A stretch of 64,000 nt of DNA. Source: Aminobacter anthyllidis (GTDB taxonomy: Bacteria; Pseudomonadota; Alphaproteobacteria; Rhizobiales; Rhizobiaceae). This document shows positions 1 to 64,000 of this stretch, in pieces (position 1 is the stretch's first letter; each line of letters starts with the position of its first letter). The stretch is from positions 496,001-560,000 of the forward strand of contig NZ_JAFLWW010000004.1 in assembly GCF_018555685.1 (NCBI RefSeq), written 5' to 3'. The position numbers and the translations under genes were made by a program. The notes below the pieces were generated by a model, which was not told the origin of the DNA, did no database searches, and worked only from the letters and a program-made list of their open reading frames with translations.

Positions 1-498
1 CCCGTCGGGAAGAAGCGCTGGGTTGTTTACGCCAAGGCACCGTTCGGGGGACCGGAGGCAGTGCTCGCCTATTTATCGCGCTACACCCACCGGGTCTCGA
101 TCTCGAACCGCCGGCTGATCAACTTCGACGAGAGCGGCGTCACCTTCCGCTACAAGGATTATCGTCGCAACGGCACCGACCGGCAGCAGGTCATGACGCT
201 CGCGACTGATGAGTTCATTCGCCGCTTCCTGCTCCATGTCCTGCCGCGCGGCTTCCACCGCATCCGTCATTACGGCCTGCTCGCCGGCTCGACTCGGAAG
301 AACCGCATCGCACGCGCCCGCGAACTGCTTTGCGTTGCCCCACCTCCCGATGACGATGCCCAGGACGAACCGGACGAATTCCGCCCGTCATGCCCGTGCT
401 GCGGCGGACGCATGATCGTCATCGAGGCGTTCGAACGATGGAGGCAGCCGCGCGCACCGCCAGACACAACCACGGCGAACCCGGAGAACCATCCATGA
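1..498 (+). CDS. IS91-family transposase, C-terminal part (5' end outside window)
   Basis: The frame is open from the first base of the window, so only the C-terminal part is present. The start of the fragment (WVVYAKAPFGGPE, then YLSRYTHRVSISNRRL) is the conserved block of IS91/IS801-type HUH rolling-circle transposases, with the RYTHR-x-ISNRR motif. Near the end a CPCCGGRM zinc-binding remnant precedes the stop, as usual for this family. The catalytic HUH/tyrosine region would lie upstream and cannot be checked. The terminal sequence of the element is not definable. Its presence beside a stretch of broken genes fits an insertion-prone region. Confidence 0.85.
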   Translation, partial: PVGKKRWVVYAKAPFGGPEAVLAYLSRYTHRVSISNRRLINFDESGVTFRYKDYRRNGTDRQQVMTLATDEFIRRFLLHVLPRGFHRIRHYGLLAGSTRKNRIARARELLCVAPPPDDDAQDEPDEFRPSCPCCGGRMIVIEAFERWRQPRAPPDTTTANPENHP

Positions 499-1058
499 TT
501 TGGCATGGCATGCTCAACCTTCAAACCGCTGGCACTCAGTCTCCGGTAGCGGATCTGCACACGCACATGGTGACCATCGACACCGACAGAGATGTGTCCG
601 GCTGCACGCCGAGCCTGGAAAGCCGCGCACAAACTTCATGGAGCGGTCCGCTCGTGTCGATTACGGCGCTTCCGCGAGACGGTTACGCCATCGCCGACAT
701 CAGCCAAAAATCGAAATCCCCATAGACATCGACTGTGGCCCGCGGGTTCCTGCATGAGAGGCTTTCGTACGCCGGCTGGCACCCGAAACCCTTCACCTAG
801 ACGGACATCCCAGTCCACGAAGCGCCGCGGATTGGAGGACCAACGGCCGGTACGCCTATACAGTGCCGGCGCAAAACCAAGCAGCGCATAAAGCGAAGAC
901 ATCGGCACTCGTGCTCGATGCACGTCACTGAGTTGGATCGCTTGCAAAGGGCATGGTCGCGCATCCAAGATAACATCGACCGGGACGGGCGGAACCGTTC
1001 GCCTCGGGCCATCGAGGTGACGACGCTGCCAGCCTATAATGGGTCCAGAAAAAAACGA
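499..1058. other. Gap without recognisable gene
   Basis: Downstream of the transposase no reading frame on either strand has a convincing start, ribosome site or family resemblance. The stretch may include the end of the IS91-like element, but no terminal repeat was identified. Confidence 0.4.
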
Positions 1059-1286
1059 ATGGCGAAACTGTATCTTCTTATGAATCCAAACGGCCTCCGC
1101 GAGCAGATCATTGAGATCGTCATTCGCGCGAGTTCGGAGGAGCGAGCACGCGAGCTTGCTGCTGATGAGGCGACGCGTCTTGGCGACCAAGCCAGCCATT
1201 GGCTGGGCCCCTCGTTGACGACATGCGAGCAAATCCCGCAGGAAGGCCCTGATGAAGTTATTTGCGTGGACTTCAACGAGCCGTGA
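1059..1286 (+). CDS. Small hypothetical protein (75 aa)
   Basis: A short acidic cytosolic protein of unknown function. I start it at the ATG that gives MAKLYLLMNPNG, because the residues upstream look non-coding, although the frame stays open further 5'. The sequence has an alternating hydrophobic N-terminus, then a charged helix (ASSEERARELAADEA) and an acidic C-terminus. No signal peptide or membrane segment is seen. It is followed by a strong inverted repeat that could terminate it. I do not recognise the family; similar small proteins are common in rhizobial accessory DNA. Confidence 0.5.
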   Translation: MAKLYLLMNPNGLREQIIEIVIRASSEERARELAADEATRLGDQASHWLGPSLTTCEQIPQEGPDEVICVDFNEP

Positions 1287-1330
1287 TCAATCCTAGCAAT
1301 ATTCGCGGTTCGGCTCGCGAGCCCATATAC

Positions 1331-1362
1331 ACCAAAGCCCCGCGGACAAACGGGGCTTTGGT
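1331..1362. terminator. Terminator-like hairpin
   Basis: A perfect 12-bp inverted repeat, ACCAAAGCCCCG ... CGGGGCTTTGGT, with an 8-nt loop lies between the plus-strand small gene and the convergent minus-strand DUF1236 gene. There is no U-tract beyond the stem on either strand beyond the T/A bases inside the arms, so it is probably a bidirectional terminator or transcript stabiliser. Confidence 0.6.
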
Positions 1363-1474
1363 GGGCGTGGGAAAAGGACAAAACCACGCCACTCATCCTC
1401 GCAAGAGCAGAACGAATTACCTCGCGGAAAGTTCCTGGTTTCGACAACCGTTTTGGAACCTACCAATCGTAGAA

Positions 1475-1502
1475 GGCCTGCTGGGATGCGATCCAGCAGG
1501 CC
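1475..1502. terminator. Second hairpin between convergent genes
   Basis: A perfect 10-bp inverted repeat, GGCCTGCTGG ... CCAGCAGGCC, with an 8-nt loop sits 90 bases before the end of the minus-strand DUF1236-like gene. It probably helps to end transcripts arriving from both sides. Confidence 0.5.
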
Positions 1503-1591
1503 CCCTGTGAGCGACGCAAAGTGTGTTCATCAACGGAGCGCGCGCGCTCAATGAATATAACGTCAACGTACCGTAAGCGTTCCCTAGGGTT

Positions 1592-2236
1592 CTAGACCAG
1601 GATTACGACTATCTTGAGTGTCGAAGGTTCAACGATCACGATACGTCCATCGGCTAGCAGGAAGAACAGATAGTCTGCGTAGGCTGGAACGATTTTGACG
1701 ATTCTGGGCGGAAGCGGTCTCAACTTCACCTTCACGGTCTGCGGCACTACCACGCCGACCGATACGTCTACATTTACGGTGATCGGCTCGACCTTCTCTT
1801 CCTTGATGATCTGGGTGATCTCGGTCTTTTGCTCGATAGTAATGTTGACGTTCTGCTGGGTGGCTTCGCCCTGTTTCGGCTGCTCACCCTGGCCGCTTTG
1901 AGCGGGTTGTTCCGCGTCAGTCCCTGAGGCTGGCTGTTTTGGCTGCTCGGCCTGTTGACCGCCTGCAGGTTCACTGGCTTGTCCTTGCTCACTTGCCTTG
2001 GGTTTTTGGGCATCCGCAGCCGGCTTCTCGGGCTGGGCAGTTCCCTCGCTGGTCGTTCCACTGCCTTCAGTCGCCGCACCGCCTTCGGGAGCTACCCGGT
2101 CCTGCTTGCTGCCTTTCGACCCTTCCGGCTTGGGACAGTCCGCCGATTGGGCCCCGGCTGCACACTCCGTAGCCTGGCCTTGGGCTGGCTGCTCCGTTTG
2201 GACCCAGCTAGGTCCGCTCGCGATGCCCAATCCCAA
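1592..2236 (-). CDS. Secreted DUF1236-like protein with long Q/E/P/A-rich linker
   Basis: The N-terminus resembles the end of a signal peptide (ALALGLGIASGPSWVQ), followed by about 100 residues of low-complexity sequence rich in Q, E, P, A and G. A folded C-terminus then carries beta-rich VNVDVSVGVVVP and ends in DGRIVIVEPSTLKIVVILV, which matches the C-terminal pattern of DUF1236 proteins (a polar residue pair, then VEP-x-T-x-KIV). Function is unknown; the location is probably periplasmic. The start is uncertain: this TTG is the only start-like codon in the right place. The frame remains open upstream to about 2344 without any ATG, and the predicted secretion signal extends into that stretch, so the 5' end may be damaged. 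Confidence 0.55.
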   Translation of the reverse strand: MGLGIASGPSWVQTEQPAQGQATECAAGAQSADCPKPEGSKGSKQDRVAPEGGAATEGSGTTSEGTAQPEKPAADAQKPKASEQGQASEPAGGQQAEQPKQPASGTDAEQPAQSGQGEQPKQGEATQQNVNITIEQKTEITQIIKEEKVEPITVNVDVSVGVVVPQTVKVKLRPLPPRIVKIVPAYADYLFFLLADGRIVIVEPSTLKIVVILV

Positions 2237-2298
2237 CGCCAGCGCGCTGTTAGGCGGGGCTTTTCGGGCGGGGGCATAAAGTGCTGTGGAGGCGCCTC

Positions 2299-2550
2299 CT
2301 ACCTCGGTGAAACGCTGACACCAGTTACCTTGCGGGAATCCCTGTCATCCAACGTAATTAAAACCTTTGACCCAGGGGGAAGTTCGGATGGCACGGCAAC
2401 CTCAAACGGCACAGCGTAACTGTTGCCGTCTTCTAGCTTAATTATCTTGGTGTGCTTGATATATTCTTTTACCACACCTTCTGTGGAGCTAGCCAAAGCG
2501 GCGGCACTCGTGAGGGCGATAATGCCCAATGCAATGAGAATTTTCTGCAT
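2299..2550 (-). CDS. DUF1344-like small periplasmic protein
   Basis: An 83-residue secreted protein. The ATG giving MQKILIALGIIALTSAAALA is chosen because a strong GGAGAAGG ribosome site precedes it and it opens with a typical cleavable signal peptide. The mature part (EGVVKEYIKHTKIIKLEDGNS, then the hydrophobic/acidic VLITLDDRDSRKVTGVSV) has the small single-domain beta pattern of the rhizobial DUF1344 family. Its role is unknown. It lies just upstream of, and its end is within, the open frame of the DUF1236-like gene on the same strand, so the two may share a transcript. Confidence 0.7.
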   Translation of the reverse strand: MQKILIALGIIALTSAAALASSTEGVVKEYIKHTKIIKLEDGNSYAVPFEVAVPSELPPGSKVLITLDDRDSRKVTGVSVSPR

Positions 2551-2635
2551 TACCTTCTCCCTGGAGAAGCCCCTGTGCCCCAACGTAGAGAAGCTCGTAT
2601 GGTTGCAGGGCGGGGAAATGCAGGATGGGGTAACG

Positions 2636-2662
2636 AAAAAAACCGCAGGCCCAAGCCTGCGG
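2636..2662 (-). terminator. Intrinsic terminator on minus strand
   Basis: The stem CCGCAGGC / GCCTGCGG with a 4-nt loop is followed, reading on the minus strand, by seven T residues. This is a complete Rho-independent terminator. It would end minus-strand transcripts coming from the right and shield the DUF1344 promoter. Confidence 0.75.
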
Positions 2663-2898
2663 GCTAATGCGTCTACCCAAATGTTTCAGTTAGCAAATCC
2701 TAATCTAACACACCGCTAGCCACTCGCAATAGCTCCCTCCGCCTCGGCCGCCGGTGGTGCCGTCCTAGTCTTTATCGGCCGGTGAATGTCGGATCAGCAA
2801 AAGCTCCTCCCTTAGCAGAGCCTACAGACACTTGACGTTACGTAAGCAGAGAATAAAATCGCATTTACGCTCACCCTCTTGCCCCAGCGTCCCCCGCC

Positions 2899-2956
2899 CC
2901 GGCAACCGAGAGAGCCTTGCGCCCGCGCCACCTCAGCCCCCTCCTGGCGCGGGCGC
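2899..2956 (+). repeat. Duplicated leader hairpin, copy 1
   Basis: A 30-base block starting CCGGCAACCGAGAGAGCC is identical to bases 5981-6010. Its last ten bases (GCGCCCGCGC) pair perfectly with GCGCGGGCGC at 2947-2956 across an 18-base C-rich loop. In both copies the structure lies 50-100 bases upstream of a zinc-ribbon micro-gene, so it was duplicated with the gene as a leader or regulatory element. Confidence 0.65.
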
Positions 2957-3008
2957 CCTCTGGGCCTTCTCTAGCTTTGGGGTTCATCTTTGTACCAGGG
3001 AGCCGACC

Positions 3009-3229
3009 ATGGGCGACGCCCAGTACCTCGATCACAAGCTCGAATGCCGTTCTGTGGCACCATCAAGCTAAGAATTCCCGCCGATGCAGGTCCCGAAACC
3101 CGAATCTCCTGTATCGACTGCGGTGCGTATCTGGGCCTTTGGGATGACCTGCAAAGCGACTTCGAACGCTAAGGCGGCACCCACGGGATATTTCAGATTG
3201 AGCAGGGCCGGATCAAACGCCTAGCGTGA
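3009..3229 (+). pseudogene. Decayed copy of the zinc-ribbon micro-protein
   Basis: The first frame reads MGDAQYLDHKLEC and the next frame continues PFCGTIKLRIPADAG...ISCIDCGAYLGLWDDL, which together match the intact paralogue at 6136-6357 almost residue for residue. One base (a C in the first CPxC codon run near 3048) appears to be missing, and a TAA at 3170-3172 replaces a Gln codon. After that stop the homologous tail GGTHGIFQIEQGRIKRL continues to a TGA. Two independent lesions argue for a true pseudogene rather than a single sequencing error. Confidence 0.75.
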
Positions 3230-3418
3230 ACTACTTGATGCTTGCGGGGCATCCCGCACTTTTGCGACAACAAGCCCTAAACTGCTTTCCGTGACTGAAA
3301 GCAGCGTGTCAACTTCCTCTAAGAGGGCTTTAGCGGCTGACCGCCCAATATGCTTCCTGATGGCGTGCAACTCAGTTTGGATGAATTCCAAGTCTGCCAA
3401 ATGATGGATGTCTGTCAT
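3221..3418 (-). CDS. Small hypothetical helical protein (65 aa)
   Basis: A short cytosolic, mostly helical protein (HHLADLEFIQTELHAIRKHI, then KALLEEVDTLLSVTESSLG). The chosen ATG has an AGGAG about ten bases upstream; an earlier in-frame ATG has none. No signal peptide, membrane segment or known motif is visible. It runs convergently into the decayed zinc-ribbon gene, overlapping its last nine bases. I do not recognise the family. Confidence 0.45.
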   Translation of the reverse strand: MTDIHHLADLEFIQTELHAIRKHIGRSAAKALLEEVDTLLSVTESSLGLVVAKVRDAPQASSSSR

Positions 3419-3478
3419 GGCACCGCTCTCCTGGCAACCAAGTGCCAGAGACCGGAATCGTTCCATCACCTTTACGAC

Positions 3479-3509
3479 AAAAGCCCCGCCACCTTTCGGC
3501 AGCGGGGCT
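3479..3509 (-). terminator. GC hairpin with A-tract (minus-strand terminator type)
   Basis: Four A residues precede AGCCCCGC ... GCGGGGCT, so on the minus strand the stem is followed by TTTT. It belongs to a set of similar AAAA-GCCCCGC hairpins repeated across 2.6-5.7 kb. Confidence 0.5.
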
Positions 3510-3542
3510 CGTGCTCACCGAAGGCCTACATTGCCAATGTGA

Positions 3543-3593
3543 CTGCTGCTTATCGATCCCCAGACCTACAAGGTCGTATACATCATGGACTGA
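3543..3593 (+). pseudogene. Possible C-terminal fragment of a DUF1236 protein
   Basis: The short frame LLLIDPQTYKVVYIMD followed by a stop matches the conserved DUF1236 C-terminal pattern (V/I-D-P-x-T-x-K-V-V-x-I) seen intact at 6877-7176. A stop codon directly precedes it, and no start or upstream domain is present, so it is at best debris. Chance similarity over 16 residues cannot be excluded. Confidence 0.3.
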
Positions 3594-3800
3594 CGACGCC
3601 TTGTTCGCCTCACGGACGTTAGCACTGTCCGCCCCGGCCTGGAATCCGATCGTGACGCTGGCCAGTGGCCCGCACAGACGCGGAGAGGTCGGCGCCACTG
3701 TCGGGTGGATTGAGCAGGCCCGGCGCCGGTGGTTCTTCAGTCTGCGCTCTTCTGGGAACTTTCAGGCGCGCTTAACGTTCCTCAACCCCATCCAGAAGGA

Positions 3801-4043
3801 GTGGAGCTAAGAGAGCCCGCGACCTTCTACGAAAACAGGTTCACACACGGGCTGTTTTTTACTTACCTTTCCCAAGCGGTTCGGCATGCGATCTCGATTC
3901 CGTCGGCCCGACAACGGCAGGCGGCCAGCATTGTGACGCAGTCAGGCGTTCAATTTGGTTGGGCAGAAATCAATCTACTGCACGACCACATGCAAAACAC
4001 CAGCCGTGAAGGACCCACCGCTCCCGAGGTGCCGCGATACTAA
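3801..4043 (+). CDS. Small hypothetical protein, paralogue of 4175-4390
   Basis: About 80 residues aligning with its neighbour 130 bases downstream: both have an EPAxxF start, a central HA(I/L)SIP segment, then AASI/TASI-x-T-x-SG and a W-x-E/H-I motif. The start is unclear: a GTG is used here, but the AGAAGGA ribosome-like site abuts it directly, and no ATG exists in frame, so the 5' end may be degenerate. Function is unknown. The tail (TSREGPTAPEVPRY) extends beyond the paralogue. Confidence 0.4.
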   Translation: MELREPATFYENRFTHGLFFTYLSQAVRHAISIPSARQRQAASIVTQSGVQFGWAEINLLHDHMQNTSREGPTAPEVPRY

Positions 4044-4058
4044 GAGAAGAAACTGCAG

Positions 4059-4172
4059 ATGCTGTTCGCCCTTGCCCTGATGATGGTTGGGCTCATGGTC
4101 TTTGGGTTCTTAGATCGGGCACGCAACGTGTCTTCAGTGGACCAGCCCGTCGAGATCAGCACCTTGAGGTGA
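4059..4172 (+). CDS. 37-residue predicted membrane micro-protein
   Basis: An ATG preceded by a purine-rich AGAGAAGAAA opens a 37-codon frame. It begins with a single hydrophobic helix (MLFALALMMVGLMVFGFL) and ends with a short polar tail (DRARNVSSVDQ...). The hydrophobic-then-charged layout suggests one membrane span with the tail on one face. It starts 15 bases after the preceding small gene and ends where the next one begins, so the three could be co-transcribed. Very short frames can arise by chance, so this is tentative. Confidence 0.4.
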   Translation: MLFALALMMVGLMVFGFLDRARNVSSVDQPVEISTLR

Positions 4173-4174
4173 GT

Positions 4175-4390
4175 ATGCCATTTGATATGAACGAACCCGC
4201 CATCTGGTTTCAGAGCGAGCAAGCCGAAGGGATGGCCTTCGATACCTTCCGGGACGCGCTAAAACACGCGCTCTCGATTCCAAAGGCCGACAGGATCCCT
4301 ACAGCCTCCATTGCCACGGAGTCGGGCGCTAACCTCGATTGGACGCACATCGACGAGTTCAGGCAGTACTTGGATAGCTCTGACACCTAG
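4175..4390 (+). CDS. Small hypothetical protein (71 aa), tandem paralogue
   Basis: A cytosolic micro-protein with a short helix (FDTFRDALKHALSIPKADR), a TASIATESGA strand and WTHIDEFRQYL. Starts at GTG 4169, ATG 4175 or ATG 4187 are possible; a GAGGTGA lies just upstream, and I use 4175. It shares the HALSIP and I-x-T-x-SG-x4-W-x-x-I pattern with 3801-4043, so the pair arose by tandem duplication. Function unknown. It is followed by a GC hairpin. Confidence 0.5.
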   Translation: MPFDMNEPAIWFQSEQAEGMAFDTFRDALKHALSIPKADRIPTASIATESGANLDWTHIDEFRQYLDSSDT

Positions 4391-4448
4391 GGTCCTGGAA
4401 GCCGGCAAAGCCTTGCCGCTCGGTTTGCACAGCGCTAAGCACAAACGC

Positions 4449-4479
4449 AAAAAAGCCCCGCCAGCCGAAGCCAGCGGGG
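4449..4479 (-). terminator. GC hairpin with A6 tract, repeat copy
   Basis: Six A residues precede CCCCGC ... GCGGGG; the 25-base block 4455-4479 is repeated exactly at 5700-5724. Read on the minus strand it is a stem followed by TTTTTT. On the plus strand it would stabilise or end the upstream small-gene transcript. Confidence 0.6.
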
Positions 4480-4657
4480 TAAAGAATCTGCCCAACGTTC
4501 AGTTAGCAGGCGCTAATAACACGCATTCAACGAGAGGCGAAAGCCGTAGCGGCGGCGTTAACGGCCGGTAAACCCCGGGCGACTGGTTGGAGCACGGCGA
4601 GTATCTGCGTGCCGATGCTCGACGAAGACGACGAAGTGGATGGGAACGCCTAAAAGC

Positions 4658-4692
4658 AAAAAGGGCCCCAGCCCCCCTTCGGCAGCGGGGCT
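4658..4692 (-). terminator. GC hairpin with A5 tract
   Basis: Five A residues precede a G/C run in which AGCCCC pairs with GGGGCT around a CTTCGG-containing loop. It has the same orientation and type as the neighbouring hairpins. Confidence 0.45.
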
Positions 4693-4822
4693 CATCTGCA
4701 GAGCTGCCAAGTAGGGCGGGTGACGCCAGAGCCAAGCAATTGAAAGGTCCGGAAACACTTGCGTCATGCGGGCAGACCCAAAAAGCTGTTGTATTTTGGC
4801 AACTCTACTAAGCGAATTATAG

Positions 4823-4860
4823 AAAACGGGGCCAGGGTCGTATGAACTTCTCGGCCCCGT
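4823..4860 (-). terminator. Hairpin upstream of the porin gene
   Basis: ACGGGGCC (4826-4833) pairs with GGCCCCGT (4853-4860); on the minus strand the stem is followed by TTTTCT. It sits 40 bases before the porin start and could end antisense transcription or act in the porin leader. Confidence 0.45.
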
Positions 4861-4897
4861 GTTACTTTCTGCTGGGGGATCAAATCGGAGAACTGTT

Positions 4898-5587
4898 GTG
4901 ACGAAGTTTTTGCTATCAAGCGTGTTCTTGCTCGGCCTATCAGGCATCGCTTCCGCGGCCGATGCGGTCGTGCTTGAGCCAACCCCTGAGATTTCGCCGG
5001 CAGGATTTGTGTGGACTGGCGGATACGTTGGTCTTCAAGCGGGTTACGGCTGGGGCGACGGCGACTTGTCATCTGATGTCGGTGTGGTTGCTGCCCCTGC
5101 GGATATCGATGGCTGGTTGGGTGGAGTCTATGCGGGATACAACCACCAGCTGGCCAACAACATCGTGGTGGGCATTGACGCCGATATTGCATGGTCTGGC
5201 ATTGATGGCTTTGGCCAAGCATTCCTCTTCGGTATTCCAGTTCCAGGTGGCGGCGTCGACTACGAATTGAATTGGACGGGCGCGGTGCGAGCCAAGCTTG
5301 GCTATGCCGTGGATCGGTTCCTGCCTTACATCGCCGGTGGCGTGGCATTTGCGGGAGCTGACGCAACCGTTTTCACCGGTGGGACGCCGGTTCAGGAATA
5401 CAGCGACACCCTGGTCGGGTGGACGGTTGGTGTGGGTGTAGAATATGCCTTCACCGACAACCTTACGGGCCGGGCTGAGTATAGATACTCGGACTATGGT
5501 GATCTGGACTTCTCCGAAGGAGGCGCCTCAGGCAGCTTTGGCTTCAAGACCAGCGATGTCCGAGTCGGTCTAGCTTACAAATTCTGA
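4898..5587 (+). CDS. Omp25/Omp31-type outer-membrane beta-barrel protein
   Basis: A 229-residue protein with a signal peptide (MTKFLLSSVFLLGLSGIASA) and an eight-stranded barrel pattern. WTGGYVGLQAGYGWGDG opens the mature barrel, and GGVYAGYNHQLANNIVVGIDAD, VRAKLGYAVDRFLPYIAGG, AEYRYSDYG and a terminal VRVGLAYKF follow. This is the rhizobial/Brucella Omp25-Omp31 architecture, including the closing aromatic residue. The GTG start is supported by GGAGAACTG eight bases upstream. It is the only clearly envelope-structural gene in the window and is followed by its own terminator. Confidence 0.88.
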   Translation: MTKFLLSSVFLLGLSGIASAADAVVLEPTPEISPAGFVWTGGYVGLQAGYGWGDGDLSSDVGVVAAPADIDGWLGGVYAGYNHQLANNIVVGIDADIAWSGIDGFGQAFLFGIPVPGGGVDYELNWTGAVRAKLGYAVDRFLPYIAGGVAFAGADATVFTGGTPVQEYSDTLVGWTVGVGVEYAFTDNLTGRAEYRYSDYGDLDFSEGGASGSFGFKTSDVRVGLAYKF

Positions 5588-5611
5588 GTAGCAGTCATGC
5601 GACGTTTCAAA

Positions 5612-5634
5612 CCCCGGCTCCGGCCGGGGTTTTT
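5612..5634 (+). terminator. Porin intrinsic terminator
   Basis: CCCCGGC and GCCGGGG close a 4-nt loop and are followed by five T residues on the plus strand, 25 bases after the porin stop codon. A textbook Rho-independent terminator. Confidence 0.9.
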
Positions 5635-5695
5635 GTTTGCGAGGTGGTACGGTCATTCCGCCATGCGGAAAGGCAATCCCAGCCTTATCAAACGC

Positions 5696-5725
5696 AAAAG
5701 CCCCGCCAGCCGAAGCCAGCGGGGC
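5696..5725 (-). repeat. GC hairpin repeat, second exact copy
   Basis: Bases 5700-5724 are identical to 4455-4479, with a preceding A4 tract and the same AACGCAAAA context. The repeat is intergenic in both places and may be a mobile palindrome or a reused terminator. Confidence 0.6.
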
Positions 5726-5980
5726 GCCCTCATCGACCCACTCCACCTGGCGAAGTCTCCGACATGGAAAAGGCCCACCGCTTCCCGGTTGGAAAAGAAG
5801 CGGCAGGCCCCCTGCTCCGGAGCGCGATCACTGAGGGGCGCGTGTACGCTCCGGGCATCGTTATTTGGCAATATAAAAATGGTCCGCTAGCTAGGTCAGG
5901 CATGCTGGCCCAGGCACTTGACGCTACCTCAATAGGGAATAGGATCGCCCCTTAAGCCTCGCCCCTTGCCATCCCCCCAC

Positions 5981-6037
5981 CCGGCAACCGAGAGAGCCTT
6001 GCGCCCGCGCTGCCAGCCCCCCTCCTGGCGCGGGCGC
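5981..6037 (+). repeat. Duplicated leader hairpin, copy 2
   Basis: The 30-base block 5981-6010 is identical to 2899-2928, and GCGCCCGCGC (6001-6010) pairs with GCGCGGGCGC (6028-6037) over a C-rich loop. It precedes the intact zinc-ribbon gene by about 100 bases. Confidence 0.65.
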
Positions 6038-6135
6038 TCTCTACTTTCGCTACTTAGGTCAACACAGGAGAGGTCTCTAAGCGGACGCGTTCCTCCGGCG
6101 CGCGTCATCTCATCTACGCGTGTGAGGATACGATA

Positions 6136-6357
6136 ATGGGCATCAATGGGTACCTCGATCACAGGCTCGAATGTCCTTATTGCCAAACAATTCGGTTGCG
6201 AATTCCTCACGACGTTGAGGCTGACACGCCGATATCATGTGAGGATTGCGGCGAATATCTAGGTTGTTGGGACGAGCTTCTAACGGACCTCGAACAACAG
6301 GGCGGGACCAGTGGAGTGTTCCAACTGGAAAAGGGGCGCATCAGGAAGATCGGATAG
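6136..6357 (+). CDS. Zinc-ribbon micro-protein (73 aa)
   Basis: A cytosolic protein with two CxxC knuckles, C13-P-Y-C16 and C35-E-D-C38, spaced about 19 residues apart, so it probably folds as a single zinc ribbon. The C-terminal half is acidic (WDELLTDLEQQGG) and ends with a basic tail (GRIRKIG). A GAGGAT ribosome site lies eight bases before the ATG. The decayed copy at 3009-3229 keeps both knuckles. The function is not known; a nucleic-acid or protein-binding role would be typical of such ribbons. Confidence 0.65.
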   Translation: MGINGYLDHRLECPYCQTIRLRIPHDVEADTPISCEDCGEYLGCWDELLTDLEQQGGTSGVFQLEKGRIRKIG

Positions 6358-6582
6358 AACTGAAGCCGTGCCGTTAGCGTTTTTTCGCCAGGAACCGGGC
6401 TTCCCTTACAAGGGATGACCACTGATATCCGACAGATCGCGTCGCATATCTCCTGTGTCATCTCAGATGGTCGGGGCATGTGTTGATCCTTTCGCCGGTT
6501 TGAGCGGTCGACATGATCTCTTGAGGACGACGTCGCGAAAAAAGAGATATTGGCCGGAGCGAAACAACGAGGTGACCAAAAT

Positions 6583-6777
6583 ATGGGTAAGGTAGAGACA
6601 GTCAGATCCCCGCAGCATCAGCCCCTTTCGGTGGACTATGACGGTGATTGCCAGGACGCTCTCGCAATTCATCTCGACAGGCTTCTGGATAGTGCTGAAG
6701 CAGTCGGCTGGGAGAGAACGAAGGCAGCGGCAGCGCTCATGTACTTGAGCGCTAAACGATTGCAGCCTTCATCGTAG
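6583..6777 (+). CDS. Small hypothetical protein (64 aa)
   Basis: A cytosolic helical protein. The ATG giving MGKVETVRSPQHQPLS has GAGGTGA nine bases upstream, which decides the start. The middle (DALAIHLDRLLDSAEAVGWE) and the end (RTKAAAALMYLSAKRLQPSS) form two amphipathic helices. No motif is recognised. It sits alone between the zinc-ribbon gene and a secreted DUF1236 protein, all in the same direction. Confidence 0.5.
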   Translation: MGKVETVRSPQHQPLSVDYDGDCQDALAIHLDRLLDSAEAVGWERTKAAAALMYLSAKRLQPSS

Positions 6778-6876
6778 GAACTGGGCGCTCGGGGGAAATC
6801 AGAATCGTTCAGGAACTCAACGGGAATGCCTGCGTTGTCCTCCCCAGGGGACGTAAGCAAAACCAGGAGTTCTCTG

Positions 6877-7176
6877 ATGAAGATCGCAGTGATTGCAGCA
6901 TTGGCACTAGCAACCAGCTTCTCCGCCGCGTGGGCTCAGGATGTAATTATCACCCCTGAACGCGAGACCGTCATCCGCGAGTACATCAAGAAAAAGCCTC
7001 TCGCCTCTATCACTCTGCCAGGCGTGGAACTCAACGTCGGTACAGCGTTGCCGGAGACGGTTGAGGTTCACTCCATTGAAGGCGTCCCAGACGTCACATA
7101 CCAGTATGTCGTCATCGACAATAAGACAGTCCTCGTTGAGCCGGGGACTCGCAAAATCGTCAAGATTTACAACTGA
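6877..7176 (+). CDS. Secreted DUF1236 protein (99 aa)
   Basis: A signal peptide (MKIAVIAALALATSFSAAWA) is followed by a small domain: PERETVIREYIKKKP, GVELNVGTALPETVEVHSIEGVPD and the closing YQYVVIDNKTVLVEPGTRKIVKIYN. The Y-x-Y-V-V-x-D-x-x-T-V-L-V-E-P-x-T-R-K-I-V pattern defines DUF1236, a rhizobial periplasmic family of unknown function. AGGAG lies ten bases before the ATG. The gene ends at a perfect 11-bp stem-loop. The domain is shared with the C-terminus of the minus-strand protein at 1592-2236. Confidence 0.85.
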   Translation: MKIAVIAALALATSFSAAWAQDVIITPERETVIREYIKKKPLASITLPGVELNVGTALPETVEVHSIEGVPDVTYQYVVIDNKTVLVEPGTRKIVKIYN

Positions 7177-7183
7177 TGAAGGC

Positions 7184-7220
7184 GTTTCCGCTGCTGTCTG
7201 TTAGCGATGGCAGCGGAAAC
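7184..7220 (+). terminator. Hairpin after the DUF1236 gene
   Basis: GTTTCCGCTGC pairs perfectly with GCAGCGGAAAC across a 15-nt loop, starting eight bases after the stop codon. No U-tract follows, so it is terminator-like rather than canonical. Confidence 0.6.
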
Positions 7221-7344
7221 CGACTACTCCCAATTGGGTGCATTTCCCCAGCGGCGGGGCGGCGATTTTGCCCCGCATCGCTTCGGCTGGTGACACTCAG
7301 GCCCCGCACAGACAAGCGTTTCGCCAAATCAGTTGCAAATGTAA

Positions 7345-7524
7345 CTATCCTGTTTGGCCCAATTTTTCAAGCGGCACCTTTGCCGCCACCTCCCGCCCGA
7401 ACATCTGCAGCATCATGATGACGTGAGCGTCGGTCGATGCTGACACCGGACCATGAAGGCCAGAGAGAGCACCAGCGATGACCTTGACCGATGTGCCGGC
7501 CTCTACGCGGCCATGCACCCGCAT
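7345..7524 (-). pseudogene. C-terminal KOW-domain fragment of a NusG-like protein
   Basis: The minus-strand frame VEAGTSVKVIAGALSGLHGPV...MLQMFGREVAAKVPLEKLG has the KOW pattern of NusG/RfaH-like antiterminators (V-x-V-I-x-G-x-x-x-G-L-x-G, then a L-x-x-x-G-R-x-x-x-x-x-x-P-L-x-x-L strand). The roughly 100-residue N-terminal NGN domain is absent. The fragment begins where the MFS remnant on the other strand begins, so the two were joined by a rearrangement. Expression is unlikely. Confidence 0.5.
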
Positions 7525-7528
7525 CTCG

Positions 7529-8224
7529 TCGCGCGATCCCTTGCTGCCACTGATGTTCTTCCACAACCCGACCATCCGGCTCAGTGAGTTCTTGGCAATG
7601 TTCCACGGCGCGCTCTACGTTTCGCTTATGACCTTCGTGCCGGTCTATCTCGGTGTCGCTCGCGATGCTTCAGCTGCGGACATCGGTCTCATGTTGTTGC
7701 CGATGACGCTCGGCGTCGGCGTCGGCTCGATTGCGACCAGTCTGCTCGTCAGCCGCACCGGCCTGACGATGCTGTTCCCCTCGATCGCCTTGTCCGCTGG
7801 AACCGCGATCCTGGTCACGCTGGCATTTTGGATATCACATCTGTCCACCATTGCGGTCGTGCTTTGGTTCAGCGTCGTGGCGGCCGCCATGGGAACGGTT
7901 ATGGGCGTTGTGCAATTGACGGTCATGGCCGAAGCCGGTGGCAAGATGCTTGGGGTGGCTTCCGCGTCGGTCACGCTGTCACGCTCGATCGGTGCCGCCT
8001 GCGGAACTGCGCTGGGCGGCGTGATGATGTCTGCACTTCTCAGTGCCAACGGCCCGAAGACGGAGCAGAAACTCCAGGCTGGTCTGGCGGCCGTGCCCGG
8101 GTTTGCGCATGAGTATTTGCAGTCAGATTTCGACTGGGCCTTTCAGGGTGTATTCCTGACCATCGCCGCCTTCTGCGCCAGGGCTTGCGTTCTTGCCTGG
8201 CGGGTTCCCCGCAGAACGATCTGA
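7529..8224 (+). pseudogene. C-terminal half of an MFS (DHA2/EmrB-type) exporter
   Basis: Homology starts at about DPLLPLMFFHNPTIR, the linker entering the second half of 14-helix drug exporters. It continues through VYLGVARDASAADIGLMLLP, a VGSIATSLLVSRTG loop and several hydrophobic helices, to a basic C-terminus (VLAWRVPRRTI). Roughly 230 of about 480-500 residues remain, and the helices of the N-terminal half are absent. A GTG-type start further upstream is possible but has no homologous sequence. It abuts the antisense NusG fragment. Confidence 0.75.
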
Positions 8225-8696
8225 TACAGTGCCGGTCTGCTTGCTTCACCATGGCGTGCGCCCTGCCAAGAGCTTGTTCGCGACAAAATTGGGCGACGGC
8301 GATGCTGCATATGCGTCCTGCGCGTAGTCGAGGTAAGCTTCAGCAATCGGAAAATATCGAGCCGCCTCGACGAGCAACAACGCGATAGAGCGTCTCGAGC
8401 GCCGTCGCCCATCCAGTACCGCACCAAGCACCGCTAAATGCCCGCCAGCAGATTGGCGACCACAGTGATGCTCCGCCAGTTCTGAAAAAGGTACTCTGTC
8501 AGGCAAAAGGGTAGCTCGCTGGCCACCACGACTCAATTCACCGCCTTGTTCATGTCCAAACAGGCCAATGAGCCGCCGAGACGAATAAGGCTTCCCAACG
8601 CTTCTGCCTGCCACAGCTCGTCACGCTGCGCCTGCGTGTCAATGACCACGGAATTGGGACCCTGGTTTTTCGCGCAAAAGGGACCCCGGTATTGGG
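8225..8696. other. Gap with possible regulator debris
   Basis: No complete gene. A minus-strand stretch around 8246-8420 (SIALLLVEAARYFPIAEAY) faintly recalls the C-terminal helices of TetR regulators that often accompany MFS exporters, but there is no helix-turn-helix and the match is too short to call. Confidence 0.3.
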
Positions 8697-9893
8697 GTGT
8701 TGAAGGGCACGGCGTTGAGCGGCCAATTGCGCGACGTTCAATTGAAGGGCTCCGGTCCGACCCGGTTTTCCCGCAATGGCGATGGGCGCGCAGCGCTCGG
8801 ACCGATGATGCGCGAGTACATCGTCAGCGAAGCGATGCACGCACTCGGGATCCCAACTACGCGAACCCTATCGCTGGTTGCCACTGGCGAGCACGTCTAC
8901 CGCGAGACCAGGCTTCCCGGAGCGCTGATAGCGCGCGTTGCCGCCAGCCACATCCGCGTCGGCACGTTCCAGTACCTTGCCGTACGGGAAGACATCGACG
9001 GCCTGAGGGCGTTGGCGGACTACGCAATTGCGCGGCACTATCCGCATCTCACCGAAGTCCCCCGTCGCTACCTTGGGTTCCTCAATGCCGTTGTAGAAGC
9101 GCAGGCGAAGCTGGTGGCACAATGGATGCTGGTCGGCTTTATCCATGGCGTCCTCAATACCGACAACGTCGCAATTTCTGGCGAGACGATCGATTATGGT
9201 CCATGTGCGTTCATGGACGCCTATCATCCGGCGACTGTGTTCAGTTCCATCGACCATCAAGGCCGCTACGCGTTTGCAAACCAGCCCCGCATCACCGTCT
9301 GGAACCTGGCGCGACTGGCCGAAGCGCTGCTGCCCATTCTGGGAAGCGAAGCAGGCGGAGACGATGAAGGCTTTAAACAGGCGAAAGCGGTGATCGGATC
9401 GTTCCAGGCACGCTACGAGGCTGCGTTTCATGAAGGCATCCGCCACAAGATCGGGCTGTTTACCGAACAGCCGGGCGACCTTGATCTTGCTGCCGAACTG
9501 CTTGACCTGATGGCGCGCAACGGGGCGGATTTCACCCTTACATTTCGCGATCTCGCGCATGAGATCGGCGGCGCAGGCCGAGTCCGCAACCACTTCATCG
9601 ACCCTACTGCTTTCGATAGCTGGGCTTCGCGCTGGCGTGAACGGCTGGCTCGCGAGCCGGAGAATGCAGCCGACCGGCGTGCTCGGATGCGCAGGGTGAA
9701 CCCGAAGTACATAGCACGCAATCACCGTGTCGAAGCTGCCATCGCCGCCGCCACCGATGAAGGCGACTTTCGCCCTTTCCAGAGCTTGCTCGCCGTCCTG
9801 GCGCGCCCGTTCGACGAGCAGCCCGAGATGGAGGAATACGCGCAGCCACCAGCAGACGAAGAGCGCGTCCTCAATACATTCTGCGGTACGTAA
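8697..9893 (+). pseudogene. selO: N-terminally truncated SelO (YdiU) pseudokinase / AMPylase
   Basis: SelO enzymes transfer AMP to protein side chains. Visible here are RDVQLKGSGPTRFSRNGDGRAALG (nucleotide-binding lysine and loop, split at about residues 12-35), HGVLNTDN and IDYGP (metal and catalytic residues, about 151-171) and the conserved C-terminal VLNTFCGT, where Cys replaces the Sec of some homologues. At 398 residues it lacks about 90-100 N-terminal residues, including the usual QFGxxxPQLGDGRA block. A stop codon lies 54 bases upstream, and the sequence between shows no SelO similarity. The remaining frame is intact, so the truncation is recent or the fragment is retained. Confidence 0.8.
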
Positions 9894-10203
9894 TTGCGAC
9901 TACGGTACAGGTGCCGAATGAGATGGGTCGCTGTCTGATCGTTTAACCACGCATGGTTCGGCGAAAATGGGTTGGGGAGAGGAATGGCAGCTATTGCCGT
10001 CTGTGGGGGCGGAAGCCGTCTCTGGGATCGACGCGCTTTTCTGCCGGCAGCTATTGCACATCAGAGGCTCGAAGCCGGACTGTCTGCTGTCAGCCCCAAA
10101 CCGCCCGTGGGCATCGTCGGCGAAATTTGTGCGCCTCTCGCATTGGCTGACGCGACCCCGCCAGTGCTGTTGCATTGGCACCGCCTCAGATCGAAAATGC
10201 CTT
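9894..10203. other. Gap without recognisable gene
   Basis: About 310 bases between the SelO remnant and the acetyltransferase. The acetyltransferase frame is open through it but has no family-like residues or good start. The promoter of that gene should lie here. Confidence 0.4.
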
Positions 10204-10773
10204 ATGGAACCAGTCCTATTTCCTAAGCTCACGACACCAAGGCTCGTGCTCCGGGCGCCGAGTGAACGGGATATCCCAGCATGGTTTGCGCGCGCGACGG
10301 ATTTCGAGTCCGCCTCCCTTGCCGGCGATCCCGTTCCCGACGACATAAGTGCAGGCGCGCGATGGTTCGCCCGTTCGCGTCAGCAGTTCATTGACTGTAA
10401 GGCGATCAAGTGGTCCATAGACCAAGTAGGAATATCGGACGCGATCGGGACGATAACCCTGTCTTTCGGCGCAACCGACGCCCAGACAGCCGCATTGGGA
10501 TTTGTGCTTGCGCGTGCGCATTGGGGGCAGGGACTGGGCAGCGAGGCGGCGCGCGAAGTCCTCCGCTACGCCTTTGAAACTCTGACGCTTCAACAGGTGA
10601 CAGCCGAGGCGGTTGCGCGCAATTTCGCGTCGCTGCGGATTTTGGCCAAGCTCGGCTTCAAACATGTAGAAAGCTACATTGATGAGTCCGACGGCGAGCG
10701 CTGCGAGCGGTTTGCTCTCGACGGAGACATCGGAAAGGCACTCTTGTCGAGCAACACGATGCCAGCCTGCTAG
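10204..10773 (+). CDS. GNAT-family N-acetyltransferase (RimJ/RimL type)
   Basis: A 189-residue cytosolic acetyl-CoA-dependent transferase. LTTPRLVLRAPSERDIPAW is the usual opening of the RimJ/RimL subfamily. The central AALGFVLARAHWGQGLGSEAARE contains motif A (Q-x-x-G-x-G) that holds the acetyl-CoA pyrophosphate, split here as GFVLARAHWGQGLGSEA. RNFASLRILAKLGFKHVE is motif B. I start at MEPVLFPKL because the residues upstream lack similarity, though the frame continues 5'. The substrate (protein N-terminus, antibiotic or small amine) cannot be told. Confidence 0.82.
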   Translation: MEPVLFPKLTTPRLVLRAPSERDIPAWFARATDFESASLAGDPVPDDISAGARWFARSRQQFIDCKAIKWSIDQVGISDAIGTITLSFGATDAQTAALGFVLARAHWGQGLGSEAAREVLRYAFETLTLQQVTAEAVARNFASLRILAKLGFKHVESYIDESDGERCERFALDGDIGKALLSSNTMPAC

Positions 10774-11289
10774 GCTTTGATCCATCCGCCAACGGAGATT
10801 GTTTGTGCTGTTTGGATCCGCAAAGAGCTCGCGAAACGTGCACTTGCGGATGACTTCAGCCTAGCAGCTGACCTTGCCGGAACGAATCCGTTGCAAGATC
10901 GAGGAAAAGGATTCCCGTAGACTTCAAGTGGGGTGGAAACCCGACTGGCAGGTTTTGGATGGCTGATAAGCTGAAATGTCAGGGTACGACGCCGGTGAGG
11001 CGCTGCAATGCGGCAAACGCGGGCGGTGCCCACGTATGCTTACCGCCCGGACGTCCGTGAAATCCGTCGGCGCCGATTATCAAACAACCAATGCTTTGCT
11101 AAGCGCGCCCAACCACGCGCCCGGCGCACTCATTGATCGTCTCATGGCGGGTCTTATGGCGATAGGTCTGCACCTCATTTCTCCTTCTCGGGTTGAGGGA
11201 GCATCGACTGACCTCCCGTAACCTGATATCATCTCAATACCGGTTACATCCTTAGTAACCGGATAACACGCAGATAAGGGTTATGTTCC
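10774..11289. other. Gap with operator for the downstream regulator
   Basis: About 500 bases without a convincing gene. Its only clear structure is the palindrome at 11240-11262. Confidence 0.45.
11240..11262. promoter_or_regulatory. Perfect palindrome upstream of the CGNR gene
   Basis: CCGGTTAC-N7-GTAACCGG, an 8-bp perfect inverted repeat, ends 27 bases before the GTG of the CGNR zinc-finger gene. Position and symmetry suggest an autoregulatory operator for a dimeric DNA-binding protein. Confidence 0.6.
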
Positions 11290-11879
11290 GTGGCGAGCGC
11301 ACATACCAAATGGGTGCCAGAGCATTTCATCGGGGGGCATCCCGCCCTCGACCTTGCGAATGCGGTGTTCAACCGGCGAGTGCCCGAGCAGGATAACGAG
11401 CTGCTCAAATCCGCCCACGACATCGGAAATTGGCTTAACGCATTGGGACTAGCCGATGCTCGCCAGGCAAAAGCGATCGCCAGCATAACCGGCGATGCGT
11501 TGGTGGAAGGGTCCATGCGGTCCGGGAGGCGTCTGCCGAGGTCTTCGGGACCATCGCTGCAGGAAAGCCTCCTGCAGTGCAACCGCTGAGCTTCCTTTTC
11601 TCCGGGACAGCAACCGGGCTTGCCACTGGTTCCATCGAACCCAACGGCGCGCGACCGGAACTCACGCTGATTAAGCGGTGGCACTTTGACGCCGTCATCG
11701 CATTCCTGGCGGCCCTGTCGGTGGAAGCCTACTTCACCCTGCCGCGAGAAAGGCTGCGCTCCTGTCCACGCTGCGGCTGGCTTTTCCTGGACACATCACG
11801 AGGCGGCAAACGCCGCTGGTGCAGCATGCAAACCTGCGGAAATCGCGAAAAGGTTTCGCGCCACAGGGAGCATATCTAA
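11290..11879 (+). pseudogene. ABATE/CGNR zinc-finger regulator, frameshifted
   Basis: The first frame has the ABATE-type start (FIGGHPALDLANAVFNRRV). A second frame carries VREASAEVFGTIAAGKPP, a sensor-like middle and the C-terminal CGNR finger: RLRSCPRCGWLFLDTSRGGK, then RRWCSMQTCGNREKV. The four cysteines (CPRC and C-x4-C) and the CGNR motif are intact. Frame phase shows one base missing near 11509-11515, where the reading passes from LVEGS to HAVREA. Together the halves give about 196 residues, the family's normal length. These are predicted transcription regulators. A single sequencing error could also explain the shift. Confidence 0.75.
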
Positions 11880-12103
11880 AAGAACGGCTTCATGTCGCGG
11901 CGGAAACAAGGTCACTCACGCTTGGATGTCGTCTTCCAAAAACCTTACTTGGCGGAATAACCGCAAAGCGCGTAGTGCCAAGCTTGGTCTCCGGTCGATG
12001 AGCACCGTAGCTGCTGCCGTTCGCCCAAAAACTGACATCGGCAGCGGTCCCTAGGTGATTGTGGCAGGCGAGTCCGTCATGCCCGGCCCGGCGGTGCGCG
12101 ACT

Positions 12104-13747
12104 TCAGGGTTCGAGCCACACCTTCTCGAGCTGAATTTGGAGAAGCGGATGAGCATGATGGTCTTTGACCTTTGGGATGAAGTGGGCAAAGACCTTGCGC
12201 CAGTAGGGCTGGATGATCACCCCTGACCCTTGGAGGATCTTTTCGATGTCTTCCATGGCGTTGCGACGTTTGTCGACATCGGAAATCGAAAGCGCCTCGT
12301 TTAGTTTTGTATCGAACTCATCGTTGGCAAACCCGGTTTCGTTCCAGGCCTCACCGCTCCGATACGCGAGCGCAAGGATCTGGACGCCCAGAGGACGCAT
12401 CGTCCACCCGGTCAGCGAAAACGGAAACTTCGTCCAGTCATTCCAGAATGTGGAACTAGGCAGCACGGTTCGCTTGACCTTGAAGCCCGCTTCTCGTAAC
12501 TGCCCCGCGATCGCGTCGGCCGTCCCCCGATGCCAATCGTCATCGCTGCTGATCAGTTCATGTTCGAAATCCACCATGCCGGCTTCCTGCATCAGGGCCG
12601 CAGCCTTTTCGAGATTCCGCTCCAGCTTCGGCAAAGGGAAGTACTCGGGGTGAATTGGGCAGACATGATGGTTTTCGGCGACATTGCCGCGGCCGCTATA
12701 CCCAAGCGTCAGGACTGCAGCATTGTCGACGGCGAGTTGCATTGCGTTGCGCACGCGCTGATCGTCGTAGGGCTTGTTTCTCACATTGAACCGGGCAACA
12801 GCGGTCGCTGCGGTGGGAGCTTCGCTGCGGGCAAGCCCCATTGAATCCAGCACTTGAATCTGATCGCCGGTGGTTTCGAAATTGGCGTCGACTTCGCCTG
12901 CTTCGAATGCACTGGCGAGTGCATTGGGATCGGTGCCGTAGTCAATGAACTCGACGCCATCCAGGTAGGTTTCGCCGCCCCACCAGCCGTCCCGGCGTTT
13001 GTAGACGGCACGTACCGACGTTTCGAAGGAGACGAGTTCAAACGGCCCTGTCCCAATGGGGTGCGTCACCAGATCGGAACCCGTTTCCTCGTAACTGCGG
13101 TGGACGATGAGTGCGGGAAAATCGGCGAAGTTCGCAATCAGCGAGATGTCCGATTTCGACAAAGACAGCTTGACCGTATGATCGTCAACCCTGGCGATGG
13201 CGTCCGCTCGCGCTTTACCGGTTGCGGGATCGATAAGTGCGGCCATGCGCCCAGCCATCGAATTGCCCGGGGTCTTCTTGTCACACCAGCGATTGATGTT
13301 GAATATCGCATCCTCCGCTGTGAAGTCGTCTCCATTGTTCCATTTCACGCCTTTGCGCAGATGCAGCACGTACTGCGTCGCATCGTCGTTGACGTCCCAG
13401 CTTTCGAGAAGCATGGGCTCGAACGTGTAGTTGGCGGTGTATTTGACAAAGGGCTCGATAAACTGCCTGCCGAGATTGCCCATCTCGCCCCAGTCGAAAG
13501 TACGCGGATCCTTCAGTTCCTTGACGGGCATCGCAACCCTGAGCACGCCGCCCTTTTGCGGGGTTGCCGCCCGCGCAGGTACAGGCAGTGCCAGGCCCGC
13601 AAGTGCATAGGCGGTCGCAGCACTTAGTCCCATCGTGCTGGCGATGGTCAGAAACTCGCGCCGGTCCATGCCGCCGGCCTTGGCCATTCGGGCCATCTGC
13701 GCGACCGCGGCTGGTATCGGCTTTTCATCATGGTTGCGATTGCTCAT
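12104..13747 (-). CDS. Tat-exported family 5 (oligopeptide/dipeptide-type) solute-binding protein
   Basis: A 547-residue periplasmic binding protein of the DppA/OppA class. A twin-arginine signal ([11 protein letters not shown] followed by a hydrophobic stretch to PVPARA) lies about 30 residues in. The mature part shows the class markers [42 protein letters not shown] and the [14 protein letters not shown] helix. The start is fixed by AGGAGG seven bases upstream. It lies downstream of a hydratase and quinone oxidoreductase on the same strand (107-base gap). No permease or ATPase genes are nearby, so it must use a transporter encoded elsewhere or be a remnant. Confidence 0.88.
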
Positions 13748-13854
13748 TAGATCCTCCTCCCTGGGGGATGTCGGCGCCACGAAATCGTGGCGTTGCGCGA
13801 TTGTGGTGGCTGGTGAGTAGACAGTAGGGGCCGACCAAAAAGCTGGGGTGTACT

Positions 13855-14652
13855 TCAAAACGATGCCTTGATGCTTCCGTATGGTCCAAAATCCGCTTCA
13901 AAAAAGTCGCCGTCCGAGACGGTTACCGCTCTTGCGAACGCTCCAGACATGACAATGTCTCCCTTGCAAAGGCGCTCTCCGGCCTCGATCAGCGCGTTTG
14001 CAAGCCAAGCGACACAGGCGGCCGGATGGCCCATTCCGATTGCTGAAATGCCGGTTTCCTCCACGACGCCGTTGCGCGACAGCATCGCGCCGACCCAAGA
14101 GGTATCAATGTCGTGTGGACGGAAGCGCCGTTCGGAAAGGATTACCGCGGCGAAGGCGGAATTGTCGGCAACCGTGTCAGCGACAATTCGTGGCGGAGCC
14201 ATTCGATGGTCGACAAGTTCCAGGGCAGGGACCACAAAGTCCGTAGCCTGCAGCACCTCATCTAATGTCACGCCTGGCATATCGATGTCACGCCCCATGA
14301 CGAAGGCCAGTTCCATTTCGATATGTGGTTTCACGAACCGTGCAGCTGACATCGTGGAGCCGCTGTCGAAGACGGCGTCGCTCAGGATTCTTCCCCGGAT
14401 AGGTTCAGTCAGGGCGCATGCGATTTGGGTCGAGCGCCAAGTCAGACCGATCTTGTGGCCGGCGAAACGAATCCCCTGCTTCTGGCGAATGTGGTTAAGC
14501 AGGTTCTGGATGAGATATGCATCATCGAGCGTGAGATCTGGGTGTTCGCCACTGAGCGGTTGCATGCTCACCGCATCGCGTTCGGCACTCAGAATTGCTT
14601 CTGCTGCCTTGTGCATGTCAAGGCGTTGCGAGGTTGCGGGCGTTTCATGCAT
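13855..14652 (-). CDS. 2-keto-4-pentenoate hydratase / fumarylacetoacetase-fold decarboxylase-hydratase
   Basis: A 265-residue enzyme of the MhpD/HpaH/XylJ group, which hydrates 2-hydroxy-2,4-dienoates in meta-cleavage pathways. Seen are [26 protein letters not shown], the metal-site segment [18 protein letters not shown] (E-x-E), [11 protein letters not shown] and the closing [20 protein letters not shown]. Its first eight bases overlap the end of the quinone oxidoreductase gene, so the two are translationally coupled. The substrate is probably a ring-cleavage dienoate or a related keto acid; a decarboxylase role cannot be excluded. Confidence 0.85.
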
Positions 14653-15643
14653 CGAAGTGTCCAGCTATTTCAACAACGACCTTGCCAAGCGCCTGCCCAC
14701 TTTCGAGACGGCGGAAGGCATCGGGCAGCCTGTCCAGAGTGAAGCGTTCGGGATCGATCAATGGGCGAACCACCCCGTTTTCGACCAAGGTCGTCAGTTC
14801 GCGAAGGATCCGGCCATGCTCTTCCCTGCCGATACCTGAAAGCAGGGGGATCAGCATGAACACAACGTGGAGAGACAGCGCCTTGCCATGCATCGGCGAC
14901 AGATCGTGGGTGCTTCGCGCGGCCGTTGCGACAACGCGACCGAGCGGCGCGGCTGCCTGCAAGGAATGGTCAAGGCAGTTGCCGCCGACCGTATCGACGA
15001 CGACATGGAACCCATGCCCCGCAGTCAGCCTTTGGACGTAGTGCTGCACCGGTTCACTTGGATAGAGGATCGTGTCGTCGGCACCCAATTTGCGGGCTAC
15101 CGCTGCCTTTTCCGGTGAAGAGACGCTTGCTGCGACGCGTGCACCACGTGCTTTTGCCAACTGGATGGCGATATGGCCAACGCCGCCGCAGCCACCGTGC
15201 ACCAGGACATGGTCTGAAGCGCAAACGTCTGCGCGCGTTATGCAGTGCCATGCGGTGATCGATACCAAGGGCAGCGCCGCTGCCTCGACCATCAAAAGGT
15301 TTTTTGGCTTCGGCGCCAGCAGACGAGCATCGGCGGCGATGTATTCAGCGAAAGTTCCACCTAGGCCTTTCACGCCGCCGGCGCAGCCATATACCTCGTC
15401 GCCTGGCACCAAGTGGGTCACGCCTTCGCTTACGGCTTCCACGGTACCGGCAAGATCGGCGCCCAGCACCGCCGGCAAAGCAGGTCCGATAGGAAGTCCG
15501 TTCCGGATACGGACGTCGACCGGGTTCACGGACGCTGCCCGCACGCGCACCAGGACCTCTCCTGGGGCAGGTCGAGGTGTCTCAACCCTGGCAAGGTTGA
15601 CGTTATCCGGGCCTCCGAAAGCCCCCAAGACCATTGCACGCAT
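14645..15643 (-). CDS. Zinc-independent quinone oxidoreductase (MDR family, QOR/zeta-crystallin type)
   Basis: A 332-residue NADPH-dependent reductase of the medium-chain family. GFGGPDNVNLARVETP-like N-terminus, AASVNPVDVRIRNG, VLGADLAGTVEAV and the Rossmann motif VHGGCGGVGHIAIQLAKARGA (split around residues 147-167) are present. The structural- and catalytic-zinc cysteines of alcohol dehydrogenases are absent, as in QOR. It is the first gene of a minus-strand operon with the hydratase and the solute-binding protein and is transcribed away from a LysR gene 135 bases off, its likely regulator. It probably reduces an enone or quinone. Confidence 0.87.
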   Translation of the reverse strand: MRAMVLGAFGGPDNVNLARVETPRPAPGEVLVRVRAASVNPVDVRIRNGLPIGPALPAVLGADLAGTVEAVSEGVTHLVPGDEVYGCAGGVKGLGGTFAEYIAADARLLAPKPKNLLMVEAAALPLVSITAWHCITRADVCASDHVLVHGGCGGVGHIAIQLAKARGARVAASVSSPEKAAVARKLGADDTILYPSEPVQHYVQRLTAGHGFHVVVDTVGGNCLDHSLQAAAPLGRVVATAARSTHDLSPMHGKALSLHVVFMLIPLLSGIGREEHGRILRELTTLVENGVVRPLIDPERFTLDRLPDAFRRLESGQALGKVVVEIAGHFDA

Positions 15644-15778
15644 TCACGATTCCCAACACGTTTCGTCTTTTGGGACTGTGCCGTCAGCGCCGCATGAGAG
15701 GAAACGCATAAATCTAATGCTATCGATCTGGAACGCTTCTAGCTTATGGTTGCGCTTAGATGACACGCAGGGGCCGCA

Positions 15779-16636
15779 ATGAGATATCCCGATCTAGAGA
15801 TCGATCTTCTCCGGGCATTCACGACGGTCGCCGAAACAGGCAGCTTTACCGCCGCCGCTGATGTCGTCGGGCGATCGCAGTCCGCCGTCAGCCAAAAGAT
15901 CCTCCGGCTGGAGGACCTGTTGGGGCGACCGCTTTTCAAGAGGACAAGCCGGTCTCTTATCCTTACGGGCGAGGGGGAGCGCCTTCTTTCGGCGGCAAGG
16001 CGCATGCTCGAGTTCAACGACCTGGCGGTTCGCAATCTCGTCGATTCTGTTGACGTGGAACGGCTGCGTATCGGCATTTCGGAAGATTTCGTGCCACACC
16101 ATCTGCCCGCCTTGTTGTCGAAATTTGCCAGCTTGTGTCCCGCAGTGAGGCTCGAACTGATGACTGGCCTCAGTTGTAACCTCTTGGCGGCTTATGACGA
16201 GGACAGGCTGGACATCGTCATCGCGAAAAAAGATGGGCGCGCTCAGCGTGGCAGGGTCATCTGGCGTGAGCCGTTGATGTGGATCTCGTCCAACCAATAT
16301 GATCGCGATGCAAGCGAAGCGGTACCGCTGGTTCTCTTGCCAGCCCCTTGCACCTACCGCGGCGTGGCAATCAAGGCGCTCGATTCGGTTCGGCGCGATT
16401 GGTATGTGGCCTGCACGACCAACAGCTTGGCCGGCGCGCGCGCAGCCGTCGCCGGTGGTTTCGGGGTTACCGTGCTGGGGAGATCATTCGTTCAGGACGG
16501 AATGCAGGTCATCCGCCCCTCGGATCAGTGGCCTGCACTTCCGATGACCGAGATCGTGGTCATAGGTGAGGAGAAGAGCGAAGCGCGCATTGTCCAGCCT
16601 CTCCTTTCTTTCCTCACCGACAATCTTGCCCACTGA
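15779..16636 (+). CDS. LysR-family regulator divergent to the hydratase operon
   Basis: A 285-residue regulator. The helix-turn-helix is seen at LLRAFTTVAETGSFTAAADVVGRSQSAVSQKILRLEDLLG (residues about 10-50), with RTSRSLILTGEGERLL following. The C-terminal effector domain starts near LRIGISEDFVPHHLP. It is transcribed divergently from the quinone oxidoreductase operon, the standard LysR arrangement for inducible control of the neighbour and autorepression. Confidence 0.92.
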   Translation: MRYPDLEIDLLRAFTTVAETGSFTAAADVVGRSQSAVSQKILRLEDLLGRPLFKRTSRSLILTGEGERLLSAARRMLEFNDLAVRNLVDSVDVERLRIGISEDFVPHHLPALLSKFASLCPAVRLELMTGLSCNLLAAYDEDRLDIVIAKKDGRAQRGRVIWREPLMWISSNQYDRDASEAVPLVLLPAPCTYRGVAIKALDSVRRDWYVACTTNSLAGARAAVAGGFGVTVLGRSFVQDGMQVIRPSDQWPALPMTEIVVIGEEKSEARIVQPLLSFLTDNLAH

Positions 16637-17242
16637 CGCCAGCGAGACGCCCAGGCCGCAATGAACCTTCCGGTTGGGAGTCTGCCAGAGAATGACTTCA
16701 AAGCCTTCTACGCGTCCGGCGCAATCACCGGCTGTGTAGGGTCGCGACTTGCGCCGTAGGATAGGCACTGCAATTCTCGCCGGGCTGCGCCAGTCGCGCG
16801 GCGACAAGCCGATGCACAACATTGCCGAAGTCATGCGCCATTGAGCGTTCCCAGATGCTCTGCAACCATGGCCGGGATTTGCTCAACTGCAAAGGCGCGA
16901 AAGGCGGCAGTGACGGGGGAGGGGGGAATGTCGCGCCGTTCGACAGTCCGACGCAGGAAGGGGCTCTAACTCGGCAATGGACGACTACTCTGGATAGACG
17001 AACGGCGGCATTCGCTTCGCCGTGCACTCAAAGCCGACGGTCCGTTACCGGCCCCAGTTCAGCCGGAAATCGTTTCCGCTTTCAACGGGCCGTCAGTCTT
17101 GCGGCAATGTTGCGGAGTGGTGGGAAGTGGCCTGTCGGCCCCAGGTGGTCAGTGAGATACTGCGGACATTTGTACACGCGCTGGTATGCCAATCTGTCCA
17201 ACTAAGCTCTTATCGGAGCGCTGGTTGTAGGATTTTGACCTG
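16637..17242. other. Gap with possible regulator debris
   Basis: Some 600 bases without an intact gene. A minus-strand frame at about 16849-16950 reads SPVTAAFRAFAVEQIPAMVAEHLG before a stop, which resembles the C-terminal end of a LysR-type protein; a C-run could have shifted the frame. Too short to call. Confidence 0.35.
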
Positions 17243-18223
17243 CTACGCGTTGGGCATGACCCGCGCGCTCACGCTGCCAGCGCGTTCACGCAGCGTGCCA
17301 ATATCACGCTTAGGCGGCGCACCAAAAAGGCGGCTATACTCGCGGCTGAACTGAGAGGGGCTTTCGTATCCAACATTGAAAGCAGCCCCAGCCGCGTCCA
17401 GATTCTCGTTTAGCATCAGGCGGCGAGCCTCGTTGAGCCGCAACCACTTCTGGTACTGTAGCGGGCTCATGGCGGTGAGCTGGCGGAAATGATGGTGCAG
17501 GCTGGATGCGCTCATTTGGACGTAATTCGTCAGTTCTTCGATGCTTAACTGCCGGGTGTAGTTCACCTTCATCCAATCGATTGCCCTGGCAATACGGTGG
17601 CTCTGACTGCCGACCGATGCGATCTGCAGCAGACGCCCCGCCACATCGCTCTTAAGAAGGCGGTAGTGGATTTCACGCTCGATCATGGGTGCCAGCACCT
17701 CTATTTCATCTGCCTGGTCCAGTAGGGTCAATAATCGGACGAAGGGCTCCATGAGGGCTGGCGTGACTTTGCCGAGGGCCGTGCTGCTGTCACACATCCG
17801 CTCGCGAGACGGTGGCAGACGGACATGGGCCACAAGCTCGGAAATGACTCGAAGGTCGAGACGCAGCGCCAATCCGAGGCAAGGCTTTTCGGGGCTACCT
17901 TCCAGCACCTGCGAACTGCCCGGCAGGTCGAGCGATGCTATCAGGAAGCGCTCGGTATCATAGGTGTAGGCATGTTCTCCGATCAGTAACTGTTTGGCGC
18001 CCTGGGCGACAAACACGATACTAGGCTCGATCAGACAGGGGATTGGGCCCGCGAGCTGTTCGCGTCGAAAAAAGGAGAGGTTCGCTATGGCCGTGACACG
18101 GTCGTCCTCGCCCGCTGTCCGTTTTTCAATGGCTTCAGCCAGCTTGCGTTGAAGTGCACCGTGCGCGGCTATGCTGGGCTCCGTGCAGTCGCCAGCAGGC
18201 ATGTGGGTCTCCATGATGGTCAT
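17243..18223 (-). CDS. AraC-family regulator with AraC_N cupin-like domain
   Basis: A 326-residue regulator. The N-terminal half (PIPCLIEPSIVFVAQGAKQLLIGE, YDTERFLIASLDLPGSSQV) is the AraC_N type found in YqhC-like proteins. The C-terminal half carries two helix-turn-helix units: MKVNYTRQLSIEELTNYVQMSASSLHHHFR (about residues 225-255) and LDAAGAAFNVGYESPSQFSREYSR (about 275-300). It is divergent to an SDR gene, and this family often controls an adjacent oxidoreductase, responding to aldehydes or electrophiles. No strong ribosome site marks the start. Confidence 0.92.
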   Translation of the reverse strand: MTIMETHMPAGDCTEPSIAAHGALQRKLAEAIEKRTAGEDDRVTAIANLSFFRREQLAGPIPCLIEPSIVFVAQGAKQLLIGEHAYTYDTERFLIASLDLPGSSQVLEGSPEKPCLGLALRLDLRVISELVAHVRLPPSRERMCDSSTALGKVTPALMEPFVRLLTLLDQADEIEVLAPMIEREIHYRLLKSDVAGRLLQIASVGSQSHRIARAIDWMKVNYTRQLSIEELTNYVQMSASSLHHHFRQLTAMSPLQYQKWLRLNEARRLMLNENLDAAGAAFNVGYESPSQFSREYSRLFGAPPKRDIGTLRERAGSVSARVMPNA

Positions 18224-18348
18224 AAAACGTCCATATATCGGGTCCGTTTCGCTGTCGCTTGCAATTTGAATGTTTTGGAGTATCGGGCAAGAATTTTGCG
18301 GGATCGTTCTACCTGCCTGCAGATGTCATATGAAATGATGCAATCACT

Positions 18349-18367
18349 GGTCAGGAGCGTCCTGACC
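18349..18367. promoter_or_regulatory. Perfect palindrome in the SDR leader
   Basis: GGTCAGGA-GCG-TCCTGACC, an 8-3-8 perfect inverted repeat, lies 25 bases before the SDR start in the AraC-SDR divergent region. It may be an operator or a leader hairpin affecting translation. Confidence 0.5.
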
Positions 18368-18391
18368 GAGCACTGCAGCAAGAGATTGCAA

Positions 18392-19135
18392 ATGATCAAA
18401 GACAAGGTAGTGATTATCACTGGTGCATCGTCGGGCATCGGCGAAGCAACCGCACGGCTGCTGGCCAGCCGGGGTGCCAAGGTTGTCCTTGGCGCGCGCC
18501 GCGCGGACAAGCTCAAAACCATTGCGGACGACATCGTTCAGGGCGGTGGAGAAGCGGTCTATCAGGAACTCGACGTCACAACGCAGACCGACAACAACGC
18601 CATCGTCGCGCTCGCCAAGGAAAAGTTCGGGCGGGTCGATGTCATGTTCCTCAACGCCGGCATCATGCCGAACTCGTCGCTGTCTGCCCTCAAGACGAAC
18701 GAGTGGCATCAAATGGTCGACGTGAACATCAAGGGCGTCCTCTATGGCCTGGCAGCCGTGCTGCCGACTTTTGTGGAGCAAAAATCCGGTCAGGTGATCG
18801 CCACGTCCTCGGTCGCCGGTCTCAAGGCCTATCCCGGCGGTGCGGTGTATGGCGGCACTAAGTGGTTCGTGCGCAACTTCCTTGAAGTCCTGCGCATGGA
18901 GTCTGCGATGGAAGGCACCAACATTCGCACCACGAACATCTATCCGGCAGCCATCAACACCGAACTGCTGGGCACGATCAGCGATCCCAGCCTCTCCGAT
19001 GCGATGAGCAAGATTTACGACCAATACGGTATCTCGCCGGACCGCATCGCCAGCGTCGTCGAATATGCAGTGGATGCCCCCGAAGACACCACAATCAACG
19101 AGTTCACAGTCGGGCCTGCCAACCAGCCTTGGTAA
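18392..19135 (+). CDS. Short-chain dehydrogenase/reductase (classical SDR)
   Basis: A 247-residue NAD(P)-dependent oxidoreductase. TGASSGIGEATARLL (cofactor loop, residues 10-24), LNAGIM (NAG motif), ATSSVAGL (catalytic Ser) and YGGTK (Tyr-x3-Lys) are all present, so it should be active. The arginines after the second strand (ARRADK) suggest NADPH. The ATG giving MIKDKVVIITG is used; the longer open frame upstream is non-coding leader. It is paired with the divergent AraC regulator. The substrate is unknown. Confidence 0.9.
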   Translation: MIKDKVVIITGASSGIGEATARLLASRGAKVVLGARRADKLKTIADDIVQGGGEAVYQELDVTTQTDNNAIVALAKEKFGRVDVMFLNAGIMPNSSLSALKTNEWHQMVDVNIKGVLYGLAAVLPTFVEQKSGQVIATSSVAGLKAYPGGAVYGGTKWFVRNFLEVLRMESAMEGTNIRTTNIYPAAINTELLGTISDPSLSDAMSKIYDQYGISPDRIASVVEYAVDAPEDTTINEFTVGPANQPW

Positions 19136-19399
19136 GGCGAACAACGTCCGTTCGCCTTTAGGTCTAAAACGATCAAACGGCCGAACTTCCCAACGGGATT
19201 CAGCGCCGCTATTCCAGCAGCGCCGATCTCGGCGGGAACGCTCATGCCAGCACACATCGATGACGGAGCCTGTAGCCTGGGCGCATTGGCGCCGGTGCCA
19301 CTGCATTGTCACACGCGCAGCAAACGGGGCAAGTCGTTCAGCTAGTTTGGAAACCCGTTGGCTCCGTGCCCATGCGAGTTATTGTGTGCTGAGCAAACC

Positions 19400-20215
19400 T
19401 CATTCGCCAAGAGGGTTGCCTATATAGCCGATCCGCTCTGAGATGGCTTTCGCAGCCTCATAGGCCAGCGCTCCCATCTTCTCGGTTTCCTTGTCGCCGA
19501 TGCGGCTCACGGGACCTGAGAGCGCGATGGCGCCCACTTCGAAACCGGACGCGTCGGAGATGGGCGCGGCAACCGCCTGAACGCCCTCGCGGTAGCGTCC
19601 ATAATCGCGCGCATATCCAAGGCGCAAGGCATCGGCGATTTCCTCGCTGGCCCCTTTGCGGTCGCTGTTCAGCCGCACGAAGCGAGCGGCGAGAATGGCC
19701 GTACCCACGGCGGTCCCCGCGAGCGGCCAGGAATCTCCCATCTCTGTCCACACCCTCAGCGTGCGGTCGGCGACGCGCCGCCCCACGCAGACGACCGCGT
19801 CCTTGCGCAATTCGCCGATAAATACCGACTCACCGGACTTCTCGGCGAGTTCGTTCAAGAAGGGCTGGGCGTGTTCGGCGAGGTCCAGCCGACCGATATA
19901 GGTCGCGCCAAGCCGGATCACGCGTGCCGAAAGTGAATAGGAGCCGTTGTCGCCGACGGGGATGACCCAGCCGTCCTCCAGCATGGTGTTGACCATGCGA
20001 TGGGTTTGGCCTGGGTCCATCTGGATTGCGGTAGCGATGTCGCCCAACCTCGCGCCGCGAGGGTTGTTCGCCAGAAATTCCGCAATCTGGAGCCCGGTGA
20101 TGGCGGTCGGTTTCCGCCGCTTATCTGATAGCTCTTCGGAGGCGATTTCGACCTTGGCGTTTTTGGCTTTCATAGACGGGCTTCGCATCTTTTCGGAAGT
20201 GGAGACAACTGACAT
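19400..20215 (-). CDS. IclR-family transcriptional regulator at the edge of the catabolic cluster
   Basis: A 271-residue regulator. The winged helix-turn-helix (ITGLQIAEFLANNPRGARLGDIATAIQMDPGQTHRMVNTMLEDGWV) covers about residues 45-90. The effector-binding domain follows: LAEHAQPFLNELAEKSGESVFIGEL, the GTAVGTAILA loop and AAPISDASGFEVGAIALSGP. A GAGGAGG eleven bases upstream supports the start. Further in-frame ATGs exist. IclR proteins commonly control aromatic and keto-acid pathways, and this one is the likeliest reader of the four AAGTCAA-N5-TTGACTT sites to its right. Confidence 0.92.
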   Translation of the reverse strand: MSVVSTSEKMRSPSMKAKNAKVEIASEELSDKRRKPTAITGLQIAEFLANNPRGARLGDIATAIQMDPGQTHRMVNTMLEDGWVIPVGDNGSYSLSARVIRLGATYIGRLDLAEHAQPFLNELAEKSGESVFIGELRKDAVVCVGRRVADRTLRVWTEMGDSWPLAGTAVGTAILAARFVRLNSDRKGASEEIADALRLGYARDYGRYREGVQAVAAPISDASGFEVGAIALSGPVSRIGDKETEKMGALAYEAAKAISERIGYIGNPLGE

Positions 20216-20298
20216 GCTGCGGAAATGCCTCCTCAAGCGGCCTCGCGACTGTTTATGCGGCTTTTCGCTCTGCATCAAGCGAGGCGCTGGTTAGTCCC

Positions 20299-20730
20299 TC
20301 ATGCCTGCTTCGAAGGGTTGCGGGGTATGGTGCTGACCAGCGTTCCGTTAGGCGACCGGAACATCGCAACCATGCGCTTGCCCAGTTCGCCGAGCTGGCC
20401 TTCATAAGGGCCGCGAAATGGCTTGATGCCGTGGCGCTCAAGATGCTCAAGAAGTTCGTCCAGATCGTCAACCATGAAGGAGACGTGGCCTACTCCGCCA
20501 GGATGCGGTGCAGGCAAATACTCGTCATAAGACAGCGCCTGGAACAGGAAGAATTTCACACCGCCTAATTCAACTGCGTCGATCTGCTTCGGGCCAAATT
20601 GCACCTTATAGGTCCTGTCTGGGTTGAAGGCAGAAAGGAACTTGAGCTCTTCGTCGAGCTTCGGAGCTTTCAGACCGATATTGAACAGCTCGTCCAGATG
20701 CGGTTCGGCAGTTCTCACTTTTTCGTCCAA
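20299..20730 (-). CDS. VOC-superfamily (glyoxalase/dioxygenase fold) protein, copy A
   Basis: A 143-residue protein with two beta-alpha-beta3 modules. It aligns throughout with the protein at 32339-32773: FNIGLKAP, FLSAFNPDRTY, VKFFLFQALSYDEYL, PHPGGVGHVSFMVDDLDELL and GPYEGQLGELGKRMVAMFRSPNG. The H in GHVSFMVDD and acidic residues are candidate metal ligands, but a full catalytic triad is not obvious. The TTG start has GGGAG eight bases upstream and matches where similarity begins. It is divergent to an HpcH aldolase across an operator palindrome. It may be an isomerase, lyase or dioxygenase. Confidence 0.8.
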   Translation of the reverse strand: MDEKVRTAEPHLDELFNIGLKAPKLDEELKFLSAFNPDRTYKVQFGPKQIDAVELGGVKFFLFQALSYDEYLPAPHPGGVGHVSFMVDDLDELLEHLERHGIKPFRGPYEGQLGELGKRMVAMFRSPNGTLVSTIPRNPSKQA

Positions 20731-20832
20731 GATCCTTGCTCCCTGCAGGTTTGATTGAAGCCGTCTGCGCCAGAAGGGCGCGCCGCCTGGTTGCGGCAGC
20801 CTTGGTCCGACTCTGCACCAGCCACGACTCAC

Positions 20833-20851
20833 AAGTCAAGCCCGTTGACTT
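20833..20851. promoter_or_regulatory. Cluster operator site A (AAGTCAA-N5-TTGACTT)
   Basis: A perfect 7-5-7 palindrome in the divergent region between the VOC gene (starting 103 bases to the left) and the HpcH aldolase (103 bases to the right). The same motif recurs at 22683, 26317 and 31031. Confidence 0.75.
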
Positions 20852-20953
20852 ATGGTGCAGCACTGTTAGATAGGCAAACTGAAGGGCAGTTCTGCGGGAA
20901 GGCGGCATTCCGCGCCCACTGCAAGGGTCGCCGCACGAGTGAGGGAGCACCCG

Positions 20954-21763
20954 ATGCTGGAGAACAATCTCAAACGGATATGGGCAGCCGGCCGACCCGT
21001 GCTGAATGGATGGCTGTCAATAGGCAACGCCTTCACCGCCGAGATCATGGCGACCCAAGGCTACGATGCGATCACGATCGACATGCAGCATGGCGCGCTG
21101 GACTACGGGGCCGCGCTGCCTATGCTGCAGGTGCTGCGAGGTTACGACGTCACACCGATTGTCCGGGTACCCTGGCGCGAGCCAGGCATAATCATGAAAG
21201 CACTTGACGCTGGCGCGCAGGGGATCATCTGCCCAATGGTCAATTCGGCGGCGGAGGCTGCGGAATTTGTCAGCTACACCAAGTACCCGCCGCTAGGGCA
21301 GCGCAGTTTCGGTCCAACCCGAGCCACAATCGCGTATAACGGTTACGGCCTTGAGGCGAACGTGGAAGTGCTAGCATTCGCGATGATAGAGACGCAGGAC
21401 GGCGTGGAAAATCTCGAGGCGATCGCCGCCACTCCCGGGCTCGCTGGCATCTATATCGGGCCGTCGGACCTTGCCTTGGGAACACAAAAGGGCCGCCTGG
21501 CCCCCGGCTTTGATCGCGAGGAACCGGAAATGATTGATCTTATCCAACATATCCTCGCCGTCTGCCACGCGAATGGGCTGCGCGCCTGTCTCCATTGTGG
21601 CACACCGGACTATGCGGCTCGCGCCATTGGTTGGGGTTTCGATATGACGACGGTGTCAGGCGATACCCGATTGCTAGCGGCCGCAGCCAGCGCTTCAGTC
21701 GGCAGGTGGCGGGAGCTTGTGCGCGCCAGCCCGGCGGCAGGTGGTACCAACTCCGGATACTGA
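20954..21763 (+). CDS. HpcH/HpaI-family class II aldolase
   Basis: A 269-residue metal-dependent pyruvate aldolase, which splits 4-hydroxy-2-oxo acids to pyruvate plus an aldehyde. Seen are LNGWLSIGNAFTAEIMATQGYD, ITIDMQHGALDY (catalytic His), RVPWREPGIIMKALDAGAQGIICPMVNSA (Arg and substrate loop), MIETQDGVENLEAIA (metal Glu) and GIYIGPSDLALG (metal Asp). The ATG follows GGGAG by seven bases. The gene converges on the amidohydrolase, 15 bases away. A late pathway step giving central metabolites is likely; the exact substrate is unknown. Confidence 0.88.
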   Translation: MLENNLKRIWAAGRPVLNGWLSIGNAFTAEIMATQGYDAITIDMQHGALDYGAALPMLQVLRGYDVTPIVRVPWREPGIIMKALDAGAQGIICPMVNSAAEAAEFVSYTKYPPLGQRSFGPTRATIAYNGYGLEANVEVLAFAMIETQDGVENLEAIAATPGLAGIYIGPSDLALGTQKGRLAPGFDREEPEMIDLIQHILAVCHANGLRACLHCGTPDYAARAIGWGFDMTTVSGDTRLLAAAASASVGRWRELVRASPAAGGTNSGY

Positions 21764-21778
21764 CACGGCAGCCGCGCG

Positions 21779-22600
21779 TCAGGCCGCTCGGGGCAGCCGA
21801 TAGAGTTCGAGCGCATTCTTGCCCATCTGGAGACGAACCGCTTCGTTCGGCACCCAGTCATTCAGCCATTCGATCGTCTGACAGTAAGTCAACTTGCCAT
21901 TCAGTTTAACGAATGGCCAGTCGCTGGCCCATAGCAGCCGCGTGGGACCGGCTTCGGACAGGAGCCGCGCCGCCATCGCCCGGTGATCGAGCTCTTCGGA
22001 CAGATAGGGGCCCGATAGCTTCACCCACGTGCGTCCTTTGCGCATGGCACGCAGGATCGCCTTGAAGCTCTCGGACTCCAGCCCCGCCTCGTTGTCCCGC
22101 GCGCCGAAATGGTCGACCACTGTTTTCACTCCGGCGGAGTCCAGTGCGTCCAGCATAGGTGGCAGGTGGTCGCGCCTGCCGTAGACATGGACGTGCCAAT
22201 CGAGTTCGGCAACGATGCCCAGCAAGCGCCGATAGTCTGGCGAACGGAGGTCTGGCGGGCTAGCCATATTGCCCGTGGCCAAACGAATTCCAACTACGCC
22301 CGCCTGGTTCATCTCTCGCAGATCGGCTTGCGGCGCGTCGGGTCCGACGATCACCGTGGCGCGCAGCCGGCGATGTCGCGCGAGCGCAGCCAGCGTATAG
22401 TCATGATACGACCCAAGAAAGCTAGCCGCCGCGATAACGCCGTAGCTAACACCGGCCGTGTCGAGCTCGCGAACGTAGTCCTCAGCCGTGTAGTCGCGTT
22501 CAAAGGGATTCGGCGCGCCGGCAATGAATGGCAGGTCGCGGCGGAATATATGCGCATGCGTATCGACTAGTGGTGCCTTGACGACAAGGCTCTGTTTCAT
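21779..22600 (-). CDS. Amidohydrolase (LigI / 2-pyrone-4,6-dicarboxylate hydrolase-like)
   Basis: A 273-residue TIM-barrel hydrolase. LVDTHAHIFRRDLPF supplies the first H-x-H motif, HVYGRRDHLPPMLDAL and TVVDHFGA supply later His residues, and LLWASDWPF the catalytic Asp. This small compact form is typical of lactone hydrolases such as LigI and of 4-sulfomuconolactone- or gluconolactone-type enzymes, rather than dihydroorotases. The start MKQSLVVKAPL has GGATGAG upstream; an earlier frame extension lacks family residues. An operator lies 83 bases upstream. It would hydrolyse a lactone formed earlier in the pathway. Confidence 0.82.
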   Translation of the reverse strand: MKQSLVVKAPLVDTHAHIFRRDLPFIAGAPNPFERDYTAEDYVRELDTAGVSYGVIAAASFLGSYHDYTLAALARHRRLRATVIVGPDAPQADLREMNQAGVVGIRLATGNMASPPDLRSPDYRRLLGIVAELDWHVHVYGRRDHLPPMLDALDSAGVKTVVDHFGARDNEAGLESESFKAILRAMRKGRTWVKLSGPYLSEELDHRAMAARLLSEAGPTRLLWASDWPFVKLNGKLTYCQTIEWLNDWVPNEAVRLQMGKNALELYRLPRAA

Positions 22601-22682
22601 CGGCTCATCCCGCACCGTTCTCACGCACTTCGGTATCGCTCCTGACGGCTCGCGAGCCCGACTGGAACGCCACAACATTTCT

Positions 22683-22701
22683 AAGTCAACGTCATTGACA
22701 T
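22683..22701. promoter_or_regulatory. Cluster operator site B
   Basis: AAGTCAA-CGTCA-TTGACAT, one mismatch from a perfect palindrome, in the region between the amidohydrolase (minus) and the solute-binding protein (plus). The right half contains TTGACA and may overlap a -35 box. Confidence 0.65.
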
Positions 22702-22916
22702 ACGAAAGCAGGCGCGTCAATCTCAGGCCGCAAAGGGCAATCAGGGAGGTCTTTGCAAAGCTCTGCTAACCAACCATCGAGTGTCGGCTCGGAGCCCGGG
22801 CGTTAAGAAGCAACGTCGCGTTCCTCGGTCTGATCCGCGACGTGCATAGGACGGCGAGGTGGTTTCGTTAGTCCCGTCCCATTTTCTCATTCAATCATCA
22901 TAACTGGGAGGTAGTC

Positions 22917-23993
22917 ATGGTAGTGACAATCAACAGGCGTTTGGCCGGCATGCTGATAGCAGGTGGTCTGTTCGCGGGGGTAGCGTTGCCGCAGGCAGCG
23001 CTCGCACAGGAAGCCCCGCGCGACTTCAAGGGCGAAGAACTGGTCGTCCAGACGCTAACCGGCACCGCTGGCAAGTTTTTCCGCGACATCGCCGAGCCAT
23101 TCGAGAAAAAATACAACGCAAAGCTTTCGATGTTCGAGAGCTTGTCCTCCGACACGGTCGCCAAGATGCGCGCCAATGCTGGCAACCAGGAATCAGACGT
23201 TTGGATGGTCGCGGAGACCTGGGGCACGGTGCTCGAAAAGGAAGGCTTGCTGGAGCCGCTGAGTGTCAAAGGCGTTCCGGCGCTTGAGACCCTGATGCCC
23301 ACCGGTCGGCGCAAGAACGACGCTTTCATGCTGATGTCGCTCGCAGCAATGAACATCACCTACAACAAGGACAAGTTGAAGCCCGAGGACCTGCCTAAGA
23401 CATGGGCTGACCTTGCCGACCCCAAATACAAGGGCAGGCTCATCCTGCCGGCCGCCAGCAGCACCTTCGCGGTTATGTTGATCGAGGAGTTCAACAACGC
23501 AGGCGGCGGCGACGTGAAGAACATCGACCCGGCCATTAGCGAGCTCAAGAAGATTGCTCCGAATGTCATGACCTACTGGACGAGCTTCGACCAGAATTTC
23601 AATCTCATGAATTCTGGGCAAGCCTGGCTAGCGGTATCGTCTTCCGACCGCACAATCGACCAGGCGCTGAAGGGCGCCCCTGTCGGCGCGACCTATCCGG
23701 CAAGTGGCACTGTCTTCATCGGCAACGCAGTTGGTGTGACAAAGGGTACGCAAAAGAAAGATCTTGCGGAGGCCTATGTGAACTATCTCCTGTCGCCCGA
23801 GGTGCAGAAGTTGATGGCCGATCGCATCGGCCAGATCCCGACGGTTAAGGACATTGAAGTGTCGCAGAACGTACGGGAGCTTCTCCCTCAGGGCGACGCC
23901 ATGAAGAATTCGCTATCGCCAGACTGGGGCGAGATCGCCGCCAATCAGGCGCAGTGGGTCGAGCGCTACACCAAAGAGATCGTCAGCAAGTAA
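22917..23993 (+). CDS. Periplasmic solute-binding protein of a PotD-like ABC importer
   Basis: A 358-residue extracytoplasmic protein with signal peptide (MLIAGGLFAGVALPQAALAQ near residues 12-31). ELVVQTLTGTAGKFFRD, VWMVAETWGTVLEKEGLL, MNITYNKDKLKPEDLPKTWADLADPKYKGRL (split) and a PEVQKLMADRIGQIP C-terminal helix follow the spermidine/putrescine and Fe(III) class pattern. GGGAGGTAG precedes the ATG. Its partner ATPase and two permeases lie at 32.9-35.8 kb, with catabolic genes in between. The ligand is presumably the pathway substrate and may be cationic or carboxylated, which the sequence does not decide. Confidence 0.88.
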   Translation: MVVTINRRLAGMLIAGGLFAGVALPQAALAQEAPRDFKGEELVVQTLTGTAGKFFRDIAEPFEKKYNAKLSMFESLSSDTVAKMRANAGNQESDVWMVAETWGTVLEKEGLLEPLSVKGVPALETLMPTGRRKNDAFMLMSLAAMNITYNKDKLKPEDLPKTWADLADPKYKGRLILPAASSTFAVMLIEEFNNAGGGDVKNIDPAISELKKIAPNVMTYWTSFDQNFNLMNSGQAWLAVSSSDRTIDQALKGAPVGATYPASGTVFIGNAVGVTKGTQKKDLAEAYVNYLLSPEVQKLMADRIGQIPTVKDIEVSQNVRELLPQGDAMKNSLSPDWGEIAANQAQWVERYTKEIVSK

Positions 23994-24012
23994 CCGGCTG
24001 CGCGATGTTCAA

Positions 24013-24041
24013 ATGGCCGGTGGCATCTCGCTGCCGGCCAT
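24013..24041 (+). terminator. Hairpin after the solute-binding protein gene
   Basis: ATGGCCGG pairs with CCGGCCAT around a 13-nt loop, 20 bases after the stop codon. Without a U-tract it is more likely an mRNA stabiliser or partial attenuator that keeps the binding protein more abundant than downstream products. Confidence 0.45.
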
Positions 24042-24115
24042 GGCGTTTGCAAACGTCGATGGACTGCTGCCCAGTTTTGTGGGCAACAGCCGTGCATCCA
24101 ACGGAGGAAGAAATC

Positions 24116-25087
24116 ATGGAGAAGCGTAAGCTTGGTAGGACGGGGCTAAAGATTTCACCACTGGTCCTTGGCGGCAACGTTTTCGGTTGGACCATCGACC
24201 GGAAGGTTTCGTTCGACGTTCTCGACGCCTTTTTCGACCATGGCTTCAACGCTATCGACACTGCTGACGTCTATACCGCCTGGGTCCCCGGCAACAAAGG
24301 CGGTGAATCCGAGTCCATCATCGGCGCCTGGCTCAAGGCACGGCCGTTGGCGCGCGACAAAATCGTCATCTTCACCAAAGTCGGGTCAGGAACGGACGGA
24401 GCTTCGCGTACGCGTGGACTGTCGGAAAGCTGGATATCTAAAGCGGTCGAACAGTCCCTAAAGCGGCTCGGTGTCGAAGCGATTGACGTTTATTTCTCTC
24501 ACTGGCCCGATCCCCTCACGCCTCATGACGAGACCCTCTCTGCTTATGCGAAGCTCATCGAGGCGGGGAAGGTCAAGGCCATCGGCGCGTCGAACTTCAA
24601 CGCGGTACAACTGGCCACCGCGCTCGGCGCGGCGCGCACGCAGGGCTTGCCCGCCTACCAGGTGCTGCAGCCAGAATACAATCTCTACAGCCACGAGACC
24701 TTCGATGGCGCACTGCGCGACCTGAGCATCGCGGAAGACATCGGCGTCGTGAATTATTATGGTCTCGCTGGAGGCTTTTTGTCAGGTAAGTACCGCTCGC
24801 TGGAGGACTGTGGCAAGTCAGCCCGCGGTGCGCGGATGACGCGCTATTTCACGTCTCGCGGCTGGGCTGTCCTCGATGCCCTGGATGCGATCGGCGCGAA
24901 CCACCATGCAACGCCGGCGGAAGTTTCGTTGGCATGGCTGATGGCGCGCAAAGGCGTGACCGCGCCGATTGCAAGCGCGACCTCGGTCAAACAGGTCGAG
25001 AGTTTTTCAAAGGCTGCCGGCATTGTTCTCTCGCCGGACGAGGTCAAGAAACTAGACGATGCCAGCAGTGTACCCATCGCTGCGTGA
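24116..25087 (+). CDS. Aldo/keto reductase
   Basis: A 323-residue (alpha/beta)8 NADPH oxidoreductase. MEKRKLGRTGLKISPLVLGG is the family opening. The tetrad is visible as D and Y in AIDTADVYTAW, K in IFTKVGSG and H in VYFSHWPDP. ASNFNAVQL and SATSVKQVESF are cofactor-binding segments. GGAGGAAG precedes the ATG, which decides the start over the longer open frame. It follows the solute-binding protein on the same strand (122-base gap with hairpin). It probably interconverts an alcohol and an aldehyde or ketone in the pathway. Confidence 0.9.
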   Translation: MEKRKLGRTGLKISPLVLGGNVFGWTIDRKVSFDVLDAFFDHGFNAIDTADVYTAWVPGNKGGESESIIGAWLKARPLARDKIVIFTKVGSGTDGASRTRGLSESWISKAVEQSLKRLGVEAIDVYFSHWPDPLTPHDETLSAYAKLIEAGKVKAIGASNFNAVQLATALGAARTQGLPAYQVLQPEYNLYSHETFDGALRDLSIAEDIGVVNYYGLAGGFLSGKYRSLEDCGKSARGARMTRYFTSRGWAVLDALDAIGANHHATPAEVSLAWLMARKGVTAPIASATSVKQVESFSKAAGIVLSPDEVKKLDDASSVPIAA

Positions 25088-25367
25088 CGAACACGGGGGC
25101 AGTTCGCACGCCCCGACCCCGCGAACTCGTGCGGATGTTCGACTTCTATGATCGATTCCTACGACGCACGATGCCTTCGTCTTGCGTCGATCTTCCCGCC
25201 CAGTTCGCCGGGTCCTCAGGGCAAGCGCTGAAATGCCCTACCTAGGATCTTCGGCTATTTCAGAATAGAGCAGCCGCGCCTACACTGCGGCGCTGAGCGA
25301 GGACGACAACACGAAGGTCAGCCGAGATTTTGACGCGATGCGATCAACTTTCGAACAGTTGCGGGGT

Positions 25368-26240
25368 TCACCGCGATGCCCGGCCCACGAGCATGTTGGC
25401 CCTTGCGATATCGGCCGCACCGACCAGCTCGTTGTCAAATCGTCGCTTATCGGGGTCGGGATTTGAAGCGGCGGCAACTATTTCCCGCGCCCATACGAGC
25501 TCTTTTTCAGTAGGCAAGAAAGCACGGTGGATGCCGGCGATGTGCCGCGCCGAGATCGCAGTCTTGCCAGTGAAACCCATTCTTGCACTAAACGCTGCAT
25601 CGGCTTCGCCTCCTTCCAGATCGTCGCGCATGTAGGCCGCATCGAGTATGTCGATGTTGGCGAGCCGGCCGGCGAGCACCATCCTGCTGCGGATGTAGAG
25701 CGTCTCATGATCTATCCCTACGATCCCTGTGCGGCGATAACCGAAGTCGAGCGCCATGTCATTTGCGCCGAACATGATTGCGCCCATTCGCGGACTGGCG
25801 TTAGCGATCGCCTTGACGTTAGCAAGCGCCTCGACCCTTTCGATGACAGCACCGATCTCGGTTGAACCGGATTGAATACCTAGCTGCTCCTCGCACTGCG
25901 TCACGGCGTGGTCGAGTATGACAATGTCGCGCGCCGACTTGACCTTCGCGCAATAGACCAAATGCGGCCGGCCGCCGAGAATGCAGGCAAGCTCTTCCCT
26001 TGTCTGCGGATTATCGATGGGCCGGAAGCGCACCCAGGCTTCCTTGTTCGACCAATCGAGTTCATCCAGCGCACGGCGTGTGTTCTCCAATGCCTGCGGC
26101 CGCATTTCGGGCGGGAAACCCGCCTCGAGTTCGAGATGCACGATGTCGGCGTCCGAAGCGCTGGCGGCGACGAGAGCGTGCCATTCTCCGCCCTTGACCA
26201 CCAACTTCGACCGCCTCAGGCTTCTCTTGCGGACCGCCAT
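25368..26240 (-). CDS. HpcH/HpaI aldolase / citrate lyase beta (CitE-like) family protein
   Basis: A 290-residue TIM-barrel lyase of the CitE/malyl-CoA lyase group. RRSKLVVKGGEWHALVAASASDADIVHLELEAG matches the N-terminal R-S-x-L and D-x-V-x-x-x-L-E-D-x-V region, but reads HLELEAG where the family usually has LEDAV. VRFRPIDNPQT, VYCAKVKSARDI (catalytic lysine region), AVIERVEAL (metal Glu) and AIMFGANDMALDFG (metal Asp) follow. GGGAGGAAG precedes the ATG. It is divergent to the luciferase-like monooxygenase over a perfect operator. A C-C cleavage of a beta-hydroxyacid or its CoA ester is expected. Confidence 0.82.
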   Translation of the reverse strand: MAVRKRSLRRSKLVVKGGEWHALVAASASDADIVHLELEAGFPPEMRPQALENTRRALDELDWSNKEAWVRFRPIDNPQTREELACILGGRPHLVYCAKVKSARDIVILDHAVTQCEEQLGIQSGSTEIGAVIERVEALANVKAIANASPRMGAIMFGANDMALDFGYRRTGIVGIDHETLYIRSRMVLAGRLANIDILDAAYMRDDLEGGEADAAFSARMGFTGKTAISARHIAGIHRAFLPTEKELVWAREIVAAASNPDPDKRRFDNELVGAADIARANMLVGRASR

Positions 26241-26314
26241 GACTTCCTCCCGAAACCGCGTTCGCCGCTCCGCCAAAGACCGAGCTAAGGTCAATAAATG
26301 ACGCAGTGCTGGGC

Positions 26315-26337
26315 GCAAGTCAATAAGATTGACTTGC
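26315..26337. promoter_or_regulatory. Cluster operator site C (best copy)
   Basis: GC-AAGTCAA-TAAGA-TTGACTT-GC, a perfect 9-5-9 palindrome between the divergent CitE-like and luciferase-like genes, 75 and 50 bases from their starts. The strongest of four copies. Confidence 0.8.
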
Positions 26338-26386
26338 GTCCAGCACTCTGCCAATCGTCATGTTGCTCTGACGTTGGAGAAACCCC

Positions 26387-27391
26387 ATGACCAAGCTTTC
26401 GATACTAGACATCGTGCCGGTGCCAGAAGGAGCGACGCCCGGCGAGGCGCTCCGCAATTCGCTGACGCTCGCACAGGCGGCGGAACGTTTGGGCTACGAG
26501 CGATACTGGATCGCCGAGCACCACAACATGATTGGGGCGGCTGGCGCGGCGACAGGTACGGTCATCGGATTCATCGCCGCGCATACGAGCACGATCCGTG
26601 TCGGTGCAGGCGGCATTATGCTTCCCAACCATGCACCGCTGATGGTCGCCGAACAATTCGGAACGCTGGAGTGCCTTTATCCAGGCCGCATCGATCTGGG
26701 CCTTGGGCGTGCGCCGGGAACGGATCAGTTCACCGCGCGCGCCCTGCGGCGAGATGGGGCAAGAGCGCAGGAATTTCCGCAGGAAGTGATGGAACTCCGT
26801 CGCTATTTCGGCGAGGTGATCCCCGAGCAGGTTGTGCAAGCGGTGCCCGGAGGTGGTCTCGACCTGCCGATGTGGGTGCTCGGATCGAGCGAATCGGGCG
26901 CGGCTGCCGCCGCCTCGCTGGGCCTCCCATTCGCCTTCGCGTCGCATTTCGCGCCTTCGGCGCTTCTGGAAGCTATCGCTGCTTACCGTGCCAACTTCGT
27001 TGCCTCACCCCAACTCGACGGTCCTTATGTGATGCTCGGTGTCAACGTGGTGGTGGCAGAGTCGCAGCGAGAGGCCGAACGCCTGTTCACGACGATCCAG
27101 CGGCGCTTTGTTAACGTTGTCCGCGGCGATCCGCGCAAGCTGCCACCGCCAGTGGACGACCTAGCCGATTACTCGACGGCCAAAGAGCAGGCGCAAGTCG
27201 CATCGATGCTCCGCTATTCGTTCGTCGGCACTCCCGATGTCGTGAGGCAGGGGCTCGATGGCTTCATCGATATGACGAAAGCCGACGAGCTCATCGTGTC
27301 AGCGACGCTGTTCGACCCGGCCGCGCGGCAACGGTCTTACGAACTTCTGGCGGAAATCTGGTCGGAGAAGCGCGTCACTGCAACTATCTGA
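26387..27391 (+). CDS. LLM-class flavin-dependent monooxygenase (luciferase-like)
   Basis: A 334-residue TIM-barrel enzyme using FMNH2 and oxygen. [32 protein letters not shown] (active-site H-H), [36 protein letters not shown] and [17 protein letters not shown] (split in residues about 165-180) are the YhbW/LuxA-like family blocks. It needs a separate flavin reductase, which is not encoded nearby. In this pathway it could be a Baeyer-Villiger-type or ring-opening monooxygenase. It ends 19 bases from the convergent ferredoxin reductase gene. Confidence 0.88.
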
Positions 27392-27410
27392 CCCGCAAGG
27401 CCCTGCTGTC

Positions 27411-28625
27411 TCAGGCGGCGGGCGCCGGGGCAAGTAGCTGCGGCAGCATTGCCGCAGAAATGACCTGTCTGGAACGAAGGATTTTCCTCGCCAGCATATG
27501 GTCTTTCGGCCGGTTGACGGATTCCACGCCGACAAGGACGTCATCGCGGAAATGGAAGGCCGACAAGGCCCCCGCTTGGTGGTCACCGTCCACGACGATT
27601 TCCTGTGCCTGCCCGGTGGTGTTGCCTGCTATCTGGAGCTTCATGCCCGCCTGCTCACTCCAGAACCACGGGAGGCTGGCATAGGGCCGGGCTTCCCCGA
27701 CAATCGCCGCCGCCACGCAATTCGCCTGGTCGACGGCATTCTGGACGGATTCGAGACGAACCGTCTGACCGAAATGGATGTTCGGATAGGCCGCGCAGTC
27801 GCCGATGGCATAGATTTCCGGAACAGCAGTCCGCAGATAACCGTCCGTCAGGATCCCATTGGCAACATCTAGGCCGGCATCACGTGCAAGCTCCGTATTC
27901 GGATCCACGCCGATACATGCCAACACCAGCTTCGTTCGGACAGAACCACCGTTCCACTCGACGCCGGTCACCTGGCCACCGTGGTGCAGTACGCGGACGC
28001 CGCTGCTCGCAAGCTCGAAACGGACGCCGCGCGCCTCCAGTCGCTCCTGGAACAGGCGCGAGACCGCCGGTGAGGCGCTGCGGCTCATCAACCTTGGTGC
28101 CATTTCGATTACGCGCACTGATGCGCCCATGTCGGCGCTGACGGAGGCGACCTCGAGGCCGAGATAGCCTGCTCCGATGATTACAATGTCGCCAGTGGCG
28201 AGTAGCCGGTCGCGCAGCTCCTGCGCGTTGGCGAGCGTCCGGAGCGACACCAGGCCGTGCACGCCTTCTAGACCGGGAAGGCGCCGGTTTCTCGCACCTG
28301 TCGCTAGAATCAGGCGGTCAAAGGATAGTGAACCAGCTCGGCTGAGCGTGACGGTCTTCGTACGTGGATCGATGGCAGCCGCGCGATCCTCTATTATCTC
28401 GACGCCGCTGTCACGGTAGAAGTCCGCAGTCGCAAACGCCAGGTCGTCGTCCGTCGCCTCACCCTTCAAATAGGCCTTTGATAGCGGCGGACGCTGATAA
28501 GGGAGGAACGGCTCATCGGCGAGCAAGCTGATCCTGCCGTCGAACCCCTGCGACCTGAGAGCCTGCTGCAGCTGGAAGCCAGCCTGCCCGCCGCCAACCA
28601 CAACAATTCCAGCCGAAGTCGACAT
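27411..28625 (-). CDS. FAD-dependent ferredoxin reductase (P450 redox partner)
   Basis: A 404-residue NAD(P)H:ferredoxin reductase of the putidaredoxin/rhodocoxin-reductase type. FAD is bound by IVVVGGGQAGFQLQQAL (residues about 7-23), NAD(P)H by VIIGAGYLGLEVASV, and the closing YAIGDCAAYP holds the flavin. The C-terminal reductase domain includes LPWFWSEQAGMKLQIAG. GGGAGGATTC precedes the ATG. It is third in a minus-strand operon, 43 bases behind the ferredoxin gene and after the P450, so it should carry electrons from NAD(P)H to the ferredoxin. Confidence 0.92.
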   Translation of the reverse strand: MSTSAGIVVVGGGQAGFQLQQALRSQGFDGRISLLADEPFLPYQRPPLSKAYLKGEATDDDLAFATADFYRDSGVEIIEDRAAAIDPRTKTVTLSRAGSLSFDRLILATGARNRRLPGLEGVHGLVSLRTLANAQELRDRLLATGDIVIIGAGYLGLEVASVSADMGASVRVIEMAPRLMSRSASPAVSRLFQERLEARGVRFELASSGVRVLHHGGQVTGVEWNGGSVRTKLVLACIGVDPNTELARDAGLDVANGILTDGYLRTAVPEIYAIGDCAAYPNIHFGQTVRLESVQNAVDQANCVAAAIVGEARPYASLPWFWSEQAGMKLQIAGNTTGQAQEIVVDGDHQAGALSAFHFRDDVLVGVESVNRPKDHMLARKILRSRQVISAAMLPQLLAPAPAA

Positions 28626-28668
28626 GAATCCTCCCGTTTGTTTTCGTGCGCGAGTTCCGTGCCGAAAA

Positions 28669-28863
28669 TCAGTCGTCGAACACAATAGCGCGCGCCGGGC
28701 AGAGCCGGATCGCCGAACGCACGCCCGCCGCCATGGACTCCGGTGGCGCCTGGTTCAGCAGGACAACCATTCCGTCGTCTTCGTTCTGCGCGAAGACGGC
28801 CGGCGCGGCGTTGACGCATTGGCCCGCCCCGATGCACTTCTCAACATCAACCTTGATACGCAT
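28669..28863 (-). CDS. 3Fe-4S-type ferredoxin (P450 electron carrier)
   Basis: A 64-residue soluble ferredoxin. Cysteines occur at 10, 16 and 55 in the pattern C-x5-C...C-P (CIGAGQC and LCPARAI), which lacks the fourth cluster cysteine and is the 3Fe-4S signature of ferredoxins dedicated to bacterial P450s. GGAGACGAAGG precedes the ATG. It lies between the P450 (32-base gap) and the ferredoxin reductase, so the three form a complete class I electron chain. Confidence 0.93.
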   Translation of the reverse strand: MRIKVDVEKCIGAGQCVNAAPAVFAQNEDDGMVVLLNQAPPESMAAGVRSAIRLCPARAIVFDD

Positions 28864-28895
28864 TCCCTTCGTCTCCTCTTGTGATGCCGGCTGGA

Positions 28896-30218
28896 CTACC
28901 ATTCGATCTGGAATTCGTGCGGGCCGTAGGCCAGACTGTGCGCAGCGAACTCGATCTCGTTGAGCGGCTTCACCAGCCGCAGGTTCGGGAAGCGCTTGGC
29001 CAATGTCGAAAAGACCACCTGCAGCTCTAACCGTGCGAGCGACTGCCCGAGGCACTGGTGGATGCCGTAGGAAAACGCCACGTGATGGGCGGCGTGGCGC
29101 TCGATGTCGAACTTGTCCGGCTCTGGGAACTCGGCCGGATCCCTGTTAGCGGCGTGCAGCAGCGCGAGCATTCCTTCGCCGGCCTTGATCAGCTTGCCGC
29201 CGACTTCGACATCCTCCCTGGCAACTCGCGACGAGTGGAACTGAAGGACGCTGGCATAGCGCAGGATCTCGTGCACTGCGTTCTCTACAGCCGCCTGATC
29301 GGACTTCAGCTTGGCAAACTGGTCCGGGTTCTCCAGCAGCGCCAAGGTTCCCATTGTGATCGTGCTGGCGGTGGTGTCAAACCCTGCCACCAGCAGCTGG
29401 TTGATCACCAAGATGGCGTCATCGCGGCTGAACTTGCCGGTAGCGATCTGGTCAACGACCAGGCGCGTGATGACCTCATCGCCGTCGCCGGGGGTGCGCT
29501 CGTTCTCGGCCAGCAGGCTATCGAGATAGTTCCAGAGCACCTCACCGGATCCATGGGACAAGGTGGCATCACCGCTCAAGTCGAAGCGGTCCTTTCCGGC
29601 TTGCAGAAACAACTCCTGGCCTTCCTTCGGGATGCCGACCAGTTGCGCCAGAACCCGGACCGGAACCTGCAACGCGAAATCGTCGACGAAGTTGGCGGGA
29701 GCGCCTTTGCGCTCCATCGCGTCGAACAAATCGTCCACGACGGTCTGCACGAACGGGCGCATCCGTGAGAACCGCTCAACTGTGAACATTCGGGCCATGG
29801 TGCGCCGGAACTTGGTGTGGTCGGGCGGATCCATGAAAGTGAAATTGGGGCGGCCGTTGACAAGCACGTCACGCCGCTGCTGGCTGACGAAAGGATAGCC
29901 CGGACGCGTTGTCACCGTGCTGAAGCGCGGATCGGCGAGCACCTCGCGCACGTCTTCGTAATGAGTGGCGATCCAGGTTTCAGACCCGTCCCATAGGCGG
30001 ACCTTGGTCGGGCCAGGCCGCTGGCGAAGATCTTTTAGCTGCTCCGGCGGATGAAGTGGATGCTCGCGCAGAATGGCGAAGTCCGGCGCTGTCGCAGCGG
30101 CGTGGAAGGGACAGCCAGATGCCATCGGCGCGGCTTCGGCGGACGTTCCTGGAAATTGTTTTGTGTCGGACATGAGGTGGCTTTCGACATGGTTCATGAG
30201 GATGGCCTGATGCTGCAT
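28896..30218 (-). CDS. Cytochrome P450 monooxygenase
   Basis: A soluble bacterial P450 of 440 residues from this start (425 if the internal ATG at 30173 is used; none of the candidate starts has a strong ribosome site). The haem-binding loop AFSYGIHQCLG has its cysteine ligand at 389. The I-helix oxygen motif AGFDTT is at 278-283, and the E-x-x-R pair is in HEILR at 317-320. VARED-x-VGG and PDKFDIERHAAHHVAF are also typical. It heads an operon with its ferredoxin and reductase, transcribed away from a TetR gene across a palindrome. It would hydroxylate or demethylate the pathway substrate. Confidence 0.95.
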   Translation of the reverse strand: MQHQAILMNHVESHLMSDTKQFPGTSAEAAPMASGCPFHAAATAPDFAILREHPLHPPEQLKDLRQRPGPTKVRLWDGSETWIATHYEDVREVLADPRFSTVTTRPGYPFVSQQRRDVLVNGRPNFTFMDPPDHTKFRRTMARMFTVERFSRMRPFVQTVVDDLFDAMERKGAPANFVDDFALQVPVRVLAQLVGIPKEGQELFLQAGKDRFDLSGDATLSHGSGEVLWNYLDSLLAENERTPGDGDEVITRLVVDQIATGKFSRDDAILVINQLLVAGFDTTASTITMGTLALLENPDQFAKLKSDQAAVENAVHEILRYASVLQFHSSRVAREDVEVGGKLIKAGEGMLALLHAANRDPAEFPEPDKFDIERHAAHHVAFSYGIHQCLGQSLARLELQVVFSTLAKRFPNLRLVKPLNEIEFAAHSLAYGPHEFQIEW

Positions 30219-30256
30219 CGGCTCGACAGCGATTGCGTGTCGCCTGTGCTGCAGAC

Positions 30257-30283
30257 AATTATGATACTACCATTACCATAATT
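30257..30283. promoter_or_regulatory. Probable TetR operator between P450 and TetR genes
   Basis: AATTATG-N13-CATAATT, a perfect 7-bp inverted repeat in an AT-rich pocket, lies between the divergent P450 operon and the TetR gene. It differs from the AAGTCAA motif of the surrounding cluster. Confidence 0.55.
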
Positions 30284-30381
30284 AATAGCAAGAGGGTTCT
30301 TGTGGTGTAGGAGACGGCGGGTGAAGTTGCCGCAAGGCGGTCGGTAAGCGAAGGCCGCGTTCAGAAGGATCAATAAGCGTT

Positions 30382-31032
30382 ATGGCTGTGCAAGCAGACG
30401 AAGAACGACCGCGCGACGACACGCCGGATGCTGTCGTGCAGCGACGGCCTGGCCGACCGCGCTCCGGCAGGTCGCAGAAAGCCATCATGGCCGCTGTGAT
30501 ACGCCTGTTGCGGACGCACGGGCTGGCGGGCCTAACCGTCGATGCCGTCGTCGCCGAAGCGCGCGTCAGCAAGGGCACGGTCTATCGCTGGTGGGAGTCG
30601 AAGCACTCGGTCGCGATGGACGCGATCCTGCGTATTTTCAACGAGGAATTGCTGACACCGGACACAGGTTCAGCGATCAACGATTTTCGTTCGCTGATGA
30701 CCCAGTTCGCCGCGATCCTCCAGAATGGCGGTCTTGGTTACACATACATCTCTCTGCTCGTAGAGGCGCAGCAAAACAACCGCATCGAGGAATTCCACAG
30801 CCGCTTCTTCGCCGAGCGCCGCGAAGTTCTCCACAAAATCATTCGCAAGGGGATCGCACGCGGCGATCTTGCCGCTCACACTGATGCGGACCTGATCGTT
30901 GACGTTCTGTTCGGCCCGCTCATTTTCCGGCTTCTCACCGGACTTCATGCGGTGGACGATGTCATGATTGAGGGCATCCTGGCGACGGTTTCACATGGCA
31001 TCTTGGTTCAGGCTCCAGCGTCAGAATCGTAA
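30382..31032 (+). CDS. TetR-family regulator, likely of the P450 operon
   Basis: A 216-residue regulator. A basic N-terminus (RRPGRPRSGRSQKAIMAAVI) leads into the helix-turn-helix LTVDAVVAEARVSKGTVYRWWESKHSV (residues about 50-76). The C-terminal ligand and dimer domain has FAAILQNGGLGYTYISLLVEAQQN (split) and a FFAERREVLHKIIRKGIARGDL helix typical of the TetR_C11-like group. It is divergent to the P450 operon and its stop codon overlaps operator site D by two bases. It probably represses the P450 genes until substrate is present. Confidence 0.9.
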   Translation: MAVQADEERPRDDTPDAVVQRRPGRPRSGRSQKAIMAAVIRLLRTHGLAGLTVDAVVAEARVSKGTVYRWWESKHSVAMDAILRIFNEELLTPDTGSAINDFRSLMTQFAAILQNGGLGYTYISLLVEAQQNNRIEEFHSRFFAERREVLHKIIRKGIARGDLAAHTDADLIVDVLFGPLIFRLLTGLHAVDDVMIEGILATVSHGILVQAPASES

Positions 31033-31049
31033 GTCAATGCCATTGACAT
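31031..31049. promoter_or_regulatory. Cluster operator site D
   Basis: AAGTCAA-TGCCA-TTGACAT, one mismatch from perfect, 58 bases before the VOC-SDR-VOC-ABC operon. It resembles site B most closely, sharing CATTGACATA and a following GAAAGC. Confidence 0.65.
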
Positions 31050-31106
31050 AGAACGAAAGCTGCGCAATCGTATTGCCAACGCAACGCGTCCAGGGAGATT
31101 TTGCAG

Positions 31107-31511
31107 ATGAAGCTGAAACTCAACCACGTCGCCGTGATGGCCGACGATTCGCATGAACTCGCGCGCTTTTACCGCGAAGTCGTCGGCCTGGAGCCGATGC
31201 ACACGCCGGGCGCGAAGAGCATCGATCCGAACTCTTACAAATGGCTGCGCATCGACGACAAAGAGATTCACATCGTGCAGCGTGACGACTCGCTGGCGCC
31301 GCGTCTGGCCCTGGAGATCGATCCGCTCAAGGCGCACTTCGCCTTTGAGGTCGACAGCGTGGAATCGATCAAGGAGATAACGGAGCGACTCACCAAGGCC
31401 GGCGTAAAATGGATGGACTGGTCGCCGCACGGCATCCCCGGCAAGCACCAGGTGTTCATGGTCGACCCGGGCGGCAATCTTGTCGAGTTCCAGCTCGGGT
31501 CTTACGCGTGA
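31107..31511 (+). CDS. VOC-superfamily protein (glyoxalase/extradiol dioxygenase-like)
   Basis: A 134-residue two-module VOC protein. LNHVAVMADDSHELARFYREVVGLEPM gives the first His ligand (residue 6), HFAFEVDSVESI the second and VFMVDPGGNLVEFQ the Glu ligand, so a metal site is complete. GGGAG lies nine bases before the ATG. It is the first gene of an operon and its TGA overlaps the next start (ATGA-type). Isomerase, epimerase, lyase and ring-cleaving roles are all possible in this superfamily. Confidence 0.85.
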   Translation: MKLKLNHVAVMADDSHELARFYREVVGLEPMHTPGAKSIDPNSYKWLRIDDKEIHIVQRDDSLAPRLALEIDPLKAHFAFEVDSVESIKEITERLTKAGVKWMDWSPHGIPGKHQVFMVDPGGNLVEFQLGSYA

Positions 31512-32296
31512 TGGCCCGCCGGGTTGCATTCGTGACCGGCGGCGGGTCCGGAATCGGCCGCGCTGCCACGCTGATCTTCGCCCGCTCGGGCATGGATGTA
31601 GTTATAGCTGACATCGACGAGGTAAAGGCGCGCGGTGTCGCTGAAGAGGCGGCGCAGATCGGCGCTGGCGCATTGGCGCTGCGGGTCGACGTGTCAGACG
31701 AGGAGTCCGTACGCTCGGCAATGCAGCAGACGGAAGTCAGATTCGGCCGCCTCGACGTGCTCGTCAATTCAGCTGGCGTCGATTTCCATAAGGAACTCGC
31801 CGACATTCCGGTGGAGGACTGGCGGCGAGTGATGGACATCAATGTCACCGGCACGTTCCTCTGCATGAAGCACGCCAAGCGCTTGATGCTGCTGAATAAA
31901 TACGGCCGCATGATCTGCCTGGGCTCGTCGTCCGGCATCTACGGCATGGGCTGGCCGGCCTATTCCGCCGCCAAGGCCGCGATCAACGGTCTGGCGTTGT
32001 CAGCCGCCCGGGAACTCGCCCTGCAAGGCATCACTGTGAACGTCGTCGCCCCGGGACCGACCGAGACGCCGCTCTCGCTCGACCTGTGGGCCAACAATCC
32101 TGGACGCCGGCAGCGCCTGGAATCGAGTGTGCCGGTCGGACGCGTCGCTAAGCCTGAGGAGATCGGCGCTGCGATCGCATATCTGGCCTCCGAGGAGGCC
32201 GGCTTCGTAACGGGCTCTATTCTCGTGATCGACGGTGGACTGACGTCGCTGATGCGCCAGCAGACGCCTGCTCCTGCACCCGCACCCGCTTCGTGA
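31511..32296 (+). CDS. Short-chain dehydrogenase (FabG-like)
   Basis: A 261-residue NAD(P)-dependent dehydrogenase. FVTGGGSGIGRAATLIF (cofactor loop), DVVIADIDE (Asp favouring NAD+), VNSAGVDFH, LGSSSGIYG and YSAAKAAINGL (Tyr-x3-Lys) mark an active enzyme. It overlaps the preceding VOC stop by one base and is translationally coupled. The C-terminus carries an odd Pro-Ala run (TPAPAPAPAS), unlike ordinary FabG proteins. With the P450 upstream it likely oxidises the alcohol formed by hydroxylation. Confidence 0.9.
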   Translation: MARRVAFVTGGGSGIGRAATLIFARSGMDVVIADIDEVKARGVAEEAAQIGAGALALRVDVSDEESVRSAMQQTEVRFGRLDVLVNSAGVDFHKELADIPVEDWRRVMDINVTGTFLCMKHAKRLMLLNKYGRMICLGSSSGIYGMGWPAYSAAKAAINGLALSAARELALQGITVNVVAPGPTETPLSLDLWANNPGRRQRLESSVPVGRVAKPEEIGAAIAYLASEEAGFVTGSILVIDGGLTSLMRQQTPAPAPAPAS

Positions 32297-32338
32297 ATTC
32301 CACTCGCCTGTCCCCGACCGGCTCCTAAAGGACCTAAT

Positions 32339-32773
32339 ATGACTACCGAACAAACAACGACCGAACCCCGGCTCAAGCAGATCTTCAACCTCGGCGTGAA
32401 GGCGCCGGACGTCGCGGCAGAAAGCACCTTCTTCGCGGCTTTCAACCCCGACCGGACCTTCTACATGGACCGCTCTCGCTCGGCGAGCGGCCCCAAAAAA
32501 GTGCCGGCGGTCGAGTTTAATGGCGTGAAGTTCTTCTTCTTCTCATCGCTCGCCTACGATGCGGACCTGAGCGAGCCGCACCCAGGAGGCATCAGCCACG
32601 TCGCGTTCATGGTCGACGATCTGGACGAGTTGGTCGCACACCTGTCTCGCCAGGGCATCGAGCCGTTCAAAGGGCCTTACTCCGTCGACATCGGCGAGCT
32701 CGGCCGTCGCAAGGTGGTGTTCTACAGGTCGCCCAACGGCACGATCCTGGAGCCGCAGGAACTGTTGAAATAG
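32339..32773 (+). CDS. VOC-superfamily protein, copy B
   Basis: A 144-residue paralogue of the protein at 20299-20730, sharing FNLGVKAP, FFAAFNPDRTF, GVKFFFFSSLAYD, PHPGGISHVAFMVDDLDEL and GPYSVDIGELGRRKVVFYRSPNG. It differs by a small insertion after NPDRTF (residues about 35-45). Both copies sit in the same regulon, so they may act on successive intermediates or form a heteromer. The ATG lies in a short gap behind the SDR gene. No activity can be assigned. Confidence 0.82.
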   Translation: MTTEQTTTEPRLKQIFNLGVKAPDVAAESTFFAAFNPDRTFYMDRSRSASGPKKVPAVEFNGVKFFFFSSLAYDADLSEPHPGGISHVAFMVDDLDELVAHLSRQGIEPFKGPYSVDIGELGRRKVVFYRSPNGTILEPQELLK

Positions 32774-32895
32774 GTAAACCAGTGCCAGCCTAACAGGGCT
32801 GCTAGGTGAACCAAGTTGCCGAGCGAACGAGCCGTGGCCTGCCCCAAACCGACAGGGAGGCCCTCTCGCAAGTCGGAATGCCAGGGAGGAAACCG

Positions 32896-34023
32896 ATGGC
32901 AGAGCTTTCCAACGCGCAGCCCAGCGAAATCGTGCTGCGGCTCGCCGGTGTGCAGAAGTATTTCGGCAGCGTCGCTGCCGTCGAGAATGTCGAGCTTGCC
33001 GTCCAGAAGAACCAGCTGGTCACACTGCTGGGGCCGAGCGGCTGCGGCAAGACCACCACGCTACGTATGATCGCCGGCTTCGAATTTCCGACCGCCGGCC
33101 AAATTGTCATCGACGGCAAGGATGTCACCTACACGCCGCCGAACAAGCGCGAAATCGGGATCGTCTTCCAAAGCTACAGCCTGTTTCCGCATCTCAGGGT
33201 ATCCGACAACGTCGCCTATGGCCTCAAGCGCCGCGGCGTGCCCAAGGAGGAGCGCGTCCAGCGCGTGCGCGAAGCGCTGCAGCTCGTAGATCTCGGCCAG
33301 TTCGGGGATCGACTGCCAAATGAACTGTCAGGCGGCCAGCAGCAGCGTGTTGCGCTTGCCCGCGCCATCGTCATCCGCCCGAAGATTTTGCTGCTCGACG
33401 AGCCGCTTTCGGCGCTTGACGCAAAATTGCGCCAGCGCATGCGCTTGGAGATCCGGCACCTGCAGCGCCAGATCGGCATGACCACTGTCCTGGTCACACA
33501 TGATCAGGAAGAGGCCCTATCAATGTCGGACCACATCGTGGTGATGAACAAGGGCAATGTCGAGCAGGAAGGAACGCCTTCCAGCATCTATCGCCAGCCG
33601 AAGACGTCCTTCGTGGCAAGCTTTATCGGCGAGACTAACCTTTTCAAAGGAGAGATCGTGCACGCAGCGAACGTAGACGGTTTGCTCGTGTTCCGCGCAG
33701 ACTGCGGCTTCGAGGCGTGCATCCGCAAGGCCGACAATCTCGAGCCCGGTCGCCAGTTGCTGCTTAGCCTTCGTCCTGAAACGCTAACGATCTCGCCGAG
33801 CCAGGGCGAAGCCGAGGCGTCGCCGAACGCGTTGAGGGGCACTGTGGCCGGGATCAACTATCTTGGCGCCCGCACGGTGTTCGAGATCAAGACGCCGACC
33901 CGCGATCTTATGGTCTCCGTCCAGAACGACGCAGGCTCGGAAGCGCCTGTCGCCTTCGTCGAGGGCCAGACCATTCGGTTGTCGTGGACGCCCGATGCCT
34001 GCCAGATAGTCGAGATAAACTGA
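32896..34023 (+). CDS. ABC importer ATPase (PotA-like)
   Basis: A 375-residue ATP-binding subunit. Walker A is GPSGCGKT (46-53), the Q-loop FQSYSLFPHL, the signature LSGGQQQR, Walker B ILLLDEPLSALD and the switch VLVTHDQEEALSMSD. The C-terminal 120 residues form a TOBE regulatory domain (LLLSLRPETLTI). AGGGAGGAAACCG precedes the ATG. The gene overlaps the first permease by TGATG. It energises import of the ligand bound by the 22917-23993 protein. Confidence 0.93.
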   Translation: MAELSNAQPSEIVLRLAGVQKYFGSVAAVENVELAVQKNQLVTLLGPSGCGKTTTLRMIAGFEFPTAGQIVIDGKDVTYTPPNKREIGIVFQSYSLFPHLRVSDNVAYGLKRRGVPKEERVQRVREALQLVDLGQFGDRLPNELSGGQQQRVALARAIVIRPKILLLDEPLSALDAKLRQRMRLEIRHLQRQIGMTTVLVTHDQEEALSMSDHIVVMNKGNVEQEGTPSSIYRQPKTSFVASFIGETNLFKGEIVHAANVDGLLVFRADCGFEACIRKADNLEPGRQLLLSLRPETLTISPSQGEAEASPNALRGTVAGINYLGARTVFEIKTPTRDLMVSVQNDAGSEAPVAFVEGQTIRLSWTPDACQIVEIN

Positions 34024-34934
34024 TGGCGGAGTTGGTCCATTCATCGGCTGGCGTATCCCAAGGACCCGCCCCGGCCGCGCCAGGCGCCAAGAAGGCGCCA
34101 ACGGCAAATTACGGCATCCTGCTTCTGCCGAGTATCGGGACGCTGATTGCGTTCTTCATCGTCCCGTTGATGATCATGCTCGGCTATTCGTTCCGCAGGT
34201 TCGACGGCCCGGCTCAGGTCGGGCCGGTACACTACGTCATTGATAACTACGTCAAGTTCTTCACTGACCTGTTCTACTGGGAGGTGCTGGGTCGAACGCT
34301 GGTCGTCGCCGCTGTTGTCGCAACGATCGCGGTAGTCATCGCTTATCCGATCGCCTACACCCTGGCGCGGTCGAAGTCGCGCTGGAAGACCTTGATGGTC
34401 GTCATCGTCGTGCTACCGCTCATCACCAATCTGGTCGTGCGCAACTACGGCTGGATGGTGATCCTGTCCGACAACGGTCTCCTCAACACTTTTCTCCAGT
34501 ATCTGGGACTGCCAACCCTGACGCTGATGTTCACGACAACTGGCGTGATTGTAGCGCTTACGCAGGTGCTGACGCCATTTGCCGTCTTCTCGCTGTTCGG
34601 CGTGATCCAGCAGATAAACCCGCAGTTGGAGGAGAGCGTCCGAGGACTGGGCGGTACGACCTGGCATGTCGTCAAGGATGTCCTCATTCCACTGAGCTGG
34701 GCAGGAATTCTTGCTGGCTGGCTGCTGATATTCGTGCAGGCGGTAGCGGCCTTCGCCACCCCGCTCCTGATCGGCGGCGGCGGCCGGGCCGGGCAGTTAC
34801 TCGCGACCTTGGTGTTCACCGACGCGATCTCGACGCTGAACTGGCCGTTCGCAGCCGCCACCAGCTTTATCATGACCGCGATCGTGCTCATGCTGATCGC
34901 CCTGCAGGGGAGGATGCTCCGTGCAAAACGCTGA
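34023..34934 (+). CDS. ABC importer permease 1 (PotB-like)
   Basis: A 303-residue inner-membrane protein with about six helices after a cytosolic Ala/Pro-rich start. The coupling EAA loop is EESVRGLGGTTWHVVKDVLIPLS (split), with the usual G. FIVPLMIMLGYSFRRFDG opens the transmembrane part. The start overlaps the ATPase stop (TGATG), and its last bases overlap the second permease, so the three genes are tightly coupled. Confidence 0.92.
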   Translation: MAELVHSSAGVSQGPAPAAPGAKKAPTANYGILLLPSIGTLIAFFIVPLMIMLGYSFRRFDGPAQVGPVHYVIDNYVKFFTDLFYWEVLGRTLVVAAVVATIAVVIAYPIAYTLARSKSRWKTLMVVIVVLPLITNLVVRNYGWMVILSDNGLLNTFLQYLGLPTLTLMFTTTGVIVALTQVLTPFAVFSLFGVIQQINPQLEESVRGLGGTTWHVVKDVLIPLSWAGILAGWLLIFVQAVAAFATPLLIGGGGRAGQLLATLVFTDAISTLNWPFAAATSFIMTAIVLMLIALQGRMLRAKR

Positions 34935-35778
34935 CCGCACGATCGCTTCGCCGGTGGCGCCTATCACCCGCGCCAGCCGACCATTCCTGGATAGCCGTCA
35001 TCTCCTGGCGGTCGCGAACATCCTCGTTTGCAGCTTCCTATTGGCGCCAATCCTGATTGTGATCGTCACCTCCTTTAGTGCCGACCAATTCATGCAGTTC
35101 CCGCCCAGCGGGTGGTCGCTGCGTTGGTATGTGGAGTTCTTCAACGACAGGCGGCTGATGGACGGGCTGCTGCTCAGCCTGGCGCTGGCGTCGGTAACTG
35201 CCGTAGTGGCGGGCGTGGCGGGGAGTCTGGCTGCCTTTGCGATGACCCGGATGACGTCGCGCTTTGGAGGATTGATCCACTCGCTCCACACTGCCCCGCT
35301 CATAACACCAGGCGTCGTCACCGGCCTGTCGATGCTCATCTTCTTCAGCGCGATGGGCCTACGCGGATCGTTCACCGCGCTCCTCATCGGCCACGTCGTC
35401 CTGTCGATCCCGTTCGTCGTAATCATCGTCGTGGCGGGCTTGCAATCGTTTGACAAGTCGATCGAGGAGGCGGCGATCAGCCTCGGCGCAAGCCGCCCCG
35501 TCGCATTCCTCACGGTGACGATCCCCGCGGTGAAAACGTCTATGATGAGCGCCGCCGTCTTCGCCTTCCTCAACTCCTTCGATGAGGTGGTGGTGACGCT
35601 GTTTCTTCCTGGGCCGCGAACCAAGACGCTACCGGTGGCGATGTTCGAGTACATCCAACACAATCTCGACCCCCTCCCGGCTGCGATATCCACCGTGCTC
35701 ATTGCTATCGCGATGCTGGTGGTGTTCGTCACGGCGCGCTTTGGCACGATCGGCCGTATCATGGGGCAGCGCCTCTGA
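34921..35778 (+). CDS. ABC importer permease 2 (PotC-like)
   Basis: A 285-residue membrane permease with about six helices. LAPILIVIVTSFSADQFMQFPPSGWSLRWYVEFF is the standard N-terminal block (split), and EEAAISLGASRPVAFLTVTIP is the EAA loop. The GTG start sits 14 bases inside the previous gene and is preceded by GGGGAGGATG. It completes an importer of the spermidine/putrescine-Fe(III) class. Confidence 0.92.
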   Translation: MQNADRTIASPVAPITRASRPFLDSRHLLAVANILVCSFLLAPILIVIVTSFSADQFMQFPPSGWSLRWYVEFFNDRRLMDGLLLSLALASVTAVVAGVAGSLAAFAMTRMTSRFGGLIHSLHTAPLITPGVVTGLSMLIFFSAMGLRGSFTALLIGHVVLSIPFVVIIVVAGLQSFDKSIEEAAISLGASRPVAFLTVTIPAVKTSMMSAAVFAFLNSFDEVVVTLFLPGPRTKTLPVAMFEYIQHNLDPLPAAISTVLIAIAMLVVFVTARFGTIGRIMGQRL

Positions 35779-35900
35779 ACGCAAGCCGTTGATGCTTCCC
35801 AATCGGGGGTGTGAGACACAAGCCCTCGCGTTGACGCGGCGGCAAGCCGTGTCGCCTGGGGAATATGAACCGGCCGAATTTCAACCTCGGATAGCGCAAC

Positions 35901-37487
35901 ATGATACAAGACGCTGGCGAATTCGATTTCATCATAGTCGGCGCGGGCTCGGCGGGCTGCGTCTTGGCCGCGCGGCTGACCGAATCCGGCAGCTACCGGG
36001 TTCTTCTGGTCGAGGCTGGGCCGGAGGACCGCCATTTCTGGATCCATGTTCCTCTCGGCTACGCCAACGTCTTTGCCGACCGTCGCATCAACTGGATGCT
36101 GGAGAGCGAAGCGGAAGGCGAGCTGCAAGGCCGCAGCATGTACCAGCCGCGCGGCAAGGTCTTGGGTGGTACAAGCTCGATCAACGGGATGATTTACATC
36201 CGTGGTAACCATGCGGACTATGATGGGTGGCGCGACGCCGGCTGCGAAGGATGGGGCTGGGAGGACGTGAAACCGTACTTCGAGCGCGCGGAGGGCCCGA
36301 CTGGGCTAAGGGTGCAGCCGCACACCAAGAAGCATGAACTGGCCGAAGCCGTACTGCGAGCCGCACAAAACGCTGGTTTGCCCTACACGCATGACTTCAA
36401 CGGGGAGCGGCAGGAGGGCGTTGGCTACTACCGCTACAATATTTTCAAGGGCCGCCGATGGAGCGCGTCCAGCGCCTATCTCCGGCCGGCGCGTGCGCGA
36501 CCGAACCTCAAGGTCGTGACCGAGGCGCATGTACTCAGGCTGTCCATGCGCGACAGCCAAGTCACGGGTATCGTCTATGAAAGAGATGGCCAGACTTTCG
36601 AGGTGCGGGCGAAGGCGGAAGTTATCGTCGCTGCGGGCGTGTTCGGCTCGCCCCAGTTGCTCGAACATTCCGGCATCGGCAACCCATCTGTGTTGAAAGA
36701 GCAGGGCATCGAACCCGTCTTGGAACTGGCCGCCGTCGGCGAAAACCTTCAGGACCATTTCTACACGCAGCTCATGTTCAAGTGCTCGCAGCCGATCACT
36801 ATCAACGACTTGGCAAACAGTTGGCCGCGTAAGATGTTCGAGGGCGCGCGCTACTTACTGACGCGTACTGGCAAGCTTGCTTTCAACCATATCTACGTCG
36901 GCGGCTTCACGCACAGCCGGGAAGGGCTATCGAAGCCGGACATCCAGTTCAACATGACGGCCTGGAGTGTGGCCGAGCGCACCGCTTCCGGCGCCAAGCC
37001 GCACCCATTTCCCGGTTTCTCGCTGAGCCCGGTCCACATCAACCCGGATGCGCGCGGCGCGGTGCATGTGACGAGTGCCGACCCCCGCGGACGGCCATCG
37101 ATCCGCTTCAACTTCCTCAAGACCAACTACGATATCCAATCGATGATTTTTGGCGTGCGACTGGTGCGGCGGATCGCTGCGCAGCCGGGACTACAACCGT
37201 ATATCGCGGACGAGATCCAGCCCGGACGTGCCATAGCGAGCGATGCGGACATCGTTTCGTTCCTGCGAGAGAAGGCGGTATCTAACCTCCACGCTGTCGG
37301 GTCCTGTCGCATGGGGCCAGATTGTGCCACCAGCGTCGTCGACTCTCAATTGCGCGTCCATGGCGTGCGCGGCCTGCGTGTTGTCGACGGTTCGATCATG
37401 CCGCGCATCATATGCGGCAACACCCATGCGGCGACCGTCATGATCGCGGAGAAGGCATCCGACATGATCCTGGTGGCAGCGCGGTAA
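35901..37487 (+). CDS. GMC-family FAD oxidoreductase (choline dehydrogenase-like)
   Basis: A 528-residue flavoprotein. [19 protein letters not shown] binds FAD (GAGSAG at residues 14-19), GKVLGGTSSINGMIYIRGN is GMC signature 1, and VAAGVFGSPQLLEHSGIG is signature 2. NLHAVGSCRMG (His464) and GNTHAATVM (His509) supply the catalytic pair. Alcohols are oxidised to aldehydes, with electrons usually passed to the respiratory chain. It is 122 bases behind the ABC permease on the same strand, with only a weak ribosome site. It probably acts in the same pathway. Confidence 0.9.
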   Translation: MIQDAGEFDFIIVGAGSAGCVLAARLTESGSYRVLLVEAGPEDRHFWIHVPLGYANVFADRRINWMLESEAEGELQGRSMYQPRGKVLGGTSSINGMIYIRGNHADYDGWRDAGCEGWGWEDVKPYFERAEGPTGLRVQPHTKKHELAEAVLRAAQNAGLPYTHDFNGERQEGVGYYRYNIFKGRRWSASSAYLRPARARPNLKVVTEAHVLRLSMRDSQVTGIVYERDGQTFEVRAKAEVIVAAGVFGSPQLLEHSGIGNPSVLKEQGIEPVLELAAVGENLQDHFYTQLMFKCSQPITINDLANSWPRKMFEGARYLLTRTGKLAFNHIYVGGFTHSREGLSKPDIQFNMTAWSVAERTASGAKPHPFPGFSLSPVHINPDARGAVHVTSADPRGRPSIRFNFLKTNYDIQSMIFGVRLVRRIAAQPGLQPYIADEIQPGRAIASDADIVSFLREKAVSNLHAVGSCRMGPDCATSVVDSQLRVHGVRGLRVVDGSIMPRIICGNTHAATVMIAEKASDMILVAAR

Positions 37488-38001
37488 AGGTCATGTTCAT
37501 CGGATAGTTCGCGGGAGCGGATGCAGTTCGGTATTTAGGTGATGTGAAGATAGGTCACAAATGGTGCTGGCGAGGCGACCATGCCTATCGACATTCTGAT
37601 CAACGACTGCGAGGTCGCCCGGCTAGAGGGCTAGATCGGGATCGCATTCATGATGCTCACCGGGACCAGCAGCCATGCATAGTCTGCCGGCCAGCTTTGC
37701 GGCGCATTGCTGCCATTCGCAACGCTAGAACGCCAATGGGTCAGGTCGCGACGTCAGTCTGGCCATGCTGGATGACTGCTATCGAATTTTTGAGGCCAGG
37801 AGCTGCCCATCCGGTTGCGGCCCCATTCTGCCTGAACCAGGCGTTTCGCTCACAGGCAGACGGTAGGACTCGTCTGGAGTGGAAGGCAGACTGATCGGTT
37901 TTGTTGCAGACCACCATCAAGAAGCTGTCGTGCCGAATTTTTCAGGATGTCTCGCAACGACAGGTCTCGTGCAGATGGTAACGGGGAATGTGCGCTGAGG
38001 C
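37488..38001. other. Gap without recognisable gene
   Basis: About 510 bases separating the GMC gene from the convergent LysR gene. Frames here have no family resemblance, and no clear terminator was seen. Confidence 0.45.
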
Positions 38002-38904
38002 CTATCTCGCGGAAGAAGCAAACTCACGAGCGGCCTGGATGAACGCGGTGAAGGCGGCGGGCGGATTCTTTCGGCCTGGGTAGTACAGCGCCAGCGGCGG
38101 TAGGCTGGGTGTCCAATCTCCCAAAACCTGAACCAGTCTGCCGGCGGCGATGTCCTCTCGGACCTCGGCTTCCATGAGATAACCGAGCCCGACGCCATTC
38201 TGAGCGGCAATCCGAACGAGGCTCGGCTCATCCAGGGTGAGCGAGCCCTGGACATCTATCTGGACGGCGTCGCCGTCTTTCACGAAACGCCATCGGAACA
38301 AGGCGTGGTTTGGAAGACGCGCGCGGAGGCAGCGGAAGCGATAGAGGTCGGTCGGCACGTTCGGTTTGCCGTGTATGGCTAGAAACTCCGGTGACGCCAC
38401 GACCGCGTGCTGTCGATGCAGGCCGAGGGGCACGGCGATCATGTCGATGGGCACGAGGTCGACTGGCCTCAGACCAATGTCGAAGCCGGCGGCGACGATG
38501 TCGACGAGCTTTCCTTCGGTCACCAGATCGATGTGAACCTGCGGGTAACGCCGCAAAAACGGAAGCAGGAGGGGCGCCAGCACTTCACGCGCTGCCGACG
38601 CAAATGCGTTGATGCGGAGCGTGCCGGACGGTGTCTGCTGCAGCGACTGCGCGGCCAACAGGGCATCGTGGATATCCGTCATCGCCGGGCCGACTCGTTC
38701 GACGAAGGTCCTCCCCGCGTCGGTGAGGGACACGCTCCGTGTCGTCCGATTGAAGAGCCGAATGCCCAAGCGCTGCTCCAACTTGGCGATGGCATTGCTC
38801 AGGGCGGTCGTCGACATGCCGAGATCAAGTGCCGCGGCGCGAAACGATCCATGCCGGGCGATGCTGATCACAGCATCGATGTCCGATAGGATATCTCTCG
38901 TCAT
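38002..38904 (-). CDS. LysR-family regulator of the SnoaL/SDR pair
   Basis: A 300-residue regulator. The helix-turn-helix covers [40 protein letters not shown] (residues about 12-50) and is followed by [14 protein letters not shown]. The effector domain begins at [19 protein letters not shown] and is of the subgroup that often represses or activates neighbouring short-chain dehydrogenases. It is transcribed divergently from the SnoaL-like gene across 138 bases. Confidence 0.93.
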
Positions 38905-39042
38905 TGTCCTGCTTTTCGCAATTCCTCGTCCCTATCTATCCCAGTTATCGGATCATTCGTCGAGCCATAGATTATATCCTGCCAGCCGCACATGCGCTGG
39001 ACCCCAAGCGAGAAGGGCCTGGGGAACCACAGGAGAAGCAAG

Positions 39043-39375
39043 ATGACGATCAAGTTGCCACCGAGCATCCAAGCCTACTTCGACGCCGACAATGCCCGCA
39101 GCCCCGACGCCGTCGCCGCTGCCTTCACCGACGATGCCGTCGTCCGGGACGCGGGCGAAGTCCGCGTCGGCCGAGAATCCATCCGGCGTTGGAAGGTCGA
39201 GACCGATCAGAAGTACTCGTACACCCTGACTGAGCCCCTTCTCATCACCACCGAGAACGGAAAGACCCAGGTGACGGGGCATGTGTCCGGCGACTTCCCC
39301 GGAAGCCCCGTCGATCTGCGGTACTTCTTCGTTCTCAAGGGCGACAAGATCGCCCATCTGGAGATCACGGTATGA
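39043..39375 (+). CDS. SnoaL-like / NTF2-fold protein
   Basis: A 110-residue protein with the cone-shaped NTF2 fold: [31 protein letters not shown] is the classic helix plus first strand, followed by [12 protein letters not shown] and the strands [27 protein letters not shown] (split). AGGAGAAG precedes the ATG. Members may be isomerases, dehydratases, polyketide cyclases or simply ligand-binding. Its stop overlaps the SDR start (ATGA), so they are co-translated. Confidence 0.85.
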
Positions 39376-40151
39376 GCCCCTTCCTGACGCTTGAGGGCCG
39401 CCGTGCCTTGATCACCGGCGGCACGATGGGAGCCGGCGCCGCGACCGTGGCGCTCTTTCAAGAGCTTGGGGCGCGCGTGTTGACGACCGCGCGTACCAAG
39501 CCCGCAGACTTCGCTGGCGCTGCATTCGTCGCTGCGGATCTCACCACCAGGGATGGTGTTGCGACGATCGTGGATGCAGTCCAGCGGGAACTGGGCGGGC
39601 TCGATATTCTCGTCAATGTCCTGGGCGGCTCCTCCGCGCCCTCCGGCGGCTTCGCAACACTGGATGATGGCGAATGGGATAAGGAGTTCAACTTGAACTT
39701 CTTCCCGGCGGTCAGGCTGGATCGTGCTCTCATCCCCAGCATGCTGGCACAGGGAAAAGGCGTCGTCATTCATGTGACCTCAATCCAGGGTCGAATGCCA
39801 CTGCCCCAGGCAACGACCGGCTACGCCTCTGCCAAGGCCGCGCTTAACACCTACAGCAAGAGCCTTTCCAAGGAGATCTCGCCGAAAGGCGTCCGCGTCG
39901 TGCGGGTGTCTCCTGGCTGGATCGCCGATCCGGGCAAGAACGGTCTGGCGCTGCGCATAGCCGAACAGTCCGGCATTGGTTACGAGGAAGCGGTGCAGGT
40001 GATCATGGATACACTCGGCGGCATCCCGCTCGGGCGACCGGCTGCTCCTGGGGAGGTTGCGGACCTCATCGCGTTCCTCGCTTCCGACCGAGCGTCGTCC
40101 ATCACCGGTACAGAGCACGTGATCGACGGAGGCACTGTCCCGACCGCCTAA
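39372..40151 (+). CDS. Short-chain dehydrogenase
   Basis: A 259-residue [21 protein letters not shown] is the cofactor loop with a G-G-T-x-G-A-G variant. [11 protein letters not shown] takes the place of the usual N-N-A-G, VTSIQGR holds the catalytic Ser and [13 protein letters not shown] the Tyr-x3-Lys. IDGGTVPTA ends the protein. The non-standard NVLGG motif is typical of a subgroup of oxidoreductases seen in xenobiotic clusters. It forms a two-gene operon with the SnoaL-like protein. Confidence 0.9.
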
Positions 40152-40220
40152 CAGGCGCCCGTCGGCCCTCGACCGACTAAAACCGAACAACTTCGTGATA
40201 CGGCTTCAAGAGGGCTCGAT

Positions 40221-40260
40221 GCGGACGAGTGGCAGCTTTGGGGCTGTCACCGTCGTCCGC
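40221..40260. repeat. Long inverted repeat in intergenic DNA
   Basis: GCGGACGA-GTGGCAGC folds onto GCTGTCAC-CG-TCGTCCGC with a 6-base loop, one mismatch and a two-base bulge. It lies 70 bases after the SDR stop; without a U-tract it may be remnant mobile DNA or a transcript end. Confidence 0.5.
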
Positions 40261-40498
40261 CAACGGGGTAATGAGCTGACAAGGTAAACTTCGCCCGAGG
40301 ACCGCGAAGCGGGACTGCAGCTTACCGCCCAGCGGTTCTGAAGAACAGACCGTCCGGATACGGCCCCGCTGCTGACACCATCGGTGCGCCGCTGGCTGCA
40401 TTCGGCAATGTCGACTGGCCGTCCAGCTCGCTATCGATGGCGCGACCTGGTGGTAGTTGTCGATTTTAGCCGCTGCCCAGTAGAGCACCCACAGCACC

Positions 40499-40516
40499 CC
40501 GTCTCACGCGAGACGG
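40499..40516. terminator. Perfect 7-bp hairpin before the LysR gene
   Basis: CCGTCTC-ACGC-GAGACGG is a compact stem with a four-base loop. There is no U-tract, so terminator function is uncertain. Confidence 0.4.
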
Positions 40517-40678
40517 CTTCGCCTTGCCATGGCGCTAGTCAATTGGCGACAGTTCCGACAAGAGTACACATTCTTAAGAAATTGGGAAATCTGGTCTTCA
40601 TATCGATGATATTGATCCAACCGATTCGGCCCAGTAGTCTCGTCCGGTAGTTGCCAAGCTTTGCGGGAAGGCGTGCCG

Positions 40679-41581
40679 ATGCGGATTTCACCAGGAGACA
40701 TCAGGGCGCTGACCGTGTTTCGCGCGCTTGTCGATCATGCCGGTTTCATGGGCGCGCAACTCGCGTTGGGCATGAGCCAGTCCACAGTCAGCTTCCATCT
40801 GAAGTCGCTCGAGGAGCGGCTTGGCTTTGAACTTTGCCGGCGTGGACGCCGTGGCTTCGAACTGACCGAACGAGGGCGCGCAGTCTACGATGCGTCGAAA
40901 CCGCTTGCCGCGTCGCTGTCGAGCTTCGAGGGCGCGCTTGGCGCGCTCCGCCATCAGTTGGTTGGAACGCTGCGGGTAGGGGTGGTCGACAATACGATCA
41001 CGGACGAAAACCTTTCACTGTCTGTGGTCATTGGCAACTGCATGCGCCGCTCGCCCGAGGTCGAAATCCTGCTGACGGTCGCCGCTCCGGAAACGCTGTT
41101 CGTCGAGCTCGCCAATGGTGGCGTCGATATCGTGGTCGCACCCCAGGTCGACGCGGTCGCGGGATTCGAGCAGGTCGTTTTCCATGAAGAGCTGCACTCG
41201 CTCTATTGCGGCCGCAGCCATGGGCTTTTTGGCACGAAGCCATCAATCGCCGAGGCCGAGGCATCGAACTTCGTAGTCCGGCCTTATGCGCGCAGCCGCG
41301 AGCTGGTGCATTTTCCCAATGCGAGGATCAGGGCACTGGCGTCGAACATGGAGGCACAGGCCGCCTTCATACTGAGCGGCGAGCTGATCGGATACCTACC
41401 CGAGCACTTTGCGCGCCACTGGGTGGAACGCGACCTGATGCGGCCGATCCTTTCGCCCGATACACGCATTGCCTCGCTGTTCGTGGTCGCGACGAATGGG
41501 AGTGCTGACCAATCGCCGCTGCAGCGGCTGTTCCAGCGCGAGCTACTCCAGCAAGGGTCGATGCGCGGCGAAGCCAACTAG
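40679..41581 (+). CDS. LysR-family regulator (ureohydrolase module, copy 1)
   Basis: A 300-residue regulator. ALTVFRALVDHAGFMGAQLALGMSQSTVSFHLKSLEERLGFELC is the helix-turn-helix (residues about 9-52), followed by RGRRGFELTERG. The effector domain starts at GTLRVGVVDNTITDENLSLS. It closely resembles the regulator at 57698-58630 (shared S-F/T-x-x-L-E-E-R-L-G and C-x-R-G-R-x-G-F-x-L-T), and both stand next to a paralogous ureohydrolase. Here it is upstream and co-directional, 102 bases away. GGGAAGG supports the ATG. Confidence 0.93.
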   Translation: MRISPGDIRALTVFRALVDHAGFMGAQLALGMSQSTVSFHLKSLEERLGFELCRRGRRGFELTERGRAVYDASKPLAASLSSFEGALGALRHQLVGTLRVGVVDNTITDENLSLSVVIGNCMRRSPEVEILLTVAAPETLFVELANGGVDIVVAPQVDAVAGFEQVVFHEELHSLYCGRSHGLFGTKPSIAEAEASNFVVRPYARSRELVHFPNARIRALASNMEAQAAFILSGELIGYLPEHFARHWVERDLMRPILSPDTRIASLFVVATNGSADQSPLQRLFQRELLQQGSMRGEAN

Positions 41582-41683
41582 TTGCTTCATATCGAATCCG
41601 TCGATGTGAAGGCCACTGAATTCAGCTTTTCAACATGACGTTGGCATGGCTTGCTCTTTCCAGACACTGGCAAGGAGCGTCCA

Positions 41684-42661
41684 ATGGCACATGGATATGA
41701 AAGCGGTAGGCTCGACCTGCCATTCGTCGGCATCGCGACTTTCGGCAAGCGCCCATACATTCAGAATTGGGACGCCATCAATGCCGATGTCGCGGTGCTT
41801 GGCGCGCCGTTCGATTTTGGAACACAATGGCGTTCCGGCGCGCGTTTCGGCCCGCGTTCGATACGTGAAGCCTCGACCCTGTTTTCGTTCGGCCATGCCG
41901 GAGCATACGATCATGAGGACGACGCCACCTATCTCGGCGGCGATGTTCGCATCGTCGACATTGGCGACGCCGACATCATCCACACCGATACGGTCAAGAG
42001 CCACGCCAACATCAAGCATGGCGTGCAGAAAATCCTGGCTGCCGGCGCACTTCCCGTCGTCCTCGGCGGAGACCATTCGATCAATATCCCATGCATCGAT
42101 GCCTTCGAAGGACGCGGTCCGATCCACGTGCTGCAGATCGATGCCCATCTCGACTTTGTCGACGAGCGGCATGGTGTTCGCTTCGGTCATGGCAGCCCGA
42201 TGCGTCGCGCCGCCGAAAAGGACTACGTGACCGGCTTGACGCAGGTAGGCATCCGCAATGTCTCGTCAACCGCCAAGGAAGGCTATGATGCGGCCCGCGA
42301 AATGGGATCGGACATCCTGTCGGTTCGCCAGGCGCGCGCGCTCGGCCCCAAGGGAGTCGCCGAGCGTATCCCGGGCGGCGCGCGTGTCTACGTGACGATC
42401 GACATCGACGCCTTTTGCCCTTCGATCGCGCCCGGCACGGGCACACCGAGCCATGGCGGATTTCAGTATTACGATGTGCTGGAACTACTTCAGGCAGTGG
42501 CGCGGGAACACGACATCGTCGGCATCGACCTGGTCGAGGTCGCGCCCGACTACGACCAGTCCGGATCGACACAGATCCTGGCCGCGCAGGTGCTGTTGAA
42601 CCTGCTTGGCTTCATCTTCGCGGCGCGTGCTGCCAATCCCGCGCTTCGTCCCGGCGGCTGA
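41684..42661 (+). CDS. Agmatinase-family ureohydrolase, copy 1
   Basis: A 325-residue binuclear-metal hydrolase that cleaves a guanidino group to urea plus an amine. Metal ligands are seen in GGDHS (His131), DAHLD (Asp153, His155, Asp157) and DID (Asp240, Asp242). The next conserved residue, Asp in the usual [12 protein letters not shown] block, is Cys245 here. [15 protein letters not shown] and the [11 protein letters not shown] insert define the subgroup. AAGGAG precedes the ATG. The gene leads straight into lipA-gcvTHP, so a substrate giving glycine, such as guanidinoacetate, is a reasonable guess; agmatine or guanidinobutyrate remain possible. Confidence 0.9.
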
Positions 42662-42696
42662 GGTTGCTCGACGTCCAACGAAACAGGATCGCAAAG

Positions 42697-43716
42697 ATGT
42701 CTGGAACGTCGCCTGGAAAGGTCGATCCTTTCGTTGAGGCATCCGGTTCCACTGGGACCGCGCAGAAGCGAGTTCGCCATCCCGAAAAGGCACTGCGCGA
42801 ACCGAGCAGGGTTCCACGCAAGCCGAACTGGATCCGCAGGGCGGCGGTCACGTCGCCGGTGTATTTCGAGACCCGGCGCATCATGCGGGAAGCGGCGGTG
42901 TCCACCGTCTGCGAAGAGGCCGCATGTCCGAATATCGGAGAGTGCTGGTCGAAAAAGCACGCGACCATGATGATCATGGGCGAGATCTGCACGCGTGGCT
43001 GCGCCTTCTGCAATGTCGCTACCGGCAGGCCGAACGCACTCGACCCCGGTGAGCCGATGCGTGTGGCGGCTGCGGTTGCAAGGCTTGGCTTGCGTCACGT
43101 CGTGATCACCTCCGTCGACCGCGACGACTTGATCGACGGAGGTGCTGGACACATCGCAGCCACCATCCGGGCTGTCAGAGGGTTGTGCCCCGAAACCACG
43201 ATTGAAGTGCTGACGCCGGACTTTCTGCGCAAGGGCGATGCCTGGCAGGAGGTCGCGGCCGCGAAGCCAGATGTGTTCAATCACAATCTCGAGACGGTGC
43301 CGCGGCTCTACCAGACGGTTCGCCCTGGCGCGCGCTATTATCAGAGCCTCAGGCTGCTCGATGACGTGAAAAGAGCCGGTCCGTCCATTTTCACCAAGTC
43401 GGGGCTGATGGTCGGCCTTGGCGAGAGCATCGCGGAAGTGGCGCAGGTCATGGACGATTTGAGAACCGCCGGAACCGACTTCCTCACGGTGGGCCAGTAT
43501 TTGCAGCCGACGCCGCGGCATCATCCGATCGACCGGTTTGTCACACCTGACGAGTTCCGCAGCATCGAGACCGTCGCCAAGGCCAAGGGGTTCCTGACCG
43601 TCGCGGCCACGCCGATGACGCGCTCGTCCTACCACGCCGACGAAGGCTTCGCCGCATTGCGTGCCGCGCGACTGGCTCAGCTCGGCAACGCCAACACAAA
43701 GGGAGCATGGCGATGA
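42697..43716 (+). CDS. lipA: Lipoyl synthase
   Basis: A 339-residue radical-SAM enzyme that inserts two sulfurs into octanoyl groups on lipoyl domains. The auxiliary cluster cysteines are C72-x4-C77-x5-C83 ([12 protein letters not shown]) and the SAM cluster is C98-x3-C102-x2-C105 (CTRGCAFC). The C-terminal RSSYHAD serine motif is intact. AGGATC precedes the ATG, so the long open frame upstream is not coding. Its TGA overlaps the gcvT start (ATGA). Housekeeping lipA usually sits near pyruvate dehydrogenase, so this is probably an additional copy serving GcvH. Confidence 0.93.
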
Positions 43717-44810
43717 CGGGACAGCCGAAACGAACACCGCTCCACGACCTGCATGTCGAGCTCGGCGGCAAGATCGTCGACTTCGCCGGCTGGGCGATGC
43801 CGGTCCAATATCCAGCTGGCATTATCGCCGAACACAATGCGTGCCGCACCAAAGCCGCGCTGTTTGACGTCTCGCATATGGGGCAGGTCGAACTGCACGG
43901 GGAGTTAGCGGCAGCCGAGTTGGAGCGGCTGGTGCCGAGCGCCATGGTTGGGCTTGCGCCAGGAAAGGCGCGCTACACCATGTTCACCAATCAGAATGGC
44001 AGCATTCTCGACGACCTGATCGTCTCCAATGCCGGCGACCACCTGTTTGTGGTGGTCAACGCAGCGATGCGCGATCAGGATATCGCCCATATGCGCGACA
44101 ACCTCGCCGGGATCAGGGTTGTCGAGCGCTCCGATCTGGCGCTGGTGGCGGTCCAGGGACCGAAGGCTGAGGCGGTGGTCGCGTCACTGGCGCCGGCTGC
44201 GGCACACCTGCGCTTCATGGAGACGGCCAAGGCCGACCTGGCAGGCATTCCCTGCCGCATCTCGCGCCTGGGCTATACCGGCGAGGACGGCTACGAGATC
44301 TCGATGCCGGCCAGCGAGGCGGAGAAAGTGGCCCGCGCGCTACTCGCCCACGAGGACTGCGAGCCTGCCGGCCTGGGCGCCCGCGACAGCCTTCGCCTGG
44401 AAGCCGGGCTTTGCCTTTACGGCAACGATATCGACACGCGGACATCGCCGATCGAGGCTCAGCTCAATTGGGCGATCCAGAAACGACGGCGCGAGGAGGG
44501 CGGGTTTCCCGGAGAGGAACGTATCCTGCGCGAACTGGCGTCGGGCCCGGCACGAAAGCTGGTCGGTCTGTTGCCGGAAGGGCGCGCACCGGCCCGCCAG
44601 TCCACGCAGATCGTCGATGCTGTTGGAGCGGTCATCGGTGAGGTGACATCGGGAGGTTTTGGGCCGACGGTGGGTGGGCCAGTGTCGCTCGGATACGTGC
44701 TGGCGTCGCATGCCGCCCCGGACACGCCAGTCAGCCTTGTCATTCGCGGCAACCCCGTTCCGGCCAGGGTCGTGTCGCTGCCGTTCGTTCCGCACAACTA
44801 CAAGCGCTAG
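43713..44810 (+). CDS. gcvT: Glycine cleavage system T protein (aminomethyltransferase)
   Basis: A 365-residue folate enzyme that releases ammonia and transfers the methylene carbon from lipoylated GcvH to tetrahydrofolate. Seen are [26 protein letters not shown] (split), the folate-binding VSHMGQVEL, the [16 protein letters not shown] block and [21 protein letters not shown]. The C-terminal [22 protein letters not shown] is also conserved. The ATG overlapping the lipA stop has GGGAG eight bases upstream and is preferred to the ATG six bases earlier. It forms an operon with lipA, gcvH and gcvP. Confidence 0.95.
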
Positions 44811-44821
44811 GGAGAGCCATG

Positions 44822-45187
44822 ATGAGCACCTTTTACACCGACGACCACGAATGGGTTCGAGTCACCGGCGATCACGCGGTGGTGGGCATCACCAGACACG
44901 CCGCCGACCAGCTTGGCGACGTCGTCTTCGTCGAGTTGAGGGCGGCAGGCGAGCGTTTCGCCAAATCGGACGAGATCGGAGTGATCGAGAGCGTCAAGGC
45001 CGCGAGCCCGATCTACGCGCCGGTGGCGGGTGAGGTCATCCAGACCAACCAGGCAGTGGTCGATGTGACTTCGATCCTCAATGACGATCCGGAGGCAACC
45101 GGCTGGCTCTACAAGATCAAGCTTGCCGACGTCGCCGAACTCGATGGCCTGATGGATGCAGATGCCTATGCCGCGCTGATCGCGTGA
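44822..45187 (+). CDS. gcvH: Glycine cleavage system H protein
   Basis: A 121-residue lipoyl carrier that shuttles the aminomethyl group between GcvP, GcvT and the L protein. TDDHEWVRV opens the domain; the lipoylated lysine is Lys59 in [24 protein letters not shown], then the [10 protein letters not shown] strand, complete the fold. GGAGA six bases upstream favours the second of two adjacent ATGs. It lies 11 bases behind gcvT and 10 before gcvP. Confidence 0.96.
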
Positions 45188-45197
45188 GGAGGGTCCC

Positions 45198-48050
45198 ATG
45201 TCGCTCAAACTGACACAGTACGAACCCTATGATTTTGCCAACCGACGCCATATCGGGCCGTCGCCTTCCGAAATGGCGGCAATGCTTGAAACGCTCGGCC
45301 TGCCGAGCGTCGACGCACTGATCGAAGAGACCATTCCCTCGGCGATCCGGCGCAGCAAGCCGCTGGCCTTTGGCCCGGCACTTTCCGAGCGGGACGCACT
45401 GCATCACATGCGCCAGGTGGCGGGCAAGAACCACGTGCTGACCTCGCTGATCGGGCAGGGCTACTACGGCACGACCACGCCGCCTGTGATCTTGCGCAAC
45501 ATTCTGGAGAACCCGGCCTGGTACACGGCCTACACACCTTACCAGCCCGAGATTTCACAAGGTCGGCTCGAGGCGTTGTTGAACTTCCAGACGATGATCT
45601 CCGACTTGACCGGCCTCGATATCGCCAATGCGTCTTTGCTGGACGAGGCAACTGCCGCGGCCGAGGCGATGACCATGGCAAAACGAGGCGCGAAATCGAA
45701 AGCCACGGCGTTTTTCGTCGACGAGAATTGTCATCCCCAGACCATCGCGGTGATCCAGACGCGCGCTCAGCCGCTCGATATCAAGGTCATCGTGGGCGAC
45801 CCCGATGACATGGTTTCGGAAAACGTCTTCGGAGCGATCTTCCAGTATCCGGGCACGTACGGCCATGTGCGCGATCTGACCGGGGTCATCCAAGAACTGC
45901 ACAAGGCGAGCGCAATCGCCGTCGTGGCTGCCGATCCGCTGGCCCTGACGCTGCTGAAGGCCCCGGGCGAAATGGGCGCCGACATCGCGGTCGGTTCGAC
46001 CCAGCGCTTCGGCGTGCCGATCGGCTACGGCGGCCCCCACGCCGCATACATGGCCTGCCGCCAGGAGTTCGTGCGGGCCATGCCCGGCCGCATCATCGGC
46101 GTGTCGATCGACGCGCGTGGAAACCGCGCCTACCGGCTGACATTGCAGACGCGCGAGCAGCATATTCGCCGCGAGAAGGCCAATTCGAATGTCTGCACCG
46201 CGCAAGCGTTGCTGGCGGTCATGGCGGCGATGTACGCTATTTTCCACGGCCCGGAGGGCTTGCAGGCGATCGCCCAAAGCATCCATCGCAAAACGGTTCG
46301 GCTCGCCAAGGGGCTGGAGGAACTGGGCTTCAAGGTTTCGCCGGAGGCCTTCTTCGACACGATCACGGTCGAAGTCGGTGCCATGCAGGGCGTCATTCTC
46401 AATGCGGCCGTCGCCAACAACGTCAACCTTCGCAAAATCTCGACCGACCGCGTCGGCATCAGTCTCGACGAACTGACCCGGCCTGAGACCATCGAGGCGG
46501 TATGGCGGGCCTTCGGCGGCAACATGAAGGACGACAGCACCAAGATCCGCGAATACCGGCTGCCCGAAGCACTGATGCGCGAGAGCAACTATCTCATGCA
46601 TCCGATCTTCCACATGAACCGGGCCGAAGCCGAAATGACCCGCTACATGCGGCGTCTTGCGGATCGCGATCTGGCGCTCGACCGGGCGATGATCCCGCTT
46701 GGCTCGTGCACGATGAAGCTCAACGCGACGGTGGAAATGATCCCGGTCACCTGGCCGGAATTCGCCAACCTGCATCCGTTCGCTCCGCTCGACCAAGCGC
46801 AAGGTTATGCCGAGATGATCGCCGATCTCTCGAACATGCTGTGCGATGTCACCGGCTATGATGCCGTTTCGATGCAGCCCAACTCCGGCGCACAAGGCGA
46901 ATATGCCGGGCTGCTGGCGATCCGTGGATATCACCTTGCGCGTGGCCAGGGACACCGGGATGTCTGCTTGATCCCGACGTCGGCCCACGGCACCAATCCA
47001 GCCTCCGCCCAGATGGTGGGTTGGCGCGTCGTGCCGGTCAGGTCGGCGGAAAACGGCGACATCGACATCGAGGACTTCAGGGCCAAGGCGCGCGAGCATA
47101 GCGCAAACCTTGCCGCCTGCATGATCACGTATCCTTCGACGCACGGCGTCTTTGAAGAATCCGTGCGCGAGGTGTGCGACATCACCCACGAGCATGGGGG
47201 CCAGGTCTACATCGACGGCGCCAACATGAACGCCATGGTCGGGCTGGTGGCCCCAGGCGAGATCGGTGGCGACGTCTCGCATCTCAACCTGCACAAGACC
47301 TTCTGCATTCCTCATGGCGGCGGCGGGCCCGGTATGGGTCCGATCGGCGTCAAGCACCACCTGATCCCACACCTGCCGGGGCATCCCGAGACAGGTGGGC
47401 ACGCGGGCCCCGTTTCGGCAGCGCCCTATGGCTCGCCCTCGATCCTGACCATTTCCTGGGCCTACTGCCTACTGATGGGTGGTGCCGGGCTGACGCAGGC
47501 GAGCAAGATAGCGATCCTGAACGCCAACTACATCGCCAAGCGATTGGAGGGGGCCTATCCGATTCTCTACACCGCGCCGACCGGACGGGTGGCTCATGAG
47601 TGCATCATCGACACCCGCGCGCTCAAGGAAACCTCGGGCGTCAGTGTAGAGGATGTCGCCAAGCGGCTGATGGATTGCGGTTTTCACGCACCGACGATGA
47701 GCTGGCCGGTTCCCGGCACGCTGATGATCGAACCGACCGAGTCCGAGCCGAAGGCCGAGCTCGACCGCTTCATCACCGCGATGCTTGCGATCCGTGCCGA
47801 AGCGCAAGCCATCGAAGATGGTGCGATTGACCGCGACAACAACCCGCTGAAGAACGCGCCGCACACGGTCGAGGATCTGGTTGGCGAATGGGAACGGCCA
47901 TATTCCCGCGAGCAGGGCTGCTTCCCGCCCGGGGCGTTCCGCGTCGACAAGTACTGGCCGCCCGTCAATCGCGTCGACAATGCGTTCGGCGACCGAAACC
48001 TGGTCTGCACCTGTCCGCCGATGGAAGACTACGCGGAGGCCGCCGAGTAG
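45198..48050 (+). CDS. gcvP: Glycine dehydrogenase (decarboxylating), P protein
   Basis: A 950-residue single-chain PLP enzyme that decarboxylates glycine. The N-terminal (non-catalytic) half opens with [10 protein letters not shown] and contains [21 protein letters not shown]. The catalytic half has the PLP lysine Lys700 in [30 protein letters not shown] and the C-terminal [22 protein letters not shown] (split) are conserved. The length is normal. No L protein (lpd) gene lies in the window, so one from an alpha-keto acid dehydrogenase must serve. It ends the lipA-gcvTHP operon. Confidence 0.97.
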
Positions 48051-48485
48051 CAGGCTGTCCCGGCCTGGCTCTCGATGGGGTCAGGCCGGCACCTGACCTG
48101 TGTCCGGTGCCCGGTTGACGCAAATTGGTCGGAGGAGACCACAAATGCCTTTCGCACGCGGTGTTGGCTGGATGGTCGTTGATCGTCGTGACGGTTCCGA
48201 TACATCCGGGACGGAGAGCCGGAGCTTGAAACCGAGCGCCCCTGCTTTCTGGTCCAGAATCGTGACGGCTTTGGCTGCCGTCGCCTGGCTGGCCAGGGCG
48301 CGTCGGGCCGCCTCGGTTCGCAGCAGCGAAGTCCGCAAAACGCACACCACCTGACAACGTTCAACTGATCGCTGTGCGAGCTCGCGGCTCGCAGCGGGGG
48401 CTGGCGGTCATCCGCCGGCCACGGCGGCGATCTGTTGGCCAGTGTAATTGTACTCGACATCCAACAGGTCCCAAGGGAGGACATC
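48051..48485. other. Gap between gcvP and glyA
   Basis: About 430 bases. A frame from 48145 to 48354 on the plus strand has a good GGAGGAG site before its ATG, but its 69-residue product (Arg/Ser-rich with one Ala-Val stretch) resembles nothing I know. No glycine riboswitch was recognised. The glyA promoter should lie here. Confidence 0.35.
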
Positions 48486-49745
48486 ATGCTGAACACCAAC
48501 ATGCCTGGCGACGCGGTCGTTGCCGCGGCCATCGAGCGCGAGCTCGACCGGCAGAAGAACCAGATCGAACTGATCGCCTCGGAAAACATCGTCTCCGCCG
48601 ATGTGCTGGCAGCCCAAGGATCGGTGCTGACCAACAAATATGCCGAGGGCTATCCGGGCAAGCGCTACTATGGCGGCTGCGCGTTCGTTGACGAGATCGA
48701 GACGCTCGCCATCGAACGCGCCAAGCAGCTGTTTGGTGCTGGGTTTGCCAATGTCCAGCCGCATTCGGGCGCACAGGCCAACCAGGCGATATTGCTGGCG
48801 CTGCTCAACCCCGGCGACCGGGTGATGGGCATGTCACTGGCTCATGGCGGCCACCTGACACATGGCTCGCCGGTGACCATGTCGGGGAAATGGTTCGACA
48901 TCGTCAGCTACGAAGTGCGCCAGTCGGACCAGCATATCGACTATGAAGACGTCCGCGCCAAGGCATTGGCAACCAGGCCGAAGCTGATCATCGCCGGCGC
49001 CTCGGCCTATCCGCGCGCCATCGATTTCGCCGCGTTTCGCAGCATCGCCGACGAGGTTGGAGCCTATCTGATGGTCGACATGGCGCATTATGCCGGCCTC
49101 ATTGCCACCGGGCTCTATCCCGATCCGTTGCCGCATGCTCACGTTGTCACCACCACCACGCACAAGACCCTGCGGGGGCCGCGCGGCGGCATGATCCTGA
49201 CAAATGACGAGGCTCTGGCCAAGAAGTTCAATTCGGCGGTGTTCCCCGGCAACCAGGGCGGCCCGCTGATGCATGTCGTTGCCGCCAAGGCTGTGGCTTT
49301 CGGCGAGGCTTTGCGACCCGACTTCCGCGACTATGCGGCCAATGTCGTCAACAATGCCAAGGTGCTGTGCGAGACGCTGCTGGCCGGGGGTCTCGACATC
49401 GTCTCGGGCGGCACCGACTGCCACATGGTGCTGGTCGACCTCAGGCCGAAGGGCGTCAAGGGCCGCGACGCCGAGCATGCCCTGGAGCGTGCGGGCCTCA
49501 CCTGCAACAAGAATTCGATCCCCTTCGATCCCGAAAAGCCGGCCGTCACATCGGGCGTACGGCTCGGCACCGCGGCGGGAACAACGCGCGGCTTTGGCGC
49601 GGCAGAGTTCCACCGCATCGGTGAGCTGGTCTTGAAGGTCATCGACGCACTGGCATCCAACGGCGCGGAAGGCGACGCGGCCGTCGAGCAGGCGGTTCTC
49701 GCCGAAGTGCGGGGCCTCTGCCAGCGTTTCCCGATCTACCAGTAG
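48486..49745 (+). CDS. glyA: Serine hydroxymethyltransferase (second-copy type)
   Basis: A 419-residue PLP enzyme that joins glycine and methylene-tetrahydrofolate into serine. [48 protein letters not shown] and the PLP lysine Lys227 in [14 protein letters not shown] are all present, as are the C-terminal [24 protein letters not shown] precedes the ATG; a longer frame lacks similarity. It differs from housekeeping GlyA in context: it is grouped with gcv and sdaA, so it likely works in glycine catabolism, using the C1 unit made by the cleavage system. Confidence 0.96.
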
Positions 49746-49813
49746 CTCTTTCCACCAGCGTGCAGGGCGCAATCGCGCCCGGCGCGCCCCCTGCGATTCC
49801 CATGAGGCCGCGC

Positions 49814-51199
<1,386 letters not shown>

Positions 51200-51211
51200 C
51201 AGACGCGATCA

Positions 51212-51838
51212 TCATGTCGGAGCGCCGAACGCTTTTGCGAGGCCTGCAAGATCGGCACGGAAGGTGCGGTCAATCATCTCGTTGGAAATGTTGTCGTCCG
51301 CAATGAACTGAAAAAACCTGATGTTCTGCAGAGAAAACAATGTGTTGGCCAGAGCCGCTCTGTCGATGTTCTTCGCCAGCAAACCGTTGGACTGCAGATT
51401 TTCGATCAGCGAACCCATCAACTCGATCAGCACCTGATCCAGCTCGGCATAGGAGCGACCGAAATCCTGGCTGCCGAACTGGATGCTTGCCGCCAGCACC
51501 TCGCGCCAAGTCTGCTTGCTCAGATAGCTCATCGCGTGCTGGCGCAGGATCTGTCCGAACCATGCCACACTTTCGATCAGATCGCCGGGATCCTCGCGGA
51601 TCATTGCCTCAAGCTGCGCGATCAGCAGCTCGTCGCTTTCGCTGACCAGCGCCAGCAGAAGTCCCGCTTTGTTGCCGAAGTAATTGTAGACCGTAACGGG
51701 TGACAACTTCGCCTCGGCCGCGATCGCTTCGATCGTCACGTCGGCATACTTCTCGGACTCAAATTTCACTCGGGCAATCTCGAGGATGCTTTGGCGACGG
51801 CCCGCCTTTTGCTCCTCTCTCAAACCTACTGACTTCAT
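51212..51838 (-). CDS. TetR-family regulator of the BMP importer
   Basis: A 208-residue regulator. SILEIARVKFESEKYADVTIEAIAAEAKLSPVTVYNYFGNKAGLLLAL contains the helix-turn-helix (residues about 18-65). The C-terminal domain (WREVLAASIQFGSQDFGRSYAELDQVLIELM and NTLFSLQNIRFFQFI) is of the type seen in AcrR-like proteins. It is divergent to the BMP-family importer and converges on sdaA 12 bases away. It probably represses the importer until a ligand is available. Confidence 0.92.
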   Translation of the reverse strand: MKSVGLREEQKAGRRQSILEIARVKFESEKYADVTIEAIAAEAKLSPVTVYNYFGNKAGLLLALVSESDELLIAQLEAMIREDPGDLIESVAWFGQILRQHAMSYLSKQTWREVLAASIQFGSQDFGRSYAELDQVLIELMGSLIENLQSNGLLAKNIDRAALANTLFSLQNIRFFQFIADDNISNEMIDRTFRADLAGLAKAFGAPT

Positions 51839-51903
51839 CTCTTCTTAGCTTTCCATTTCTTGGCCACTTTGGCGTTTTGAGGGAAAAAGGGCAAGGAATT
51901 TTA

Positions 51904-51931
51904 TTGACAATAATTTTTTATAGCCTAAAAG
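51904..51931 (+). promoter_or_regulatory. Possible promoter of the BMP importer
   Basis: A TTGACA at 51904-51909 in an unusually AT-rich stretch is followed after about 16 bases by TAAAAG, 35 bases before the binding-protein start. The -35 is perfect, the -10 weak. Confidence 0.35.
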
Positions 51932-51965
51932 TTTTGTCGGAATAAATCATCAGGGAGGATGAATT

Positions 51966-52943
51966 ATGCTGAGGACAATTCTCAAGGGTCTGGGTCTCAA
52001 GAGCACGACGCTGGCCATGGCCGCGTTGGCGGTTACGCTGCCACAAGCACCGGTGCATGCCGACGATTTCAAAGTCGCGATCGTCCTGCCGGGTGTCATC
52101 ACCGACAACTCCTTTAATCAGGCTGGATATGAGGGCGTCGAGCGTGCGGCGCGCGAGCTCGGGATCGAGTTTGCCTATAGCGAAAAGACCGCACAGCCCG
52201 ATCAGCCCGAGGCGTTGGCTGATTACGCTCGCCGCGGCTACAATCTTGTCATCGGCCACGGCGGCGAGTTTCAGGATGCCGTGGATCGCATAGCGGGGCG
52301 GTTCCCCGATACCCAGTTTCTGGCAGTCAACGGAACCAAGGCGGGTGGCAACATCGCCATCATGAGCTTCGACTTCCCGGCACTCGGCTATGTGATGGGC
52401 TATGTTTCCGGCAAGGTATCGGAAACCGGGAAGGCCGGTTATGTCGGGGCCCAAAAGCTGAAGTTCTATGTCGAACTGGGCGAGGGGTTTGCCAAGGGCT
52501 TCACCGATGCGCGCCCCGATGGCGCCGTCTTTACCGCCTGGACGAATGATTGGGACGACGTAGCCAAGGGCAAGGAAGCCGCCTTGAACCTGATCGGTCA
52601 GGGCGCCGACGTGATCTTCGCGTCCATGGACAACGCCGTGGTCGGCAGCCTTCAGGGTGTCAAGGAAAAGGGCAAGATGGCGATCGGCATCTACTACGAT
52701 GCGATTGCCGATTGGCCCGACACCGTGATCCAGTCTGCAGTCTTTGACATGCGCAGCGCCATGGCGGACATCATCACCACCGCCAAGAACGGCAAGCTCG
52801 AGGGCAAGGCCTACATCTACGGACTGGACTCGTCCAAAGCCACGCGTATCGGCACATATGGTCCTGCCGTGCCTCAGGAGGTACAGCAAGAGGTCGACGA
52901 AGTGATCAAGAAGATCATTGCCGGTCAACTCACCACGCACTGA
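51966..52943 (+). CDS. BMP-family periplasmic binding protein of an ABC importer
   Basis: A 325-residue secreted binding protein of the basic-membrane-protein (PnrA/Med) class, which bind nucleosides and related purines. The signal region ends at APVHADD. FKVAIVLPGVITDNSFNQAGYEGVERAA is the class opening, GHGGEFQDAVDRIAGRFPDTQFLAVNGT (split) and SFDFPALGYVMGYVSG follow. It precedes an ATPase and two permeases of the matching type. AGGGAGGATGAATT precedes the ATG. The ligand could be a purine, pyrimidine, ureide or other small nitrogen compound. Confidence 0.93.
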   Translation: MLRTILKGLGLKSTTLAMAALAVTLPQAPVHADDFKVAIVLPGVITDNSFNQAGYEGVERAARELGIEFAYSEKTAQPDQPEALADYARRGYNLVIGHGGEFQDAVDRIAGRFPDTQFLAVNGTKAGGNIAIMSFDFPALGYVMGYVSGKVSETGKAGYVGAQKLKFYVELGEGFAKGFTDARPDGAVFTAWTNDWDDVAKGKEAALNLIGQGADVIFASMDNAVVGSLQGVKEKGKMAIGIYYDAIADWPDTVIQSAVFDMRSAMADIITTAKNGKLEGKAYIYGLDSSKATRIGTYGPAVPQEVQQEVDEVIKKIIAGQLTTH

Positions 52944-52962
52944 CCAAATCAGCCATTTGGCA

Positions 52963-52989
52963 GAAGAGGCAGCTCTTCACTGCCTCTTC
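52963..52989 (+). terminator. Hairpin between binding-protein and ATPase genes
   Basis: GAAGAGGCAG and CTGCCTCTTC form a perfect 10-bp stem with a 7-nt loop, 20 bases after the binding-protein stop. No U-tract follows. Such intercistronic stems commonly keep binding-protein mRNA in excess of the ATPase/permease mRNA. Confidence 0.55.
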
Positions 52990-53059
52990 GTCCCCTTCCG
53001 TCAGTACGTGACACCAGAACACTGGGTGATCTGTCGTGCGCACCAAGCAGGAACAGGCG

Positions 53060-54586
53060 ATGAAGACGTTTGCGCTTCAACTTGACCGTGTCAGCAAAGT
53101 CTTTGGTGACTTCCGTGCCCTGAACAACATCGACTTGCGTGTCGTTGCGGGCTCAATCCATGCAATTCTTGGAGAAAACGGCGCGGGCAAGACCACGCTG
53201 ATGAACATTCTCTATGGGCTTTACCAGCCAGATGGCGGCTCCATCACGTTGAATGGCCAGCCCGCCGTCATTCCTTCGCCCAGTGCGGCGATGGAGATGG
53301 GGATCGGCATGATCCATCAGCATTTCATGCTGGTAGACACGCTGACAGTCGTCGAAAATGTCGTCTTGGGCCTGCCGGGTCAGGGACTGCAGCTCTCGCT
53401 TGCCGAGCATGCTGCCCGGCTGACCGAGCTGAGCCAGACGTACGGGTTCGACATTGATCCGCATGTCGAGATCTGGAAGCTGCCGATTGGCATGCGCCAA
53501 CGCGTCGAAATCCTCAAGGTGCTGTATCGCCAGGCGAACATCATCATCCTCGACGAACCCACCAGCGTGCTTGCCCCCAACGAGGTGGCCAGTTTCCTGG
53601 AGGGACTGAAACGACTGCGCGATGCCGGCAAGACGGTGATCTTCATCACCCACAAGCTCGATGAGGTGGCCGAAGTAGCCGACCGCATCACCGTCATGCG
53701 GCTTGGCCAGGTCACGGCCGAAACCGAGGTGGCAAGCATCACCACCCGCGACATGGCGCGGATGATGGTCGGACGCGACGTCGTACTGACGGCGTTCGAA
53801 AAACCGGACACCCCGCCGGGACCGCTCAGAGTCGTCGCTCGCAATCTTAGCGCCATCGACAACAGGGGCATCCAGGCGCTCAAGGATGTGTCGTTTGAGA
53901 TCCGCTCTGGCGAGATTCTTGGCGTGGCCGGGGTTGATGGCAACGGGCAGGCCGAACTTGCCGAGGTGCTGACCGGCATGCGTGCGCCAAGCGCAGGCAG
54001 CCTGGCTGTGGATGGCGAGGACATAACCGCGCTGTCGGTATACGACCGCCGGCATCGGATCGGACTGTCTTATGTTCCCGAGGATCGGCACCACACTGGT
54101 CTGGTGCTTGATTTTTCGGTGATGAAAAACGCGATGCTGCGTGATTTCCGCGTCGCGCCCTTCTCGAAAAACGGCGTGCTGGACATGCGCCGCGCAAGAG
54201 AAGTCACCGATGCCTGGGTGAAGCAGTTTGACGTGCGTCTGCGCTCCGTCGATCAGGCGGTGCGGTTCCTTTCGGGTGGCAACCAGCAAAAGCTGATCTT
54301 TGCGCGCGAAGTCGAATGCCGCCCGCGTGTCATGGTGGTCATGCAGCCCTGCAAGGGGCTGGATGTCGGAGCCATCGAGGTACTGCAACGCGCCATCCTG
54401 AGCGAACGTCAACGCGGCACGGCAATCCTCTACATCTCGACCGAACTCGAGCACATCCTCAATGTCTGCGACCGCGTGGCGGTCATGTGCGCAGGTCGGA
54501 TCACCGGAATTCTGCGCCCGCAAGACGCTACCGACGCTCGCGTCGGTGCCTTGATGGGTGGCATCAGCGAAGCGGAGAGTGCCTGA
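53060..54586 (+). CDS. BMP-type ABC importer ATPase (two tandem nucleotide-binding domains)
   Basis: A 508-residue subunit with two ATPase modules. Module 1: Walker A GENGAGKT (38-45), a degenerate signature LPIGMRQRVEI and Walker B IIILDEPTSVLAP. Module 2: a degenerate Walker A (GVDGNGQAEL, no Lys), intact signature LSGGNQQKL and an altered Walker B (VMQPCKGLDVG). One catalytic and one degenerate site is normal for the nucleoside-type (YufO/RbsA-like) subunits. The ATG with AGGAACAGG upstream is preferred to a GTG 24 bases earlier. The stop overlaps the first permease by one base. Confidence 0.93.
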   Translation: MKTFALQLDRVSKVFGDFRALNNIDLRVVAGSIHAILGENGAGKTTLMNILYGLYQPDGGSITLNGQPAVIPSPSAAMEMGIGMIHQHFMLVDTLTVVENVVLGLPGQGLQLSLAEHAARLTELSQTYGFDIDPHVEIWKLPIGMRQRVEILKVLYRQANIIILDEPTSVLAPNEVASFLEGLKRLRDAGKTVIFITHKLDEVAEVADRITVMRLGQVTAETEVASITTRDMARMMVGRDVVLTAFEKPDTPPGPLRVVARNLSAIDNRGIQALKDVSFEIRSGEILGVAGVDGNGQAELAEVLTGMRAPSAGSLAVDGEDITALSVYDRRHRIGLSYVPEDRHHTGLVLDFSVMKNAMLRDFRVAPFSKNGVLDMRRAREVTDAWVKQFDVRLRSVDQAVRFLSGGNQQKLIFAREVECRPRVMVVMQPCKGLDVGAIEVLQRAILSERQRGTAILYISTELEHILNVCDRVAVMCAGRITGILRPQDATDARVGALMGGISEAESA

Positions 54587-55677
54587 TGCTCGACATCATA
54601 CGCTACGTCTACATGCTGCGTCCGGTCTGGGCCGTGCTTGCCGCACTGTTTGTCGGTGCAGGCTTGATTGCGGTGTCCGGCGTAAACCCGCTCACCGCCT
54701 ATTCCGAACTCTTTTCGGGCGCCTTCCTGGACTACTACGGCCTTGCCGGAACGCTGGTGAAGACCTCGCCCATCCTGCTGGCCGGCCTTGCCGTGATCCT
54801 GCCTTTGCGCGCCGGATTGCTGAACATCGGCGTCGAAGGCCAGATCTACATGGGCGGCCTGTTTTCGACCTTCGCAGCCCTGCTGCTTCCTCCCATGCCA
54901 GCAATGATCCACTTGCCGATCTGCATCCTTTTTGGGGCACTCGGAGGCGGGTTATGGGGGCTGATCCCCGGCTATCTCAAGGCGTTGCATGGTTTGAACG
55001 AGGTCATCGTCACCATCTTGCTGAACTTCATCGCGATCAACATCGTCAGCTTCGTGGTGGGTGGGCCGATGATGCAGGAAGGCGCCCCCTATCCCTATTC
55101 CGATGAAATCGGTGAACAGCTGTTCTTGCCGATCGTCCTGCCTGGCACCGACGCACATATCGGCTTTCTTGTCGGGCTGGTGCTGGCGGTCGCGATGTAT
55201 TTCTTGCTGCGCTTCACCACGACCGGCTTCGCCCTGGACACGATCGGAAGCAACCCCCAGGCCGCTCGTTATGCAGGCATTCCGGTGCGCCGCTATGTCA
55301 TGCTGAGCATGTTCGCTGCCGGCGCCATTGGCGGCCTGGCTGGGGCGCTGGAAATTCTCGGGTTGAAGCACCGGCTGTATCATCTGTTTTCGCCGGGTTA
55401 CGGGTTCGATGGCATCGTCGTGGCCTTCATGGCCCAGCTCAACCCGTTGTTTGCTCCGGTCGCGGCATTTTTCCTCAGCGGCCTCAAGGCAGGAGCCCTG
55501 GTGATGCAGCGGGCCGTCGGGCTCGAAAGCACCGTGATCGAGGCGATTCTCGGCCTGGTCATCATCTTCGTCGCCGCCAGCCTTGCCTTCACCTACAACC
55601 GTACGTTCTGGAAGCTGCTTCTCGAACGCCGGCGTCAGGTCGAGGCCGACCTTGGCGCAAGCATGGGAGAGAAATAG
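54586..55677 (+). CDS. BMP-type ABC importer permease 1
   Basis: A 363-residue inner-membrane permease of the BPD_transp_2 class with about nine or ten helices. RAGLLNIGVEGQIYMGGLFSTFAAL is the diagnostic block, GLNEVIVTILLNFIAINIVSF and RYAGIPVRRYVMLSMFAAGAIGGLAGALE follow. The TGATG overlap with the ATPase gene and the one-base overlap with the next permease show tight coupling. Confidence 0.93.
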   Translation: MLDIIRYVYMLRPVWAVLAALFVGAGLIAVSGVNPLTAYSELFSGAFLDYYGLAGTLVKTSPILLAGLAVILPLRAGLLNIGVEGQIYMGGLFSTFAALLLPPMPAMIHLPICILFGALGGGLWGLIPGYLKALHGLNEVIVTILLNFIAINIVSFVVGGPMMQEGAPYPYSDEIGEQLFLPIVLPGTDAHIGFLVGLVLAVAMYFLLRFTTTGFALDTIGSNPQAARYAGIPVRRYVMLSMFAAGAIGGLAGALEILGLKHRLYHLFSPGYGFDGIVVAFMAQLNPLFAPVAAFFLSGLKAGALVMQRAVGLESTVIEAILGLVIIFVAASLAFTYNRTFWKLLLERRRQVEADLGASMGEK

Positions 55678-56615
55678 TGGAGCAGCTCTTCGACGCGCAG
55701 TTCATGGCTGATTTCCTTGGCTCCAGCCTGCGCCTTTCAGTGCCGATCATCTTTGCCGCTATTGGTGGCGTTCTGGCCGAGCGATCGGGCGTGTTCAACA
55801 TATCGCTGGAGGGCTGCATCTTGGGCGGCGCCTTTGGTGCCGCGGTAGGCACCTACCTGACGGGCTCGCCCTTTTGCGGGCTGATGCTTGGCATCACTGT
55901 TGCGGGATCGGTGGGTATCATGCTGGCGATGCTGGCGGTGGGGCTGGGCATCAACCAGCTCGTGGCGGGCATTGCGATCAACCTGCTGATGGTCGGGCTG
56001 ACATCGTATCTTGCGCGCCTGATCCTGGGTGGCGATGCGACGTCGACCCTGCCAGGCTTTCACCCCATAGCGCTGCCTGGACTAGCCTCGATCCCAATCA
56101 TTGGCCCCGTCCTGTTCCAGCAAGATATCCTGACCTACCTGATGTATCTGGTCGTGCCGGCATCCTGGTGGTTTTTGTACCGGACGCCTTGGGGGCTGAA
56201 CGTGCGTGCGATCGGCGACTATCCCGTCGCTGCCGACAGTGCCGGCATCAGCGTTCCCTTCGTACGAACGGTCTGCGTCATCGTCAGCTGCATGCTGGCG
56301 GGGGTTGGGGGCGCCTATCTGGTGCTCAGCCAGGTGTTCGTGTTCACCGAGCATATGAGTGCCGGCAAGGGCTTCATCGCCTTGGCCGCGCTGATCCTCG
56401 GGCGCTGGAACCCGGTGGGGGCGTTCTTGGCCTGCATCTTCTTTGGCATGTCCGACGCGCTGCAGCTGCGCCTGCAGTTCACAAGCCCCGACGTGCCCTA
56501 CCAGTTGTTTTCGATGGTGCCGTTCCTCGCCTCGTTGCTGGCGTTGGTGCTGCTGAGCGGAAAGGTCCGTCCACCTGCCGCCATCGGCAAGAAATACGTC
56601 AGGGGAGGAAAATAA
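55677..56615 (+). CDS. BMP-type ABC importer permease 2
   Basis: A 312-residue permease with about eight to nine helices. ERSGVFNISLEGCILGGAFGAAVG, GLGINQLVAGIAINLLMVGLTSYLA and AADSAGISVPFVRTVCVIVSCMLAG are the class blocks. The GTG start overlaps the TAG of the first permease. It completes a four-gene importer and is followed two bases later by the deacetylase-like gene. Confidence 0.93.
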   Translation: MEQLFDAQFMADFLGSSLRLSVPIIFAAIGGVLAERSGVFNISLEGCILGGAFGAAVGTYLTGSPFCGLMLGITVAGSVGIMLAMLAVGLGINQLVAGIAINLLMVGLTSYLARLILGGDATSTLPGFHPIALPGLASIPIIGPVLFQQDILTYLMYLVVPASWWFLYRTPWGLNVRAIGDYPVAADSAGISVPFVRTVCVIVSCMLAGVGGAYLVLSQVFVFTEHMSAGKGFIALAALILGRWNPVGAFLACIFFGMSDALQLRLQFTSPDVPYQLFSMVPFLASLLALVLLSGKVRPPAAIGKKYVRGGK

Positions 56616-56616
56616 G

Positions 56617-57540
56617 ATGACACCGACGACCCAAGCCATGATTGCAAACCCGGTTCCCTGGCCGAATGGCGCACGCTGCGCCTGCTCGATCTCTTTCGAC
56701 ATGGATGCCGACAGCCTGATCCACATCGAACACCCCGAGGATGGGCACACCCGAGTCTCGGGGATCTCGATGCTGCAATACGGGCCTGAGATCGCCGTGC
56801 CCCGGATTGTCGAGACCTACCGCCGCCTGGGCCTGCGCCAGACGTTTTTCATTCCCGCCTGGTGCATGGAACGCTACCCGGCGGCGGTCGACACGATCCT
56901 CGCGGGCGGACACGAGATTGGCCAGCATGGCTACCTTCACGAAAACCCGTTGAAGCAAAGCCGTGAAGAACAGGCCTATTGGCTGGATCGCTCGATGGAG
57001 GTTATTCGCCGCATGACCGGGGCCGCCCCTCGAGGATGGCGCGCGCCGCTCTACAATTTCTCAAACCATTCGGCGGATCTGCTGGTGGAGCGCGGCTTTC
57101 TCTATGACGCGTCGCTGATGGGCGATGACGTGCCTTATGTTTTGACCACACCCAAGGGCGAACTCGTAGAACTGCCTTCTCATTGGGGACTCGATGACTG
57201 GCCACAGTTCGTGCAGTCCTTCGACCTGGACTACATGATGCCGGTCCGTGCCCCGCGCGCCGGGTTCGAGATTTTCCGCCAGGAGTTCGAGGCGGCCTAT
57301 CTCTATGGCGGGCTTTGGGTACCGGTGGTGCATCCGTTCGCCACTGGCAGATTGGCAAGATGGCATGTGGTGGCCGAGTTCCTGGAAGAGGTATTGGCCC
57401 GCGGAAACGTCTGGTTCGCCCCCATGGAAGAGATAGCGGCGCACGTAGCCAAGGTGACGCGGGAGGGAAGCTTCAGTCCGCGTCGCGTCGCCGTGCCTCA
57501 ATATGACGGACCGGTCAAACCGGTATCGAAGTTTGGCTGA
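56617..57540 (+). CDS. Polysaccharide-deacetylase-fold hydrolase (PuuE-like)
   Basis: A 307-residue NodB-fold metal hydrolase. SISFDMDADSL supplies the Asp pair, GQHGYLHENP the H-x-x-x-H/P zinc motif and RGWRAPLYNFS the substrate loop. WVPVVHPFATGRLARW supplies the catalytic His. Members include polysaccharide deacetylases and PuuE-type allantoinase/peptidase-like enzymes acting on amide bonds of nitrogen heterocycles. GGGGAGGAAAATAAG precedes the ATG, directly behind the permease. Co-transcription with a BMP-type importer favours a small imported amide or ureide substrate over a cell-wall role. Confidence 0.85.
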   Translation: MTPTTQAMIANPVPWPNGARCACSISFDMDADSLIHIEHPEDGHTRVSGISMLQYGPEIAVPRIVETYRRLGLRQTFFIPAWCMERYPAAVDTILAGGHEIGQHGYLHENPLKQSREEQAYWLDRSMEVIRRMTGAAPRGWRAPLYNFSNHSADLLVERGFLYDASLMGDDVPYVLTTPKGELVELPSHWGLDDWPQFVQSFDLDYMMPVRAPRAGFEIFRQEFEAAYLYGGLWVPVVHPFATGRLARWHVVAEFLEEVLARGNVWFAPMEEIAAHVAKVTREGSFSPRRVAVPQYDGPVKPVSKFG

Positions 57541-57697
57541 CCCCGCTTGGTCGACGGATCGTGCCTTGAATCTCGAACGCCTAACCGGGGAGGATGAGGG
57601 TGATCTCACGCGGCATCGGCTACGTGGTTGCGCAGCGGGATTGTGACAGCGGTGATGAAAAGTCGGACCCACAGCCGTGGCCGAGGCCGGCAGAACC

Positions 57698-58630
57698 TCA
57701 AAGCGGCCTGCGCACGCTTTTGGTAATGGCCTTTGCTAGGGTTTCGGCCGCGCGGGATGGTTTGTTGCGCGGGTAGGCGATGTGGAACATGTCCTCGAAA
57801 GTCATGCGCTCGGGGGCGAGCAGCCGCAGTCGGCCATTGCGCACCCATTCGTCGGCATAGTGATCAGGCAGAAAGCCGATATAGGCGCCTGAGAGGAGAA
57901 GCAGCAGCGTTCCCTCCATATGTGGTGTCGCGGCCGCCCAGGTAAAGTTCGCGCCGCAGATCGTCTCGTTCAGCATATAGGTGCGTCCGGCGAAGGATTG
58001 CGCCTCCAGAAGCTCGTCGCTGAGGTCGGCGTCGGGTGTCGCAAAGAGCGGATGTTCCTTGGCGCAATAGAGCTTCTGCATCTCGGAAAACACCGGCTGG
58101 CTGCGGAAATGCGGCGTGACGCTGCCGACCGAGGGCATGAGCACGATCTGGTAGGTGCCATTCAGCAGGCCCTGGTGCAGGACCTGCGGTGCGGCGACGT
58201 CGATCTCGAGATGCACGCGTGGGGCCTGGCCGTGGAAGGCGGCGAGGGCGCCCTGCAAGTCGAGATCGCGGTTGGTGATCATGGCGTCAACGGTGCCGAA
58301 GCTGAGATTCCCGGTCAGTTCGCCTTGCGCCTCGCCGATGCGGCTTTGGAACTTTTCCAGCGAACCGAAGAGTTCCAGCGCCGACTCGTAGACGAGCCGT
58401 CCCTCGTCGGTGAGCAGGAACCCGCTGCGGCCACGGCTGCAGAGGCGCAGGCCGAGACGCTCTTCCAGATGGCGCATATGGGTGGAGATCGTCGCCTGGG
58501 TCATTCCAAGCGCAGATTGCGCGGCGGAGAAGCCGCCATGCTGCACCACCGAGGCGAACACCCGCAGGAGCCTGAGCTCCGCGTCTCCTAGCGACAGATT
58601 GAGGACACGGTGGCGAACCTTGTTGATCAT
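57698..58630 (-). CDS. LysR-family regulator (ureohydrolase module, copy 2)
   Basis: A 310-residue regulator. LRLLRVFASVVQHGGFSAAQSALGMTQATISTHMRHLEERLGLRLC is the helix-turn-helix (residues about 18-63), followed by RGRSGFLLTDEG. The effector domain begins near GNLSFGTVDAMITNRDLDL. It resembles the regulator at 40679-41581 in both domains. It is transcribed divergently from ureohydrolase copy 2, so it is the likely regulator. The ATG is used; a TTG ten codons upstream is possible and neither has a clear ribosome site. Confidence 0.92.
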   Translation of the reverse strand: MINKVRHRVLNLSLGDAELRLLRVFASVVQHGGFSAAQSALGMTQATISTHMRHLEERLGLRLCSRGRSGFLLTDEGRLVYESALELFGSLEKFQSRIGEAQGELTGNLSFGTVDAMITNRDLDLQGALAAFHGQAPRVHLEIDVAAPQVLHQGLLNGTYQIVLMPSVGSVTPHFRSQPVFSEMQKLYCAKEHPLFATPDADLSDELLEAQSFAGRTYMLNETICGANFTWAAATPHMEGTLLLLLSGAYIGFLPDHYADEWVRNGRLRLLAPERMTFEDMFHIAYPRNKPSRAAETLAKAITKSVRRPL

Positions 58631-58665
58631 ACATTGATTAATGCACAAGTGAACATGCAATCATA

Positions 58666-58683
58666 GATACTTTTAAACGTATC
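58666..58683. promoter_or_regulatory. Inverted repeat in the LysR/ureohydrolase intergenic region
   Basis: GATAC-N8-GTATC, in an AT-rich window 38 bases before the ureohydrolase start and 36 from the LysR start. It is a candidate LysR-binding half-site pair or the promoter core. Confidence 0.45.
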
Positions 58684-58720
58684 AGCCTTTGGCACACTCC
58701 TTCCACCGTGGAGGAGAAAC

Positions 58721-59692
58721 ATGGCCAGCAATTCTTATGAGACCGGACGGCTTAACCTGCCGTTCGTCGGCATCTGCACCTTCGGCAAATATCCCTACCA
58801 GCCGGATTGGGATGCCATCGACGCCGATGTGGCGATCCTCGGCGCGCCCTTCGACTGCGGCACGCAATGGCGCGCCGGCACCCGCTTCGGGCCGCGGTCG
58901 ATCCGCGAGGCCTCGACCCTCTTTTCGTTCGGCCACGGCGGCGCCTACGACCACGAGGACGACGTCACCTACCTGCCGAGTGGTGCGGTCTCCATCGTCG
59001 ATATCGGTGATGCCGACATCGTGCACACCGACACGATGAAGAGCCATGCCAACATCGAATTCGGCGTTCGCAAGATCCTTGCCGCCGGCGCACTGCCTGT
59101 CGTGCTGGGTGGCGACCATTCCGTCAATATCCCCTGCATCAACGCTTTTGCCGAGGACTGCGCGAAGAATGGGCCGATCCACATCGTGCAGATCGACGCC
59201 CATCTCGATTTCGTCGACGAGCGCCACGGCGTACGCTACGGCCATGGCAATCCGATGCGACGGGCGGCGGAAAAGCCCTATGTCAGCGGCCTGTCGCAAC
59301 TTGGCATCCGCAACGTGTCGTCCACGGCGAAGGAAGGATACGAGGACGCCCGCAAGATGGGCTCCGACATCCTGTCGGTGCGCCAGATCCGGGCGCTCGG
59401 CACACAGACGGTAGCCGAGCGCGTGCCGGCCGGCGCACGCTACTACGTGACGATCGACATTGACGGTTTCGATCCGTCGATCGCGCCAGGCACGGGCACA
59501 CCGTCGCATGGTGGCTTCATCTATTACGAAGTGCTGGAAATCCTTAGCGCGCTCACCAAGCGCGGCACGGTCGTCGGTATCGATCTCGTCGAGGTCGCGC
59601 CTGACTACGACCATTCCGGCTCCACATCCATTCTGGCGGCGCAGGTGCTGATGAACCTGATCGGCCGCGTCATGCATGCAAAGGCAACGTGA
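58721..59692 (+). CDS. Agmatinase-family ureohydrolase, copy 2
   Basis: A 323-residue paralogue of the enzyme at 41684-42661. GGDHS (His133), DAHLD (Asp159, His161, Asp163) and the later D-I-D-G-F-D-P-S motif supply all expected metal ligands, including the Asp that is Cys in copy 1. [11 protein letters not shown] and [15 protein letters not shown] are shared. GGAGGAG precedes the ATG. It heads an operon with an aldehyde dehydrogenase, a small membrane protein, an NCS1 permease and a GMC enzyme, consistent with using a guanidino or related compound as nitrogen source. Confidence 0.92.
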   Translation: MASNSYETGRLNLPFVGICTFGKYPYQPDWDAIDADVAILGAPFDCGTQWRAGTRFGPRSIREASTLFSFGHGGAYDHEDDVTYLPSGAVSIVDIGDADIVHTDTMKSHANIEFGVRKILAAGALPVVLGGDHSVNIPCINAFAEDCAKNGPIHIVQIDAHLDFVDERHGVRYGHGNPMRRAAEKPYVSGLSQLGIRNVSSTAKEGYEDARKMGSDILSVRQIRALGTQTVAERVPAGARYYVTIDIDGFDPSIAPGTGTPSHGGFIYYEVLEILSALTKRGTVVGIDLVEVAPDYDHSGSTSILAAQVLMNLIGRVMHAKAT

Positions 59693-59720
59693 GGCCGCAG
59701 GCCTGCGAGGAGGACAGGAC

Positions 59721-61229
59721 ATGGACGAAAACGTCCGCAACTATCTCGACCACTATGGCGTCAGCGATGCGACCCGGCGGTTTCTGGCAAAGCCCCAGAA
59801 GATGTTCATCGACGGGGCCTGGGTGGAAAGTGGCAATGGCGCAAGTTTCGACGTCTACGAACCCTCCACGGGAGGCTTGGTCACCCGCGTGCCATCGGCC
59901 ACGACCGAGGATCTCGACCGCGCCGTCAAGGCCGCCCGGCGCCAGTTCGACAGGGGTGCCTGGCGCCGCCTCAAGCCGCTCGAGCGCGAACGCCTGATCC
60001 ATCGCCTCGCCGACCTGATCGAGAGCCATGCCGACGAACTGGCGGAGATCGAAGCCATCGACATGGGCAAGTCGGTGACGTTCGCCCGCGAGGTCGATAT
60101 TCAAGGCACGATCGACACCTTCCGCTACTTTGCCGGCTGGGCCTCCAAGTTGCATGGACGCACTGTCGAGCCATCGCTGCCCGGCAACTACCTGGCCTAT
60201 ACCCGCAAGGAACCCTTGGGCGTGGTCGCGGCCATCGTGCCGTGGAATTTCCCGCTCCAGACGATGGCCTGGAAGCTGGCCGCAGCCCTTGCGGTTGGCT
60301 GCACCACGATCGTCAAGCCGGCTGAGTTGACCTCGCTTTCCACGCTGCGGTTCGCGGAACTGGTGCAGGAGGCCGGCATTCCGGATGGCGTGGTCAACAT
60401 CGTGACGGGCCGCGGCAGCGTGATCGGCGCGGCCATGTCGACCCATCCCGGCATCGACAAGGTCACGTTCACCGGTTCGACGCCGGTCGGGCAGGAAGTC
60501 GGCCGCACGGCCGTTGGAAATCTCAAGCATGTCACGCTTGAACTGGGCGGCAAGTCCCCCGTCCTCGTGCTCGAGGACGCCGATCTGGCAAGTGCCGCGC
60601 GTGCGGTGGTCAATGGGGTGTTCTTCAACTCTGGCCAGGTCTGCGATGCCGGTACACGCGTCTATGTCCAGCGTTCGGTCCATGACGCATTCCTCGACGA
60701 ACTGGTTGCCGTCACCCGCAGGCTGAAGATCGCGCCCGGGCTGGACCGCGACTGCTACATCGGTCCCCTGGTTTCGGCGCAGCAGAAGAAGGTGGTTTCC
60801 GGCTACATCGAGGCCGGTCGCCGCGAAGGCGCCGAACTGATCCATGGGGGCAAGAGCCTCGACCGGCCGGGCCATTTCATCGAGCCCGCCATCTTCGCCC
60901 GCTGCAAGCCCGAAATGAGCATCGTTCGCGAGGAGATATTCGGCCCGGTTCTGGTGACCGATGCGTTCGACGAACTGGACGACGCGGTCGCGCTGGCGAA
61001 CGACTCTCCTTTTGGCCTGGCCGCGGCCGTCTACTCGAACGACCTGTCCCGCGTGCATGGGCTCATCCCGCGTCTGCATGCCGGCTCGATCTACGTCAAC
61101 GCCCACAGCACCATCGATCCTGCCATGCCGTTCGGCGGCTTCAAGGCATCGGGCTTCGGCAAGGATCTGGGGCCGGAGCAACTGGATTACCTCATGGAGA
61201 CGAAGGCTGTCTGGATCACGCTGCCCTGA
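59721..61229 (+). CDS. NAD(P)-dependent aldehyde dehydrogenase
   Basis: A 502-residue ALDH. The catalytic Cys308 lies in NSGQVCDAGTRV and the general base Glu274 in LELGGKSPVLV. VAAIVPWNFPLQTMAWKLA (Asn in PWNF) and GFGKDLGPEQLDYLMETKAVW are the standard early and late blocks. QVCDAG deviates from the common QxCCAG. GAGGAGGACAGG precedes the ATG. The gene is 28 bases behind ureohydrolase copy 2. It probably oxidises an aldehyde made by the GMC enzyme at the end of the cluster, such as a betaine aldehyde-like or guanidino-aldehyde substrate. Confidence 0.93.
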   Translation: MDENVRNYLDHYGVSDATRRFLAKPQKMFIDGAWVESGNGASFDVYEPSTGGLVTRVPSATTEDLDRAVKAARRQFDRGAWRRLKPLERERLIHRLADLIESHADELAEIEAIDMGKSVTFAREVDIQGTIDTFRYFAGWASKLHGRTVEPSLPGNYLAYTRKEPLGVVAAIVPWNFPLQTMAWKLAAALAVGCTTIVKPAELTSLSTLRFAELVQEAGIPDGVVNIVTGRGSVIGAAMSTHPGIDKVTFTGSTPVGQEVGRTAVGNLKHVTLELGGKSPVLVLEDADLASAARAVVNGVFFNSGQVCDAGTRVYVQRSVHDAFLDELVAVTRRLKIAPGLDRDCYIGPLVSAQQKKVVSGYIEAGRREGAELIHGGKSLDRPGHFIEPAIFARCKPEMSIVREEIFGPVLVTDAFDELDDAVALANDSPFGLAAAVYSNDLSRVHGLIPRLHAGSIYVNAHSTIDPAMPFGGFKASGFGKDLGPEQLDYLMETKAVWITLP

Positions 61230-61349
61230 GCGGCAGAAACACCTCCGGCCGCCGCGTATGGGCAGCCGGCTTTGAAGATCGGCGGCTGATGGAGCCGCGT
61301 GTCGTCGCGGAAAGACGCCTTAAGGCGCGGCGCGACAAGGGGAACGAGC

Positions 61350-61517
61350 ATGGAAAACGATACCGCCTGGCAAAACGAACTGGCGCGGCGCGCCCGCATT
61401 TATGAAGACATCGAGGCCAGCGGCCGCTTCGAAGGCACCATGAGCGCGCTCGACTATGCCGCCGTGACCGCGCTGACGCTTGTGCTCGTCGTCGCCTTCT
61501 GGATCTGGGGGGCGTGA
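61350..61517 (+). CDS. 55-residue single-span membrane protein coupled to the NCS1 permease
   Basis: A polar, acidic N-terminus (WQNELARRARIYEDIEASGRF) is followed by one membrane helix near the C-terminus (AAVTALTLVLVVAFWIWG). AAGGGGAACG precedes the ATG. It ends one base before the permease start codon is reached (TGAGATG), so the two are translated together. The arrangement resembles the small subunits that accompany some sodium-coupled permeases, but I know no family for it. Confidence 0.6.
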   Translation: MENDTAWQNELARRARIYEDIEASGRFEGTMSALDYAAVTALTLVLVVAFWIWGA

Positions 61518-61518
61518 G

Positions 61519-62982
61519 ATGACCGATCACATCGCCAACGGTACGCTCACTACCCTCGAAGCCGAGCACGAAGAAGCTGCCCGTCACCGTGCCGCTGCCG
61601 AACGCGGCGACGCGCCGTTGCTGCCTTCCGAGCGGCTCTGGGGTTTCTGGGAATTCACCTATGCCAATTCAGCACTTGCCATCGCCACCTGGGCCTTCCT
61701 GATCGGCGGTGCCATCGGCCTGTTCGTCGGGCCGAAGGAGGGTATCGCCGCCATCGTCATCGGCAACATAGTCGGCGTGGTGCTGACGGCGCTCGCCACC
61801 ACCACCATGTCCGGCCGCTACGGCGTCGAGCAGTTCATCGCGCTGCGCAGCCAGTTTGGCTACAACGGCAGCCGCGTTGTCTATGTGCTGGCCGTGGTTG
61901 TGCTCACCATGGGCTGGCTTGCCGTGCTCGCCATGATGTTCGGCCGCTCGATCGACGGCCTGATGGCGCTGAGCGCCGGGGAGGCCGCCAACCCCACCGG
62001 CATCAAGATGATCATCGCCGCCGTCGGCGCCATCCTCGTCACCTGGTTCATCGTCGCCCGCGGGCCGACCTCGATCAAGTTCTTCAACATGGTCGTCTCG
62101 CCAGCCCTGGTGATCCTGATGGTGGTGATGCTTTATCTCATCCTCAGCCACCATTCCTTCGGCGAACTCCTGGCGATGCCGGCACTGTCGCCGCCCTTCG
62201 AAGACAAAACGCTGAATTTCATCGTCGCCGTCGAGGTGAACCTCGCCGCCGGTTTCTCCTGGTGGCCCTATATCGGCAACCTGGCACGGCTTACCAAGAA
62301 CGAGCGTACCGCCTTCTGGCCAAACATTCTCGGCATCTTCGGCGCCGCAGCACTTGGCGAGATCGTCGGCCTTTTGGCGGCCGTGGCGCTGGGCGAAAGC
62401 GACCCGACCATCTGGATGACCAAGATCGCCGGTCCCGTCATAGGCATCATCGCGCTGCTCTTTGTTGCCTTCGCCAACATGACCTCGATGGCGAACATCC
62501 TCTACACCTCCATCGTCGGCCTCAGACAGGTGGGAACGGCCTCGGTGCGCGCCATATCCTGGGGTACCGTGCTCTTCCTGTTCTGCCTCATCCCGCTCGG
62601 GCTCGTGGTCGTCTATCCGCAGATGTATGACGGGTTCTTCATCTTCCTCGTCTGGACCTCGGCGCTCAATTCCGCGCTCGCCGGCATCGGCATCGTCGAC
62701 TACTTCTTCCTGCGCGGCCAGAAGCTCGACATGCGCAGCCTGCACGGGCCGCAGGAGAATGGTCCCTATCGCTTCTGGGCCGGCTTCAACCCCATCGGGC
62801 TCTTCGCGCTCGCCGTCGGTTGCATCGTCTATGTCGCAGTCTTCAATCCGCAGACGCTCGCGAGCCTGCCGGCATTCAAATACCTCACCGCCTCGCTTCC
62901 CGCCTTTGTCGCGGCGGGTGCGGTCCACTACGTGCTGACCCGGCTGTTCGCCCGCGGGCGCGGCTGGGGCCAGTATCCGTAA
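61519..62982 (+). CDS. NCS1-family permease (cytosine/purine/allantoin/thiamine type)
   Basis: A 487-residue transporter with about twelve helices, of the nucleobase-cation symporter-1 family. [33 protein letters not shown] opens the first helices (split), [21 protein letters not shown] and [26 protein letters not shown] are the core loops, and [15 protein letters not shown] the later one. The N-terminal segment is long and acidic. Substrates of this family are nucleobases, hydantoins and related small N-compounds. It starts immediately behind the 55-residue membrane protein. Confidence 0.9.
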
Positions 62983-62998
62983 CTTCGGGAAAACCGTC

Positions 62999-64000
62999 AT
63001 GACCGATACCTACGACTACATCATCATCGGCGCCGGCTCGGCGGGCTGCGTGCTTGCCAACCGGCTCTCGGAAGACCCTGCCACGAAGGTCCTCGTTGTC
63101 GAATATGGCGGCAGCGACAAGTCGATCTTCATCCAGATGCCGACGGCGCTGTCCATTCCGATGAATGGTGCCAAGTACAACTGGAAATACATGACCTTGC
63201 CGGAACCCGGCCTGGACGGTCGCCGGGTGCATTGCCCACGCGGGAAAGTCATCGGCGGCTCGTCCTCGATCAACGGGCTCGTCTACATGCGCGGCCATGC
63301 CAGCGATTTCGACGAATGGGAGGAGCGAGGCGCACGCGGCTGGCGCTATGCCAATTGCCTGCCCTATTTCCAGCGCGCCGAAAGCTGGCAGGACGGGGGC
63401 GACGCCTATCGAGGCGCTTCCGGCCCGCTTGCCACCAACGCCGGCAACAAGATGAAGAACCCGCTTTACCGGGCCTTTGTTGATGCCGGCGGCGAGGCAG
63501 GTTACATTACCACCGAAGATCCGAACGGCCATATGCAGGAAGGGTTTGGTCCCATGCACATGACCGTCAAGGACGGCGTGCGCTGGTCGACGGCAAATGC
63601 CTACCTCAAGCCGGCGATGAACCGGCCGAACCTCACGGTCATCACCCATGCCATGACGCGACGCGTGCTTTTGGAGGGCAAGCGTGCCACAGGCATCGAA
63701 TACGAACTGGGCGGGGAGCGCACCGTGGCGAAGGCCAGCCGCGAGGTGCTGATCTCCTCCGGACCGATAGGCTCGCCGCACCTGCTGCAACGCTCCGGCA
63801 TCGGTCCGGCCGCCGTGCTGCGCGAGGCCGATGTCGTGGTGCTGCACGATCTGCCGGGCGTGGGCGAAAACCTGCAGGACCATTCCGAAGTCTATATCCA
63901 GTACGCTTGCAAGGAACCGATCACGCTGAACGGCAAGATGGGCCTGTTGAGCCGCGCCCTGATCGGCGCGGAATGGCTGCTGTTCAAGAAGGGACTGTCG
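62999..64000 (+). CDS. GMC oxidoreductase (choline dehydrogenase-like), 3' end outside window
   Basis: The first 334 codons are open to the window end. [20 protein letters not shown] binds FAD (GAGSAG at 11-16) and [15 protein letters not shown] is GMC signature 1. [16 protein letters not shown] is signature 2. The C-terminal catalytic His lies beyond the window. It follows the permease by 16 bases with only a weak GGGA upstream. It resembles the GMC protein at 35901-37487 but is closer to choline dehydrogenase (BetA). With the aldehyde dehydrogenase it forms an alcohol-to-acid pair. Confidence 0.92.

What the first reader, a model, noticed from the sequence alone, without database searches (positions are those of the whole stretch)
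40679..59692. Duplicated LysR-ureohydrolase module brackets a glycine-to-pyruvate cluster
Two similar LysR regulators each stand next to a paralogous agmatinase-family enzyme (41684-42661 and 58721-59692). The first leads into lipA-gcvTHP, glyA and sdaA, i.e. glycine decarboxylation, serine formation and serine deamination. A ureohydrolase that releases glycine would be a guanidinoacetate hydrolase, and the neighbours would then convert the product fully to pyruvate and C1 units. This is an inference from gene order.
Basis: inference. Interest (0 to 1): 0.85.

Follow-up and report, generated by a model that had tools for sequence, protein, structure and literature searches.

The report
Urea-releasing enzyme leads glycine-breakdown operon
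A soil-type bacterium places an uncharacterised urea-releasing enzyme at the head of a glycine-to-pyruvate gene set, which makes it a candidate, still untested, for an enzyme that cuts guanidinoacetate into glycine and urea.

Summary
LysR1 and ureohydrolase A (UreoA) run, 35 bp on, into lipA-gcvT-gcvH-gcvP, then glyA-sdaA. A second LysR and UreoB lie 16 kb on, with an aldehyde dehydrogenase, an NCS1 permease and a second choline-dehydrogenase-like gene. They are not a local duplication: UreoA and UreoB (77% identical) fall in different groups of the family (DIDxFCP versus DIDGFDP).

The glycine inference gains local support. lipA and gcvP here are second copies. Some related plasmid glycine operons carry a sodium:alanine symporter where this one starts with UreoA. 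Kin genomes hold different glycine gene sets beside such ureohydrolases. Two arginine-decarboxylase models found no such gene. Arginine fills the chain-length position (Met161/Tyr157 of GbuA/GpuA) in 149 of 150 relatives.

Against it: glycine genes lie near only 2 of 147 family loci (3 with a truncated one). A matched test was not significant (3 of 60 versus 0 of 39, P=0.28). Transporters beside relatives are mixed. D. radiodurans agmatinase has the same arginine. The active-site loops model poorly.

Best reading: an uncharacterised ureohydrolase recruited to feed glycine breakdown, guanidinoacetate being the likeliest substrate. Guanidinoacetase (EC 3.5.3.2) was listed as an orphan in 2007. 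Biochemistry must decide.

The parts
40679..41581 (+). LysR-family regulator 1
   Evidence: Pfam HTH_1 and LysR_substrate; 49-51% identical to LysRs next to ureohydrolase + amino-acid ABC loci, 40% to LysR2
41684..42661 (+). UreoA, PF00491 ureohydrolase of the DIDxFCP group; first gene of the putative operon
   Evidence: Pfam 263.7 bits; metal ligands and catalytic residues intact; tree
42697..43716 (+). lipA, second lipoyl synthase copy
   Evidence: NCBIfam lipA over cut-off; other copy at C1:821742, 67% identical; starts 35 bp after UreoA
43707..44810 (+). gcvT
   Evidence: NF010093 517.5 bits, cut-off 459; overlaps lipA by 10 bp
44819..45187 (+). gcvH
   Evidence: TIGR00527 over cut-off
45198..48050 (+). 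gcvP, second copy of the genome
   Evidence: TIGR00461 1419.5 bits; other copy C1:484177, 56% identical
48486..49745 (+). glyA
   Evidence: NF000586 over cut-off; 88.6% identical to the glyA of a sarcosine oxidase operon in Aminobacter sp. SR38
49802..51199 (+). sdaA, L-serine ammonia-lyase
   Evidence: TIGR00720 over cut-off
51212..51838 (-). TetR-family regulator
   Evidence: Pfam TetR_N
51966..56615 (+). BMP-type ABC importer: binding protein 51966-52943, ATPase 53060-54586, permeases 54586-55677 and 55677-56615
   Evidence: Pfam Bmp; NCBIfam B6-type ABC models, all below cut-off; starts
56617..57540 (+). PuuE-like polysaccharide-deacetylase-family hydrolase
   Evidence: Pfam Polysacc_deac_1; PuuE allantoinase model 73.3 bits, cut-off 424.6; PDB relatives 3rxz, 3qbu, PuuE 3cl6
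57698..58630 (-). LysR-family regulator 2, divergent from UreoB
   Evidence: Pfam; 88% identical to the LysR of the same module in Roseateles sp. XES5
58721..59692 (+). UreoB, PF00491 ureohydrolase of the DIDGFDP group
   Evidence: Pfam 272.4 bits; tree
59721..61229 (+). aldehyde dehydrogenase of unknown specificity
   Evidence: Pfam Aldedh; BADH model 510.3 bits, cut-off 668.6
61350..61517 (+). 55-aa ORF with a hydrophobic C-terminal half, before the permease
   Evidence: read; a small ORF at the same place in XES5, Ensifer canadensis and Gemmobacter
61519..62982 (+). NCS1 (cytosine/allantoin-type) permease
   Evidence: Pfam Transp_cyt_pur
62999..64000 (+). betA-like GMC oxidoreductase, 5' part; continues beyond the window
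   Evidence: G000:C25:559014-560591 scores 761.6 bits on TIGR01810 (cut-off 732.1); the other copy over cut-off is at C12:385947, next to a betB-like gene

Best explanation
UreoA is the entry enzyme of a dedicated glycine-catabolic operon. A guanidino compound is taken up and hydrolysed to urea plus glycine. GcvTHP (with its own LipA for lipoylation of GcvH) turns glycine into CO2, NH3 and methylene-THF. GlyA joins that C1 unit with a second glycine to serine, and SdaA makes pyruvate and NH3. The substrate that fits is guanidinoacetate. LysR1 probably senses the guanidino compound. UreoB is a related enzyme of a neighbouring module, in which the betA-like GMC oxidoreductase and the ALDH could make a short guanidino acid from its alcohol (for example guanidinoethanol to guanidinoacetate) before hydrolysis. 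Shown here: gene content, spacing, second-copy status of lipA and gcvP, intact active sites, place in the family. Inferred: one transcript, the substrate, the product glycine, the regulator's ligand, and the whole UreoB pathway.
For: (a) UreoA-lipA gap 35 bp, lipA/gcvT overlap 10 bp, gcvT-gcvH 8 bp, gcvH-gcvP 10 bp, one strand. (b) Second copies: gcvP 56% identical to the C1 copy, lipA 67%. (c) Comparable operons: of six plasmid gcv loci read lipA is in three (62, 63, 67) and a sodium:alanine symporter before gcvT in three (41, 62, 63); P. inhibens has lpd-lipA-symporter-gcvT-gcvH-gcvP. The window has no symporter there; UreoA stands at the head. (d) Three different glycine gene sets beside this family in related genomes: the window; glyA-lpd-gcvT-gcvH-gcvP-sdaA in XES5, the first four genes and the start of gcvP also in G002; glyA-folD-purU-D-serine ammonia-lyase in Shinella HZN7. 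GcvP of window and XES5 are 73% identical, GcvT 54%, GcvH 47%. (e) glyA-sdaA is 81.6% identical in DNA to the tail of a sarcosine oxidase operon. (f) Metal ligands H131, D153, H155, D157, D240, D242 and H169, E285 in 150 of 150 members; the position of GbuA Met161/GpuA Tyr157 is Arg in 149 and Lys in 1 (role of Met161/Tyr157 from a passage of PMC10833137). (g) Two arginine decarboxylase models: TIGR01273 three weak hits, best 47.9 bits against cut-off 624.1; PF01276 none. The pyruvoyl type was not searched. (h) A TRAP importer directly before the enzyme in 8 of 147 loci, all 8 in the UreoA group; that TRAP importers favour acids is recalled.
Against: Glycine genes are rare neighbours: 2 of 147 loci (45% identity threshold), with a truncated glyA at a contig edge as a third (L105); only 107 of the 147 have 8 kb on both sides. 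3 of 60 order loci against 0 of 39 shifted control regions, Fisher P=0.28; 0 of the 80 loci, or 1 with L105. None of 20 gcv loci picked from the upper part of the list has the ureohydrolase. The UreoA-gcv operon was seen in this genome alone among the loci fetched. A polyamine-type ABC importer lies beside the enzyme in 14 of 147 loci, 8 of them in the UreoA group (one binding protein scanned). D. radiodurans agmatinase also has Arg at that position. The carboxylate-facing Arg72 of GbuA has no evident counterpart, and the family has instead an invariant acidic pair in a longer cap loop (D76, E78). Human AGMAT, also a guanidino-acid hydrolase, does not take guanidinoacetate (PMC9772407, passages).
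Confidence: 0.4

Rival explanations
1. UreoA and UreoB are agmatinases of a catabolic type: imported agmatine is cut to putrescine and urea, and ALDH and later enzymes take putrescine to GABA. The gcv operon is an unrelated neighbour on a catabolic island.
For: TIGR01230 agmatinase cut-off passed (186.9 and 184.8 bits, cut-off 174.3). Nearest solved structure by sequence and fold is D. radiodurans agmatinase. Polyamine-type ABC importers beside the enzyme in 14 of 147 loci. An acidic cap loop could hold an amine (inference).
Against: The narrower PRK02190 agmatinase model is not reached (199.8 and 204.9, cut-off 302). Two arginine decarboxylase models found no gene; import is not excluded. Tight spacing with lipA-gcvTHP. 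The betA-like gene has no obvious role in agmatine use. No kinetics were reported for the D. radiodurans enzyme (PMC8125230, passages).
Confidence: 0.22
2. The enzymes hydrolyse another short guanidino compound (3-guanidinopropionate, taurocyamine, guanidinoethanol, or a product of the PuuE-like/SDR enzymes), UreoA and UreoB perhaps different ones; glycine is not, or not always, the product.
For: Partner genes differ by group: SDR pair in 18, PuuE-like deacetylase in 15, second speB in 18 of 147 loci, all with D at position 245; TRAP only with C (8). That suggests more than one substrate.
Against: None of these products explains lipA-gcvTHP-glyA-sdaA behind UreoA. The genome already holds a protein 61% identical to P. 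aeruginosa guanidinopropionase over the stretch compared.
Confidence: 0.28
3. Chance assembly: a horizontally acquired catabolic island put a glycine operon next to ureohydrolase modules, with no shared pathway.
For: No significant family-wide enrichment of glycine genes. In sister genome G007 a 226-bp UreoA remnant (92%) is fused to a deacetylase remnant, the region between being absent there, while the UreoB module is kept. The pieces have different nearest relatives.
Against: 35-bp spacing to lipA; three different glycine gene sets near this family in related genomes.
Confidence: 0.1

Closest known systems
P. aeruginosa GbuA / GpuA (guanidinobutyrase, guanidinopropionase; 3nio, 3nip)
   Same: Metal ligands and His/Glu catalytic pair, fold; LysR regulators beside the genes there are recalled
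   Different: 34-35% identity; Met161/Tyr157 replaced by Arg; Arg72 cap without counterpart; longer cap loop with acidic residues
Deinococcus radiodurans agmatinase (1wog)
   Same: Top hit among solved structures by sequence and fold (37% identity); Arg at the same specificity position
   Different: His169 is Asn there; cap loop differs; no kinetics reported (PMC8125230, passages)
Ni-dependent guanidinase GdmH (9fek, 7esr)
   Same: Fold, 35-36% identity, metal ligands
   Different: The Trp named as important for guanidine (W313 in N. inopinata, PMC11410670, passages) is Thr in UreoA and UreoB
Heteromeric metformin/dimethylguanidine hydrolase
   Same: Superfamily; this genome has a divergent tandem pair of ureohydrolase genes at C25:162457-164326, not compared directly with those enzymes
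   Different: 24-25% identity by fold search; UreoA/B are single genes with complete metal sites
Secondary glycine operons of Phaeobacter, Ruegeria and Paracoccus plasmids
   Same: lipA, gcvT, gcvH, gcvP (GcvP 76-78% identical in listed Phaeobacter and Ruegeria plasmids) as an accessory unit
   Different: There lpd, and a sodium:alanine symporter in P. inhibens and Ruegeria THAF33; no ureohydrolase in the stretches read
Guanidinoacetase EC 3.5.3.2
   Same: Predicted reaction: guanidinoacetate + H2O to glycine + urea
   Different: No sequence to compare; listed as a validated orphan in 2007 (PMC1940265, passages). Whether it has since been assigned was checked only in the searches named in the report

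Membership tests
Arginase/ureohydrolase superfamily (PF00491) | Profile match and six metal ligands | tested here: met
   263.7 and 272.4 bits; ligands in 150 of 150 members
Agmatinase (EC 3.5.3.11) | TIGR01230 equivalog score | tested here: met
   186.9 and 184.8 bits, cut-off 174.3. A UreoB-type protein of Shinella HZN7 (184.4) and a more distant ureohydrolase of Mesorhizobium (212.7) pass too, a third just misses (173.5), so the score discriminates little
Agmatinase (EC 3.5.3.11) | PRK02190 agmatinase subfamily score | tested here: not met
   199.8 and 204.9, cut-off 302
Agmatinase (EC 3.5.3.11) | Source of agmatine (arginine decarboxylase) in the genome | tested here: inconclusive
   TIGR01273 and PF01276 found none; pyruvoyl-type enzymes not searched, import not excluded
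Guanidinobutyrase/guanidinopropionase | Met161 or Tyr157 equivalent | tested here: not met
   Arg in 149, Lys in 1 of 150
Guanidinase GdmH | Trp linked to guanidine specificity | tested here: not met
   GTGW in 9fek, GTGT in UreoA/UreoB
Guanidinoacetase (EC 3.5.3.2) | Hydrolysis of guanidinoacetate to glycine and urea | not testable with these tools
   needs purified enzyme
Guanidinoacetase (EC 3.5.3.2) | Linkage to glycine catabolism kept across the family (expected, not defining in the strict sense) | tested here: not met
   2 of 147 loci, 3 with a truncated glyA; P=0.28
Accessory glycine-cleavage operon | gcvT, gcvH, gcvP complete, beside another copy elsewhere | tested here: met
   gcvTHP also at C1 (L203)
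Local gene duplication | The two enzymes are each other's nearest kin | tested here: not met
   separate groups in the tree, C/D signature

The most novel reading that the evidence does not exclude
This ureohydrolase clade, named agmatinase in many of the plasmid records that carry it, contains the missing gene for guanidinoacetase (EC 3.5.3.2). In this island it forms a full route from a choline-like guanidino alcohol (guanidinoethanol) through guanidinoacetate to glycine, C1 units and pyruvate, analogous to choline to betaine to glycine.
Probability: 0.25. Interest if true: 0.75.

Novelty: new variant of a known kind. Interest (0 to 1): 0.5.

Why it matters
Annotated ureohydrolases are often named agmatinase although their substrates differ. 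A clade with a distinct cap loop and an arginine at the chain-length position, placed in one genome at the head of a glycine operon, gives a directly testable candidate for an enzyme activity that was listed without a gene in 2007. [quoted passage not shown]

Tried and rejected
Local duplication: rejected by the tree and by the C/D signature at position 245. The tree is a quick one (SH-aLRT only) with long outgroup branches.

Family-wide conservation of the gcv link: tested and not found. The coverage filters dropped a truncated glyA at the edge of L105 (86 residues, 66%, about 1.2 kb before UreoA). Looser C1 genes (sarcosine oxidase, dimethylglycine dehydrogenase, MttB, 5-formyl-THF cyclo-ligase): 0 of 60 order loci, 1 of 39 controls, 8 of 80 loci (all SoxB-like), 2 of 9 plasmid loci; no sign of enrichment in the order set.

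Glycine or guanidine riboswitch: an Rfam scan of the whole window at E up to 1 gave one hit, below its gathering score and of no relevance.

AlphaFold model of UreoA (24 rows): pTM 0.82, mean pLDDT 73.4, but loops 44-54, 68-82 and 162-165 have pLDDT under 50, so it could not test the Arg162 idea. The fold search returned ureohydrolases of many known specificities.

Transporter type as a guide to the substrate: TRAP (8 loci), polyamine-type ABC (14), NMT1-type ABC (15), BMP (4), amino-acid ABC (5) of 147; too mixed to decide. The types rest on one scanned binding protein each and homology for the rest.

Paper searches (open-licence PMC texts only) showed no gene assigned to guanidinoacetase in their listings; one search was swamped by section numbers and by common words, so both say little.

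Control weaknesses: the 39 control regions were taken from the same contigs at round-number places, and the 60 case loci include near relatives and two stretches of one genome. The 80 loci are the best of at least 554 and lean to Rhodobacterales. From not every matched place was fetched.


Full report
WHERE. The window is G000:C25:496001-560000 of a 6.7-Mb genome with ten PF00491 matches. DNA of the UreoB module is 85-88% identical to plasmids of Ensifer canadensis, Sinorhizobium fredii NGR234, Shinella zoogloeoides and 'Roseateles' sp. XES5 (flagged UNVERIFIED_ORG in its own record), so the host is probably a Shinella/Ensifer-like member of the Rhizobiaceae (inference).

OBSERVATION. Spacing: LysR1-UreoA 102 bp; UreoA-lipA 35 bp; lipA/gcvT overlap 10 bp; gcvT-gcvH 8 bp; gcvH-gcvP 10 bp; gcvP-glyA 435 bp; glyA-sdaA 56 bp with the start at 49802. 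UreoA to gcvP therefore looks like one operon; glyA-sdaA may have its own start. Then follow a TetR regulator, a BMP-type ABC importer and a PuuE-like deacetylase, then LysR2 (divergent), UreoB, ALDH, a 55-aa ORF, an NCS1 permease and a betA-like gene cut by the window end.

NOT A DUPLICATION. UreoA and UreoB are 77% identical. UreoA's best matches elsewhere are 83-84% identical, in Rhodobacteraceae and in G300, while UreoB is 94-100% identical to proteins of the same genus, XES5 and Ensifer canadensis. In a quick tree of 97 rows the C at position 245 needs one change; UreoA lies in the 26-row C group (SH-aLRT 93) and UreoB in its 52-row sister group (93), inside an eight-row set (100). Of 150 aligned members 87 have C and 63 D. 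By contrast the two copies in XES5, and the two in G002, pair within each genome in that tree. Sister genome G007 carries a 226-bp UreoA remnant, 92% identical, fused to the 3' part of the deacetylase gene, followed by the UreoB module at 94.5%. This suggests that UreoA stood upstream of this module in a common ancestor and argues against an assembly error; it does not show that the gcv genes were there.

THE GLYCINE OPERON. The genome has another gcvP (56% identical), with gcvT and gcvH beside it (L203), and another lipA (67%). The closest plasmid relatives of the window's GcvP (76-78%) are in accessory glycine loci. Six were read: P. inhibens DSM 17395 pPGA1_78 has lpd-lipA-sodium:alanine symporter-gcvT-gcvH-gcvP; Ruegeria THAF33 adds glyA and a universal stress gene; Paracoccus TOH has glyA-lpd-lipA-gcvT-gcvH-gcvP-sdaA; Aliiroseovarius has symporter-universal stress gene-gcvTHP without lipA; R. 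pomeroyi and Limimaricola have gcvTHP with neither. So lipA is in three of six and the symporter in three of six; none has a ureohydrolase in the stretch read. In the window there is no symporter, and UreoA stands immediately before lipA. The window's glyA-sdaA is 81.6% identical in DNA to the end of soxBDAG-glyA-sdaA in Aminobacter SR38. The cluster thus looks like a composite of parts that share one metabolite, glycine (inference).

OTHER GLYCINE SETS NEAR THE FAMILY. XES5 has sdaA-gcvP-gcvH-gcvT-lpd-glyA and a LysR, about 6 kb before a BMP importer and 11 kb before a ureohydrolase. G002, same genus as the window, shows glyA-lpd-gcvT-gcvH and the start of gcvP in the same place, where the fetched stretch ends. 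The XES5 Gcv proteins are 73% (P), 54% (T) and 47% (H) identical to the window's, in another gene order. Shinella HZN7 has glyA-folD-purU-D-serine ammonia-lyase beside LysR-amino-acid ABC-APC-ureohydrolase-SDR-SDR-deacetylase. So three different glycine sets occur in related genomes.

THE NEGATIVE RESULT. Across the family this does not hold. With a 45% identity threshold glycine genes are in 2 of 147 loci (L112 and L118; the window itself and L217 were not in that set). A check without the coverage filter adds a truncated glyA at the contig edge of L105, a Planktomarina record. Only 107 of the 147 loci have 8 kb on both sides, so the counts are lower bounds. A test on 60 loci of the order and family against 39 regions from the same contigs gave 3 (one with gcv/glyA, two with purU alone, from one genus) against 0, P=0.28; 0 of the 80 loci (1 with L105); 2 of 9 plasmid loci, which I had picked partly by eye. 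Looser C1 genes gave 0 of 60, 1 of 39, 8 of 80 and 2 of 9. None of 20 gcv loci picked from the upper part of the list has the ureohydrolase. Of six lipA relatives fetched from the class search, one (G759) is in a lipA-gcvTHP operon, on a contig of the same length as a Phaeobacter porticola plasmid, again without ureohydrolase.

THE ENZYME. All metal ligands and the catalytic His and Glu are present in 150 of 150 members. The residue at the position of GbuA Met161 / GpuA Tyr157, said to take part in substrate recognition (passage of PMC10833137), is Arg in 149 and Lys in 1. An arginine there could meet the carboxylate of an acid too short to reach further out; this is inference. Arg72 of GbuA, which caps the neighbouring active site and could interact with the carboxylate (passages of PMC9772407), has no evident counterpart; instead there is a longer loop with invariant F69, G70, D76 and E78. 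D. radiodurans agmatinase also has Arg, but Asn at His169; PMC8125230 (passages) says that it is the only structure among the putative agmatinases with reported agmatinase activity and that no kinetics were given. The Trp linked to guanidine specificity (PMC11410670, passages) is Thr here. The model has pLDDT under 50 in just these loops.

THE UREOB MODULE. LysR-UreoB-ALDH-small ORF-NCS1-betA is kept in XES5 and Ensifer canadensis, with a MocR-type regulator and an ABC importer after it; the same genes, without a look for the small ORF, show in G002, G006 and G007. In Gemmobacter the ALDH place is taken by SDR-SDR-deacetylase. The betA-like protein passes the choline dehydrogenase cut-off (761.6, cut-off 732.1), as does a second gene at C12 that has a betB-like neighbour, so this is an extra copy; its ALDH neighbour does not pass the betaine aldehyde dehydrogenase cut-off. 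A guanidino analogue of choline, guanidinoethanol, would give guanidinoacetate. This is a proposal from gene content alone.

AGMATINE. Two arginine decarboxylase models found no gene in this genome (TIGR01273 best 47.9 bits against 624.1; PF01276 none). Pyruvoyl-type enzymes were not searched, and agmatine could be imported.

LITERATURE. EC 3.5.3.2 appears in a 2007 survey as a validated orphan enzyme with 'good' salvageability (PMC1940265, two passages; that EC 3.5.3.2 is guanidinoacetase is recalled). Human AGMAT, a guanidino-acid hydrolase, does not act on guanidinoacetate (PMC9772407, passages). Searches of open-licence full texts listed no paper that assigns a gene; subscription papers are not covered, so an assignment could have been missed.

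VERDICT. Gene facts confirmed; duplication wrong; glycine-feeding role for UreoA plausible (0.4) and specific enough to test; UreoB's role open. The finding is a candidate for an orphan activity but not more than that without enzyme assays.

Noticed in passing
G000:C25:162457-164326: Tandem pair of divergent ureohydrolase genes (31% identical to each other) that recalls the two-subunit dimethylguanidine/metformin hydrolases; one copy has altered metal-ligand motifs in the alignment. Not compared directly with those enzymes.
   Followed up: partly
L119 (G007:C27:214029-214254): Sister genome carries a 226-bp remnant of UreoA fused to a truncated deacetylase gene, with the glycine and BMP transporter stretch absent at that place.
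   Followed up: yes
window 32806-37487: Another ABC importer (ATPase, two permeases) followed by a choline-dehydrogenase-like GMC oxidoreductase (473.7 bits on TIGR01810, below cut-off).
   Followed up: no
window 28896-30218 (-): A cytochrome P450 gene.
   Followed up: no
L120, L148, L157, L165, L170, L176 and others: Recurring set in loci with D at position 245: NMT1-type ABC importer, SDR pair, a second speB and often a PuuE-like deacetylase, with the ureohydrolase; SDR pair in 18, second speB in 18, deacetylase in 15 of 147 loci. Looks like an undescribed pathway for a guanidino compound.
   Followed up: partly
L105 1-258 and 1467 onwards: Planktomarina record with the 3' end of a glyA gene at the contig edge, about 1.2 kb before a UreoA-group ureohydrolase.
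   Followed up: partly
G000:C3:50264-51082: Ureohydrolase 61% identical to P. aeruginosa guanidinopropionase, with Tyr at the Tyr157 position.
   Followed up: no
L202 (G000:C25:557000-576900): Downstream of betA: MocR-type regulator, ABC importer, TIM-barrel protein, then a second set with BtpA/SgcQ-like, ureidoglycolate-lyase-like and kinase genes and another PuuE-like gene.
   Followed up: no
NZ_CP084754.1 (Roseateles sp. XES5): Record is filed under Betaproteobacteria and marked UNVERIFIED_ORG, but this plasmid region is 85% identical in DNA to the window's UreoB module, whose other near matches are Rhizobiaceae; the label may be wrong.
   Followed up: partly
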